The notes beneath the pieces are model-generated. The model had not been told where the DNA came from and made no database searches. It saw only the letters and a list, made by a program, of their open reading frames with translations. The translations under genes and the position numbers were made by a program. From the NCBI GenBank assembly GCA_030765065.1, contig CM060990.1:664776618-664840617 (forward strand): a stretch of 64,000 bases of DNA, in the 5' to 3' direction. Origin of the DNA: Deroplatys truncata. Taxonomy: Eukaryota; Arthropoda; Insecta; Mantodea; Mantidae. This document shows, one piece after another, positions 1-64,000 of this stretch (the first letter of the stretch is position 1; every line of letters starts with the position of its first letter).

Positions 1-730
1 GATTTGCAGGTGTTAAAATGCCTCTGTGGTCCAAAGGCACAACATTTCTTCTCGTCTACCCTATCTGTAGACGAAAGAGATGGAGCAGAAGATACATTAC
101 GTGCACAGAAGGAATGGGGTCAGTATGGCTAAGAGCTGAAACAAATGACAAAAATATATGGAAAGGTGTTGAAAGAAGACTAAGAGACATCAACCAACAG
201 GAAATAGAATCGGATTGTAAAATTAAACCTTCTCTAAGTCTAGCAAATGAAATAAATTTGATCTGCTATAAAGAGGCATATATACTTAATTTAGGAAGAA
301 AGGAAAGATCAGGAATGGTATGGTTTAGACTGGGGGGCTGGAAGGCATAGAAAATGACTGACGATTCTTCTGGCAGGAGAATCTGCCCATTCTGTGATTT
401 GGATGAGGACTGGGTACATATTTTGGTGAAATGTGCACAGTGGGAGAACCAGCGAACGATTAAACTGAAAGAAAAATTCTTAAGTCCCTCAAGAAAGAGA
501 TCGGCATGTTGGGATCTACTGGCTGATCAGAGGAACTGGCAAAACATGGGCAATTTTTTTGGCTAAAGTGCACGAAGCTAGGTCAAATTTGTCCAGTTAC
601 ACAAAGGTAATGTATCTCTATTTCCCTTTTTCTTGTGTTTTCTTTCTCTGTTGTTTATTTTTTACCCTATTGTATCTTAAATATGCATGTACGGTCAATG
701 ACCCATGCAATAAATACTTGTGAAAAAAAA
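1..730 (+). mobile_element. 3' end of a non-LTR retrotransposon (LINE), cut by window edge
   Basis: One reading frame is open from base 3 to 566 except for a single in-frame TAG at 348-350. Its C-terminal part has a zinc-knuckle-like CPFC-x8-H-x4-C arrangement (CPFCDLDEDWVHILVKC), which is characteristic of the extreme C-terminus of LINE ORF2 proteins downstream of the reverse transcriptase. The preceding segment ends in a WFRLGGWK-like stretch, also usual near such knuckles. A ~160-base 3' untranslated region follows, with AATAAA near 710 and a short A-run ending near 730, which I take as the 3' terminus. The 5' part lies outside the window. The clade is not assigned. The element is a pseudogene because of the stop. 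Confidence 0.7.
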
Positions 731-2631
731 CTTTTCTCGTGTTTATACTTTTGTTTATTTGCACCATAATAATTATTTATACAGCGATATAGTAATTATT
801 AATTTATTCATTTGATCATCCAAGTGGGAGCCAAAATTTAGCATGTTCTTTTACTTTCTTTGTTCACATTAGGGTAGTGTGTCAAATAGCACAAAAGTCT
901 TAAGAGAACTCGATGATAACCAACTCTTTCATTTATGCTGTATTTTCTTGAAGCATAATATGTTTAAAATTAATAGCTATATAAATGAACACAGTTGTGG
1001 TAGTGTTTTAAAGTTGTCAAAAGTGTGTGCCTAGCTGAGCAACTAAGTGACAAAATATAAAGTACGTTTAGCAACAACTGGTGTTTTCATTTAGTACAAT
1101 ACTTATTGTTCTAAGAGCTTAAAACACTGGAAAGCGTCGAGTGATACTGTTCCTTAACTGGCTCAAAACAATGATCATTTTGTATACCAGTACATTTCTC
1201 CTTCTTTTCCGTTTGTCGCGTTTAAATAAAAAGATGCAATACATATCTTGTAGCGATATTTCTGCCGATTAAGAACACATAAAAAGTAACTCTCTAATAA
1301 TTATATTTTAGGAATTATTAATAATTAATTAATATTCAATTTAATAAATTTCCATAATTTTAAAGACATAGAATTAAAAATTGTATCAGTCGAAAGCCCT
1401 TTATAAGCTGTAAATATGTGTTAAGTTTCCATAATATTGTAAAATAAAGGCGTAATTTCATGAAAAAACTGCAAGATTTAGGCAAGAATAAGAGTGGCTT
1501 CGTTTTAGTCTGTCCATTATGTTTTTCCGAGCGTGGGACCATAAAAATCGAAACCTTCTTTTGTACTTTGTGGGTGCGAGACAAGTTTTCAAGCAAACAG
1601 ACGCTATGAGGCAGCGGACATTTCCTACAGTTAAGCTTTAAATTTTCAACCAGGGAACCAATAAACGCAGAGAATAAGTGCGAGAACAAATAGAAACATA
1701 GGAATACGCAGTGACGTGTATTAAATTTGGAGGAGAGCAGACGTTGAGATATGTGAATGCGAGCGTGGTTTTGGGGCAGTCTGCCATGATTCTCCAGTAA
1801 GGAAACACGCATCACGTTGAGTCAAAAAGAAAAGGATAAGAGTTCCAAAATTTACGAAGTGTCGCACTACAGTGCAATCATTAAGTAATGCGTGTGGAAC
1901 AATTATATAGTGTGTTAGATTGTCGTTGAAATTATTTTATCCAAGATAATAAATAACTTAACACGCCGCAAGTAATGAATTCAAGTTCGCGAGAATCAAA
2001 AGAACGGTGATAGAGCACCTTAAATAATAAATAATTAGCCGCAGCAAAACATTAGTGGACCAAAGGGTGAAAATATTCTTATATAAGAACCGTACGGGGT
2101 AGAAAAAGAACAAGAATCTTGCAGGTTTTCTGGCAGGAATACCCGTTTTAGTGAGGAAGTGAAAACGTTTTCTTCAAGAATAATATTCTAGTGTCACCCT
2201 CCCGCAATCCTACCCTAACAATAACAATAGGGAATTTCAGACCGACTCGCCGACAGTTGACCCTGAGATGCAACGTCCGTAAGTGCTTCTTGACTGATAT
2301 GGGCGATCTCGAGTCCTGAAGATTCACCTAGAACGACGCAGAGGTAAGAGTAACACAACAAAGTAGCGCACAAAAACGCTACAATCTTCGTTATTGTATA
2401 CATGCATAGAATTATAAAATCATACTATAGAGACTGGTTTTGTGGTAACTTAACATATTGCTCATAACATAAGAGCTTCTATCTTGCCCTGCGGCCACCT
2501 TAGGTTACGAAATAACACCCGTCAGTTAATCAAGGTAGTGTCGCTTATTAACCTAATGAGCGCGGCGAAAATACTCTGTTAGCATCTTCATAGGTGCTGC
2601 GCCACCCTTTCCATAAAAATAGCAAGCGAAA
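731..2631. other. AT-rich intergenic stretch, no firm feature
   Basis: No repeat family, RNA gene or convincing coding region is recognised apart from the weak minus-strand candidate at 2215-2403, listed separately. A 151-codon minus-strand ORF at 1360-1815 has no recognisable domain and an amino-acid mix like translated noncoding DNA. Confidence 0.5.
2215..2403 (-). CDS. Candidate short secreted peptide or first exon, unrecognised
   Basis: This is a 62-codon ORF whose first ~26 residues look like a classical signal peptide: a short lysine-containing n-region (MYTITK), a long hydrophobic core rich in L, C, V and A, and a small residue before a polar segment (VVLG followed by ESSG). The remaining ~36 residues are polar and end with a YCYC-type cysteine pair before TAG. 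I do not recognise the family. It could be a small secreted peptide, a first coding exon whose splice donor lies within or after the ORF, or chance. A hydrophobic start of this quality is uncommon in random AT-rich frames, but no homology, no splice partner and no codon-bias evidence is available. No transposon signature overlaps it. Confidence is low. Confidence 0.25.
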   Translation of the reverse strand: MYTITKIVAFLCATLLCYSYLCVVLGESSGLEIAHISQEALTDVASQGQLSASRSEIPYCYC

Positions 2632-2940
2632 TTTGGTTCACTGGGTCGCCCTCCGTGGTGTATAGTTACCATGCTAGCCTCTAGTTACCGAGGTCGCGGG
2701 TGTAAATAATTTTCGGGCGTAAAAATCCTTAGCATGGCTTCCTTCGAAAGGGAAGTAAAGCCGATGGTCCCGTGTCGTAGATTTAGGGCACGTAAAAGAA
2801 CCTCAAGGCTGATAAAGAGGCCTCTGAACAAAATTGCCAGTCTTTCACGCCCAATGTAGAATGGCACGCTAAGGACCACAGCAGTTAAACAGCGTCCATA
2901 AATAAAACTCAATTTAATTTAGTTTTTTTGGTTCACTGGG
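2632..2940 (+). mobile_element. SINE-1 copy with 14-bp target-site duplication
   Basis: The body (2646-2926) starts with a decayed tRNA-like head (CCTCCGTGGT, then the remains of the A and B boxes). A conserved body follows containing CGTAAAAATCCTTAGCATGG and TAAAGAGGCCTCTGA, and it ends in AATAAAACTCAATTTAATTT. It is flanked by a perfect direct repeat TTTGGTTCACTGGG at 2632-2645 and 2927-2940, as expected from LINE-mediated retroposition. Further copies lie at 41307, 44760, 56717, 60198 and 60488. It is non-coding, and ORFs across it are incidental. Confidence 0.85.
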
Positions 2941-3536
2941 ACCCTATAGTGAGTAGCTACAGAGTTGGACGGTGTGATTGTATCCAGAGTTAAGTAAATA
3001 AAAGGACTGTAGTATAATTTTGACACAAGTTTATTAGAACGCAAGAATACTCCACATTCAGTCAAAGAAAGTATAATCTTCAAGGACGATTTGATACTAC
3101 TTCAGAAATGAAAATGATAAAAATTAAACGTTTTCTCAGATAATTCTATAATGGGCCGAATTAAGTTAGAAAATGGATTAAATACCAAACAATCTCTTAA
3201 TATTTAGGAACATAAGGGACTGACAACTATTTGAAGGATACAGCTACAATATTTCTGTCTCTTAGTTTCTTTTTGAAAGGACCTTCCTTTTATGTCTCTT
3301 GATTCCCATTATTCCTCAAGGCACGTTCACATTTTTCCACCCTGGTGACTGATCGCTGAGCGCCTTTGGATTCGATCTTTGAAGCGGATGAGAATCTCTT
3401 GGGACCATTACCCAATTTTGTTTCGTTGCCTTTGGAGATGACCGTACTCGTGCACAAAGCGGAATGACACTGTGCAGTTCTCCGATGACAAACAACCTGA
3501 CTGAATCTCTTGAAGGTCTATAGCAAAATATATATT
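2941..3536. other. No supported feature
   Basis: AT-rich sequence between SINE-1 and MITE-C. A 78-codon minus-strand ORF (3316-3552) runs into the MITE terminus and has no recognisable domain. Confidence 0.5.
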
Positions 3537-3992
3537 TTTTGGCCGACCACACTATAAGAGCTGATTACATGTGATGTAACTCAACTGTTATGTTATCCAT
3601 AATACTTCATTGACTCATTATGGTGTTACTCGGCGGCGCGCGCAGCTTCCCTATCGCCCATATCTTTTAACACCTTCAAAGCAGCAGTCCACTGGTATCC
3701 ACTCTCCAGATAAACAATGCAATATGTGTATTTAAAATTAAATAAATTTTGTTCATTCTAATTTTTATATTCTGATAAACTGAGATCATTTCCTTTGCTT
3801 CAGTATTTGTTGCTTTCGCGTTACCTGCAAAAATCAATAAATACTACGTGTAATCAACAGAGCTACCATCTGTTACACTCATGGTGCTGCCATCAGTGCT
3901 TTTATCCGATAAACACTTAATTACACACAATTAACAAGGTTACGTTTTTGTAAAAACTCAAAGTTTTGACATTATACTGTGGTCGACCAAAA
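3537..3992. mobile_element. MITE-C, 456 bp with 20-bp terminal inverted repeats
   Basis: The left terminus reads TTTTGGCCGACCACACTATA. The right terminus is its inverted complement with two changes (ends GTGGTCGACCAAAA). The inside is AT-rich and non-coding, with a GGCGCGCG patch near 3633. A second copy begins at 9201 with the same left terminus and body but has lost its right terminus. No clear target-site duplication is visible, so the superfamily is left open. A short non-autonomous DNA transposon is the most likely identity. Confidence 0.75.
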
Positions 3993-5489
3993 CAGTCGTA
4001 TGCAACTTGACTATAATGACAACCGAGAACTATGAAACTGACGTATTAATTACTACCATTATGGTCTTGTTGCATAGTATACTATAGTATAACAACTTAG
4101 TAAAATCCCTCGGTATTCTGGAGGGATAAATCGCTCCCACTCTACTTGTCTTTTGCCTTTAGCTACTGAGTTATCCAGTGGGGTGTCTTAAAGAGGAAGT
4201 GGGTTGATACGCGGGAAACAAGTGTAGAAAAGTTTAATAGGATCTTGTTTACATCGTGATAACTCAAACACTAAACTCCATATTCCAGTTCCGTAAGAGT
4301 TATCTTAAAGAGCACAGTTTTAAGATGGTGTGTGATTAGTCTCCCTGTAAAAAATTGAAGGTTCTAGCTTTCTTTGTAAAACTTCAATTTAATTAATTTG
4401 TATTAGGAAAATCAATCAGCCAGGAACTGTTTTCCTCGAAGAAATAGATAGGGAGTGAACGCTATGAATTAACTTTTGGAGGACATCCCATGCTATTACC
4501 GCATGTATGTGAAATGCTATCGCTTGTTATATGCAAACATTTGCTTTTACATTCGTGCACCTCTCTTTCCGGGACCTATCACAGCAATCTACAAACACAG
4601 CATGTTTGTTGCAATGCTCGTGTCTTTAGTCCTGCCTCAACAGTTCAATAGTAACAACAGTGGTGTGATTAAGTGATGAACGATTTTGTGACAGTAAAAT
4701 AAAATAAAACACGGGCTAGAAGGAAGTATGGCGTGTGATACTTAAGCAGCGACTCGAGGCAGAGAGGCGAGGCCCGCCCTAGGGGAATATACGACTAGGT
4801 TTTTTTTACCGTTTCTGAACTACAATTTTCTTTGGTTTACGAGATATTATTGCTGAGGTGCTGGCGTCACATTCCATATTACAAGTCAGGCAGCAAAATG
4901 GTGACCGATGCTATGAATAAATATGACTCATAGTCCGTAGGTTCCGAGTTTTAAAACCGGTAAAGTTAATCAAGTATAGGAAACCTTTTCTGCTTTATCG
5001 CCTTCAAAAATTAAAGGTTTATGATTATCTGCTGAAGCGTTTCATCAAACTGCATCCCTCGTCTTTTCAGAAAATCTGTTATTATATAAGGTGGCTCATA
5101 CAAGAACGGAGCGATTAGGTTGTTAATGAAATTTCTTGCTCCCTTCTCTCCAAGGATCATATTTCTGCCTCCACTCTTGCATAATACTAGTGGCTTGAAT
5201 GACAACGCCTTTTGCTACCAGCGTTATATCAGCGTCGACATTGTGCGATGATTATAGTAATAATGTGTTCTGTGAAACATATTTAAATAATTATAGACCA
5301 CAGTGCTTGATGAAGTTACGTCCAAATATTAGCCGTTTCTTCATGGGGATTTAGTTTTTGTAGGTATGTCATATAATTCAAAAGCACTCACACCACTACA
5401 TATGTATTCTATAGCGATTCAATGCCTATTTCAGAAGAAACGTTTAACATAAAAATATTGTGTGTATAATGCATTTCAGCATTGCAGGT
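3993..5489. other. No supported feature
   Basis: AT-rich stretch with only short ORFs. The minus-strand 64-codon ORF at 5011-5205 is not recognised. No repeats shared with the rest of the window were noticed. Confidence 0.5.
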
Positions 5490-5499
5490 AACTGAGCTC

Positions 5500-5825
5500 T
5501 TACCCATAACCATGACTATGAGCATCAAACGGAGGGGGCACCTCTCTCCTCGACCCTCGACGCGGATGTTTTGTGCTTACCACCCCCAGGAGTATAGATT
5601 AGGTGAAGGAGACGGACCGACAAGACAGAGACACGCAGAGATCTCTAACAATCCCAAGTTTGATGACCCGGTCACACCTGCGGGCTCCTAACAGAAGGCT
5701 TCCCTCTGGAAGGGTCGAGAAGAACTTTCCAACGAGCAAGCAACTGCGCCATTTGGCCGACACTGCACAGCCCCTGAGCCCACCTGAAACATGAAAGGGA
5801 ATGAGGGAAAGGAAATTGTTGTAGT
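5500..5825 (-). mobile_element. Degenerate SINE-2 copy lacking its tRNA head
   Basis: The stretch around AGACAGAGACACGCAGAGAT and TCTAACAATCCCAAG matches the body of the minus-strand SINE-2 copies at 53650 and 57045, which carry GACGCGCGGAGGTC and TAACATTTCCAA. The match fades to the right before the tRNA-related head, so this copy is 5'-truncated or too decayed. It is GC-richer than the surroundings. Overlapping plus-strand ORFs here are by-products. Confidence 0.55.
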
Positions 5826-5974
5826 AACGGGTCGGAACACCTCTCTGGGTTAAGGCTAGCTCTAGCGTAAGTTACTGCCCGGCTGTCTGGATGTCAAAGT
5901 TCCACCGATGGCTGTCTCGCTTAAGATGATGTAAATTAAGCCTATCCCCATCGCTCAGGAATGGGCGAGAGCAA

Positions 5975-7018
5975 TACTACAACTGATAAGAATGTACAAC
6001 AGATACTCAACACGAGGACTGACATTCTTGAACCAAGATTCAAGTTTGAATTTAAATTTACGGTCTCCTATCCACAGCAGGGTGAATGGGAAAGACTGGT
6101 AAAACCTCATAATAACGAAGTCCCAATCTGTATACTGATGGTTCTAGAACCCAATCAGGAACGGGGGCTGGGCTTTACGGTAATGGCACCAAGATTTCTT
6201 ATAGTCTGGCTACCTTAGCTACAGTTTTCCAGGCTGAGGTTTATGCAATCCTAGACAGTGTCATGGAAAGCATTAAAAGGAGTAATAAGAATAGAAATGT
6301 TCTTATCCTCTCAGACAGTCAAGCTGCTCTTAAATCACTTGAATCACAATCAATAAAATCAAAGTTCGTCTCAGAATGCCGGGAAACTTTAATGATACTG
6401 GCTGAACACAATAAGGTTCAACTTATGTGGGTGCCAGGACACACAAGTATACCAGGCAATGAGAAAGCAGATGAAGCAGTCAAGATTGGCAGCGAAATCC
6501 CATTTTTGGGTCCTACAGAGCAGTGAAACAGGCTATTAAGTGCTGGGCTCAAATACAACACAAGAACTACTGGAACTCCATTGGGGGTTGCAGACATTCC
6601 AAGTTATTTGTTACAGACCTGGATAACAGCCAGGCAAAGTACCTGCGCGGTCTTAGTAGAAGAAGGCTTACATTGGCAACAGGATTCATTACAGGACACT
6701 GTGCCCTAAAGTTTAATCTATACAGAATGAGATTGTTTAACAACCCTATCTGTAGTAGATGCCTTAAAGGAGATGAGACTGTTACTCATCTGCTATGTGA
6801 TTGCCCTGCTCTTGCGAATCAAAGAGCAAGTATTTTTGACAATCACTTTCCAAAGATAGATGAACTATCGAAATCATCAGTTAGCAGTCTGGTTAAGTTC
6901 ATAACGAGCAACAGACTACTTAATTGATGAAAGGGTGGATGCGCAATAGATCTTTGAGGTCTGAGTGCTTGGGCGTAAAACCCAACCTTTTTTCAAACTA
7001 GAACTAGAATACTACAAC
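5975..7018 (+). mobile_element. LINE ORF2 remnant with RNase H domain
   Basis: Conceptual translation with frame changes shows an RNase H domain: YTDGSRTQSGTGAG (first catalytic D, near 6130), FQAEVYAI (catalytic E, near 6230), LSDSQAAL (D, near 6310), WVPGHTSIPGNEKAD (H and last D, near 6430-6470). The C-terminus follows in another frame (6523-6927) with a CSRC-x-KGDETVTH-LLCDCPAL zinc knuckle, and stops at TGA 6925-6927. This domain order is typical of Jockey/R1/I-group LINEs. Frameshifts near 6140 and 6520 make it a pseudogene. The sequence before 5975 is not recognisably LINE, so the copy is 5'-truncated. The 3' UTR is ~90 bases with no clear poly(A). Confidence 0.85.
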
Positions 7019-7266
7019 TACGCGTTCGTTGTAGATTTTATTCCAGTTATAAAAGTATGAAAGCGGGTAGTCAAATTATTTCCTCACAAACATCAGTACA
7101 CAAAACTCTGGAATTTTACTGTTTCATCTAGTTACAACCATATATACACACTAGTGCAGAGAAGCCATATTAGAGGAGCCAAGTGATATTTTATTTGTTG
7201 CTCATGATTCTCGTTTATGTGCATCATACCAGAAACGTTCCTGTTTTTAGACAACTTTCTTACATA
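7019..7266. other. No supported feature
   Basis: Short AT-rich spacer between the LINE and the inverted SINE-5 pair. Confidence 0.4.
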
Positions 7267-7508
7267 GAATTAATTGTTCTTCCACACAAGCCCTGTGTTT
7301 GACTAGGTTGTAAAGGTAGAAACAGACGACTGAAAAATTCAATGCCATAGCCGGGATTTGAACCACAGAACTCCCGGTCTCCGGGAGAATTTAATGTCGT
7401 ACCGGCATGTTGCCATGGTAGCTCAATGGTTAGAGCAACCGGATGGAGACCGGGAGTTCCGTGTTTCAAATCCCGGCTATGGCATTGAATTTTTCAGTCG
7501 TCTGATTC
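7267..7508. repeat. Head-to-head inverted pair of tRNA-like SINE-5 sequences
   Basis: The left arm (about 7319-7382) is the near-perfect reverse complement of the right arm (about 7445-7508). Each contains GGAGACCGGGAGTTC, a B-box-like TTCAAATCCCGGC and the trailing ATTGAATTTTTCAGTCGTCT. The right unit has a nearly complete tRNA-like fold from 7419: acceptor strands GCCATGG and CTATGGC, a D-arm GCTC...GAGC, a short anticodon stem CCGG/CCGG and an imperfect T-stem. Because the same unit recurs at 39160 and 41825 with a common 3' body, I call it a SINE head, not a functional tRNA gene. Confidence 0.7.
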
Positions 7509-7541
7509 TCCCTTTCCAACTTTCTTACATATTCTGTTTTT

Positions 7542-8354
7542 ACTTTCTCTACTACGTATAGTAAGTAGAGGAAGTATTGTATTCCACCCAAAAATTCGAT
7601 ACCGAGATTTCACCGGAAATATATGTTTTGAGACCCCCTGAATAAAAAAAAACATTTTTGGAAACATGTCCGTGTGTGTGTCTGTGAACAGCATAACTCA
7701 GAAACGAACAGTCGGATAAACACCAAACTTGGTATTTACGTTCACTATCTTCCAGAGATGCGACACAAAGGTTTTCAAGAAAATCCCCCATCCCATACTA
7801 CCCTTTACATGGAACATTTTTCGAAAATTTTAATTTTCTCAAAGGTGGCTCCAACGATTTTGATTAAAATATCATATGTTTAAGATATTTTCATGACAAA
7901 TGAAATGTATATCTCGAATTTTCTGGGAATGTCTCCAAAAGTATTCATCATTGTGAACGATTTTTGCATAACTGGTAAACCATAAGAGATAGACAAAATT
8001 TTACTACACAAAGAATGTAGATCGCGTTAAAATACACAATTTATGTAATATACATTTTTTCTGTTGAGTGAACTATTTTTGAGATATTGTTTGTTATTCC
8101 CTTAAATTTTCCAATACTTATACTTTTTCTCAAATTCGTTATTCATTTTTTTTTGTCCTGGTAATGCAAAGAGAATGGAATACTCCACATAGCAACCAGC
8201 TCTTAAAATATTTGACCATAGCTTAAAGTCTACCAATACCCCTTGCATCCACAAGAAAATTAGCAATAAGATTAACATCTCGATATCTCCACTAACATGA
8301 AGCATATGGACAATAAGCGTTTGTAAAAATAGTTTGTACAAGAGTAGAGAAAGT
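7542..8354 (+). mobile_element. Repeat E, copy 1 (TIR-bearing, non-coding)
   Basis: This copy begins ACTTTCTCTACT (7542-7553) and ends with the exact inverted complement AGTAGAGAAAGT (8343-8354), giving an 813-bp element with 12-bp terminal inverted repeats. It has no long ORF. The inside includes GTCCGTGTGTGTGTCTGTGA and a run of A/T-rich patches. Related copies lie at 29574, 34187, 42205 (degenerate), 58455 and 61668. No target duplication is evident here, but the copy at 29574 is flanked by a 10-bp repeat. A non-autonomous DNA transposon is likely. Confidence 0.65.
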
Positions 8355-8660
8355 CATGTGGGTGTAACACATCAGATTTTTTAAGATTAGAATTGTTCTT
8401 GATAGCTTCAGAAACTGTGAATGCTTTAATATAAATAAAACTTTTATAATGCCTCTATTTACCACACATTTACATTAAAACTACTAAAAATTTTCTTCGG
8501 TCATACAAAATAGCCAGTACAATAATGTATGTTGAGTTCCTCACAATTGATTTTATGCAATGATTGTTTTCAAAACATCAGCTTAACAGCCAAATTGCAT
8601 AATTTTATCCCCATAAGTGTGGAAAATGCTTCTGTTTCGATAAATCTAATCTAATGTGCA
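8355..8660. other. No supported feature
   Basis: AT-rich spacer without recognisable repeats or coding sequence. Confidence 0.4.
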
Positions 8661-8945
8661 TTGGCCGGCCAAACCGACTACCTCCCTTCACACCTACATT
8701 CCCACGCCAAAGATGGACGATCTGGCCAGCTAATATGGGGAGTTGAAGAGATCAGCACCATAGTTGCCCTAGCCAGAATGTTGGTTTCTGTGACCTACAG
8801 ATCGATATTATCGTAGATTTTCAAATTTCTTACGATGCTTAGTGGGCACCAGTCCTAACATGGGGCGAAAAATCCGCAACTCCATGGGTGGGGTCAAACC
8901 CACGCGCTGTGAGCTGGTACACTGCGCTCCTAAGCCACGTCTTGA
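8661..8945 (-). mobile_element. SINE-7, tRNA-derived
   Basis: On the minus strand the right-hand end reads as a pol III internal promoter: an A-box-like GTGGCTTAGGAGCGCAG and a B-box-like GGGTTTGACCCC about 30 bases apart, near 8890-8935. A GC-rich body continues to GGCCGGCC near 8662. Only one copy is seen in the window and no target duplication was identified, so the ends are approximate. Confidence 0.5.
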
Positions 8946-9200
8946 GAAATTTCATTAAATAATTAAATCTATGAAATAAGTACATCCACTTATACTCTAA
9001 GTAACGATGTTAAAAGCATTGCATTAAGTTAATATTTCATAATACTATATAATACTATAATTAATAAATATGTATTGTGGCAATGGTGAGGTTTATTTGT
9101 TAACTTTGAAGATGAAAATAAAAAAAATTATATATATTATATAATTCTCTAATATCTACTAAAATGTAAACAGGGACCATCCAGTGCTTCATAAAGAGTA
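8946..9200. other. No supported feature
   Basis: Short, very AT-rich spacer. Confidence 0.4.
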
Positions 9201-9640
9201 TTTTGGTCAACCACACTATAATACGTTGATTATATGTGACGTAACTGAACTATAATGGCATTCATTATGCTTCAGCGACTCATTATGAACATACTCGCCG
9301 GCGCGCAGCTCGTCCATACCTTTTAACACCTTCAAAGCAACAGTCCACTGGGATCCATTCCGCAGATAAACAATGAAATATGTGTATTTAAAATAAAACA
9401 AATTCTGTTGATTGTAATTTTAATATTCTAATAAATTGAGTTCCTTTTCTTTTTTTCAATATTGTTCATTATACGTTACCTGAAAAAATCAATAAATACG
9501 GCCTGGACTATGCAGTACTGCAGTCTGTTGTAGTGTTCGCAAACACGCTTAAGGTGTTGCCATCATGCTGCCATCCGATGAATTTTTAATTACACACAAC
9601 TAACAAGGTGAGATATTTTTGTCAGAATTTTGAATTTTAA
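9201..9640. mobile_element. MITE-C, copy 2, right end lost
   Basis: The left terminus TTTTGGTCAACCACACTATA and ~430 bases of body match the element at 3537-3992, including the GGCGCG patch and CAATAAATAC. The match ends before a right inverted terminus is reached. LTR-A copy 1 starts 45 bases further on, and no missing end is found beyond it, so the right end was lost by deletion or decay and not simply displaced. Confidence 0.65.
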
Positions 9641-9684
9641 GTTTAATTTTTATTTTTCAGTTTCGTATGTAGTCAATACCATGT

Positions 9685-10670
9685 TGAGGCAGTTTTTTAA
9701 CACTTAAATGATTTCAGTCAAATTATGCAATATAAAATATTAATAAAAGCCCGCCTTAAAGCAATATGTGTATGTAACAAGATATAAAAAGTGTATATTA
9801 CAGTCGTTGTATATGTTTATATTATTGTATACATGTTCAATAATGTTATGTGAGTGTACTACGTAATTTAATAATGTAGGAACTGTGAGAATAATAGGTT
9901 AAAATTTGCTAACAATGAGGTAACCTTGAGGCAATAATGAATTTTAAAGTTAAACAATGCTACTAGTCATTATTGGAGCAACAATAATGTAAATTTTGTG
10001 ACAGTTTATAAAATAGCAAATCAACAACCAGAAAAAGCTTTAGTTAAATGAAGCTATTCTATTGGACTAGAACTAGCCAATCAGAAAGTGAAATATAGCA
10101 AAATTTACAAATCTAGAAGTCAGTTGCTTGTAGACAGTGCTCATAACTGGACGTATTGGTTGTAGACAGTGTTACTAATCAGACACGAGATGTGTCCTCG
10201 AGAAATTTAATACGTATTCGTGTGAGACGAAAATAGTTTAGTGTTAAAAAGTGCAAATAATTAACAAAAGAATCTCACAGCTCTCTATATCAGTGAAGTG
10301 TTATTTAAATCGTGTCAAGCATTAATAAATGGAGTGAAGAAAAATGTAAAATCTGCGTAAGCCTACATTCTTCAGTCGCACCACCTCCCTGCTAAGAAAT
10401 TCATGTCTCTAACAATAATACTGACGCAGCCGAGGCAAACATAAATATACAATATTTAAAGAAACAGTCAAACTACAAAGTTAATATTTTTTAAACATTT
10501 TTGGGGCAAGGGCCACCGGAAAGTACATTTGGGGCGAAGGCTACCGGAAACCGGGTACTATACGTGCGGTTGCAACGAACTTCAAGTTCGGCTCCCAACA
10601 GTTAAAAGAAATACATCTTCAAACTGACTTTCCATACGTAACAACAATACAACAAAGTATAACTACTTCA
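9685..10670 (+). mobile_element. Solo LTR, family A, copy 1
   Basis: The 986-bp element starts TGAGGCAG, ends CTTCA and is flanked by the 4-bp direct repeat ATGT (9681-9684, 10671-10674), the signature of LTR-retrotransposon integration. Inside are CCAAT-type boxes (GCCAATCAG near 10076), a TATA-like CTCTCTATAT (10281-10290), a poly(A)-signal AATAAA (10324-10329) and two primer-binding-site-like blocks at the 3' end. No gag/pol sequence accompanies it, so it is a solo LTR left by recombination. Other copies: 20061, 23994, 28043, 39333, 45845, 49455 and, on the minus strand, 38700 and 63323. Confidence 0.85.
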
Positions 10671-10674
10671 ATGT

Positions 10675-11343
10675 TTAAATGAAATCTCGGAGTACCATAT
10701 CGAATGTTACTGTAACAGATCTCTTTACATAAACTGCCATTTCATTCAAGTGCGCTGCTCTGTGAAGTGCGGCTTTAAGTGTTCTAGTTCTCATGTGCGA
10801 GATTCTGTATCGCAACTGCGGTGTACAGTATTCTTCCTGCGGCTATAGGAATTTTTTGTTTCTACCGGAGACTCTCGATGAGAAAAACAAGGAGAAACCT
10901 ACGCTAGAAAACTCGTGCTTTCCTCTTGAAACAAAGACTTGAATTCACTATTCGTTTGCGGTCTGTAAGCACTGTATGCGTACATATAACCTATCAACCT
11001 AATAGTTTATCGAAACACGATTGGCATAGAAATTTATACATAATCAGATGATGCCAGAGATAATCCTGTGGCTGTCAGATTTTAAAGTACATGAAAGCAT
11101 ATATTAGCGGTTATATTAACTACAGTAGCGGTATTAATGTTGATTTCTTGTTAAAAAGTAAATGTTATTCCTGTTTTTATGAATATTTCTGCTATATTCT
11201 TGGATAGGTGTTTAGTATATACTTAAGTTTAATTTCTCATTTTGGTTTGAAAATACTATATGAAAGCCATTTTTCAGGATTGGAAGATCATGTTTGTACA
11301 GAATAAAATAAACATAATTAATAAACACGCCTCGACGTATTTC
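10675..11343. other. No supported feature
   Basis: AT-rich sequence between the LTR and a Tc1 remnant; no coding signal recognised. Confidence 0.4.
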
Positions 11344-11575
11344 TAGTTTATGTTTGCATCTCCATTGTTCTTAAAGACTTGTAAAATTGTCTTGGGCATT
11401 GAGTGAACAAAGATGTCTAATTCTTCCATAGAAATTGAAGCCCACTCTGTCCAAATTGACTTTTTCGACTGAGTAAAACATCCAAACTGCAATCTGTTGC
11501 AATACAAACATCTTGCTAGGATTCCCCATAGATTTTCGATTGGATTCTTATCGTGGTTGAAGTTAAAATATAAAA
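11344..11575 (-). pseudogene. C-terminal remnant of a Tc1-type transposase
   Basis: Minus-strand translation from about 11575 contains NPIENLWGILAR, the Tc1 block holding the third catalytic residue (the E of NPIENLWG in DD34E enzymes). It continues with IWTEWASISMEELDIFVHSM and IFKNNGGD-like residues typical of the transposase tail, then stops near 11344. The upstream domains (helix-turn-helix, first two catalytic acids) are absent, so this is only the 3' fragment of a dead element. No terminal inverted repeats were identified. Confidence 0.6.
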
Positions 11576-12764
11576 CAATGTCGCAAAAATGTAAAAATCA
11601 AAATTTATATTTTTGCAAAATTATGCTAGTAGAATATTGTATAATTTATACTATTAGTGAGGGTTTTAAAAGTGAAATGTGTGTATATTGAATTGAATCC
11701 TGCAGTGAATGAAATTTTACTGTTTTTTTTTTAAATTAACTTTTATCCATTCCATATCATATCTATAGTAAGCTGTCAGTATTGATTTGCATATTTTGCC
11801 TTTTGAAAATCAAAGTCATTGCGAGATGGCCCTTCAAAATTAATTATCAGAAGTTTGCTATTTCTACAGAAAGGCGATTTCTGATTTCTGTTTTTATATT
11901 GTTCATGCAACTAAAGCCTCGCTCACAGTCAGCTGTCTGCAGGGGTATAGTAGTGGCGTGTTCAATAATTAAATCCATAAATGGGAATTATTCACTCATC
12001 TTATTAACATAAATGAACACTACCAGTTCTTTGTAATTCATTCAATTGCATCTACTGTTCAACATCTACAATGCCCATTCCAGGAACAGATCATTTAATT
12101 TCATAGATATGACAGAATTAATTAGTGCATATATTTCTGTGATTTCCTTATTGCCATACTCGCCATCATTTCTGTAACTTTTAGGATACAGTATATTAAA
12201 TACTCCAATCTTATATAAATCCCCTAGTCTCTTATTCAAATTTATAAGCAAATTATCTAAGGATTTGCAATTATGAACTTATCCACAATTCTATGCTGAA
12301 TCTTGTATTACATTTCCACAAAACTTAACCTCACTTTTTTCAAATTCTGGAGGTACTTTATAAAGAAAAGAAATGTAACTTGGACCAGGTTTCAATTTAA
12401 TGTCCTCAAGCCCTTGTATGCATGAGTTCACGCAAATTTTCATGCACTCTGGATCTAAAATTGACTTTCGAGAAGGTCAAACACAATTTGTTAACAAGAA
12501 ACATGACATCTTCCATAAAAAATAACTGTGACAAATATTTTAGACACTTTACATTTTTAGTAGGTCAATAGCTACTAGTGTGGTATCTTTCTGCAGCACA
12601 TATATCAAATAATTCCAATTTACATATTGTGAATTTACTGCCTCTCCCAATGAGAGCCAGCGAATGGAAAAAGCTTTAACAATTTTTTTGTTTGCCTCAT
12701 TAAGTATTTCTTGCATATCTTTTAATGCTTTGAAATTCTTTGTTGACTACTTAAAGTAGCTATA

Positions 12765-13303
12765 CAGGAGGGACCACTTTAAGTTGAGACTGTACGGTAT
12801 CTCCAAAACTAAGCGTTGTAGAAAGAAATGTCTTGAATAAAAGTTGCTTAATACTATGGGATAAAGTAAATGCCATTAGTCGTGTTTTGTCTGGAGGACG
12901 TTATGATGGTCATTTTCGGGTCAATTTAATTCCTTTGAAATGAGAACCTACATTTCGTATATTGTTTTCTCGTTAGAAAATTGTTTATGAAAATCTGTTT
13001 ATTTTGTGATGAGGAATAAGGAAACAAAATAAAAAAAATGTTCGTTCCTAATTACGAAACGTAACTTGACTCTCAAATGGCCATCCATGAATGGTCCAAC
13101 CATTCATTGCGCTCTTCGTAGACAGCCATTCAGTATTTTTGTTGTTATTTTCGTTAGTGTAAGAGCATTTGCAAAGTCTTTTATACAAATGTTGCTTAGT
13201 TGTTTATGAGGAGTGAGAAAACAACATAAAAAAGAAGACATTTCTTTATACAACGCTTAGTTTTGGAGATATTGTACATTCCCAACTTAAATGGTTCACC
13301 CTA
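12765..13303. mobile_element. Mariner-type MITE-D, copy 1, inside the hAT pseudogene
   Basis: Both ends carry ~65-bp inverted repeats. The left begins CAGGAGGGACCACTTTAAGT and continues to ACTAAGCGTTGTAGAAAGAA; the right is the inverted complement ending AAATGGTTCACCCT. It is flanked by TA on each side, the Tc1/mariner target duplication. The inside is non-coding. It interrupts the hAT coding frame: residues on the two sides join as a continuous hAT-like stretch when the element is removed. Related copies: 29727, 44831 and 58651. Confidence 0.8.
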
Positions 13304-13537
13304 TATATTCTGTTTAGAATATATTGAAACTTCACAAGCAGCGAACAATATTCTGTTGCTCGACTGCCTGCTAGAGCTAACCAATGGGCCACACAATGCA
13401 GAGATAATATATGGGGGTAATTGTTTTTAAAAGGAGTTGCCACCCCAGATCGAACTCCTGCCATAACAGATGCACCATCAGTAGCAACTAAGGAGTACTT
13501 ACTCCTATCAAAGCCATGCCTATTAAAAATTCCTGCA

Positions 13538-13545
13538 ACACACAC

Positions 13546-13586
<41 letters not shown>
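13538..13586. repeat. (AC)n microsatellite, ~24 units
   Basis: Nearly pure AC dinucleotide run with one ACG interruption. It sits inside the hAT pseudogene, where it encodes artefactual Cys-Val runs on the minus strand and shifts frame between the two catalytic-D segments. Confidence 0.95.
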
Positions 13587-13587
<1 letters not shown>

Positions 13588-14279
13588 CAGTACACTTTAT
13601 TAGCGAACGCAGTGTTACGTAATGCGTGTGCATTTTCCCCTTCTGCATTATTTTCACATACATTATTAGAGCTTCTATTTGAATAATGTCAGTAGACTCA
13701 TCTATTATGATTGAATACCACCTGGCTGACTTTATTTTCGATAAAATATCATTAGTCATTGTTTTACACACTGCATCCATCCTCCATGTCATGATTACTA
13801 CGATAGCGTTCATAATTTGTATTAACACTGAAAGTTTATTTAGTCAAAGAAGGATATTATAAATTTATACAGTTTTTTTAAATAGGGAAAGCTTACTTGT
13901 ATTAATATTTTCCTTCGTTATTGTGTAGATGATTTTCATAGCGGCTACTACATTTTCCTCAGCATTTTTACAGGATGCAGCGGAGGCTTTGACAAAATTG
14001 GTGCCTCTAGCGACTCTCGAACTGAATTCTTATGGCCCGCCGAGATTTCATGCCGCCACCACCATCACCTCAAGGATTACCACAGAGAGGTTTGGAACCT
14101 ATGGATTTGCATGCATCTCCATTTAGCTACAACACCACCTCATCCCCTTCGCCGACTGTCAACCACCACAGTACCGTCATTCATGACGTCTCATACCAGC
14201 TCTCCAATCCCACGCTTCGCCTTGAATGTCAGTGATTATATACTTCAATATTAGCGGCAAGCTGGATTCATTCAGCTAA

Positions 14280-14745
14280 GAGACCTAGGTGCTCCCTGTG
14301 CCTGATTCTCACCGAAGAGGGACCTGGCTATCAGACTCGGAAGTGTGCGAAGCAAAGCCTAGCACTTCGACGCCGGTGCTTTGCCACCTACGGAAGTTCA
14401 AACTAGTTCACGGACCATAACAGTTGCCTTAAAAACCCATGTGCCAATCGTTGATCACATCTCAGCCTCTTCAGCAGCCTGCGCGCCTTCGGAGGCGTTA
14501 GAGGCCTTACTAGCACAGTTCCTCAACACCTTGATGAAGCCAGACAGCAACACTTTCCAGGAACTTCAACAACGGACAATAACAATACAAATCGGTTTGA
14601 ACAGTTCTGCAGCATGGGAGACCTCGCTGACCTCAGAATCTTGAGCTTTTCCCGGGAGCTGAGAAGGATCTGTAGGCTACTGTTACCAACGGAGGAAGTG
14701 GCTGCCCTCCCGAGGCATAATGCGGAGGTCACATGCTCTCAAAGA

Positions 14746-14780
<35 letters not shown>
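14280..14780 (+). other. GC-richer unclassified segment ending in (AAT)n
   Basis: About 460 bases of moderately GC-rich sequence with open plus-strand frames (Thr/Ser/Pro-rich, and a second frame with LPTEEVAALPRHNAEV) end abruptly in a (AAT)12 run at 14746-14780. Short tandem 3' tails of this kind terminate some LINEs, so a 5'-truncated retroposon is possible. No motif settles it. Confidence 0.35.
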
Positions 14781-14782
<2 letters not shown>

Positions 14783-16131
14783 CATGTCCTCCTCTCACAC
14801 CCATTCACTTTCTCACCCATAATCCGCTGCGGTGTAAATCTGGGCCTAGTTTAACTTTACTGCTAGACCTTCATCTTTTCCCCTGGCCCATAACATTTTC
14901 TGTTGGCCAATTACACCCTCACCTTTAAATCCGGGATGCAATAGCGGTACCACAATATGAACACACCCAAGTATTCCTTTACCCTATTCTTTTCTATCTT
15001 ACGTTTTCCTTCTTCTTTACTAACTTGAAACATCTCCCATTTCCCCCACCCAGAAAAGAAACAAGAGAAAGACCCTTGCGTTGTTAGTATGTGTTGGATT
15101 CACTTTTATCTGCTGTGGGGAAAATCCTGAGTTGGACAGGTTAGTGAGCGATCCGAAGGCAGAAGAGGCTAAGTTGAGCCCCGTTAATTAAAGCGTTCCT
15201 TGCAGGGAAAAAAAGTGACTAGAGAAAGAGCGAATTAACTAGCAATATTTTGCTCAGAATAAAAACGTTACTGCATTTCTTTCTGTATACCGTTCAGAAT
15301 CACCACTTATTAATGAACTTCTGCAGCCCTTCCCCTTCCTCTATAAACGGGCACATCTTGTGTCGGCAGCTTAAATATCATGGATGCATGCCTTTTTTAT
15401 ATACTTCAGTTCTAAGTGATCCTAAGAGATGTCGCTACTATGACTACAGCTTTCCAGTTGTTCTCAACGAGCAGTTAAAGTACTGTGAGTGACTCACGAG
15501 ATTGGCTTTGTCCTTGAACTGCAAGCGTGCGGTGGACTAAGGAGCTTCTTGCCTACGATGCAAATAGCTTAACACCAGCAGTTCAAAACGATTGTCAACA
15601 GGTGCAGTTCAAATAGTGTTTCACATGTATATGGTCATACATATAGGGTTTACATGTATGCAGGTTTTACAGGTTTACTTATTGAAAGTATGATCATAAT
15701 TGTATTGTTTGATGCAGTAATATAATGTACTACTGATGCTACTTCGCGTAATATTTATTGTTCCGGGAAAGAAAGGATATAAGCAACTTTGGAACAGGGT
15801 GTGAAACAATAGAGCGAGAGGGAAGAACAATACAGCGCTGGCTCAGGTTCGCTTACGTCAACCACAAGGACAGAGCTAAACTCCTGAGTCGCTGACAGTA
15901 GCATATAATTGAAGCAAAGTGCTCTTTACCGTGCAGCTTCATTTAACTCTATCGTTTTCATTTACAAAACAGGAGGATTTCTTGGAAGCAAACAGCACAT
16001 GTATACCACACACAGAGTTGATATTGAACTGTGGAACTATTGTTTGCAAGATGAACGTTGTTGGACGCACAAAATCCCCAGTTTATGATAGTGCATTTCT
16101 TTCTCCAGACACCTTTCTTACGTCGGCGACA
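14781..16131. other. No supported feature
   Basis: Mixed-composition spacer up to LTR-G copy 1. The plus-strand ORFs at 15250 and 15919 have no recognised domains; the latter runs into the LTR. Confidence 0.4.
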
Positions 16132-16792
16132 GTTTTAATACCGTAATTATCGACGAGAATATATAATTAATTAAACAAAGAAATTATTGTAAGTTAAATA
16201 ATTACAATAAATAATTTCCGTATATTAAATCAATGTATAATGTAATAAGCTTGAGCTGAAATGTTTGTCCGGAAAGACGAAGGTGTTTAGGAAGCCAGGT
16301 TAGCGAAAGTCATTAGTAACAGCCGAAGTAGCGAACACATTAGCTTAAAGATTCTGGGAATTCAGTTAGCGTTGATTTTAGTGCGTTTTTAGTCATGTGA
16401 GCCACTTCTGTAAATTAGAGAGGCAAAATAAATTCTAAGAAAAGTGAAAGGCGGAGCTAGAAATAGCCAGAGACACACATGAACAGAGTTTGATATTTTT
16501 CCGGCAAGATGTACAGTTCGAAGGGGGAATAATATGTATACGGAACTAAAAGTTATAAAGGCATGTAATTTTAGATCAGAGAGTTACTCGCTCTGGTACC
16601 GTCACCGGTACGTACTGCTCGTGTGATATTTTAAACACTTAGTGACGCACTTGTGTAAGATTTGTCGGCTTTTGCGAGAGGTCTCGCCAATAAACATTTT
16701 TGCGACTCACGGCAGGTTACGCTACTAGTTTCTTCTGTTGCCGAAACAGTTATTTCCAACCGTAACCTTGATACTGCAGAAGTTAGCATGTA

Positions 16793-18074
16793 CAGGGTGA
16801 TTTATGAAGAATTGGCACATTTATTTCTTTAATTATTCTGTTCGAAATTCACTCGATGCCCCAATTTTAGTACCAAATTTAGCAGAATGTTCTGGAGTTT
16901 CGATTGCCTGTCATTAGATGTGCAAATATTCATGTTTTATTCGTAAGTGTTAGTTTTATTGTGGCAACTGTTTTTGAGATTTTGTTCTAGTCAGCGTGAA
17001 AATGGAGTACGTATTAAATGAACGACTCATCCTTGTAAAACAGCACTGGATTACGAATTCAATTACAGCTACTCAAAGGGCATACCAAAGAGAATATGGT
17101 GTTCGAAATCCCCCCCAAAGAAACAAAATAGTGAGACTGGTAAACAAATAGGAAACAACTGAATCTCTGGTGAGTAAAAACGGCAAAACTCGTTCATCTA
17201 GGCTTCCCACGGTTGTTGTTGACGTAAGAGCATGACTGAATCAGTCAACCAAAAAATCATTAAGACGTTTATCGCAGGAGACAGGGTACAACTACTCAAT
17301 GTGTCAGAGAGCTGTGAAAAGTGCAGGCCTAAAGCCGTATAGGATTATGGTTGTCCATCAGTTACAGGAACCAGATAAAGATAGACGATTGAGATATTGT
17401 CTCTGGTTTCAGGCGCTCATTGTGCAAAATCCTGCTATATTGTCCATCACATGGTTCACAGATGAAGCATGGTTCCATTTATCCGGCTATGTGAACTCAA
17501 ATAACTCACACTATTGGGCCAGCGAAAATCCACATGCTATTCATGAAGTACCTATGCACCCGGTTAAAATCGGAGTTTGGTGCGCAATATCCGCACAGAG
17601 AATAGTGGCGCCACTTTTCTTTGGAATACAATGTGAACACTGCCGAATACCGACGGATTTTCATGGAGTTTGCTGAGCAAGTAGACGATGTAGAGTTGAG
17701 TCAAGGATATTTTCAGCAGGACGGCGCTACATGGCATATATCAAATGAATTCATGGCAGTAATTGCAAGTTTCTTTGACGACCGGATAATTTCCAAGAAC
17801 CTGCGGCCACCGAGATCTCCGGATTTGACATCTTAAAAGACAGGGTGTATGCCACACGTCCCCAGACACTGGACGATCTGAAGCACAACATTGCACAGGA
17901 GATTCAAGCTGTTGAGAACAAGGGTCCTCCAACGAGCGGCCAGTAACATTTGCTATAGAGGTAAATAATCTCCCAAAATTCCTATGCATTTCTGGTATAA
18001 TAATTTGTCACTAGCATAACTCGTTTAGAAACAATTAAAGAAAGAAATGTGTCAGTTCTTCACAAATCACCCTG
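16793..18074 (+). mobile_element. Mariner-like transposon with decayed transposase
   Basis: The element is bounded by TA dinucleotides. Its left end CAGGGTGATTTATGAAGAA is matched by an inverted right end. Coding starts at ATG 17002 and runs in one frame to about 17676, with stops at 17149-17151 and 17233-17235, then shifts frame. Motifs: WFTDEAWFHLSGYVNSN (first catalytic D), WCAISAQRIVAPLFF, YFQQDGATWH (second D), then RPPRSPDLTS. The following DFFLWG block, which would hold the third catalytic acid, is missing through a small deletion at ~17835, and LKDRVY follows directly. The copy is therefore inactive: two stops, a frameshift and a lost third acid. It sits inside LTR-G copy 1. Confidence 0.85.
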
Positions 18075-18595
18075 TAGGAATAATTATAATTTTATTCTTT
18101 GCTTCAAACGGTTGGCAACTCGCTTCAAAAGCTCAAGTATCAAATGACATTAAATTTCTCATTCAATTTAAACTGGTGTTCTGCCTCACATTACATCCAC
18201 GCATACCCTGAAAGAAATACCTCGTAGCTTACAACATTGCACAGGAGATTCAAGCTATTGACAACAAGAGTTCTCCAACGAGTGGCCAGTAACATTTGCT
18301 ATAGAGGTAAATAATCTCCCAAAATTCCTATGCATTTCGGGTATAATAAGTTGTCTCTAGCATAACTCGTTTAGAAACAATTAAAGAAAGAAATGGCCAG
18401 TTCTTCACAAATCACCCTGTACGAATAATTATAATTGCGAGAGCTACGATTCATAATCGGTTTCATTCTTTGCTTCAAACGGTTGACAACTCGCTTCAAA
18501 AGCTCACGTATCAAATGACATTAAATTTCTCATTCAATTTAAACTGGTATTGCGCCTCACATTACATTCACGCATACCCTGAAAGAAATATCTCG
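17885..18595 (+). repeat. 346-bp tandem duplication across the mariner 3' end and LTR-G
   Basis: The segment from ACAACATTGCACAGGAGATT at 17885 recurs at 18231. The repeated unit includes the last ~190 bases of the mariner (with its terminal inverted repeat and flanking TA) and ~155 bases of adjoining LTR-G. The second unit has diverged slightly and contains extra LTR bases near 18440 (GCGAGAGCTACGATTC). The junction falls on a shared ACAAC, consistent with a microhomology or slippage event after the mariner inserted. Confidence 0.8.
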
Positions 18596-18707
18596 TAGCT
18601 TACCACTACAGAAGCTGGCGCAAGATACAACGGAACGAGCTACGAGATCATGGCAGTAGAATCAACAACGAAGCAGGTAAAGTAAACCTTCGTTCCTGTA
18701 CCAGTTT

Positions 18708-20060
18708 CAAAGAAACAAAACTGCTTTTCTACGGCAATGTATCTATGAAATTTGGCACCGTTAGATTTTTTGCTTTTTTATTTTTGTTGTACTTTTGCTT
18801 TCACTCTACACATTTTTTTAATATTAACAATTTTAAAGCCACAAATGGCTATTTAATTGGTCCTACCATTCAGATAAAGCACCGTGTTCAACTTTAATCT
18901 CCAATTTTTCTCCATTCTTTCTTTTTCAGCATTTTTCAGTGTTGAAAATGTTCCTTGTAGTACGTTTATAGCTCATTATCTTTAAATTTTTAGGAGAGCT
19001 TCAAGAATATTGGATTCAAAAATATTGAGCACTAGTTAAATATTATAGTTCAGCAAAAATTACTTCTACTATATAAGTCACATTGAAAAACTTGAAAAAA
19101 ATTCAATAACTTCTATAGAAGTATTTTTCTCTTGAATTAATTAAAATTAAAGGACACTAAGACTGAATTTTTGGTAAATTAAAAAGGTTTAAATTATTTA
19201 ATTATATACTATAGATACCTTATTTATATACACCAATGGATCATTTTGGCCAAATAATTTTCACGATACGCCATTTTCAAAACCCAGCGGCATGTTTAAA
19301 TCACTCATGCGTTCCCTTATAAACGCATTGGACTCTCTCTGTATATGTTTTTCTCAGTTTTGCATTTTTGCTCATTAAATTTATTTCTAACGCTTCAATT
19401 TTGCTCTGATTTGTATGAAAATTTGCTTACATAATCTAAAATGAGCTATTCAAAGATTCAAGTATGCATTTTATGATTGCTTTTTTTCATTGACTCACAA
19501 AAAATTAATTTACACTGAAAAACAAAGAAATTTTAACACTAACTGCATAAAAATAAAACTTTACTGCTATAAAAATAACACCAACTATTATTTTTACTGT
19601 AATAAAGTATTAGAAAATGCCATTATCATAATTCTCTGATACATTTGAACGCGTAAGGTATCTTTAAAAAAATTGCATTTTTCTTGCTAATTAAACATAT
19701 TTAATTGTATTATATGAGAGACTATTTAAGCTAGAGCTTTGAAATTTTGCACACTTATTTCTTCATTTTCTCATATTAGGTTTGCCAATTTTCATATCTT
19801 TAAAATTAAAAGTTATAAAGTGCAGTCCCAGTGTACTTTAAGAATTTTTAAACACGACAATTTCTTTGTGTTTGTATACTAAGCTCAAATTAAAAATTGT
19901 TGGAGCCATGTGATAAACCGTAGAGTGCAAGGAGCATTTCATATTACGGCATAAAATGTGATTAATTATAAATGAAAAGTATCTTAAATAACGCTTTGAC
20001 AATGCTCTAACTAAATTGCGTATGCACTATATGTTTTATATTCTAAGTAATGATATAAAC
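18708..20060. other. Very AT-rich stretch, no supported feature
   Basis: No ORF of note, no shared repeats noticed; many A/T homopolymers. Confidence 0.5.
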
Positions 20061-21013
20061 TTCAAAGCATTTAGAAGAACACTTAAATAATTTCAATCTA
20101 ATTATATAATATATAAATTCAATAACAATCCGCCTTGAAGCAATATGTGTATGTAATAATTTGTAAAATGTATGCAACAGTCATTGCATATGCTTATATT
20201 ATTGTATCCATGTGTAACAATGTTATGTGAATGTATTACGTAATTTAATAATGTAGGAGCTGTGAGAATAATAGTTTAAAAGTTGCTAACAATGAGGTAA
20301 CAATGAGGTAACAATGAGGTAACCTTGAGGCAATAATGAGTAAGAATGTTTAATAATGCTACTAGTCATTATTGGAGCAACAATAATGTAAATTTTGTAA
20401 CAGTTTATAAAATAGCCAATCAACAACCAGAAAAAGCTATAGTTAAATGAAGGTATTCTATTGGAGTAGGATTAGCCAATCAGAAACTGAAAAGGAGAAA
20501 ATTTTACAAATTTAGAGCTCAGTTGCCTGCAGACTAACCAGACACAAATGTGTCCTCAAGAAATATAATATGTATTCGTGTGAGACGAAAAATAAGTTTA
20601 CGTGTTAAAAAGTGTAATTAATTAACAAAAAGAATCTCACAGCTCTCTATATCTGTGAAGTGTTATTTAAATTGTGTCAAGGATTAATAAATGTAGTGAG
20701 GTAAAATTATAATCTGTGTAAGCCTACATTCTTCAGTTGCACCACAACCCTGCTAAGAGAAGCGTGTCTCTAACAATAATACGACGCAGCCGAGGCAAAC
20801 ATAAATATTTAATACTTAAAGAAACAGTCAAATTACAAAGTTAATATTTTTAAAAATTTGGGCAAAGGCTACCGGGTACTATACGTGCAGTTGCAACTAA
20901 TACAAGTTCGGCTCCCCAACAGTTGAAATATAATACAACTCCTTCAATACAACCTACTTCAAAATTGACGCCCAAAGCGTGGTGCAAACAACGTAAAGAC
21001 AATATCTACTTCA
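20061..21013 (+). mobile_element. Solo LTR, family A, copy 2 (decayed left end)
   Basis: The body matches LTR-A throughout, but the start is altered (TTCAAAGCATTTAG in place of TTGAGGCAGTATTT). It has one U3 30-bp unit and a triplicated AACAATGAGGT motif near 20286-20330. The 3' end carries GACGCCCAAAGCGTGGTGC and finishes CTACTTCA at 21013. The flanking 4-mers (AAAC left, AAAT right) are similar but not identical, so the target duplication is uncertain. Confidence 0.75.
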
Positions 21014-21479
21014 AAATATTTGTATTTTCATAGCTACATTGCCTTAAGATGTTAAAGAATGTTTCACTAATCATACCTAAACGTGCGAATTTTACAGGTT
21101 AATTACCCATTAGCTGCTTTACCACTTTGTGGCAAAGAATATGAACACTTCTGTATTTGTTTATGTTCTATTATTGTGGCGTTATAGCCACACATACTAT
21201 TTATTCGACCTCTCAGTGGAGGCCCCGTGTTTGATTGCATGTTGATAAAGTATGCTGTGTTCCCTCTTGTGCGGCCATATTTCTGGGTTGGCACCTGACG
21301 TTTGGCGGAAGGTTGGTCTGCGGTTTTATGGCAGCCGACAGTTGGAGTTAGGTGGACCGGGAGGTAGCTTGTTTTAGGGCGGGTTTCACTGTTTAATCTT
21401 AAGCCGAAGACATAATAAGCTAAGGACGCCCCTTAAGTAAGCTTTGGTTTAAGCTTTGCGAATTTCACATGAGGGCAAC
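21014..21479. other. No supported feature
   Basis: Spacer between LTR-A copy 2 and SINE-2. Minus-strand ORF 21103-21294 is unrecognised. Confidence 0.4.
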
Positions 21480-22090
21480 CGCATTCGGCTTTACCAAGCG
21501 AAGTGGTGCCGCGGTAACGTGTAAGACTCACATTCGGGAGGTCCCGGGTTCGATCTTTGGCGACCGCCCACTCTATCCCATTTGTGGTTTCCCCAGGTCG
21601 GCAGGCGAATGCTGGGGTGGTTAATCTTCTACCACGACTCTCCTGTCCCTCATTTCCTTTACGCATATCTTTCTCGTCATCTGCTTCAGGGATGCACGAC
21701 CAGGAGACGGTGTTCGGCGAGTTATGGCTGGGCGTGGTCCTGCGCTCTGTGGTATTTTCTTCTTAACATCGTTCCAGAGACAGCTCGGTTGGGACCCGCC
21801 TCCGGATGCTTTCGAGCAAGAGCTGCTTCGGGGACCCTCTAGAATCTCAGGTATATGGGTGGACCCAGGCGACGTTAGAGGCATTCAGTCTGGAAACATT
21901 AGGAACCCCGTCCATGCTTTTGCCCGTCTGGTTGCCCTTCGGGTCTCTCCCCACATCCCTCCCTCCCAGGTGTTACGGTAGAAGCACAAGGAGTCGGATG
22001 GCCTCCGTGGGGTGCTCTACCCTAGTTTCGGGGGACCCTCCGTTAGTACCTTTACCTTTTCCAGTTAGCTTTACTGAGCTGAACAATTCC
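21480..22090 (+). mobile_element. SINE-2, long tRNA-derived SINE, plus strand
   Basis: The head at ~21494 has an A-box-like GGTGCCGCGGTAACG and a B-box-like GGGTTCGATCTT ~45 bases later. The body includes GGCGAATGCTGGGG and GGTCCTGCGCTC, and is GC-rich against an AT-rich background. Minus-strand copies at 37380, 43385, 53650 and 57045 share head and body, and the copy at 37380 has a 15-bp target duplication that proves retroposition. The many overlapping ORFs on both strands are a consequence of the GC-richness. The 3' limit is approximate. Confidence 0.7.
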
Positions 22091-23004
22091 ACAGAAATGT
22101 AAAATTGTTATAGATTGCGCATGCGCGTCGAGTAAATTGCCATCGTTTGTTTATGGCGACGCTGTTCCTTAGGGCCTTTCGTAGGTTATCCAGCAACATA
22201 TAATTAATATGAACAAAAAATCAGAATCCAAACGTACTGTGAACTTTACTTCTCAAGAAGTGAGCATTCCCCTGTAAATTGTGAAGCAACTAATGCATGT
22301 AATACAGTGCAAGCAATCTGACAGATTACTATGGAGTAGGGATGGGACCTCGATGCCGCCGATACCTCGATACTCTCGTACTCGGTAGTATCGAAGTATG
22401 TATAATACTTTGAGATAAACCTTCGATAATTTTTCTATACTTTTAAGTTTTGATTATTGAAAGTTGTAGCGTTTAACTTTGTGCTAGATAAGGAATGAAA
22501 GGGGTCGAGACTCACACGTGTCTCCAAACTATAGTTCGTGATAGACCTTGACTGCGTTTCCTGTGGGTGAATTAATGCAACATTCCATAATCCTTTGTGT
22601 CTAAATGAAAACATGCAAAACACTGAGGGAAGGAGTAGCGGTTCTCATGTAACATGCAGCGTTAACTGAGTTGTGAACAAAGCTGATTTAGCTGAAACTA
22701 AATCACATGTCTGCAATAGCCTGGGTTGGTAACTCACTCTCAGCCATATCATTTACCTACTCCGGTGACCAAAATCTGTGAATCCAGCAGAAACAAACCA
22801 GAACTTCAGACGTGGGATAATACAGCGCATAGAAATATTTGTTCTTTCCTTTCATCTGTTAGTTTGTGTTGACGCAAGTCAAACTCGGGTTACGAGCGTA
22901 GCTTACAGGTATACCGTGCAACTAATTTTCATAATATGGAAAGCAAATCCTTTAAAAGAAAGCTTTCAACACAAAATATAGTTACATAAATAGGTAAGCA
23001 AATA

Positions 23005-23040
<36 letters not shown>

Positions 23041-23041
23041 T
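23005..23041. repeat. (AAT)n microsatellite
   Basis: About twelve AAT units inside hAT element 1; absent from the corresponding place in the copy at 27903. Confidence 0.9.
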
Positions 23042-23260
23042 AGCCTTGCGTAAAAATTTGGGATATATTATAATCTATAGCATTATCAAGATAAAGAAAT
23101 TGCTGCCAGTTGGAGAATGTCAAACAGGAACAATTTCGAAATTAGCATAGAATACAAAATTGGTTACATGCCTTTATACACAGCAAACTACTAATAAGAA
23201 CATAATTCAGTGAACAAGCTATTGCCTGTTACACTTTTTTATAAAGTGAGTATCGCTATG

Positions 23261-23642
23261 AGGCGGCGCCGTGGTCGAGTGGTTAGACCGCTCGCCTCCC
23301 ACCGAGGCGGACCGGGTTCAATCCCAGGGGCCTGCATGTGGGATTTGTGGTGGACGAAGCGGCGTCTGGGCGGGTTTTCTCCGGGTTCTCCGGTTTCCCC
23401 CGCCATTCATTCCACCAACTGCTCCATCATCACCTTTCCTTTCATCCATTTCACCAACATTTCGTTTCATCTACTTCCTTCATCCCATACCAGGCATCGG
23501 GCTGATCACCCATCCTGGATGCTCTGTCTGATCCATGAGTGTCTGCTCCTCGACGGGCCTCTGACCCCAGGCACCCGCTTGTAAGTCCTGGGGGGTGTAA
23601 GTCCTACATAAGAGGAGGGTAAACAGATAATGAATGAATCAA
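23261..23642 (+). mobile_element. SINE-3, intact tRNA-derived SINE with 14-bp TSD
   Basis: A tRNA-like head of ~75 bases contains a clear A box (TGGTCGAGTGG) and B box (GGTTCAATCCC). A ~270-base body follows (TTTTCTCCGGGTTCTCCGGT, CATCGGGCTGATCACCCATC), with an AATGAATGAATCAA tail. The perfect direct repeat TGAGTATCGCTATG lies at 23247-23260 and 23643-23656. The exact duplication and clean pol III boxes suggest one of the younger insertions in the window. It lies within hAT element 1. Confidence 0.92.
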
Positions 23643-23993
23643 TGAGTATCGCTATGGAGTATCGAGTAGTATCGACCCATCACTACTATGGAGTAAGAAA
23701 AACCAAACCTGGTGAAAAATTGCAATACGAAGAATGTGAAACAACTCTGACAGCTCTGCAAGCTGTAGATTTTGAGATGCTGGAAAAATGTCCAGCTACA
23801 ATTAGCTTGCTGCCACTTACCTATAACCTAAATGTCAAGGTAAGCATTGTTTCTGACGAAGATATTGTTACTGAAGTATAAAGCAATACGTTACAGATGC
23901 GACGACAGAGTGGGACAGAGTATACAATAAAAGTATGAAGTATAAATTTATAATTAAGTTTTGTTTACCAATCGGTAAATCTCTCGTAGAATT

Positions 23994-24964
23994 TGAGGCA
24001 GTATTTTTAACACTTAAATAATAAGTTATATAATATGTAAATTCAATAACAGACCGCCTTGAAGTAATATGTGTATGTAATAATTTGTAAAATGTATGTA
24101 ACAGTCATTGCATATGCTTATATTATTGTATCCATGTGTAATAATGGTATGTGACTATATTAAATAATTTAATAATGCAGGAGCTGTGAGAATAATAGGT
24201 TAAAAGTTGCTAACAATGAGGTTACAATGAGGTAACCTTGAGGCAATAATGAGTAAGGAAGTTTAAATACTACTAATCATTATTAGAGCAGCAATAATGT
24301 AATTTTGAGACAGTTTAAAAATAGCCAATCAACAACCAGAAAAAGCTTTAGTTAAATGCAGGTTTTCTATTGGAGTAGGATTAGCCAATCAGAGACTTGA
24401 AATACAGAAATTTACAGGTTCAGACGGTTGAAATCAATTCAGTTGCCTCCAAACAGTGCTCATAAGCAAACGTGTTGCCTCCAAACAGTGTTCATAACCA
24501 GACGTGTTGCCTGCAGACAGTGCTCATAACTGGGTGCGTTGCATGTGTGTCCTCGAAAGACTTAATACGTATTCCTGTGAGACGAAAAATAAGTTTACGT
24601 GTTAAAAATTACAAGTAATTAATTAAAGAATCTCACAGCTCTCTATATCAGAGAAGTGCTATTTAATTTGTGTCAAGGATTAATTAAAAGGAGTGAATTA
24701 AAACTTAAAATCTGCGTAAGCCTACATTCTTAGTCGTATCACAAACCTGCCTAAGAGAAACGTATCTCTAACAAATACTGACGCAGCCGAGGCAAACATA
24801 AATATAATATCTAAAGAAACAGTCAAATTACAAAGCTAATGTTTTTAAACTTGGGGCAAAGGCTACCTGAAACTGTTTACTATACGTGCGGTTGCAACTA
24901 CTACAAGTTCGGCTCCCCAACAGTTGAAATATAATACAACTCCTCCAAAAATTAACTTTTCTCA
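23994..24964 (+). mobile_element. Solo LTR, family A, copy 3
   Basis: The 971-bp element starts TGAGGCAG, ends TTTCTCA and is flanked by AATT (23990-23993, 24965-24968). This copy has three tandem ~31-bp U3 units (GTTGCCT-CAGACAGTG-TCATAACC type, 24443-24545), more than any other copy. Its 3' end has only the first primer-site-like block (TTCGGCTCCCCAACAGTT). Confidence 0.85.
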
Positions 24965-24968
24965 AATT

Positions 24969-26755
24969 CTCGGTCACTCCCTAGGTGAGCATGATTTGGA
25001 CGAACTCTAAACATTCTGAATCGTCTTCTCTTGTGCAAATAATTTCGTCATTAATATCGACTTTTTCAGGTAACGTAGCGCCTCCTTACTTAAACCACAG
25101 TGCAGCACAGTTAAAGTGAAGCCGCGTATAACCTCAGCCTATCGCTTGACAACTTCACTGTATTTAAGCCTCCGCTTACGTCCGATTCGAAACTTAAGCC
25201 TAAACCGTGAAACCGAGCCTTAATCCGGAATCCTCCCCCTTAATTCGCGTAAAAGCAAGGGACTTCGCTTCTTGGGTGAGCACTTTATGGTGCAGGACAA
25301 ATAATTTCGTTGACTGGTCTCGTTGATTCCAATGAGTCTATGGGTTTACCTTTGAGGGAATATGAACAGTGGCGGCTGTTGCATAAGAGCACAACAGCAC
25401 GTGACCAACCTAACTTTTGACACCTGGCAGGTTTATTGGTAAATTTTTTCTCTCAATGCTGTTAAACGTAACGTATATTGCTAAATGCTGGGTAGATGAC
25501 CTAAAAGTTCACATGAAAATTAAATTAATTTCTAATACCCAGCACGCACATTGAGGAGACGTATACTTACTTGGCTGCGGAGGACCGAAACGTGGTGTGG
25601 AGGTTCAGAGAAAGGTGTAGGCTTTTCACTGTACAAAATCCATAACACAAATCTACTCACACATTCCTAGATACATTTCCCAACCGTTTGGGGTTCCTAC
25701 ATTATTAAAAATTAAAAGTATAATTAATTTATACAATAACAATAAAAAAATCAAAACCTTTACTATTGAAACTTATTGTTTAAAATCTGGGTTTTGTTGA
25801 AACATGAAATTTAGAAGAGAACAACCGACACCCACTTGTAACAATACGAAAGCCAGCGAAGCAAGGACGACCGAAGTTATCAGGATATTTTCACTGCCAA
25901 ATGGCAACAACAAATACAACTGTACTGAGAGATTAGGCAGTGAAGGGTGACTGATCGGGTTTCTCAGCACTCGGACCGCCATTACCGCACCCCGTCTCCT
26001 AGACCGCTCAGGTAGCGTCAAAATGGTCATGTTTCAACTTAACCTCACTTACTGTAGATGGTAGCACACTCCGACAGAAGTTAGTCTCTGAGGCAGGATT
26101 AGGTACCGTGCACAAGCGCGGAAACTTCTCGCTGTTTCTCCATACCATCCAGAATCTCAACTAGAATTTAATTTACACATTACTTCGTTCTTGCCCTAAC
26201 ACGATATACTTATATGTACGCAACAGACACCCACAAAAAACCTTTCTTTCGTCAGACAAATAGATTGTTATTATTATTATCATTATTATTAGCGGCTGCG
26301 GTTGTATCTGTCTGTCCATCATCACAACTACTATGCAACAGATGTATACACTTTCAGGGTTCTCTGACCAAAATGTTGTGAAAACCCAAAATGTGTACTC
26401 GCAAGCAAAACTGAATAAGGAATACGGTACAGTGACTTTGTTTGGGCTGACTGTAGGTTGATCGAGATAGGGGGGTCTTGTACTCAGAAATGTGTTCCCA
26501 TTTAACATTTGCTTTGTTTATGGCATACTGTTTGTCTGAGCTGTTTGAGTAACTATATGTGGGTATATTGGTTTTGAGGATTTTGATTAATTTTAATTTT
26601 ATTCATTTTACCTTTTTATTTTATTCGGATTTCTCCGTTTCATTTTTATTACGTGTGAGTTCTATATTTGTATTGGATTTCCTTCCGCGGACAGGTTGCC
26701 CCTTGTTGACCGGTTTACTTAGATGTCGTGAGCATGCAATAGTGTTGGTTATATA
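24969..26755. other. No supported feature
   Basis: Mixed composition. An 85-codon minus-strand ORF (25773-26030) includes a hydrophobic stretch (ILITSVVLASLAFVLLQVGV) that could be membrane-spanning, and a 111-codon minus-strand ORF lies at 26173-26508. Neither has a recognised family or supporting context. Confidence 0.4.
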
Positions 26756-26757
26756 TA

Positions 26758-27885
26758 CAGGGTGTCCATAAAGTCTGGAAACATAGGACATAATACACAT
26801 ACAAACTTATTCACACTTAAGGATACGCTCCACATGTCTGCCACAATTTTCAACACACAATTTGTTTGAATTGTCCTCACCATACGTGGGTTAGGAGTAG
26901 CACATGCAGCAATAATTCTTTGATGGAGATGTTCCAAATGTCGAATTTTTTCTGCATACACCTCAGCTTTCACAATCCCCCAGATGGCGAAATACATAAG
27001 GTCCAGATTTGGTAACCTTGGTGCCCATTTCACAGGACTCCTGCTCCCAATCCAGTGTCCAGGGAACAATTCATCCAGCCAGTGCCAAAAGAAACCTGCT
27101 TAATGAGGTGGGGTCCCATCTTGCATAAAGTTAGTGAATAGCCAATAGCATGAAGTTCTGGTACCATTTCATCGCTCAACGTCCTGAAATAATTTTCTTC
27201 AGTGTCTGTTGATTCAAAGAAGAGTGGGCCAACAATCTTATTGCCCATAAACCACATCACAACCCAATTTCTGGAGAGTCTTGCCTTTTATGTCAATGTA
27301 CCAGTGTAGGTTTGCTTGTGACCAATCCCTAAAATTTTATTTGTTCCCCTCCCCACATACGTTAAAATTTGCCTCGTCTGAGAACATCACTGTTTCCAGA
27401 AGAGATGGATTTACTGTTATTTGTCGCAGGAACCATTCACATACCTCGACACTTCGGTCAGGATCGTCATTGATCGTTCGATGATGCATTACCTGCAACT
27501 TGTAAGGGTGGAATTTTGAACCATTTAAAATTTTATGTACCGTGTTCCGGGGAACGCCGATTTCAAAGCTCGTGGGCCCGATTGATTTTTTTGGACTAGC
27601 GTGAAACTTTGGAAGTACCGCAGTTCTGGTATCTCCATCTACCAATGGTCCACCGGAACGGCGTTTATCGTTTATCGATCCTGTTTCAGGAAATTTTCAC
27701 AGTAATTTTGCAACTGCATCTTGCGTTACTGGCTTCTCTGGATGCATCCTGTTAAACTTGGCCTGCGCGTCTCTCTGTGACCACCCATCTCGTCCAATTA
27801 TCTCCATTCGGTACTCTTTCGACAGTGACATTATGAACCTAGAACAAACAAACAGAAAAGTACTCATTCTCCCATGGACACCCTG
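26758..27885 (-). mobile_element. Mariner/Tc-like transposon, decayed, second lineage
   Basis: The short inverted termini CAGGGTGTCC and GGACACCCTG are each flanked by TA. Minus-strand coding pieces, in order: a helix-turn-helix region with GVPRNTVHKILN, MFSDEANFNVCGE (first catalytic D), NKIVGPLFFES, then in a shifted frame MQDGTPPH (second D retained), FPGHWIG, WAPR, and a LWG-like block where the third catalytic position reads Y instead of D. KAEVYAEKIRHLEHLHQRI and an intact C-terminal frame follow. Frameshifts at several points and the lost third acid make it inactive. It belongs to a different lineage from the element at 16793. Confidence 0.82.
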
Positions 27886-28042
27886 TATATATATTTATTT
27901 ATTAGGAATGGGACTTCAATACCTCGATACCCTCGATACTAGGTGGTATCCAACTAAGTCTATCTGAGATAAACCTTCGATACATTTTTGATACTTTTAA
28001 AATGTTAAGTTTTACACTCTTGAACGTTGATACGTTTAACTT

Positions 28043-28982
28043 TGAGGTAGTATTTTTAACACTTAAATGATCTTAGTCAAATTATAATAAAAAAAATATA
28101 ATAACAGCCCGCCTTGAAGCAATGTGTGTATGTAACAACATAAAAAGTGTATATTACAGTCGTTGTATATGTTTATATTATTGTATACATGTTCACAATA
28201 TGTTATGTGAATGTATTACGTAATTTAATAATGTAGGAGCTGTGAGAATAATAGGTTAAAGGTTGCTAACAATGAGGTAACAATGAGGTAACCTTGAGGC
28301 AATAATGAATTTGAAAGTTTAATAATACTACTAGTCGTTCTTGGAGCAACAATAATGTAATTTTTGTGACAGTTTATAAAATAGCCAATCAACAACCAGA
28401 AAAAGCTTTAGTTAACTGAAGGTATTCTATTGGACTAGGATTAGCGAATCAGAGACTTGAAATACAGAAATTTACAAATTTAGGCGCAAGAAATCAAGTC
28501 AGTTGCTTGTAAACAGCGCTCATAACTGGACGCGTTGGTTGTTGACAGTGTTCCTAATCGGACGCGAGAAGTGTCCTCGAGAAGTTTAAAATGTATTTTG
28601 TGTGAGACAAAAAAAAATAGTTTACGCGTTAAAAAAGTGCAAGTAATTAATAAAAAAAATCTCACAGCTCTCTCTGTATCAGTGAAGTGTTATTTAAATC
28701 GTGTCAAGCATTAATAAAAGGAGTGAATTGAAAATCATAATCTGTGTAACCCTACATTCTTCAGTCGCACCACAACCCTGCAAAGAGAAACATGGCTCTA
28801 ACAATAATACTGACGCAGCCGAGGCAAATATAAATATATAATATTTAAAGAAACAGTCAAAATTACAGTTGGGACGAAGGCTACCGGAAACTTTTTACCA
28901 TACGTGCGGTTGCAACTACTTCAAGTTCGGCTCCCCAACAGTTGAACTACGATACAACTCCTTCTAAAATACTCCTTTCTCA
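28043..28982 (+). mobile_element. Solo LTR, family A, copy 4, inside hAT element 2
   Basis: The 940-bp element starts TGAGGTAG, ends TTTCTCA and is flanked by ACTT (28039-28042, 28983-28986). The hAT sequence resumes seamlessly after the duplication (compare 22470-22490). It is the shortest copy: it ends right after the first primer-site-like block. Confidence 0.87.
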
Positions 28983-29573
28983 ACTTTATGCTAGATAAGG
29001 AATGAAAGGAGTCGAGATTTCACGTTATTGCTTAGCATGTGTCTCCAAAGTGTTGGACTATAGTTTTTGATAGACCTTGGCTGCGTTTCCTGTGGACGAA
29101 TGAAAGCAACATTCCATAGACTCTTGTATCTAAATGAAAACATACAAAACAATGGAAGGAGTAGAGATACTCGTGCAGCATGCAGTGTTAACTGAGTTGT
29201 GAATGAAGCTGATTTAGCTGACGCACTAAATCACGTTTCTGCAATAGCCTGGTTTGTCGACTCACTCTCAGCTATATAATTTACCTACTCCGGTGACCAA
29301 AATCCAGCAGAAGCAAATCAGAACTTATGACATGAGATAATGCAGCGCATGAATGTACTTGTTCTTTCCTTTCATCTGTTAGTTTGTGTTTACGTAAGTC
29401 AAACTCGGGTCACGAGATACCGTAGGCTGATTTTCATAACATGGATAGAAAATCCTTTAAGAGGTTTTCAGCACAAAATATGGTTACATAGGAAGTGAAG
29501 CAAAAACGTATTATTAATATTAGCCTTGACTAACAATATAGGATGTATATCCTTGGCATTATCGAAATAAAAA

Positions 29574-30786
29574 GAATCTTATGTGAGACTTTCATAGTAT
29601 ATTCTCTACCCTCTATCGTTTATTAGTGGATGTACAAACTATTCCTACTAAAGCTTAATTGTATATCTACTTCATTTTACTCCAAAGAGACTTTTGCAGA
29701 AGAACTGCATTACACATTTCGTTATATACGGTGGACCGTTTAAGTTGAGACTGTAAAATATCTCCAAAACTGAGCGTTGTAGAAAGAAAGAAATGTCTTT
29801 ATTAAAAGTTGTTTAATATTATGGGGGAAAGTAAATACCATTAGTGGTGTTTTATTTGGAGGACGTTATGGTAGCCATTTTAGGATCAATTTAATTTTTA
29901 AATGGTAACCTACAATTAGGGTCAAATTAAATTGACCCTAAAGTTACCATCACAAGGTAATGCCTTTACTTTCACACATATCAAACAACTTTTATTCAGG
30001 ACATTTTTTTCTACAACGCTTAGTTTTGGAGATAATGTACAGTCTCAACTTAAATGGTCCATCCTGCAGATACAAAGGGAACAGTGATATTCAAATGCTT
30101 AATAACTGGATGCTATCGGCTGGCCTTAAAATTCCATACTGTTGCAATGGAATCGCGAGAAACAACTGAATGTTGACAGGACTAAACAAATGGCTGTGCT
30201 GAACAATTCGAAACTAATAACGGATATCTCGAAAATGGCTGATTCCACAAAAAATTTATTTGAAATAAATTGTACGTGTTAAAGTGATCTACATTTTTGT
30301 GTAGTACGTTTTCCTCTATCGTTTAACGTTTACCAGCTATACAAGATTGTAAAAAATTCCTTCGAAATGAAGAGGACTTCAAAGGCTATTCCCATAAAAT
30401 TCGAGATGTAGATTTTGTTTTTCATATAATTGTCTTTCATATGTGGTATTTTAATCAAACTCGTTGGAGACATTTTTTTAGAAAATAAAAAGTTTCAAAA
30501 AAGCTCCTATGTAAAGGTTAAATTGGGGTGATGGGATTTTCTTGAAAATCTTCGTGTCGCATCTTTGGAAGGTACTGAACTTAAAAACCAAGTATGGTAT
30601 TATCTGACTTTTCGTTTTTGAGTCATGCTATTCACAGAAACACAGATAGATACACATAGGGACCTTTTTCTAAAAATGCGTTTTTAGTAATCAGAGGGCC
30701 TCAAAACATGTACTTCCGGTTAAATTCCGGTACTGAATTTTTGGTGTAATGCAATACCTTCTCTACCTACTATGTGCGTGGTAGCG
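29574..30786 (-). mobile_element. Repeat E, copy 2, inside hAT element 2, carrying MITE-D
   Basis: Inverted relative to the copy at 7542. Flanked by GAAATAAAAA at 29564-29573 and 30787-30796, while hAT element 1 has a single comparable site, which supports insertion with an ~8-10 bp duplication. Without MITE-D it is ~870 bp. No ORF. Confidence 0.7.
29727..30067. mobile_element. MITE-D, copy 2 (internally deleted, long TIRs)
   Basis: The left CGGTGGACCGTTTAAGTTGA and the inverted right end are joined by ~160-bp arms that nearly meet, with centre GGGTCAAATTAAATTGACCC. It is therefore almost a perfect foldback. The left TA is present; the right reads CA. It lies within Repeat E copy 2: the host sequence continues as at 61805. 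Confidence 0.8.
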
Positions 30787-30992
30787 GAAATAAAAATTGC
30801 TGCCAGTTGGATAATGTCAAACAGAAATAATTTAGGAAATTAACATAAAATACAACATTGGCTACATACACATAAAACTACTAATAAGAACATTATTCAG
30901 TGAACAAGCTATCGCCTCAACAGTTTTTTTTTATAAAATGAGTATCGATTATAGGTATCGCGTGTCGAGAAATACTGGTATCGTCCCATCAG

Positions 30993-30994
<2 letters not shown>

Positions 30995-31039
<45 letters not shown>
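30995..31039. repeat. (TA)n microsatellite
   Basis: Uninterrupted AT/TA run directly abutting the right end of hAT element 2. Confidence 0.95.
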
Positions 31040-31040
<1 letters not shown>

Positions 31041-32031
31041 TATATACTAATTATTATATATACTTAGTATTATATATACTAATATACTTTAAAACAATTT
31101 TGTACTGTGACTTCTGCGTTTAATAGCTTTTTCCGTGAATGACATTTTCTGGTGGAAATAACGCATTTTCGCAAAGTATTGAAAAGAACGAAGTTAAATT
31201 TGATGATGATAAAACTACCTCTAGGTACTGTTGTGAATTTATTTTGGTTTTTATTGAGATCGTTGGTTATTGCTTAAAAATAATTGCCAATAAGTTTTAA
31301 CAAACACGGTATAATTAAGAAAATAGTCATATTTCTTTAATAAACAAACGTGTTGTATAAAAGTCAATCAGTGTGCTCAAAACGCATGCATCTATATCCT
31401 GTAAAAAATTCAGTCTAATATTGTTACATGCTGGGGTGAGAGTCAAAAGGTTCCCTGCAAATTACTAAATTCTGATCACCCCAACACGCACATGGGAGAG
31501 CGTAGATCACAAACTGCAAGAGGACCAGGACCTTGGTGTCTACATTGAGAAGAAACCTTGAGGTTCTTTTTGACAAAATACACAAATATCACATCTCACA
31601 CATTACCTGTAATTTATTAATAACACGCTTACACTTAGGGAAACAAAGGATGAGAGGAGATGCCTCGGAATCGAGGACTGGCCACACGCAAATTGCTCCT
31701 TTTACTACCCTTACTGAAGTGACGTGACACTCAGATGACGCTAACTATATTTTCCCCCTCTACAACCCTGTCTAGGCAAGCTAGCTAGCTAGTCAGGGCT
31801 GGCGGCATACCAGACGGAAATTCCAACAAAGCCTACTCTCTCTGGCGTGGTCGGCGCCAAAGGAAAAGGATCGTTCAGCCGAAAGAAATAATCAAAATCA
31901 CCCAGTAATACTGTCGACAATGCGACACAATAATGCGTCTGGTATGACAATACTTACTGATACGCCACAGTATCTTGAGTAGTTCCTGAGATAATGGTTT
32001 ATAAACTTAGTAGATTTAATATTGGGGAATG
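31040..32031. other. No supported feature
   Basis: Spacer; the tetranucleotide run AGCTAGCTAGCTAGT lies near 31780. No coding or repeat family recognised. Confidence 0.4.
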
Positions 32032-32345
32032 AGCGCCGAGATAGCGCAGTGGGTCCGGGATTCAATTCCCGGCTCTGGGGTGACGATTTTAAGTCGCTAC
32101 TATCCACGCCTTCACCTTACTCATGTGAAGTATCCCCAAGTCCCAACGGAATCCACGGTAAAAGCTGTAGGTCCTCTCATTCCTCTGCCATCGGAGGCAA
32201 CTATCCCGCCCGCTGATTGCCTCCACATCAGAATAGACCAGTTATCGCTTGGTGTAATGAGGTATCCCCCGAAGGTTATAAGCCATATGGGGAGCGTTAG
32301 AAACGACGACGACTTTGGCGGGATAGACGTTTTAATCTCCTCTTA
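32032..32345 (+). mobile_element. SINE-6, tRNA-derived, with a deletion in its head
   Basis: It starts GAGCGCCGAGATAGCGCAGT (A-box-like) and reaches GGGATTCAATTCCCGGC (B-box-like) after only ~10 bases, so most of the D-to-anticodon region is missing. A body of ~240 bases ends near TTTTAATCTCCTCTTAG. It is the only copy seen here. The 3' limit and target duplication are not defined. Confidence 0.5.
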
Positions 32346-33040
32346 GATGTTTCTTAAACGCCTGCTGGGCTTTAACTGTTTACGGAAAGTGCTTGAATAT
32401 CTGAGTACGAGCTGCTTTTGGCGTTATTAAAGCGGTGTTAAGCGTAGTAATATTTCGGGGATGATTTGAAAATCAAACTTCAACTTGACGTTGATTACAT
32501 TTTCCACCTTGAGGGAAGAGAGTTTATGTGCAGCAGTTCATGGCAGGTTTAATGTTTCTATTAGCGGCCGAAGGTGAATTAAGCTGTTCTGAATTTGGCA
32601 TATTACCTATTGAGTTAACTCGAGTTGGCTATGTCCCTGTCACGTGCACGACTAGCTAGATTACACTTGTGATTTATCTGTAATGGTTAGAAGTTTCGAA
32701 AGCCAATCTGGTTTTAATCTTCACTAGTTTGTCACCTTAGTCCTCTTTGACTTTACTGCAAAATCCTAATATTTGACTGAAATTGCTATTTACCCAGAAA
32801 GAAAGTGAAATCGAATTATTTATATCTTAGTGAAATTCTTTTCTTCTTCATTCCAAGGTTTTACTCGACAAGCATTTCTAATCAATTAAGACAGTTTGTC
32901 ATCTGTAACGTGTAGTGCACATCCCAAACATGCCTCCATTTATTATCATTCCGCGGTTTAAAATAAATAAACTCGGCATAAACCACATAGCTTCACTTGA
33001 ACAGTAGTGAAGTGAAATAAAAAAACTAGATTTTATTTGA
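32346..33040. other. No supported feature
   Basis: AT-rich spacer before LTR-G copy 2. Confidence 0.4.
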
Positions 33041-33044
33041 GCTT

Positions 33045-34028
33045 TAATACCGTAATTATTGAGGAAAATATAAACGATTAAAAGAAGAAATGATAGTAAA
33101 ATAAAGAAATAACTGCAATAAACAATTTTCTGTATAATATAATAAGATTGCGTTGAAAGATTTGTCCCAAGACAAAGATAATTAGCGAGTCATGGTAAGC
33201 AAAAGCATTAGTAACAGCGTGAGGGGTGAAAGCATTAGCTTTCAGACCCTGGGAAGGCAGTTTAGAGTTAACTTCAGTAGGTTTGAATAGTCACGTAGTC
33301 ATAAATTCTAAAAAAAAAGAATGAAAGGTACTCCTGAGAGTTTTAGACAGGCTCTCATAGCAACAGAACAGAGACGTACACGTAGGATTTTTAATAATTG
33401 GACTAGGTGAGAAAGATGTGTTAGTAGGAGTAGTTATAAAGTAGATGGAGCTTAGATAACATAAGGGCGTCCAATTCTAATCAGAATCACACTCGCTCGT
33501 GAATACATTCGTGACTTATTCTCATGATTACTCGTGTGTTATTTCAAACGCTCAAGGCGCGCTTGTGTAAGATTTAGCGAAGATCGCGAGGGATTTCGCC
33601 GATAAGCATTTTAGCGGCTCACGGCAAGTTACGCTTCTAGTTTCTTGTATTGCGGAAACACTTATTTCAAACCGTAAAATTGATACTGCAGAAGTTAGTA
33701 GGTATAATAATTCAGTTGTTATGATTTCGACTGCTATGATTTATTATCAGTTTAATTCTTTATCATCAAACCGTCGGTAACTCGCTTCAATAGCTCAAGT
33801 AGTAGGTCACATTAAATGTTTCATTCAATTTAACTGGTGTTATTCTTTACATTAAATTCACGCATAACCTGAGAAAGTACTCATAGCTCTACCACAGGAG
33901 CAGCTGACGCACAAGACAACGAAGAACAAGATAACGAAAACATCAGAAGCCGGTAAGTATACGGCTTCAAAATTGTCGCACCATTGCTGCATCGTATATA
34001 CTGCTTCAAAATGTCGCACCATCGCGCG
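33045..34028 (+). mobile_element. Solo LTR, family G, copy 2
   Basis: The 984-bp element starts TAATACCGTAATTATTGAGG and is flanked by GCTT (33041-33044, 34029-34032). The last bases read CG where CA is expected. The 3' end has two units of GGCTTCAAAATTGTCGCACC and TGCTTCAAAATGTCGCACCA type, analogous to the iterated units at the LTR-A end. No coding sequence. Confidence 0.65.
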
Positions 34029-34186
34029 GCTTTAAAAATTAGACAATGAGTAGGTTATCGGTTTGCAGGATATTTTCTAGTTTAGAAGGGAATAGTTTTA
34101 ACTATGTAAATGAAAAGTAATTTATATGCGAAAGATTAGCCCAGATGTACTTTTAAAATGTATGAGATTAAAGGAAAGCAATTTTT

Positions 34187-34921
34187 ACTCTCTCTACTAC
34201 GTATAGTAAGTAGGGGAAGTATTGCATTCCACCCAAGAATATCAAGATTTCACCGGAAATACGTGTTTTGAGACTCCCTGAATAAAAAAGAGCATTTAAA
34301 AAAAAAGCTCCAGGTTTGTGTGTGTATGAACAGCATATCTCAAAAACGAAAAGTCGGGTAAATCCGAACTTCGTATTTAGGTTCAGTATCTTTCAAAGAT
34401 GCGACACGAAGATTTTCAAGAAAATCCCCCTGCCCCAGACTACCCTTTACATGGAACATTTTTGGAACATTTTGATTTTCTCAAAAATGGCTATAACGAT
34501 TTTGATTAAAATATCATATGTTTAAGATATTTTTATGGCAAATTATATATATCTTGCATTTTCTGGGAATGTCTTCAGAAGTCTTCATTCTGAATGGCTT
34601 TTGCATAACTGGTAAACCGTAAGAGATAGACAACATTTTACGACACAAAAAATGTAGATCGCTTTAAAACACACAATTACTGTCATATACATTTTTTTTG
34701 TGGAGCGAACAATTTACGAGCTATTCCTTGTTTTTTGTTTGAATTTTCCAATACATACAAAGAGAATAGCAACCAGCCCTTAAAAGATTTGACTATCGCT
34801 TAAAGCCTACCATATTCCCCTTGCACGTATAAGAAAATTAGGAATAGAATTTATCTCGATTAAAATGAAATAGATGGAGAATAAGCGTTTGTAAAAATAG
34901 TTTGTACAAGAGTAGAGTAAG
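34187..34921 (+). mobile_element. Repeat E, copy 3
   Basis: It begins ACTCTCTCTACTACGTATAG and ends AAGAGTAGAGTAAG, imperfect versions of the copy 1 termini. ~735 bp, collinear with copy 1 including TTGATTAAAATATCATATGT. No ORF beyond ~70 codons. Confidence 0.65.
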
Positions 34922-35059
34922 CCAAGTGAGTGCAAAACATTCTATTTTTATTAAGCTAATCATGAAAGGAACTCCGACATACAATTAATTTCTCTATTAT
35001 TTAATGCTAATTCAAGTGAGCTTTCTAGGTGGTGTGCATCACAGAATTAAGGAAGTAAT

Positions 35060-37150
35060 ATTCTTCTTCAAACCAAGTGTTAGGCCATCAGGCCTGTTAA
35101 GATCTCACTAAGAAATTTTCCCTCCATCTCTTCTTCGGACGCCCGTGTGATCTCTTTCCCCTAGGAACGTACTGCATTACAGCTTTGGGAATGCGTTCTG
35201 GGCCCATCCTAATTAGGCGTTGTCTCCAGTTGTTCAGCAATGTTGATTCCCAGGACTAGTTGCATCTTCATCTCTTGTAAAATAAACTCATTGGTCTATA
35301 GATCCCATTTGGTATCACCAGCAGTCCTTCACATAAAATTCATCTCTGCAGAAAATTTTCTGCTTCAACATACACTATGTGATCAAAAGTATCCGGACAC
35401 CCCCACAAACATACGTTTTTCATCTTAGGTGCATTGTGCTGCCACCTACTACCTGGTACTCATTATCCGCGACCTTAGTAGTCATTTGACATCATGAAAC
35501 AGCAGAATGGGACGCTCCGTGGAACTCAGAGACTTCGAACGTGGTCAGGTGATTGGGTGTCACTTGTGTCAGAAGTCTGCACGCGAGATTTCCACACTCC
35601 AAACATCCCTAGGTCCACTGTTTCTGATGTGATAGTGAATGGAAACGTGAAGGGACGTGTACAGCACAAAAGCGTACAGGCCAACCTCGTCTGTTGACTG
35701 ACAGAGACCGCTCACATTTGAAGAGGGTCGTAAAGAGTAATAGGCAGACATTCATCCAGACCATCACACAGGAATTCCAAACTGCATCAGGATCCACTCC
35801 AAGTACTATGACAGTTAGGCGTGAGGTGAGAAACATCACGCAGGAAAATGCCAAACGACGCCTCGCTTGGTGTAAGGAGCGTCAACATTACACGATTGAA
35901 CAGTGGCTAAACGTTGTGTGGAGTGACGAATCACGGTACACAATGTGGCGATCCGATGGCAAGGTGTGGGTATGGCGAATGCCCGGTGAACGTCATCTGC
36001 CAGCGTGTGTAGTGCCAACAGTGAAATTCGCAGGTGGTGGTGTTATGGTGTGGTCGTGTTTTTCCTGGAGGGGTCTTGCATCTCTTGTTGTTTTGCGTGG
36101 CACGATCACAGCGCAAACCTACATTGATATTTTAAGCACCTTCTTGCTTCCCACTGTTGAAGAGCAATTCGGGGATGGCGATTGCATCTTTCAACACGAT
36201 CGAGCACCTGCTCATACTGCGCGGGCTGTGGCGGAGAGTGGTTACACGACAATAATATCCCTGTAATGGACTGGCCTGCACAGAGTCCTGACTTGAATCC
36301 TATAGAATACCTTTGGGATGTTTTGGAACACCGACTTCGTACCAGGCCTCACCGAGCTACATCGATACCTCTCCTCAGTTCCGCACTCCGTGAAGAATGG
36401 GCTGGAGTTCCGCAAGAAACCTTCCAGCACTGATTGAAATTATGTCTGCGAGAGTGAACGTTGTCATCAAGGCTAAGGGTGGGCCAACACCATATTGACT
36501 TTCAGCATTGCCGATGGAGGCGCCACGAACTTGTACGTCATTTTCAACCAGGTGTCCGGATACTTTTGATCATGTAGTGTATCTCTCTTCTTTAGGGCCC
36601 AAGTATAGCACAGGTCTTGCTAAGGCTTTGTACAGCCTTAGACGAGTGTGCTTTTGCAGTAAAGCTGGTTTGAAGACACCACTGATTATTCCCTTTGTTT
36701 TATTAAACTTTAATATTTCGTCGTTTATGTTCAACTTCATGAAATATGACGGTTTGTTCCAAGGTATATAACTTCAGTTTTACTCCCTAATGTTGTAGAT
36801 TTTATACATATTTTGCTTAGAATTTTATATATTCTCTTAAATGCTATTATTTTGACATTTCCATATCATGCTGATGTGCTATTTTATGTAGATTGTATAT
36901 AGATAGTTGTAAACCCTCATTACCTCTTGGTAATACTATATCATCTGCAAAAAGAATTATATATACGAGTATGAATTGTCTTCTATTTAATGTTACATAT
37001 CCATGTTGAATCTCTATCTAATTTTTAATCATATGGTTAATGTAGACTATGAAGAGCAATGGAGAAAGTCCACAACCCTTTCTTACACCTGTGTTTATAT
37101 TTACCATTCTGATATGTTACCATAAATTGCGGAAGCAGTTTTCTTTGATG
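35060..37150 (-). mobile_element. LINE remnant with reverse-transcriptase motifs, split by Tc1
   Basis: Minus-strand translation from ~37110 gives TGVRKGCGLSPLLFIVYI and then ILFADDIVLPRG, reverse-transcriptase motifs including the FADD catalytic box (plus coordinates ~36940-36960), then YNLHKIAHQHDMEMS. Decayed sequence follows, then LLQKHTRLRLYKALARPVLY-LGPK. The reading continues beyond the Tc1 insertion with IRMGPERIPKAVMQYVPRGK and GRPKKRW, the usual tail of this LINE group. It lacks endonuclease and fingers, so it is 5'-truncated, and stops and deletions are frequent. The related plus-strand copy at 45600 has the same C-terminal layout. Confidence 0.8.
35373..36579 (+). mobile_element. 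Tc1 transposon with recognisable full transposase, frameshifted
   Basis: Inverted termini CACTATGTGATCAAAAGTAT / inverted complement, both flanked by TA (35371-35372, 36580-36581). Coding starts at ATG 35507 (MGRSVELRDFERGQVIG). It includes a helix-turn-helix (IPRSTVSDVI), QTASGSTPSTMTVRREVR, a deletion of ~15 residues, LAWCKERQHYTIEQW, VVWSDESRYTMW (first D), GGGVMVWSCF, CIFQHDRAPAHTA (second D) and DWPAQSPDLNPIEYLWD (E). All three DD34E acids are present. Frameshifts lie near 35602, 35660, 36228 and 36430. The copy ends ~36496. It inserted into the antisense LINE, and appears younger than the mariners. Confidence 0.9.
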
Positions 37151-37379
37151 TATTGGACTCACTTGTACTTACTGAAAGTTTGGTGAGCCTAATTGAAAAT
37201 AGTTTAAACTTGGTCGTTTAGTTCACTCTTAGGAAAAATGTAGCTGAGCTGAATTGAAAGTTATGTTTATGACGTTAATCAATGAAAAAAGTTTACTTTC
37301 ACACCTTTTAGATCTCAATAACTTTCTCTATTTTCAATTAACGATTTGTTGCTATTCCTTCATTTATGGAAAACTGTAA

Positions 37380-37913
37380 AATGTAAGGGTACGAACGAAC
37401 AGAGGGATCCCTGCAACCGGGGCTAAGCACCGCAAGTAGGTCACAACTGCCCTGTTTGCTTCTACTGTGATTTCTGAGAGGGAGTGAAGTAGGGAGAGAC
37501 TCGAAGGCGACCAAATCCGGATGACGACGGACGGAAACATGGACAGGATCACTAACTTTTCTAGATTTAACGCATCCGACGCCTCCTGGACCCACCCGGA
37601 AGCCCCCAAAGCCCCAGCAGTCCCCCTCGCGGGGCCCACTCGGAGGCGGGACCTAAATGAGCAGTTCCGCAACGACACCACCGCCCAGCCGCAGCCCGCC
37701 AACCACCGTCGCTTGGTATTACAACCCTGAAACTGATAGCAACGAAGAAGAACAAGAAATGAGGGGAAGGAAAGTGGTGGTAAATGAGGAACCACCCCAG
37801 CATTCGCCAGGCGACCACAAACAACCCATGATCGAGTGGGTGCTCGGCGGGATGGAACCCAGGATCTCCCGAATGCGAGTCACACACCTTACCGAGACGC
37901 TACCTCGCTCGGT
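37380..37913 (-). mobile_element. SINE-2, minus-strand copy with 15-bp TSD
   Basis: Flanked by TATGGAAAACTGTAA at 37365-37379 and 37914-37928 (perfect). The tRNA head is at the right end in inverted form (ACCTCGCTCGG, B box as GGAACCCAGGATC). The 534-bp element shows the full extent of the family. Overlapping ORFs of 100-140 codons on the minus strand are incidental to its GC content. Confidence 0.9.
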
Positions 37914-37928
37914 TATGGAAAACTGTAA

Positions 37929-38699
37929 TTTCAGCTTTAATTCTCATTTATGTCTTGTGTCACTTCTCCTTTCATTACCACTGCTGTTAGCTCTTACGTT
38001 TTAGACTTTTAGTTAAAACCGCGCTGTTTAGGGATATTTTAAAATTTCTTGTTAATAAGTGCTCAAGTTCGGAATTAATGGGCTTTGTTTTCCTTCATTT
38101 CCATTGACCTGTAATAACATCCTTTGGCCCCGGACACCCTTACTTATCAAGGGGTAACAAGATAAATGTGGGAGCTATTACTCCATTTTAAGCGTGTTTC
38201 GGCATATTTTAAGGTCTTAATTTTATACCTTTTAAATGACCTAAACACGGGTATTCAGGATAAAAAGAAGAAAATGTGCTGGCTTAAAACAATAAATTCG
38301 ACGTGTTTCTAAGAAAACTTAAAATATTTAAGGGGAGACTAAAATCCTTATCCCACCAGTGTTAAATCTGCTAAATCCATGACCCATTATCCTGTACACT
38401 GTTAGAATAATATAATGTAATTTTTATAGAATGTAGATATCACTGATCTGCTTTTATACAGTGCGTTTCCTTCCTACTGCGGCCAACACACAGATTCTCG
38501 CATCCCGCCCGCCGCAGCTCTTACTCCCGTTGAAATGGTTATAATATCGCCGCAAACGCCTCACGTTCTCATATTTACAGTGACAATAAGCAGAAGTATA
38601 CCTTATAATAAGAGATGGTGAAAATGTTTTCCTTCTGTATCCACATATTTTTGGGCATATTTTCAGGAAAAGTTCATTCACACTTGAAGTAGAATTGTT
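37929..38699. other. No supported feature
   Basis: AT-rich spacer. Minus-strand ORF 38454-38681 is unrecognised. Confidence 0.4.
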
Positions 38700-38911
38700 C
38701 TTTACGTTGTTTGCTGCTACGTATGAAAAGCCGATTTGAAGTAGTTTGTATTGAAGGAGTTGTATCGTATTTCAACTGTTGGGGAGCCGAACTTGTAGTA
38801 TTTGCAACCACATGTATAGTAAACAGTTTCCGGTAGCCTTTGCCCCAAGTTTAAAAAATATTATTAACTTTGTAATTAAACTGTTTCTTTAAGTATTAAA
38901 TAATTATGTTG
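38700..38911 (-). mobile_element. Truncated LTR-A fragment, minus strand
   Basis: Contains the inverted 3' part of LTR-A: AACTGTTGGGGAGCCGAACT, GGTAGCCTTTGCCCCAAG and AACTGTTTCTTTAAGTATTA. It stops abruptly at ~38911, where SINE-5-related sequence begins. The U3 half is missing. Confidence 0.7.
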
Positions 38912-38919
38912 CGATGGCA

Positions 38920-39325
38920 TTGTACTTTTCAGTCGTCTGATTCTATCTTTCCAATCTTGTCCAACACGCGGTTTGTGTGGAAGAACAATTAATTCCATTA
39001 ATTGATCTAATAGTGTTAGAAACTATGAAGCCCGGCACTTAAAGTACTTACAACACTGTAAGTCGCCATTGGGGTATGTCATCTCAATACAATTTGAGAT
39101 ATCCTTGTGGTTTACCGGAAAAAATGCTTATCATTTGGGGAATTTACTGCGTCGCCGGATGTTGCCATGTTAGCTCAGTGTTTAGAGCAAGCGTATGTAG
39201 ACTGGGGGATCCTTAGTTCAAATCCTGCGACAGCATTTAATTTTTCAGTCGTCTGATTTTACCTTTCCAACCTTGTATCCAACACTCGGCTTGTGTGGAA
39301 GGACAGTTAAATATTATTTTTGTTA
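38920..39325 (+). mobile_element. SINE-5-related repeats
   Basis: Two copies of the SINE-5 3' body (TTTTCAGTCGTCTGATT, then CTTTCCAA and CTTGTGTGGAAG) lie at ~38935 and ~39245. A tRNA-like head (GCCATGTTAGCTCAGTGTTT, AGTTCAAATCCTGC) is found at 39166-39237 before the second body. The two bodies bracket ~200 bases of intervening DNA that shows distant similarity to the segment at 41940-42090. Confidence 0.6.
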
Positions 39326-39332
39326 GTAATAA

Positions 39333-40440
39333 TGAGGCAGTATTTTTAACACTTAGATGGTTTCTGTCTAAATATATAATATATAAATTCAATAACAGCC
39401 CGCCTTAAAGCAATATGTGTGTAACAATATATAAAAAGTGTATATTACAGTCATTGTAAATGTTTATATTATTGTATACATGTGTAATAATGTTATGTGA
39501 ATCTATTACGTAATTTAATAATGTAGGAGCTGTGAGAATAATAGGTTAAAAGTTGCTAACAATGAGGTAATCTTGAGGCAACAATGAGTAAGAATGTTTA
39601 ATAATACTACTAGTCATTCTTGGCAGCAATAATGTACTTTTTGAGACAGTTCATAAAATAGCCAATCAACAACCAGAAAAAAAGTTAAATAAAAGTATTG
39701 GATTAGAAATAGCCAATCAGAAACTTCAAATACAGAAATTTACAAATGTGGCGGTAGAAATCAAGTCAGTTGCTTGTAGACAGTGCTCATAACTGGACGT
39801 GTTGCTGGAAGACAGTGTTCCTGACGCGAGATGTGTCCTCGAGAAATTTAATATGTATTTTGTATGAGACAAAAATAGCTTACTTGTTAAAAAATGCAAG
39901 TATTTAACAAAAGAATCTCACAACTCTCTATGTCAGTGAAGTGTTATTTAAATCGTGTCAAGCATTAATAAAAGGAGTGAAGTAAAGTTATAATCTGTTT
40001 AAGCCTACATTCTTCAGTCGCACCACAACCCTTCAAAGAGAAACATGTCTCTAACAATAATACTGACGCAGCCGAGTCAAATTACAAATTTTAAATTTTT
40101 AAATATTCTTTGGGGGGGCAAAGGCCACCGAAAAGTACATTTGGGGCGAAGGCTACCGGAAAGCGGGTACCACACGTGCGGTTGCAACTACTTCAAGTGT
40201 TCGGCTCCCCAACAGTCGAAATATAATACATCATCTTCAAACTGACTTTCCATACGTAGCAGCAACAACCTACTTCAAATTGGCTTCCAAAGCGTGGGGC
40301 AAATAACAATACAACAAACCATCTTCTCAATGAGAAGAGATGGAAAAAAATAAGGAAATAGACCACATTCAAACACCTAAAATAGATGTTTAGCTGGTAA
40401 CAATTAAACACAAAACATTTTGGAAAACACAAATGCTTCA
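39333..40440 (+). mobile_element. Solo LTR, family A, copy 5 (longest)
   Basis: The 1108-bp element starts TGAGGCAG, ends GCTTCA and is flanked by ATAA (39329-39332, 40441-40444). The extra length lies at the 3' end, which contains three primer-site-like units: TTCGGCTCCCCAACAGTC, CTGACTTTCCATACGTAG, and TTGGCTTCCAAAGCGTGGGG. Confidence 0.87.
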
Positions 40441-40444
40441 ATAA

Positions 40445-41306
40445 GAGCACTGAAAGAAAGCACAGAAAATTAGTTACACATTTTATTTCCTATGCTATTA
40501 TCTGAAAAATATATTTCGAACAAAATCCATTATGATTTTTGCGAAAATGTCTTAAAAACCTTTACAAGAAAAGTGTGTTTACGGTGGTAAGGTTATTGAC
40601 ATACCTTAATTTTACAAGTCTTAAAAGAACCTGGCTTAATTGTGTAACTTGGTATCTAGAATTTTCGCTTTGTAGTTGTGATATTCAGAGACACGCTAGG
40701 AGCGTTTTCTTCATTGGTCCTCGAAACGTGTAATTTTGTTGACACGCTGTATAAAATAATTAGGTGGAATGCAATGTTTCCTGCCTCTTAGCTAGCTAAT
40801 TGTAAAGAAATCCTTTATTTCATATATACGTCCTTCTCTATCAATTACAAGTTCGCAGTTATCCCTATCTATGATACTATTCTTCTTTATTTGTGCTTTT
40901 GTGTACTTAATTAATATGGTTTTAACTTCGTTGCTAAAACACGAAAACGTTTCTTCTATCCACTTTGCTTTAATCAGATAAATATCTGCCTCGAAAGGGG
41001 TTCGAAATGCGTAATAGTACCAATAAGAGATAAATAAATGAAAGGAAAATATCTGATATACTACACTCGTGTGTATATGCATGTATAGTACAAACAGTGA
41101 TCCTTCTAACTACGTTACGTTAGTCATGATAAATGTTCGCCTAGGAATCATTTCTAATTAGGCTTTACGGGTGCATTACACGTATCCCTGTTTGGTTACA
41201 TGCAAAATGCGGAAAAGATGGTTGTATGTTTCAAGTCGCATTTGTTTTTTCATGTGCTATATGAAAACAAAGTAGAATCGCACAGATACGACCGTTCATA
41301 CAGGAA
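40445..41306. other. No firm feature; one unrecognised 96-codon ORF
   Basis: The minus-strand ORF 40792-41082 begins with an aromatic, hydrophobic N-terminus and continues into a charged segment (EADIYLIKAKWIEETF, ELVIDREGRIYEIKD). Residue use is more protein-like than neighbouring ORFs, but no family is recognised and there is no context. It could be an exon. Confidence 0.3.
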
Positions 41307-41603
41307 ATTAAATTGGGTTTTATTTATAGACGCTCTTTAGCTGCTGAGGTTCTTAGCGTCCCATTCTATATTGGGCGTGAAAGACCGGAAATTTTGCTCA
41401 GAGGCCCTGTATGAGCTTGAGGTTCTTTTACGTGCCGTAAATCTACGACACGGGTCCACCGGCTTTACCTCCCTTCCATAAAAGCGAGCCATGCTAAGGA
41501 TTCTTACGCCGGAAAAAAATCCAACACCCTCCGCTGGGTTTAAACCCGTGACCTCGGGAACTAGAGGCTAAGCATGGTACCACTAGACCACGGAGGGGGA
41601 TAC
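41307..41603 (-). mobile_element. SINE-1, minus strand
   Basis: Runs from the inverted tail (AATTAAATTGGGTTTTATTT) to the inverted tRNA head (GTACCACTAGACCACGGAGG), the cleanest head of the family in the window. B box inverted as GGGTTTAAACCC. No obvious target duplication. Confidence 0.8.
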
Positions 41604-41824
41604 CTTTGTACAGGGCGACCAACCTAGGCTTCAACCTGGGAAATCGTAATGAACATAAAACAACGGATATTTCGAAACTGGCTAATGCTGCAAAAGAAGC
41701 CCTTGAAACAAAATTCTATATTTTATCGTGCGCTACATTTCTCCTTTGTAATTTTTGTCTATGTCGAATGATTTATGTTTATTTAAAATTATAAACAAAT
41801 CTACAAAAATGAAGTGAATGGTAG

Positions 41825-42180
41825 AACCAGACTGAAAAATGCCATGCTGTAGCTGGGATTTTAACCATGGATCTAAAGCTTACCGTACTGCTGCTCTAGG
41901 CAACTGATCTACCGTGGCAACATGCCGGTAGGAAGCTACATTTCCTGACTGACTCTTATTTTTTCGGGTTAACCCAAGGCGTTTTCAAATTAACAACGAA
42001 ATAATATACCTCAATTCCGACTTACAATCTCATAAGTACTTTAAGTGTGAGATTCATTTTTAACCACTATTAGTTTAAACCGAATATCCGTGCTTCAAAT
42101 CCCGGCTATATCATTAAATTCTTCAGTCTGATTCCATCAATCCAACCTTACCCTACACATGGCACCTGTGAAAGGACAGT
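41825..42180. repeat. Second inverted SINE-5 pair, wide spacer
   Basis: The left unit is inverted (GACTGAAAAATGCCATGCTG, then head to ~41930), and the right unit is direct (CTTCAAATCCCGGCTATATC, then TCTTCAGTCTGATTCC at ~42092-42140). ~150 bases separate them. This repeats the head-to-head arrangement of 7267-7508. Confidence 0.55.
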
Positions 42181-42204
42181 TAATTAACAGAATGAAGAGA
42201 ACTT

Positions 42205-42620
42205 CGGAGCCTTTTCAGATAAAACTTCAGAAACGCTATTTGCTATTTCAATACTCTAAGTGTGGAATTTTAATGAAAATTATTAGAGGCGTTTATGAGA
42301 AAACTAAAACAAAAAAAAATCTGTTTAGGTTTCGTTGGGGTTAAGGAACTTTGTGACAATATTTGGGTTGCATCATTGAAAGATTCTGGATATAAATATG
42401 AACGTAGGTATTTATCCCACTTTACGTTTCTGGAGATATATTCTATTTTCTCTCTTCATATCACTTTCTGTTTCTCTCTCACACACAAAAACGATATTTT
42501 AAAAATATACCTTTATTTTACATTCGCCTAAACTTCGACATCGAATTCTTAGGTAAAATTCATACCTCCCCTACCCATTACGGTTAACGGGTAGGAAAAG
42601 TATAAAACCAGTATTACATG
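42205..42620 (-). mobile_element. Repeat E, degenerate copy
   Basis: Shares the order of landmarks with the minus-strand copies (TTTTAATGAAAATTATTAGA, GTTGCATCATTGAAAGATTC, then a GTAGG-AAAGTA terminal region), but with many changes. Confidence 0.45.
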
Positions 42621-43384
42621 AAATTGGGAGAATGTGGGTGAAATAAAGCTTTATTTTGCACTATAAGGAAAATAAAAAAAATCCAGCTTAGTTCGTAAAA
42701 TAAATTAGAATTATCTACTTTAGAAAATGTTAATAAGTGCACTAATTTTATGCCGTTAAACTCTAACACTACAGCAGCTGTTTCATAGCTACAATTACCT
42801 AGCTATCATTCAGCACTATATTGGCTAATCTCGGAGAAGCCCAATGGTACACATACAACCAACTAGGAACATTATGTACGCTCGTTGGGCTAGTGTTTCC
42901 CAACATAATGAAAGTAAACATTTACTCTGAACTAGCACTCTGTTTGGTGAACTCGATATTACCCCACGGAAGATAAGTTGGAGATGAAATGGGGTTCAAA
43001 ACTGTTGGCAAAATAAAAAATCTCTCGTTTATAAATCTGGCATTGCGGTACAGGAAAAAACATATTTTGGTGTTTTTGAAAGCGTGTTACATAAATGTCT
43101 CTAAACTCAAAACACTGACAGATTTATGGCAGTGGCGATTTCTCTGCTGGTTAATCACCACCATAACGATGTACTTTTTAAAAATGTCCTTCCCGTAAAT
43201 CAAGTGTTTATTTGTGTATTATTTTACAAAATAACGACGATTTACAAAGGGCTGTTTTCATAACGTATCAAATATGTAAGGTAGGTATATGATTTTAAGA
43301 TATCAATCAACAAAACTAAAGTTATGGCTTTTAAGGGGAAGAATTAGAATTAAGATTCTAAACGGAGGGGAACTTAGCACGTTG
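42621..43384. other. No supported feature
   Basis: AT-rich spacer before the SINE-2/LTR-C/SINE-1/MITE-D nest. Confidence 0.4.
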
Positions 43385-43555
43385 ACCTAAGTAGATGTTC
43401 TGTGCCAATGCCCCGGACGGGCACCCCCGGGAGAGAGGGACTAGATGAGAAAAGACAGAGGGCGGCCAGACCAGGAGGCGCGACAGGCAGAGGGCAGGGT
43501 CCCTACCATTTCCAGATTTGAACTCCCCCAGATGGGCACTGCTGCAGCCGGGTCC

Positions 43556-44417
43556 TGAGGCAGTATTTTATATCACAACACTGTGAATGCCAGAGTGATT
43601 GTAGTGTAAACTAACATTATTGTATGACAATGATTTTAGATGTTTGTTAGCCATAAGCATTGTTAGGAAATAAGTTTACACGGCCTCACTGAAACTGACA
43701 AGGAAGTGGTTAACAATAATGAACCGAGGGGGTGAGTTGTTTATCACTAAGAAGAGACAAACAAATGACGTCAGGGTACCGTGCCTTTCTTTATAAATGG
43801 AGGGAATATCTTCCCTAGAGCATATGTGTTAGTAATTATGATTGGCTGACAAAACAGACGCTAATGTTGGCGCGATTTAGTAACCACTAGCAGCTCTATT
43901 ATAATGTTTAGGCATTTCGGAGTGAGGGAGTATAAATTCTTGAGCCAAAAGCAAGTATTGCGCAGTTCTACAGAATCTCTCGCGAGGTACACATTACACA
44001 GGTCTACAGGATCATTCACGAGGTACACGTCGCGTAGTTCTAAGGAATCTTTCGTGGAGTGCACGGCATGCAGTTTGGAAGAATCTCTCGCGTCCTAAAG
44101 TTTGTTACAAAATGTGAAGTACGCGGTAACTAATACGACAGTAATTACATTCGGAAATATAACAGTTTCAGTCAGGCGTGTATCAAGATTAAAGATGTGA
44201 AATTAATTAAGTGTGACGGCAATAAAAGTGTAAAAACAAATTCTTTCATCAGTGTTATCTTTTAGTAACAACTCCTTTCCGTTTACACGCCCTGCTCAGA
44301 GATATTTGCTCGACTGAGTAATAATAGCTAGCCGGAGGACAAAGTACCCAAATTTAAATATAATGAAACAATAACAGGCGCCCAGCAAATAAAATAACAC
44401 GAGAGAATTCCTTGACA
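43556..44417 (+). mobile_element. Solo LTR, family C
   Basis: The 862-bp element starts TGAGGCAGTATTTTATATCA, ends CTTGACA and is flanked by GTCC (43552-43555, 44418-44421). A TATA-like GTATAAATTC lies near 43929. Four ~35-bp tandem units follow (43961-44100), then AATAAA near 44221 and an internal AGGCGCCCAGCAAAT near 44376. The first 14 bases equal those of LTR-A but the body differs, so it is a separate family with a related terminus. No coding region. Confidence 0.85.
43961..44100 (+). repeat. Four ~35-bp tandem units inside LTR-C
   Basis: Unit pattern GCGCAGTTCTACAGAATCTC then TCGCGAGGTACAC, at about 43961, 43997, 44031 and 44067, progressively diverged. It lies just downstream of the TATA-like box, so it would be in the transcribed leader of the parent element. 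Confidence 0.8.
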
Positions 44418-44759
44418 GTCCTCTCCCCCACTAGCTTCCATATCCCCTGTCAGGCTTGGGATCCAGAGAACGTCCCCATTCCGCTGCCGAAGGTTACCAT
44501 AGAGCATCCTTTTACCCTGCTATGCACATGCCGAGACCCCCCGCCGACACCTGCAAACCAGAAGCAACCAAGCGATGAAAGGTGAAATGCGAATGGAGGC
44601 GAAATGGAGGGACAAGATATTCGAGGGACGTAATGATCCTTCCCAGCATTCGCCTAGCGACCAGGGCGAATCCCCAAAAAAACCCATGGGTCAGGAAGGT
44701 CGACCAAGGGAATCGAACCCACGGCCTACAGAATGCGGGGCACCGACGTTACCGCCTGA

Positions 44760-45563
44760 AATTAAAAAATTAAATTGAATTTTATTAATGGAAACTCTTT
44801 AACTCCTATGGTTCTTAGCGTTCCATTCTACAGGGTAGACCATTTAAGTTGAGACTGCGCAATATCTCCAAAACTAAGCGTTGTAGAAAGAAAAGGTTTT
44901 GATAAAAGTTGCTGGATATTATGGGGGAAAGTTGTATGTTTTGTATGTTCCTTTCCCATTAAAAAATGGTTTACAAAGAGCTGTTTATTTTGTGATGAGG
45001 AACAAGGAAACAAAATAAAAAGTGTTAGTTCCCAATTACGAAACGTAACTTGACGCTGAAATGACCATCCAGGGTGGTCCAACCATTCATTGCGCTCTTC
45101 GTACACAGCCATTCAGAATTTTCGTTGTTATTTACATTGATGTAAAAACAATTGAAAAATGCTTTATACAAATGTTTTTAGTTTTTTATGAGGAGTGAGA
45201 AAACAACATAAAACAGGACTAATGGCATTTACTTTCCCCGTAATATCAAGCAGCTTTTACTCAAGACATTTCTTTCTACAACGTTTAGTTTTGGAGATAT
45301 TGTACGATCTTATCTTTAATGGTCCATCTTGTATATTGGGTATGAAGGACCGAAAATTTTGCTCAGAGGGCTTTTTATCAGATTTGCGGTTCTTTTACGT
45401 GCTGTAAATCTACGACACGGGACCACCGGCTTTACTTCCCTTCCGAAGGAAGTCATGCTAAGGATTCTTACGCCCGAAAAAAAAATCCATCGCCTCCGCT
45501 GGGTTAGAATCCACGACCTCTGGAATTAGAAACAAGCATGGCCCCCCTACAGCACGGAGGAGA
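44760..45563 (-). mobile_element. SINE-1, minus strand, inside SINE-2 and split by MITE-D
   Basis: Flanked by ACGTTACCGCCTGA (44746-44759) and ACATTACCGCCTGA (45564-45577), a 14-bp target duplication with one mismatch taken from SINE-2. Inverted tail at left, inverted head at right. The MITE divides it at CATTCTA / TATTGGG. Confidence 0.85.
44831..45331. mobile_element. MITE-D, copy 3, inside SINE-1
   Basis: The 501-bp element starts CAGGGTAGACCATTTAAGTT and has an inverted right end finishing GGTCCATCTTG. Exact TA duplication at 44829-44830 and 45332-45333; removing the element and one TA restores the SINE-1 sequence seen in other copies. Confidence 0.92.
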
Positions 45564-45599
45564 ACATTACCGCCTGAGCCATCCCGCTCGTTTTAAGGG

Positions 45600-47190
45600 G
45601 AAACATCCAAACAGTCCGATCTAAAATTATTATAGGTAATGACATTGTAGAACTGTCTCCAATTTAAAATATTTAGGTTGTGATGTCAATTATTAGAGAG
45701 ACAAAGATGTTATGGAAAAATTCGCAAAGCTCCATTTGGTGTGTAGAACAATTCAGAGGATTTTAAAAAATAAGACAAGTAAGGTTACCAGAACAAACTT
45801 TTACAAAACAATGGCCATTCCGCTTATAACATATGGTAGCAAGTTGAGGCAGTATTTTTAAAACTTAAATGGTTTCAGTCTAATTATATAATATATAAAC
45901 TCAATGACAGCCCGCCTTAAAGCAATATGTGTATGTAACAATATATAAAAAGTGTATATTACAGTCATTGTATATGCTAATATTATTGTATACATGTAAT
46001 AATGTTATGTGAATGTATTACGTAATTTAATAATGTAGGAGCTGTGAGAATAATAGGTTAAAAGTTGCTAATAATGAGGTAACCTTGAGGCAATAATGAA
46101 TTTGAAAGTTTAACAATACTACTAGTCATTCTTGAAGCAAAAATAATGTAATTTTTGTGACAGTTTATAAAATAGCCAATCAACAACCAGAAAAAGCTTT
46201 AGTTAAATGAAGGTATTCTATTGGACTAGGATTAGCCAATCAGAAACTGAAATAGGGCAAATTGTACAAATTTAGGCGGTAGAAATAGTCAGTTGCTTGT
46301 AGACAGCGCTCATAACTGGACGCGTTGGTTGTAGACAGTGTTCCTAACCGGACGCGAGATGTGTGCTCGAGAAATTTAATACGTATTCGTGCGAGACGAA
46401 AATAGTTTACGTGTTAAAAGTGCAAGTAATTAATAAAATAACCTCACAGCTCTCTATATCAGTGAAGTGTTAATTAAATCGTGTCAAGTATTAATAAATG
46501 GAGTGAAGAAAAACTTAAAATCTGTGTAAGCCTACATTCTTCAGTCGCTGTTAAGACATTCATGTCTCTAAAAAAAATATAAATACTGACGCAGCCGAGG
46601 CAAACATAAATATATAATATTTAAAGAAACACTCAAAATTACAAAGTTAATATTTTTTAATTATTTTTGGGTAAGGCCACCGGAAAGTACATTTGGGGCG
46701 AAGGCTACCGGAAACTTTTTTACCATACGTGCGGTTGCAACTACTTCGAGTTCGGCTCCCCAACAGTCGAAATATAATACACCTTCTAAAAAATGGCTTT
46801 CCATACGTAGTAGCAACAAAACTTCTTCAAATTGGCTCCCAAAGCGTGGGGCAAATAACGTAAAGACTATACCTTCGTCAAAGTCGTAGAGACCAGCCAA
46901 ATTCAAGCGCCAGAGATGAAATTCTTGGGGCGCGTTAAAGGTTGTACGAGAGAAGGCCAACTACGGAACGGAAACATAAGACAAGAACTAAACATATCTG
47001 CCCTTAATGACAAACTTATAGATCATCGCAGGAACTGGACACAGCATGTACAAAGAATGAAACCAACAAGAATTCCAAAAATAGTCCTAACCTACAGACC
47101 AACAGGTAGAAGGTAGACCTGTGAAACGTGGAGAGAGCAATGATTGGGAAGGCGAAATAGGCTGGAAGTCGGATGATGATGATTTACTGT
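45600..47190 (+). mobile_element. LINE ORF2 C-terminal remnant, split by LTR-A
   Basis: Left piece: LKYLGCDVNY, then AKLHLVCRTIQRILKNKT and TNFYKTMAIPLITYGSK, ending at 45844. Right piece from 46881: VVETSQIQAPEMKFLGRVKG, REGQLRNGNIRQELNI, HRRNWTQHVQRM and RIPKIVLTYRPTGRR, with a final GATGATGATGA-type tail near 47180. These are the region after the reverse transcriptase and the C-terminus of the same LINE group as 35060-37150. A few in-frame stops. The frame continues across the LTR insertion with little or no loss, so the LTR-A inserted into an already truncated copy. Confidence 0.82.
45845..46880 (+). mobile_element. Solo LTR, family A, copy 6, inside the LINE
   Basis: The 1036-bp element starts TGAGGCAG, ends CTTCGTCA and is flanked by AAGT (45841-45844, 46881-46884). 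The 3' end contains TTCGGCTCCCCAACAGTC, a CTTTCCATACGTAG unit and ATTGGCTCCCAAAGCGTGGG. The host LINE confirms the boundaries independently. Confidence 0.92.
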
Positions 47191-49450
47191 AATCGATCCA
47201 GCATTAGAACCAGACTTGTTGTTAATCAAATATTTTGTATCCCTCCGCGTTAGCTTCGTGTTCGTAACAGCTGAGGAACAAACGTAAAGAAATGCCACGT
47301 GTACTCAAGTCTCGTGTTTATAATGCATTAGAACGGTTGTCTTGTTCAAACAAATAAATAATTATGTAAACCCTAAATAAAAGCTGATTTGAAATTAAAT
47401 ACAAGTTAAAATAAACAGCATTAATCCGTAGCTGCGTCATTATCAGAAAGAGGCGTAAAATCTGGGTCTCCCTCATACGAAATCCTCTCTGTAAATAGCT
47501 ATATTCTCCTTATATCTACTCAGGAAACTATATCCCATTCTAGCAATAACTTATGAAAAGTGGATTGCTTAAAAGAATGTAGCGTAGCATCACTGTTCAC
47601 AGAAATTAAGACTTTGTCAAACGCTGGCGTTCGTTGTTAAAGACAACTCTTTCAAGTAAAGTCGTCTACTTTTTCTAATTCTGACGTATTTTTGTTTTTC
47701 TACCTTGGTGTCCGCAATGCTCTCGTTTCCTTTAGTTCTTTACACGCGCATGAAACGCTCCACTCAGAAACAGCGGTATAATTTGCTGTTAGTTTAGCAA
47801 TATTACTTATAAGACAGCTCTATTCTTTTTCTGTGGTTCGTTAAAAACATTTAAAACAATTCGTTTCTCGCCGATTTTAAGAATGTTTCACTATTGTCAC
47901 TTACCAAGCTACCAGCACTTGAACCATTGTCGTATGAATGCAGAAGAGGTTTACACCACACAGACTTAAACAAAAGCTACAAACTCCTTTAGTTTTACTA
48001 TTCATATTGTTTAGTCTGTTATATCAATCAGATGCTTTGAACTATGATTAACAAGCTTCTTGAAAACTAACATATAATCGCGCATATTTTGACGGAACGT
48101 CACTTTGCCAAACCGGCGCTACACCAGATGTGACAGCACATAGCGTCTTCACTAAATGTGACGGGGTCGTGGAGGTAGCTCAGGGATGTCATCGGGAGGG
48201 TAATAGGTTGCGGGTAGCTGTAAGTTGATGAAGGAGTGACATTGTTAGACGTGTAATTTTTATTCCAAAAGAGGCTTTAATGTTTTTAATAACTAACCTA
48301 AACTACATTGCAAGAGAGAAAGAGAGACAGCTTTTGGGTTAACCCGGTTGATGGAAGAAGTCCCGTGTTTCATTTTCACGTCTCGGAGACCGGTGTAAAA
48401 ATTGCAAGATTAACCCTTTAACCCTTTATTGCAGGAATTATTTTGCTACATATACCGCTCTTCCTCCAATTCCTAAACCGGCTTTTATATCCTGACACCA
48501 CAACCGAAGCGATTCAAATAGCCGCAATCGTAAGAGCGAGACGAAATGCACTGGCCATCCATTCAAAGCCAAACGTCGTGAGTTCGAATCCCAGCGACTG
48601 CAGTCAAATGCGCCTTGTGATAAAAGAAGGGGAGGACCCAAGTAAACTAACCGGTGTGATGGTATGCTTGGATGCTGACGGGGTTACATTTGACTGCAGT
48701 TTCATGGATTTTGCTTATTATTTAAAAAAACTACAGTTTTATTGAAAAAATTAACAATTTTATAATATAAATCAGCTATAAATAGCTTAATTTTATTGCT
48801 GAAGGTTAGCATAATATGACATTTAAAAAAAGTCTATTAAAAATAGCATTTGTAACAAATTTGGTGCAACAGGCTAGTGGGTTAAAGGAATACTCTTAGA
48901 GGAAAGACGGGCTACGCACGTGACTAAGGTCATTCACGACCGCCAAAAGCGTAATTTTAAATACTGCGGCTCGAGCTGACCAAATGGTAGTCTCAGTGCT
49001 TATCTAAACCAGCATGAATTGCGTAATTTCTCCACGTGTCGAACTTCCATGAAACCGAAATGATCATTTCCCCCCCCCCAAAAAAAAAGCATACCATCCA
49101 ACCCCTGCTTACACAAGCATCCGGAAAATGACTCGCAAGAATTATAATACTAAATTCATGGATTTACTTAAACAAGTTTTGTATTGAGTGTCTCGAACTT
49201 TATAAAATTAGATTTACCACACTCTTGTAAAACAAAAACTGTAACCGTCACAATATTTAAGGTACTATATGTGCTCTGGTTTTGCGGGCTAATTATAACG
49301 TCATATTTATACAGTGCGGTCGTTTTATGGCGAGGCCACGGGTAGCGCGTATGCGTGATCCGCACACTATTACACTGAGGGTTTTTCGTTCCATCCCGCG
49401 GTACTTACGAGTGATAGTAACATGCACCATAATGAGTACTAACTTGTTAT
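47191..49450. other. Mostly unassigned; weak tRNA-like patch near 48515-48605
   Basis: No LINE, LTR or transposase motifs. Near 48590 the B-box-like GAGTTCGAATCCCAGC and preceding sequence suggest a decayed tRNA-derived element, but the A box is poor and no second copy was noticed. Confidence 0.35.
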
Positions 49451-49454
49451 AAGT

Positions 49455-50468
49455 TGAGGCAGTATTTTTAACACTAAAATGATTTCAGTCTAATTATATA
49501 ATATAAATTCAATAAAGCTATATGTGTATCTAACAATATATAAAAAGTGTATATAACAGTTATTGTATATGTTTGTATTATTGTATCCATGTGTAATAAT
49601 GTTATGTGAATGTACTACGTAATTTAATAATGTAGGAGCTGTGAGAATAATAGGTTAAAAGTTGCTAACAATGAGGTAACATTGAGGCAATAATGAATTT
49701 GAAAGTTTAAATGCTACTGGTCATTATAGGAGCAACAGTAATGTAAATTTTGAGACAGTTTAAAAATAGCCAATCAACAACCAGAAAAAGCTTTAGTTAA
49801 AAGAAGATATTCTATTGGATTAGGAATAGCCAATCAGAGATTTGAAATACAGAAATTTACAAGTTTAGGCGGTTGAAATCAGTTCAGTTGCCTGCAAACG
49901 GTGTTCCTAACCGGACGCAAGACACGTCCTCGAGAAGTATAATGCGTATTCGTGTGAGACGAAAATAGTTTACGCATTAAAAAGTGTAAGTATTTAATAA
50001 AAACATCTCACAGCTCTCTCTCTATATATATCAATGAAGTGTTATTTAAATCGTATTAAGCATTAATAAAAGGAGTGAAGTAAAATTATAATCTGTGTAA
50101 GCCTACATTCTTAGTCGTACCTCAACCCTGCTAAGAGAAACGTGTCTCTAACAATAATACTGACGCAGCCGAGGTAAACATAAATATTTAATATTTAAAG
50201 AAAGAGACAAATTATAAAGTTAATATTTTTTTAAACTTGGGGCAAAGGCCACTTGGAAGTACATTTGGGGCGAAGGCTACCGAAAATTGTTTACTATACG
50301 TGCGGTTGCAACTACTTCAAGTTCGGCTCCCCAACAGTTGAAGTATAATACAACTCCTTCAATACCACCTACTTCAAATTGACGCCCAAAGCGTGGTGCA
50401 AACAACGTAAAGCAAACAATCCTCTTCAAATTGGCGTTCATACGTGGGGCTAATAAAATACTTCTTCA
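49455..50468 (+). mobile_element. Solo LTR, family A, copy 7
   Basis: The 1014-bp element starts TGAGGCAG, ends ACTTCTTCA and is flanked by AAGT (49451-49454, 50469-50472). It carries one U3 unit, but three primer-site-like 3' units (TTCGGCTCCCCAACAGTT, TTGACGCCCAAAGCGTGG, TTGGCGTTCATACGTGGGG). It abuts a mariner remnant. Confidence 0.9.
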
Positions 50469-50830
50469 AAGTGGTGTTGGAAGTGGGGTTCATCTGTATG
50501 GAGACATTCCTGGTACATTCGGATGAAATTTCTATTCACACACATAAGTTCTTCTTGCGTAATCTTCATAATTTCTGTTTTTATATTATCCTTAAGTCCG
50601 TCTATGTTGTGGAGATTGTTCCTATAAAGCTTATGTTTTAGGGTTCCCCACAAATAGATGCACCAGTTTCTCCAATTTGTTTCTCTGCTAGAGCTTCTCG
50701 TTTTCGCTTATTAGGTTTAGCGATTCCGTTGTCTAAATTAGACGTCTAATAGTTTCTCTACCTGAAACTGGAATACCAGGAACTTTCTCCTGAAATTCTC
50801 TTAAACACCTACATGATTCGGTGTTTACGT
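50469..50830 (-). pseudogene. Mariner-like transposase remnant with internal deletion
   Basis: Minus strand from ~50830: an N-terminal REFQEKVPGIPVSGRETI-RRLI helix-turn-helix-like stretch. ~70 bases further on comes the C-terminal block YLWGTLKHKLYRNNLHNIDG, then LKDNIKTEIMKITQEELM and NRNFIRMYQ. The catalytic core between them is deleted, with no D/D motifs. LTR-A copy 7 inserted at its 3' end. The tail of the reading frame beyond 50469 is LTR sequence. Confidence 0.65.
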
Positions 50831-52563
50831 ATGTAACCTACATAAAATTTGTTGTTCGAGAGTGAATCTCTCGGTAGGCATTACAGTGGATTTATAACAA
50901 GACATTAACACTCTTAAACAAATCACACATAACACATATATTGAATAAACTTTCACTTTTGAGATACACATACTCTGTACAGCACGAACGCAAAGCAGCG
51001 ACTGAAGCATAGCTGATAGAGTTGCGCATCAGAAAATACCGAGGTCACTGCAGTACAGAGTGCTACGATCTAGGGCCTTACCTTAAAACGACCACACTGT
51101 ACTTCCATTCGTTGTAAGGGTGGAGCGATTATAGTTAAAATTTGTTCACCCCTGTTCGAAGTAATTCTGAGGAAACCTCGCAACATAAAGAGTGCTAAAA
51201 TGAGTTTCTGCCCATGTTATAGAAAGAGAACTTGGATTTCCTTATGGTTTTTGGAACTCCCAAGTAAGGTTCCGCCGAAACGAAGAGTGTATAGAGAAAC
51301 GCAGAATTGGAACTCACCCCAAACCAGGCCAAGCAATCACTTTCCTTTATTGTTTGTGCATATACCTACGCATGGTTTCAGCTTGTCTGTTTTTAAAATA
51401 CAACAGTAATATTTTGTTGTAGATTTAGTACAATATTTTCTCTACTCTGTTGGTATGTGTCAAGTACATGTTAGTATCAGTTAAACAGCCATGTTAAACT
51501 ACTAGAAATAGCGTATAAAATCATATTCAGTTATTATTGTAGAGTATACTTAAATCTATTTTCGTGGTTTATTAAAAGCACTCTTCTACCCATATTAAAA
51601 GAATTTGTAGAAATACCTAACGTCAGCTAACCTAACCTAACACAACATAACGTAACCTAACCTAACCTAACCTATTCTTGAGGACAGAATTTTGTCGTAG
51701 GGTGGCTAATCGCCAGCTTGTTTCCGAGAGAAATTTTGGGATGTTATCCTTTGAGCAGTGTGAAATGTAGTAATATAACGAAAATAAAGCCCCACTTACG
51801 TGCATGCTACTTTAAACATTAATAGAATTTGTTAACATTTTCATTGTGAAATACGGTAATTGTCGTAGTGATAAACGTTTTCGACTATCTTACAAAGCAG
51901 CTGAGGTGTAAGTGTTCTTATTTCCCTACTTCTCGGGAGCGTGGGAGAAGGACTCGATTAACAGTTCAATACAATTAAATTTTGCAAAAAGTCTTATAAC
52001 CTATACTTGAGATAAACTAGTTTTTTTGTAAATATTCTATTTTCACAAACTATGTAAATTGCAATAACATAACTTTCAATATGGCCAAGTATTGGGCCTA
52101 TGTGAAAACAGACAGCGAATGATGCCAAAGTAACTTCTGGCCACGATACCATTTCCGTAGCTTGTGGAAATCTGGTGGTGATGTCAATGAGCTCATGAAT
52201 AGCGTCCCTAGCATTCACACCACGTAACCCGTAAAATTTGTTTTATTTTTTTAGGGGTAAGCAACTTTATCTCATATATTCATTGCAATTAATAAATGGA
52301 ATGTTACAATATTTCAATGCAATAAAGTCCAATTTTATACCTAGTAATGGAATGTTGGTAAAGCTGAAATTAAGAGACAATTTAAAGAATTGGTGAAGGT
52401 CTGATAATGACTTACAAAGTAATATATATGCTTCAAAAACTTTCAAGTGGAACTCCAAATATTAGAGCGCTGCAAGTCTGCCGTTTGCACACAAAAACGC
52501 GATAACAAGTCTCCAAAATATTCTCTGTGGTATGGAGGTGGTATAGAGCATGGCGGGCAAGTC
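50831..52563. other. Mostly unassigned, contains the TTAGG run
   Basis: AT-rich with short unrecognised ORFs (for example 51994-52218 minus). The only structured element noted is the telomere-like run at 51627-51674. Confidence 0.4.
51627..51674 (-). repeat. Interstitial insect-type telomeric repeat (TTAGG on minus strand)
   Basis: CTAACCTAACCTAACA, a diverged stretch, then AACCTAACCTAACCTAACCTA: seven to eight CCTAA units, with a decayed middle. TTAGG is the ancestral insect telomere repeat. At 48 bases inside a repeat-rich region, it is an interstitial remnant and not a chromosome end. Confidence 0.85.
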
Positions 52564-52567
52564 GTCT

Positions 52568-53559
52568 TGATACCGTAATTATTGAGGGAATACATAAATG
52601 ATAATAAAATATAGAAATAATTGCAATAAATAGTTTACGTACATTAAATCAGTGTGTAATGTAACAAGTTTGAGTTGAAGTTTTTGTCCGGAAAGATGAA
52701 GGTAATTAGGAATCATGTTAATCAATGTCATTAGCGACAACCGAAATAGAGAACGCATTAGTTTAAAGATTCTGGGAATTCAGTTAGGTTATAAGCTCAG
52801 TACGTTTGAACAGTCACGTATACCAGAATTCTGGAAAAGAGAAACGCACTTACATTCTGAGAATTTAGCCAAGCCCCCTGGTAACAACACTTAGGATTTT
52901 AAGCTTTGGCTGGGCGTGAAAAATAACGTTGTTAGAGAATAATAATGTAGTCGGAACTAAAAGTAATAAATGCATGTAATTTTAGATCGGCGAGTTACTC
53001 CCTCTCTCTCTCACTCTCTGCTACCGTTATCATAAATACCAACGTGCTCTGGACTGACTACTCAGTCCACACTATATGGGGCTCGTGTGATATTTTAAGC
53101 GCCTAAGTGACGCGCTTGCGTGAGTAAGATCCCGCGGCTATTACGAGAGGTCTGGCCGAAAGATTTTAGCGACTTACGGCAGGTTACGCTACTAGTTTCT
53201 TTTATTACGGAAACAATTATTTTCTAAGCGTAAATTTGATACTGCAGAAGTTAGCAGGTATAATAAGTCAGTTGTTGAAATTTCGAGTACTACGTTTCAT
53301 AATCAGTTTCATTCTTTATCTTCAAACGGTCGGCAACTCGCTTCGAAAGCTCGAGTATCACATCACATTAAATTTCATAGTCAATTTAAATTGGTGTTTT
53401 CCTTTAACAACACGTCCACGCAAACCCTGAGGTGAAGATCTTATATCCATAACACTGGAGCAGCTGGCGTAAGAGACAACAGAACAAGCTACGAGACCAC
53501 GGCAGCAGAATCATTAAGAAGCAGGTAAAGTAAAAGTGACGATCATCGTTCCCGTATCA
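52568..53559 (+). mobile_element. Solo LTR, family G, copy 3
   Basis: The 992-bp element starts TGATACCGTAATTATTGAGG and ends CCGTATCA, a proper TG...CA pair. Flanked by GTCT (52564-52567) and GCCT (53560-53563), one mismatch. Collinear with copies 1 and 2, without their insertions. Confidence 0.7.
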
Positions 53560-53649
53560 GCCTGAAGATACACGTATGTTTTTAATGTAAACCAACATTC
53601 AATTCTAAATTGCAAAGGTTGTCATATTTTATAACCCAAGCACATGATA

Positions 53650-54146
53650 GGTATTTTCTGTATTACTCGTCTGGTAGAGGTGCGGTAGAGCACAGCTATT
53701 GCGCTAATACTCCCAGAACGAAGGGATAAGGTGAAGGAACTACAGGAGGATACACAGACAGGCCACAGAGACGCGCGGAGGTCTGTAACATTTCCAAGCT
53801 CGCAGACTCGTTCCACTGCTGGAGCCGTCGAGAGAGGGCGATGCACGACCCACCGATCAAGAGCATCCCTCTAGTGTCCACGGGGAATACTCTTTCCATG
53901 CCATCTGTCCGGCACCACCACACGCCACAAAACCTAGAAATATACCTAAAAATGAGAAGGAAACAGAATAAAAAGGAAAATGATGGAAAATCGTGGTAGA
54001 GAAGAAACCGCCCCAGCATTCGCCAGCAGACCCCGGGGAAACCACGAAAAACCCACGGCTCAGAGTATGCGGTGGCCGGGGTACGAACCAGGGATATCCC
54101 GAGTGAGGGTCGCACACGTTACCGCGGCGCCACCTCGCTCGGTTAC
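53650..54146 (-). mobile_element. SINE-2, minus strand
   Basis: The body (GACGCGCGGAGGTCTGTAAC, CGCCCCAGCATTCGCC) and the inverted head (GTTACCGCGGCGCCACCTCG) are clear. The left limit is uncertain; target duplication not identified. Minus-strand ORFs up to 139 codons here are incidental. Confidence 0.72.
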
Positions 54147-56716
54147 GCTTCCTGTAACTCTGGGGCTGAATTTTAGTGAGTTTTTCTCCTGAAGTGGAAT
54201 TTGCACTCTGTAACTCCCAAAAGATTATTCGTAACGTGTCTCATGAGCTTAGAAACATACACAACTTTGATAATACGACGGCGACTGTGATTCCCTACAT
54301 TTACTGGAAACTATTGATGGAGTTTTTAAATGAAATGAAAGTAATGGGTGTAATTAATGAAATACTAAGCCATATAGGAATTATAAATCCAAGGGCTGGA
54401 CAATGATTCACGCACATATCATCATTACGAATACATTGTGTATTAATTATCAATTAATATTGTTAGAAAATATCACACGTAAAATAATATTTGCAAAAAT
54501 TACTTATATATTGTGAAAAATCAATTAAAATTCTATTAATTACAAAGGAGAAATAAAAATAAAAATGAATAGCGTCAAAAAGGAAATACATTATTAAGAA
54601 AGGACGAAAAGATTGAATTCGCAACAATTTAAGCATTGTATGACAAAAAATGTTCAACAAGAGAGAAAATCATTATTGAAATATGCTACAAATGAATTTG
54701 AATTGTTAACATGCTATTTATATTAAAATGCGATTTAATTATCTTTTAAAATTTGTATATAAATTGTAATTTATTTCGTTATGCTTCGCAACCAAGCTAG
54801 GATAAGTAAACAACATTCAACTTTTTTATTACTTAAAAAGTGTTTTTTCACAAAGAAGAAGACGCCTTGAGCAACGTTCAATTAAAATATTTCCTTACAA
54901 GCCAAATTATATTACATTGTATGCAAGAGATTAACAATAATTAATTGCTGAACCAATATAAAGAATTATAAAATTGTTGGTAAGTAAAACTGAATTAAAA
55001 AGGTAACTGTTCTTCTCCGTTTTATCATTCGCATTGACTGTGAGAAAATAAATCAATTTTCAGTGAAAATTATTATTGCTATACTTATTTAAATATGTTA
55101 CCTTAAAACACCTAGGAAACCCGTGGATAATAGTAGATTGCTTTCAGCTGAAATGTACCTACTTAAAATATACTGGACTAACCAAGTAAATTAAAATAAT
55201 GTTATAACACGCATTAGAATTCCAACAAGAACTGACTGGAATAAAATTGCCGCCAAGAATCATTTCTGCCACGCCAGGCAGACACGATACTACAAACTGA
55301 TTTTCACCAGTGCGGTAAATTCAAATCGAGCAAATATAATTTACAGCATCCGGAACTACCAGATCATCAGAGAGCTACAAAATTAGCCACTACCGAAGCA
55401 GAAATTCCGTTTCACTATTAATAGTGATTTCACCGAAGTTTTGGCTTTATAAATAACACTAGGAATATAGAAGTAAAACCAAATTTTCCTAGAGGTAAAA
55501 ACTCCAGTGGGATTTACTAAAGACTGCTTCTTGAATGAAATCAAATAAAGTAATGAAAGTGTTATCACTTTTATAGTTTAAAGTTTTTAAAAGAAAATCA
55601 CCACCACAGCAATAAACTAATGCAAACAGCGTCTAAATTCAAACGAAAGGGAATTTAACAGAATAGAATAGATCATTTTAAACTAGAGAATATTCTTTTA
55701 CTTTAAGCTCTACAGCTCTGACAACATAAATAATCATAGCATCTACATCCTACTATTCAAATGTTAAGAAAAGAACGGTAGAAAAGTGATGATAAATCGT
55801 AGCCATAATTTGGTGGTGATAAAGATCCAAGATTTGTTGAAATCCCATGCTTTATTCTGTTTATTTAAGCGGAAGTTTAAAGACATTATATAAGCAAACT
55901 ATCCAATAAAATTTCCATGAAAACATGTGATAGGTAAGTAATTCCATAGCTTCGAAAATTTCGTTGAAGATAAGAAAACACATATTTCAAATCAACAACA
56001 AATGAACAAACGTAGTTTCGATACAGAGAGTGCGATAAGGTATATGTAGTATCTTTTGTAACACTCTCTATATCTGATATACAACTTAAAGCTTTAAAAC
56101 ACCCTATTATTGACAAAATATTTACTATGTTTCCTATGTTGCGGGTTGAGTGATATAATTAGATAACAGCAGCAAGGGTACTGAAATTCCTTAGTGGATA
56201 CAGTTTTAATTTAATGCACCATTAGCTATTTTTGGCCATAACGTACTTCCTAATAAGGACGAGCTAAAGGGCATGTTATCACGCTACATGAATTTTTACC
56301 TTACATTAATTTGCTAAGTGAACCATTTAATCTAGACGAGCCAGAAGTAGGTCTGTAGTTAACATGAAATACGATGGTCCAAAATTTTAGGACACTAAAG
56401 CATCTTTTATAAGCATACGGGGGTGCTGGATCCCCGTTGCAATCAACTAAAGCTTTATACCTCTTAATGAGCTAATTTTTTCTTAGTGAAGGAGAGTTTA
56501 CGATAATTGCATTAGCAGCCGCTGCCCCATCGCTGCGGATAATAAGGGTCAGAAGGAAACAAGCCCCTCAGAAGTTTCTAATATCTTACTTTATTAATAC
56601 TGGAAGCTTAATCAGGCATTGTATTAAAGCCGAGCGTTTAGAACGCTCCACAATATTTAAACGTACAGGTTTGTGAAATTCCGTCGCTGTAAAAGTGTTC
56701 CAGAGTAGTGGACCAA
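54147..56716. other. AT-rich stretch, no supported feature
   Basis: The longest featureless segment. Short ORFs only, low complexity in places, no shared repeats noticed. Confidence 0.5.
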
Positions 56717-57006
56717 GAAATTAAATTGAGTTTTATTTATAGACACTGTTTAACTGCTGTGGTTCTTAGCGTCCCATTCGATATTGGGCGTGAAAGACCG
56801 GTAATTTTGCTCAGAGGCCTCTTTATTAGGCTTGAGGTTCTTTTACGTGCCGTAAATCTATGACACAGGACCACCGTCGTTACTTCCCTTTCGAAGGAAG
56901 CCATGCTAAGGAGTTTTACGCCCGAAAAAAATCCATCGCCTTCCGTCGGGTTTGAACCCGCAACCTGGAAACTAGAAGCTAGCATTTTACCCACTACATC
57001 ATGAGG
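56717..57006 (-). mobile_element. SINE-1, minus strand
   Basis: From the inverted tail AAATTAAATTGAGTTTTATT to a decayed inverted head near ATTTTACCCACTACATCATG. Directly followed by SINE-2 after ~40 bases. Confidence 0.78.
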
Positions 57007-57044
57007 ACGACACTGAGACCAAGGAGATAAGTGTGTAGGCATAT

Positions 57045-57530
57045 GTGATACAACGGAGAGGGACACCTCACGCGCTGCGACCTGCACATATATATTGCGG
57101 CTGCCACTACCCAGCAGGAAGGGATGAGGTGAGCGAGCCACAGGAGGCTACAGGCCACAGAGACGCGCGGAAGTCCCTAACATTTCCAAACTTGCAGACC
57201 CGTACCATTATAGGAGCTGCCGAGGCAGGGCGACGACGATCCACCAATCAGCCCTCTTTTGGCCATTGAGAATGCATCCGCGCCATCTGTCCGGCACCGC
57301 CATACGCCACGAAACGTAGAAGCGCGCCTAAAAAATGAGAAGCAAACGTAATGATAGGGAAATGATTGAAAGGAAATCGTGATAGGGAAGAAACCACTCC
57401 AGCATTCGTCTTGTCGGCCCGGGAAAACCACGAAAAACCCACAAGTCAGAGGGGGCGGACGCCGGGGAGTGAATCCTGGACCTCTCGAATGCGAGTCCCA
57501 CACGTTACTGCGGCGCCATCTCGCTGGGTG
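57045..57530 (-). mobile_element. SINE-2, minus strand
   Basis: Body matches the copies at 37380 and 53650. Inverted head ends GCGGCGCCATCTCGCTGGG near 57530. B box inverted as GTGAATCCTGGACC (decayed). Confidence 0.75.
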
Positions 57531-57534
57531 GGCA

Positions 57535-58194
57535 AGGAGTTAGTAGGCTGCCGTAAACACAGTAAGAAGTAGTGTGACAGACAGGGCAGGTTTGTAGAGT
57601 TTCTTGTCTGTTCTGAAGTAAACATTAACGGCACACAAAATGGCGAAAATTCTCAAAACATTACGCTTTTAGCTTTTTTGCAGTGTATAAATGGGGGATC
57701 CATAGTCAGTTTAATATATATTTTATCACCATAGGCACAATAGTTAGATTTTAAACGTATTTTTAAACATGGTACAGCATCTGCCATTTTGTACTGTGAA
57801 TTCTAAATCAATTCTCAGAAAAATCACGCTTTGAAGTAGAGGGGTAAACTGTCCTTGAAGAAGCTTTCGTACATGTGCCCCTAAGATATTATCACAGCTC
57901 ATTTTCAATACAGAACAATGTAACTCCAGAAACTGGCGGTGGGGGTCTGTGACGAAGTTCTAAAAGCGTATGCTACGCTAACACAAATGTTCGAAAAACA
58001 CTGATAGCTGGTAGAAAAGTAGTGTAAGATTTGAAGACTTGGAAAAAAAAATTCCAAATAGACTTTATTTTTTAAATAACCCTCGTACATTTTATTTGTA
58101 ATGAAAATCTGTTAAGTATACGGCATTTCGTTGGTAACTATTGGGAAAATTATTAACGAGTACGTTTTCATTTTTTTAATAATGCTTAACATTG
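57535..58194. other. No supported feature
   Basis: Spacer; no recognisable coding or repeat family. Confidence 0.4.
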
Positions 58195-58442
58195 GTTTTT
58201 AGTGCACACAGCACCATAGGGATGGCATTGGAGATACATGAAATGATAATCGGGAAAGGAAATTTGGCAAGAAAACGTTTCAGGCCCAAGTTCAGGTTAC
58301 CTTCCCGGCATTTGCCAGTCATTAGGACTAAGAAAAACCTGGAATAACCTCAATCAGGGAGGACGGTACTGGCGTGATTTGAATCGCTGACCTCCTGTTC
58401 ACGAGTCTGTGCCGTAATGCGTTTTGCTAGCCGTGAGGGTCA
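58195..58442 (-). mobile_element. SINE-4, minus strand, tRNA-derived
   Basis: Inverted version of the units at 59897 and 61424: inverted head at right (GACCTCCTGTTCACGAGTCT, with GATTTGAATCGC as decayed B box) and an inverted body containing GGCATTTGCCAGTC. Confidence 0.65.
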
Positions 58443-58454
58443 CATTATTTTCTG

Positions 58455-59362
58455 TTTACAGGATAGTTGGGGGTGGGAGGATTTCCTTGAAAATTTTGGT
58501 TTCGGATCATTGCCAGATACTGAACTTAAAAATGTACTAAGTTTGAAATCATCCTACATTTGGTTTTGAGTTATGCTGCGCGCGCGCACACACTCGCACA
58601 CACATATCCGGGAACATTGTCTATTTTTTTATTCAAATGGTGTCAAAATACACAGCATGGACCATTTAAGTTGAGACTGTACAATATCTCCAAAATTAGG
58701 CGTTGTAGAAAAAATGTCTTGAATAAAAGTTGCTTGATATTTTGAGAAAAAGTAAATGGCAGTCATGTTTTATTTGGAGGTCGTGATGGTAATTTTAATT
58801 GTTTTAAATGGGAACCCACCTTTTTTATATTCTTTTCTTACTCGTCATGAAAAAAACTAAGCAACATTTGTATAAAACATTTTGCAATTGTTCTTACATC
58901 ACGTAAATAGCAACGAAATTTATGAATGGCTGTGCACGAAGAGCGCAATGAATCGTTGAACCATCCATGGATGGTCACTTAAGGGTCAAGTTACGTTTCG
59001 TAATTGTGAAACATTTTTTATTTTGTTTCCTTATTCCTCATCACAAAATAAACAGCTTTTATAAGCCATTTTCTAATGAGAAAAAACACACAAAATTAAG
59101 GTTGCCATTTAAAAAAGTTAAATTGACCCTAAAATGACCACCATAACGTCCTCCAAACAAAACACGACTAATGGCATTTACTTTCCCCCATAATATCAAG
59201 TAACTTTTATTCAAGACATTTCTCTCTACAACACTTAGTTTTGGAAATATTGTACAGTCTCAACTAAAACGGTCTCCCCTGTATGTTTCTGTGAAATCTT
59301 GATATCGAGTGTTTGGATGGAAGGAAATGCTGCCTACCTACTAGGTGCCTGGTAGAGAAAGT
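58455..59362 (-). mobile_element. Repeat E, partial copy carrying MITE-D
   Basis: Left part GGAGGATTTCCTTGAAAATT to AATGGTGTCAAAATA, then the MITE, then TATGTTTCTGTGAAATCTTG to the terminal GGTAGAGAAAGT near 59362. Roughly the second half of the element. Joining the two sides across the TA restores the order seen at 62845. Confidence 0.7.
58651..59281. mobile_element. MITE-D, copy 4, inside Repeat E (longest)
   Basis: 631 bp, TA at 58649-58650 and 59282-59283. Left end CACAGCATGGACCATTTAAG, inverted right end GGTCTCCCCTG. The arms extend ~150 bp. The inside contains GAAGAGCGCAATGAATCGTT, inverted with respect to copies 1 and 3. No transposase sequence recognised. Confidence 0.85.
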
Positions 59363-59896
59363 AAAAAACATTTACGTTAATAGCTTCTGCTTCCAGCATC
59401 AAGTTCCACATGAAAACGATATTCTTAAATAAATATAGAACATAAACCGAAGCACGTTGATATAGTGTACCCTCTGGCGCACAAACAAACGCACACACGC
59501 GCGTACACGCACTAACAGCTCCAACATGTTTAAACTGGATGATAGGGAGGGCTCCCGAGGAGAGTAGTGCGTGCGTTACCACATCGTTCCGTTTTCTGTC
59601 TCACTGGCTACCGGATGATGGCAAAAGTCGTTGATAAAAAGGAAATTGTGATCAGTGGGGGAGGAGTAACTGGTGTTGTCGCTTTATTTGAATGCCGTTG
59701 TGATATTTAGTAGCATATTTATGAACAAACACCCGCTAAGTCAACACTGCAATGAGCTGCGCTCACTCAACAAACGGCCGGGTTTCATTTACCGGCTGGA
59801 ACAATTTCCCTGGGTATGTTTCTGCTATTTCCATCGTTCTAACAGAGCGAACTTTGAAAACTATGAATATAAGAGGGAAGCATTGTAAATTTGTTA

Positions 59897-60152
59897 CCGA
59901 CACGGATAGCCGATGTCATTAAGGCACGGACTTGTGAACGGGAGGTCTGCCGTTCAAATCCCGCCGGGACCGTCCTCTCTGACTGACGCTTTTCTAGGTT
60001 TTCGACAGTCTTCACAACTTGTAAATGCCGGGGAGGCACCCTAAGTTAGGCCTGGAGCGTTTCCTTCCCAAATTTCCTTTTCTCATTTCATATATCATCA
60101 GTGTGACCGCCTGTGGTGCAATATGAAGTTGACGTTAAACACTATTAAAACA
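59897..60152 (+). mobile_element. SINE-4, tRNA-derived
   Basis: Head CCGACACGGATAGCCGATGT (A-box-like) and GCCGTTCAAATCCCGCC (B-box-like). Body ends GTTAAACACTATTAAAACAA. Same family at 61424 and, inverted, at 58195. Confidence 0.75.
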
Positions 60153-60197
60153 ATCGTCAGCTTAAAAGCATTGGATTCCTTTAACCATACAATCGTG

Positions 60198-60484
60198 CTC
60201 CATGGTCAAAGGGTACCATGCTAGGTTCAGTTCCCGAGGTCGCGCGTCCAAACCCAGCGGAGGGCGATGAATTTTTCGGGCGTAAATGTTCTTAGCATGG
60301 CTTCCTTTGGAAGGGAAGTAAATCCGGTGGTCCCTTATCGTAGATTTACGGCACGTAAAAGAACCTTAAGCCTCATAAAGAGGCCTCTGAGCAAAATTAC
60401 TGGTCTTTCACGCCCAACATAGAATGGAATGCTAAGGTCCACAGCAGTTAAAGAACGTCCAAAATAAAAACTCAATTTAATTTA
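60198..60484 (+). mobile_element. SINE-1, plus strand, first of a tandem pair
   Basis: Head CTCCATGGTCAAAGGGTACC with B-box-like CGTCCAAACCCAGCGGAGGG, body and tail as in the other copies. It is immediately followed by a second copy in the same orientation. Confidence 0.82.
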
Positions 60485-60487
60485 ATT

Positions 60488-60786
60488 TTATGTGGTCAAA
60501 GGGCACCATGCTAGGCTCAGTTCCCGAGGTCGCGCGTTCAAACCCGGCGGAGGGCGATGGATTTTTTAATGGCGTAAAAAGTTCTTAGCATGGCTTCTTT
60601 CGGAAGGGAAGTAAAGCTGGTGGTTCCGTGTCGTAGATTTACGGCACGCAAAAGAACCTCAAGCCTGATAAAGAGGCCTCTGAGCAAAATTACCGGTCTT
60701 TCACGCCCAATATAGAATGAGACGCTAAGGACCATAGTAGTTAAATTGCGTCCATAAATAAAACAACTCAATTTAATTTAATTTAA
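60488..60786 (+). mobile_element. SINE-1, plus strand, second of a tandem pair
   Basis: Shares with the first copy the unusual head variant GTGGTCAAAGGGCACCATGC, unlike the GTCTAGTGG head elsewhere, so the pair is likely a local duplication or a dimeric insertion. Tail TTTAATTTAATTTAA. The flanks TTAACCATACA and TTAACTATGCA may be a decayed target duplication of the pair. Confidence 0.82.
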
Positions 60787-60904
60787 CTATGCAGTCACAA
60801 CAGCAAGGATTTCTGACTATTAAAGAAGAAAAAAAAGGCGTATCAGCGAAGTTAATTGTGGAAAATTATTATTTTAATATTTACAAGAACTATTCCATCA
60901 TATG

Positions 60905-61252
60905 CCGTGTACTATTCCATTCATATAGGAAACTAGATTACGGAAACACTTATATACAACGGGAATCTTCAAAAGAAGAACCAGTATACAGGTTATGTAA
61001 TGATGAGAAAGAAATTGCCAATCATATGATCTTCAAATGTGAAATGCTGTGTAGGAAAATATATGAACTGCTGGTGTTGATAAACCCAGATGATCATCTA
61101 TGCAGAATTTATTCAATAACCTACTGTCCCTTATTAAAGCGAGACGGCTATTTAAAATGAGACAGGAGAAAATACAATTACCTTATAGGCTTCAGTGTTA
61201 AGGTCAATCGTAATCCGATTCCATCTTTACATAAGTTAAGCCAAGCCAAGTT
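60905..61252 (+). mobile_element. LINE 3' fragment (zinc-knuckle region)
   Basis: Translation gives EEPVYRLCNDEKEIANHMIF-KCEML, a decayed C-x2-C-x-H-x-C knuckle (first C lost to Y-R), then LLKRDGYLK as the ORF2 end. The 3' UTR ends near AAGCCAAGCCAAG at ~61250. Severely 5'-truncated, lies within Repeat H unit X. Confidence 0.6.
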
Positions 61253-61423
61253 ATACGACACGTATTTGATGTTCACTTATAACGTGTAGCAATGCCATGG
61301 ATATGGATCAAACACTGTCGTTTATCTTATAATATGCTTGCAGGGCTGTGATTTAATCGGATTAAACGTCACCTCTTTACTGTACCGTAATACTATTAGT
61401 ATGCGTTAATACGTTATAGATCG

Positions 61424-61655
61424 ACACGGGTAGCCGAGGTCTTTAAAGCAAATAGTGAACGGTGGGTCTGCAGTTTAAATCCCGCCAGGACTTCCCTCCC
61501 TGAGATATTTTTCCCAGGTTTTTCTCACTCCCCCAATGCTGGGGTAAACATAGGCACTTTCACAATTATCATTTATTTCATGTATCACCATGCCACCGCC
61601 CATGGTGCGAATGAAGTAACAGCGGGTGTTAAACACTATTGAGAAAAAAATATTG
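61424..61655 (+). mobile_element. SINE-4, tRNA-derived
   Basis: Head CGACACGGGTAGCCGAGGTC, B-box-like GTTTAAATCCCGCC, body with CAATGCTGGGGTAAACATAG and GTTAAACACTATTG. Second plus-strand copy. Confidence 0.72.
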
Positions 61656-61667
61656 TGTTACATTCAC

Positions 61668-62898
61668 ATGCGTTTCTCTAACCTCTATCGTTTATTAGTG
61701 TGTGTACAAATATTCCTACGAAAGTTCATCTTTCTGTGTATCTCTCTACTTCATTTTAATCGAGATACACCTGTGCAAAAATAGCTACTTTACACATTTT
61801 GTTTTAGATACAAAGAGAACAGCGATAGTCAAAGAACTGGACGCTATATGGTGACCTTAAAATTACATACTCTTTCCATGCAATCGCGAGAAACAACTGA
61901 ATTTCTACATGGCTTTAAAATAATTCAAAAGTGTTGAAAAATCTGAAACATTAACAACAGATATCTCGAAAATGGCTGGCATCACAACAAAGTCTGGCCC
62001 AGAATAAGTGCATGTAGGCTAAGGGGAGATAGGAAGGGAGCGAATTTGAATAGGTGTCCTCTTTGTGGTGCAGGTAATGATTTGCTTTATATAATTGAAT
62101 GTGAAGAAACTAAGTTGTGGGGAGATCAGCTTTTACCTAAAGAATGGGAGAATGTTAACAAAGAAGTATTAATAGTTAGGATAATGAAAATACAAAAGGA
62201 GAGGGATATAAAAAGAATAGGAGAATATATGGGAAGAGTAAGAGAAAAATGGTTTAGAAAAATAAAGCAATATGAATTTGTTATGACCCACCATGCATAA
62301 ATATCCACAGTGTTAAATTGCATGATGCAACTCAAAGTAATGTATTAAAAATTGTAAGAATTTGGTATAGCATTATGGAAATAAATATACATACAGACAG
62401 ACAGACAGACACAAGTTATTTGAAATAAAATGCCTTTTAAAGAGATCTACGTTTTTTTGTGAACTACGTTTTTGTCTATCGCTTAAACTTTACCAGTTAT
62501 ACAGGATTGTATAAAATTCCTTTCGAATGACGAGGACTTCACAGGCATAAAACTCATGATATACATTTTATTTGTTGTGTAAATATGTAAAATATACAGT
62601 ATTTTAATCAAAATCGTTACAGATTTTTTTAGAAAAACAAAATTTTCGAAAAATTTTCCATGCAAAGCATAATTTGGGATGGGGGAATTTTTTTGAAAAT
62701 CTTCGTGTCATAGCTTTGGAAACTATTGGATTTAAATACCAAGTGTTCCGTCTAATCGAAATTTCGTTTTTGATTTGTGGTGTTCACAGACACACACATA
62801 CACACGGACCTTCCTCTAAAAATTTGTTTTTATTCAGGGGGCCTCAAAATATGTATTTGCGGTGAAATCGGTATCGATTGTAAATGATAAAGAAAGTA
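61668..62898 (-). mobile_element. Repeat E copy carrying a LINE fragment
   Basis: Left part CTCTAACCTCTATCGTTTAT to CAGATATCTCGAAAATGGCT, then a LINE fragment (61994-62412), then AAGTTATTTGAAATAAAATG to the terminal AAAGAAAGTAAAAATTG. Without the LINE it is ~810 bp, like copy 1. Confidence 0.72.
61994..62412 (+). mobile_element. 5'-truncated LINE fragment with ACAG-repeat tail
   Basis: The frame R-I-S-A-C-R-L-R-G-D-R-K-G-A-N-L-N-R leads into CPLCGAGNDLLYIIEC, a C-x2-C-x-C zinc knuckle in which the usual H is Y. It is followed by RDIKRIGEYMGRVREKWFRK and a stop at 62298-62300. The 3' UTR ends ATAAATATACATACAG and (ACAG)4. AAGT flanks both sides (61990-61993, 62413-62416), so the insertion is bounded. 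Target duplication is at least 4 bp. Confidence 0.75.
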
Positions 62899-62904
62899 AA
62901 AATT

Positions 62905-63230
62905 GTGAATTAGTTGAAAAGCATTAGATTCCTTTGATCACACATTCAGAACAGAAGGCATTGCTATCCATTTCAAAAAATCCAGCAACGAAATTATTGG
63001 GCGCAAATTGTCAATTTAATATTTACAACGACCATTCCATTAATACGACGGATATGATATTGCCTAATAATGCCATAGATACCGACAAATTACGGTCGTT
63101 TATCTAATAATATTCTTGCAAGGATGCGATAAAAGGTCAACTCCCTACTGAACAGTAATGATATCGGAATGCAGTGATTAACAGGCTACGTTATCCATCT
63201 TGACAGCAGAATAAAAGTTGATTCAGAATG
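62905..63230. repeat. Repeat H, unit Y
   Basis: Landmarks AAAAGCATTAGATTCCTTTG, AATATTTACAACGACCATTC, GGTCGTTTATCTAATAATAT match unit X. This unit has none of the insertions of X. Confidence 0.55.
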
Positions 63231-63322
63231 GAAAACAAGAGTAATAATTAATAACAGTATCAGGTCACGCAAACGCATCTTCCCTGAAGCCATATCTGCA
63301 GATTTCATCAACTTTCAACTTT

Positions 63323-64000
63323 TGAAGTAGTTTAATTTTATTGAATTTACGTTGTTTGCACCACACTTTGGGCATAGATTTGAAGTAGGTTGTTTTTACG
63401 TATGGAAAGCCAATTTGAAGTAGGGGTTGTATTGTAGTTCAACTGTTGGGTAGCCGAACTTGAAGCAGTTGCAACCGCACGTATGGTACCCGGTAGCCTT
63501 CGTCCTAAAATCTAAAAAATATTAACTTTGTAATTTGACTGTTTCTTTAAATATTATATATTTATGTTTGCCTCGGCTGCTTCAGTATTATTGTTAGAGA
63601 CATGGATTTCTTTGCAAGGCGTGGTGCGGCTGAAGAATGTAGGCTTACACAGATTATAATTTTTAATTCACTCCTTTTTATTAATCCGTGACACAAATTA
63701 AATAGCACTTCACTGATATCGAGAGCTGTGAGATTGTTTTATTCAATACTTGCACTTTTTAAACACGTAAACTATTTTTGTTTCACACTGAATACGTATT
63801 AAATTTCTCGAGGACGCATCTCGCGTCCGGTTAGGAACACTGTCTACAACCAAAGCGTCCAGTTATGAGCGCTGTCTACAAGCAACTGACTTCTGTATTT
63901 GTAAATTTTGCTATATTTCAGTTTCTGATTGGCTAATCCTAGTCCAATAGAATACCTTCATTTAACTAAAGCTTCTTCTGGTTGTTGATTGGCTATTTTA
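63323..64000 (-). mobile_element. LTR-A, minus strand, cut by window edge
   Basis: It starts with the inverted 3' terminus TGAAGTAG. Four primer-site-like units in inverse order follow (for example CACCACACTTTGGGC, ACGTATGGAAAGCCAATTTG, AACTGTTGGGTAGCCGAACT), then the R/U3 part with two 30-bp units, and CCAAT boxes near 63930-63990. The left flanking 4-mer is CTTT. Whether it is a solo LTR or the edge of a full element cannot be told: the internal region, if any, would lie to the left on this strand and is absent, so a solo LTR or a 5' LTR-side truncation is favoured. Confidence 0.85.

Follow-up and report, generated by a model that had tools for sequence, protein, structure and literature searches.

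Long terminal repeats (LTRs) vary widely in length among retrotransposons, and to our knowledge the gain of sequence in U5 is not well explained. Ty3/gypsy elements carry target site duplications (TSDs) of 4–6 bp, and retroviral vectors engineered with two primer-binding sites (PBSs) initiate at either of them, which fixes the U5 end. Among natural elements, the part of a mosquito survey drawn on here (PMC3286476) describes the Osvaldo lineage of insect Ty3/gypsy elements, in which LTRs measure 997–2055 bp and the PBS is always tRNA-Lys, as well as a conserved sequence across the LTR/PBS boundary, a tRNA dimer with a 26-nt LTR duplication at the PBS of cqgypsy_1, and tandem repeats in the 5' UTR of Mag-lineage and non-autonomous elements. 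Small-RNA-related sequences are found inside LTRs too: in the portion of PMC10886601 considered, Helenus LTRs contain tRNA-like and Ajax LTRs 5S-derived sequence, and the tRNA-like part of Helenus has no complementarity to its own PBS. Among the matches listed for the open-licence literature (titles and abstract openings), there was no description of PBS ladders inside LTRs.

Here we analyzed a 64-kb stretch of the Deroplatys truncata genome (hereafter the window) containing nine copies of one LTR family, LTR-A, together with relatives from the source genome. The sequence comparisons suggest that LTRs of the group to which LTR-A belongs very probably lengthen by capturing their own PBSs through shifted priming. 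Seven of the nine copies are near-complete solo LTRs on the forward strand: copies 1 (9685..10670), 2 (20075..21013, start approximate because the 5' end is degraded), 3 (23994..24964), 4 (28043..28982), 5 (39333..40329), 6 (45845..46880), and 7 (49455..50468). The other two are partial and lie on the reverse strand, namely copy 8 (38685..38910, 3' part only) and copy 9 (63323..64000, interrupted by the window end). The copies have the TG...CA termini and short TSDs of solo LTRs, and their 4-bp TSDs, which fix the LTR ends independently, were exact in five of the six testable copies (1 and 3–7; copies 8 and 9 are outside this count): ATGT in copy 1, AATT in copy 3, ACTT in copy 4, and AAGT in copies 6 and 7, with an imperfect ATAA/ATGA in copy 5. 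A preliminary description had every copy ending in (C)TTCA or TCTCA. The boundaries themselves are TSD-backed, with termini ACTACTTCA (copy 1), TTTCTCA (the short-ended copies 3 and 4), CTTCTCA (copy 5), and CTTCTTCA (copy 7, the longest-ended), but copy 6 ends in TTCGTCA. By reading, no PBS or leader adjoined any of the nine 3' ends. Exact-pattern scans of viral and genome contigs and a plasmid blastn search returned no relatives, and Pfam searches of five window ORFs gave only weak matches to an RT zinc finger and a Tc3-like transposase, both below cut-off.

The LTR-A tails are built of repeated units measuring 35–58 bp, a wider range than the ~45–50 bp proposed earlier, and the TSDs confirm that the LTRs truly end at differing steps, as had been proposed. 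Alignment distinguished four units, U1 (GTTCGGCTCCCCAACAG), a (TTGGCTTTCCATACGTAG), b (TTGRCGCCCAAAGCGTGGKGC), and c (TTGGCGTTCATACGTGGGGCT). The LTR ends after a deleted form of unit a in copies 3 and 4, after b or a b-position unit in copies 2, 5, 6, 8, and 9, and after c in copy 7; unit c was found in no other of the nine copies, and part of unit a is missing from copies 2, 3, 4, 7, and 8. Copy 1 probably also ends after b or a b-position unit, with an internal deletion: the tail of its unit a (10622..10670, +) has spacer letters in common with unit b of copy 5, and this unit is therefore a probable a/b deletion product. Fuller series run U1 (40196..40239), a (40240..40277), and b (40278..40329) in copy 5, a (46789..46829) and b (46830..46880) in copy 6, and U1 (50320..50361), b (50377..50428), and c (50429..50468) in copy 7, all on the forward strand, and a (63381-63415) and b (63323-63380) on the reverse strand in copy 9.

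In a comparison of both strands of the whole window against the tRNA-Lys1,2 PBS, the five highest-scoring sites (26–29/36) were all b or c units of LTR-A; the site ranked after them scored 24, and 30 block shuffles contained a mean of 0.37 sites scoring at least 24 (maximum 2). The best Lys PBS-like site is unit b of copy 6 (29/36), unit c of copy 7 scored 28/36, and unit b of copies 5 and 7 and of copy 2 (20962..21013, +) is likewise Lys PBS-like, the last being matched by only 2 of 5000 random window 26-mers. Taken alone, the U1 units are weakly Lys-like (293–749 of 5000 random 26-mers as good), including that of copy 1 (10585..10621, +), and so is unit a (84 to 2,518 of 5000), for which a tRNA-Glu PBS gave the top score among the PBSs compared. 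The resemblance was not above chance in unit a of copy 1 or in the last unit of copy 8 (38685-38736, −; matched by 2,595 of 5000). We read U1 and a as putative PBS relics on the basis of their position, their grammar, and clearer relatives. The block TTGGCGCCCAAAGCGTGG, quoted earlier for these tails, has no exact match in the window; the genome has 572 + 505 occurrences.

The source genome (4.29 Gb) was searched for CTTCA followed within at most 5 nt by a perfect tRNA-Lys PBS, and this junction occurred at 1,274 places (628 + 646), compared with 0 + 0 for the reversed control. In all 13 elements for which both LTRs were found, the LTR ends 3 nt upstream of a perfect tRNA-Lys1,2 PBS, a proximity that is partly selected as full-length loci were picked by a perfect PBS after CTTCA; the boundary lies at the picked PBS in 11 of the 13 and at another PBS in L019 and L032. 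The young form of the junction is LTR-CA, 3 nt (AAT), and a perfect PBS, and a 4-bp TSD, as in Ty3/gypsy elements, was exact in 10 of the 13. Aligning LTR boundaries in full-length relatives had been suggested as a check on the PBS reading, which would have failed on a single unrelated PBS and units lacking tRNA complementarity; neither was found. Leaders of the LTR-A type, taken by an internal pattern, had a perfect PBS in only 2 of 20 cases (L076 and L085), and leaders of the other type in 6 of 19; the two leader patterns match at 1,540 and 104 places. One relative (L038/L051) carries a 1174-codon open frame in the order protease-RT-RNase H-integrase, with RVT_1, RT_RNaseH, Integrase_H2C2, and rve above the Pfam cut-offs and the protease just below. 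LTR-A is very probably in a group of Ty3/gypsy-like, tRNA-Lys-primed LTR retrotransposons, the pol domains being those read in L038/L051 only. The window's own subfamily yielded no LTR pair. In the window family, L063 and L085 pass from the position at which the LTRs of copies 3 and 4 end straight into a perfect PBS and internal leader; in L088 the analogous join follows unit b and the PBS is imperfect. These three boundaries are placed by the PBS instead of by LTR pairs.

Inside the LTRs displayed, the tails hold several units, each made of CA, 3 nt, a PBS-like block, and a spacer of 13–64 nt ending in CA. Exactly 3 nt separated CA from the PBS start in 47 of 54 LTR-internal units (6.9% at control positions). 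The 39 imperfect units among them, a set not picked by the search pattern, included 32 with this gap. Units scoring at least 18 numbered 63 in tails versus 0 in bodies (29 LTRs), and those scoring at least 15 had densities of 7.18/kb in tails versus 1.12/kb in bodies (30 LTRs). Within single LTRs the end-proximal unit was the more PBS-like in 25 of 30 pairs (0/5000 permutations), a gradient that persisted at thresholds of 20 (16/21 pairs; 106/5000) and 22 (15/18; 24/5000). The location, gradient, grammar, and last-unit counts exclude window copies 2, 8, and 9 and L022 (5' LTR truncated) and place the end of copy 3 4 bp too far; L018 (76 bp) is excluded from the location count at 18 and from the gradient count. 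The CA-3 nt-PBS grammar and the decay away from the LTR end support the proposal that each unit most likely represents an earlier LTR end together with its PBS, absorbed once priming shifted downstream.

Captured PBSs were also found intact. Nineteen solo LTRs containing an internal perfect PBS were examined; in 12 the TSD at the end of the tail was exact, and in 10 of these 12 TSD-clean LTRs (L056, which ends AACA, is doubtful yet within the 12) the perfect PBS was the last unit. The TSD matched with one mismatch in L015, L030, and L031, none was found at a unit end for L014 and L017, and exact matches away from unit ends in L028 and L033 were treated as chance; L026 and L027 denote one locus, and L009 and L010 are tandem partners. 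L019 and L032 each carry two perfect PBSs, separated by 98 and 70 bp, respectively, and in both the LTR ends at the first. Among 100 perfect PBSs listed, representing 88 loci (hand-counted), 11 loci have two or three perfect PBSs within 150 bp. One subfamily with alignable bodies forms a series of zero (L032), one (L029), and three (L034) captured PBSs, sharing the same spacer after PBS1 and differing by added outer units. L055, a candidate two-capture step, was dropped as a tandem array with an unverifiable LTR end. Setting LTR-body phylogeny against unit number had been suggested as a test of stepwise growth. In the window the order of the body tree does not follow unit number: the two short-ended copies (3 and 4) are not each other's closest relatives, and both the a-unit deletion and the end position disagree with the tree. 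The terminal spacer best matched the spacer before the LTR's own inner perfect PBS in 5 of 10 scored cases (L024, L025, L026, L034, and L052), was no more than second-best in L023, and ran contrary to a duplication model in L016, L035, L053, and L057; L056 is outside this scoring.

Mechanistically, on an RNA with two PBSs, tRNA-Lys would prime at the downstream one, and the minus-strand strong-stop DNA, and hence the new U5, would run past the upstream PBS, which would then lie inside both LTRs, no longer be renewed from the tRNA, and decay. That priming at a downstream PBS duplicate moves the LTR boundary outward had been proposed at the outset; the capture part agrees with the perfect PBSs in TSD-bounded solo LTRs and with the step series, but the proposal does not explain the origin of the duplicates. 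Whether new PBS units come from an out-of-register second transfer is, in our judgment, an even call. Plus-strand strong-stop DNA, whose end is a PBS copied from the tRNA, could anneal to the wrong minus-strand PBS at the second strand transfer, which would duplicate the block between the sites and leave a fresh PBS downstream, so that the ladder would feed itself. Overall, we lean toward a view of the boundary as a register that moves along a PBS ladder able to extend itself, where shifted priming absorbs PBSs, out-of-register plus-strand transfer renews them downstream, LTRs ratchet outward, and each LTR is an ordered fossil record of its earlier priming sites. The boundary may move inward too: in L011, L019, L022, and L032 a perfect PBS persists downstream of the current boundary, and such elements could equally well result from inward moves.

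These same four loci, together with the loci holding several perfect PBSs close together and the separate placement of copies 3 and 4, would also fit two-way sliding, in which the ancestral state is a long ladder and, through priming at its inner PBSs, the boundary retreats as often as it advances. We consider this rather doubtful, since decay toward the LTR body and the predominance of the perfect PBS as last unit fit mainly outward movement. It is quite unlikely that several PBSs are retained because redundancy aids tRNA priming, with LTR capture as a by-product: extra PBS-like units, some perfect, do lie downstream of the boundary in 8 of 13 elements (L009, L011, L012, L013, L019, L022, L032, and L037; by reading), but L020, L021, L036, and L038 have near-identical LTRs and no clear second leader PBS, so redundancy seems unnecessary for activity, and captured units decay instead of staying intact.

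An ordinary U5 minisatellite, grown by replication slippage with a PBS likeness due to chance or descent and priming uninvolved, would account for the rough periodicity of the units and for near-identical neighbors such as those in L026. Such exceptions aside, spacers within one LTR mostly differ and the only constant parts are CA, the gap of 3 nt, and the PBS, so it is not the whole unit that repeats; LTR ends fall at PBS positions, and perfect 18-nt tRNA complementarity is present inside LTRs, which leaves this explanation highly improbable and largely refuted. PBS units might instead enter LTRs by template switching between co-packaged elements, as modules traded between families without stepwise growth in a lineage. 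Judged by eye, different LTR groups do share similar spacers, and the conflict of the a-deletion and end position with the body tree points the same way, but the shared post-PBS1 spacer and added outer units of L032, L029, and L034 argue against such trading, which we regard as unlikely.

Compared with described systems, the group studied here has the tRNA-Lys PBS of the Osvaldo lineage, in elements chosen by such a PBS, and overlaps it in part in LTR length: LTRs of 12 full elements measure 771–1137 bp, at least 997 bp in seven and shorter in five. The part of PMC3286476 considered does not describe LTRs that contain a ladder of earlier PBSs. Mag-lineage and non-autonomous elements similarly have tandem repeats near the LTR boundary, which that part of PMC3286476 does not describe as PBS units or as a moving LTR end. 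Helenus and Ajax likewise have small-RNA-related sequence inside their LTRs, as far as the portion of PMC10886601 considered describes them, whereas here that sequence is a PBS and thus tRNA-complementary. In the present group the LTR/internal boundary appears to shift by discrete steps set by primer sites, and the LTR to record their order; LTR/PBS boundaries used in annotation and dating therefore need not be constant within a family. The ladders would also allow dual priming and the register of strand transfer to be read out by counting units in natural insertions. As in two-PBS retroviral vectors, one RNA would carry two PBSs, but what was engineered there is here apparently natural, repeated, and fossilized over many insertions.

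The LTR family LTR-A is represented in the window (37.6% G+C over 64 kb) by nine copies, including seven near-complete copies on the forward strand (copies 1 to 7, starting at 9685, ~20075, 23994, 28043, 39333, 45845, and 49455) and two partial copies on the reverse strand (copy 8, 38910–38685; copy 9, 64000–63323, cut by the window end). Six copies start with TGAGGCAGT or TGAGGTAGT, the 5′ start of copy 2 is degraded, copies 8 and 9 lack a start, and all nine copies terminate in CA. Exact 4-bp target-site duplications (TSDs) bound copies 1, 3, 4, 6, and 7, with an imperfect TSD at copy 5; because the TSD fixes the boundary, the differing 3′ ends of these copies are real, which supports the claim of the preliminary description that they stop at different tail units. 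When the copies were aligned, the tail was resolved into successive units of 35–58 bp, named U1, a, b, and c from inner to outer: the a position is the last one in copies 3 and 4; copies 2, 5, 6, 8, and 9 extend as far as the b position, as copy 1 probably does too, judging from its alignment, following an internal deletion; and copy 7 goes on through c. By reading, no primer-binding site (PBS) or internal region was found 3′ of any of the nine copies, which are thus solo LTRs or fragments.

Several other features were also identified in the window. A ~90-bp sequence (TTTAAGTTGAGACTG...) occurs in paired inverted copies (12778–12867, 13215–13308, 29739–29828, 29978–30071, 44843–44932, and 45243–45336), perhaps the ends of another transposable element family. 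The window further contains a 293-bp repeat, present twice in tandem (60203–60784), that by eye has the look of a tRNA-derived SINE, a Tc3-like transposase fragment (35628–36266; match below the Pfam cut-off), a tRNA-Ser(GGA) gene (7411–7485), and 12 copies of an ACCTA pentamer (51615–51674), which we take to resemble an interstitial arthropod telomere repeat (TTAGG-like). By eye, the SINE-like repeat and the pentamer array give the sequence an insect-like look.

Scanning both strands of the window with the tRNA-Lys1,2 PBS (TGGCGCCCAACGTGGGGC, as printed in PMC1084362), we found that the top five sites were LTR-A b and c units, scoring 26–29 of a maximum 36; the next site scored 24, a level reached or exceeded by a mean of 0.37 sites per shuffle over 30 block shuffles. 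Units U1 and a resemble the PBS weakly on their own. In the source assembly (4.29 Gb, window included), the perfect PBS occurs 2,689+2,743 times, and CTTCA lies at most 5 nt ahead of it in 628+646 occurrences vs 0+0 for the reversed control, consistent with the tRNA complementarity previously proposed for the units after CTTCA. We inspected by eye the first 30 CTTCA-PBS loci listed, all on contig C1 and with no other selection. A purine-rich internal leader follows the PBS in 14 of them, sometimes with further PBS-like units between, and the other 16 entries represent 15 loci (L026 and L027 are one locus) without such a leader. Most of the latter have their PBS within an LTR tail that continues to another CA end. 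In L017, by contrast, the sequence passes into an inverted copy, and L018 is a miniature solo LTR of 76 bp, where a ~25–30 bp LTR start is joined to a tail with a perfect PBS and the exact TSD TGTT flanks the whole, so that the LTR ends are present with almost no body.

The primer tRNA for these elements probably exists in the host, since exact copies of a tRNA-Lys 3′ end occur 121+6 times in the genome. Of the 100 such matches listed, 93 lie at C9:191136768–191189776 and beyond, in a single orientation and mostly at multiples of ~144 bp, an apparent giant array of genes for this same tRNA.

The PBS sets the U5 end of a retroelement. Apart from L010, which forms a tandem with L009, all 14 leader loci had a 3′ LTR downstream (13 elements), with 97.3–99.9% identity between the 5′ and 3′ LTRs over the main aligned block. 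In these full-length relatives, of the kind that the preliminary description had proposed to align, the LTR terminus lies 3 nt (AAT, once TAT) ahead of a perfect tRNA-Lys PBS in 13/13 elements; exact TSDs were found for 10, and the 5′ start was degraded or not resolved in L013, L021, and L022. These elements were picked via a perfect PBS, so that the perfect site itself is partly expected; its coincidence with the LTR end is not, nor are L019 and L032, which have two perfect PBSs each: the LTR terminates at the upstream one, and the other, 98 and 70 bp on, respectively, abuts the leader. L011 and L022 likewise carry a second perfect PBS downstream of the boundary. Two structural peculiarities were observed: L009, L010, and L039 are tandem copies with common LTRs (LTR-internal-LTR-internal-LTR), 2,726 bp apart and 99.96% identical over 2,526 bp, and at L029 and L047 one element has unequal LTRs, its 5′ LTR alone carrying an extra 128 bp ahead of the PBS unit.

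The LTR-CA/3 nt/PBS junction recurs as a ladder along LTR tails. Across 12 full-element, 12 solo, and 6 window LTRs, 63 PBS-like sites scoring at least 18 (L018 omitted) fell in the last 420 bp vs 0 in the remainder, and 58 of the 63 had a CA at most 8 nt upstream vs 49% expected; at a threshold of 15, densities were 7.18 per kb in tails vs 1.12 in bodies. The CA-to-PBS gap was exactly 3 nt, that of the real LTR/PBS junction, in 47/54 units scoring at least 20 (32/39 of the imperfect ones; control positions, 6.9%). When units of one LTR were compared in pairs, the one nearer the LTR end had the stronger PBS resemblance in 25 of 30 comparable pairs (0 of 5000 permutations), more weakly so at thresholds of 20 (16/21; 106 of 5000) and 22 (15/18; 24 of 5000). 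From the boundary inward, mean scores in full elements were 36, 24.7, 21.0, 18.0, and 15.0 (n = 12, 11, 8, 5, and 1), at a threshold of 15 where some matches are chance.

Among 19 examined solo LTRs holding an inner perfect PBS, an exact TSD marked the end of the tail in 12 (L056 doubtful), of which one or two may be chance matches because many CA sites were tried; the perfect PBS was the last unit in 10 of the 12. One subfamily, with alignable bodies and spacer after PBS1, provides a series of steps: L032 ends in CGCGACA ahead of PBS1 (TSD CAAT); L029 holds a decayed PBS1 inside the LTR and ends in CCACTTCA ahead of a perfect PBS2 (TSD ATTG); and solo L034 holds decayed PBS1 and PBS2 and a perfect PBS3, all inside the LTR (TSD ACTT). 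L055 (C1:181480000–181484400), considered as a two-capture step, was set aside as a tandem array of ~1,486-bp units, each with this subfamily's LTR-tail/PBS/leader junction, whose LTR end is unverified. Within the window's own family, where boundaries were taken from the PBS rather than LTR pairs, the position at which copies 3 and 4 end is followed in L063 and L085 by a perfect PBS and LTR-A-type leader, and L088 places the b position ahead of an imperfect PBS. Of 20 stretches fetched by the LTR-A-type leader pattern, two (L076 and L085) had a perfect PBS; in seven LTR-A-type leaders (L071, L074, L078, L084, L086, L088, and L089), the internal region is adjoined by a common variant of the PBS that carries inserted letters (CCCAGCTGCGTGGGGC-like) and may be a decayed leader PBS or a match to another tRNA.

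Two results favor outward growth of the LTR: units decay along a gradient toward the body, and fresh captures mostly occupy the last unit. Inward boundary moves and template switching may also play a part, given the perfect PBSs beyond the boundary of some elements and the disagreement of end positions with the tree of LTR-A bodies, a comparison of phylogeny with unit number that had been suggested earlier. As for the source of new units, we infer an out-of-register second strand transfer: strong-stop DNA ending in spacer X and the tRNA-copied PBS would anneal to an earlier PBS, yielding X-PBS-block-X-PBS and hence the observed repeat of the terminal spacer. This spacer best matches that before the LTR's own inner perfect PBS, above any other solo's, in 5 of 10 scored solos (L024, L025, L026, L034, and L052; not ranked first in L016, L023, L035, L053, and L057), with 0 of 10000 permutations, a statistic that ignores family relatedness. 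Among the 100 perfect-PBS matches listed, 11 of the 88 loci counted had two or three within 150 bp, and 6 of 19 places of the other leader type inside their span had a perfect PBS at most 300 bp upstream, three of them with two.

Among the literature matches listed, no description of LTR growth by PBS capture was found. In a related element, pol is open over 1174 codons and encodes RT, RNase H, and integrase domains, arranged as in Ty3/gypsy. In the PBS and, in part, in LTR length, the elements recall the Osvaldo lineage, for which PMC3286476 describes a Lys PBS and long LTRs, although 5 of 12 LTRs here fall below the minimum LTR length reported there.
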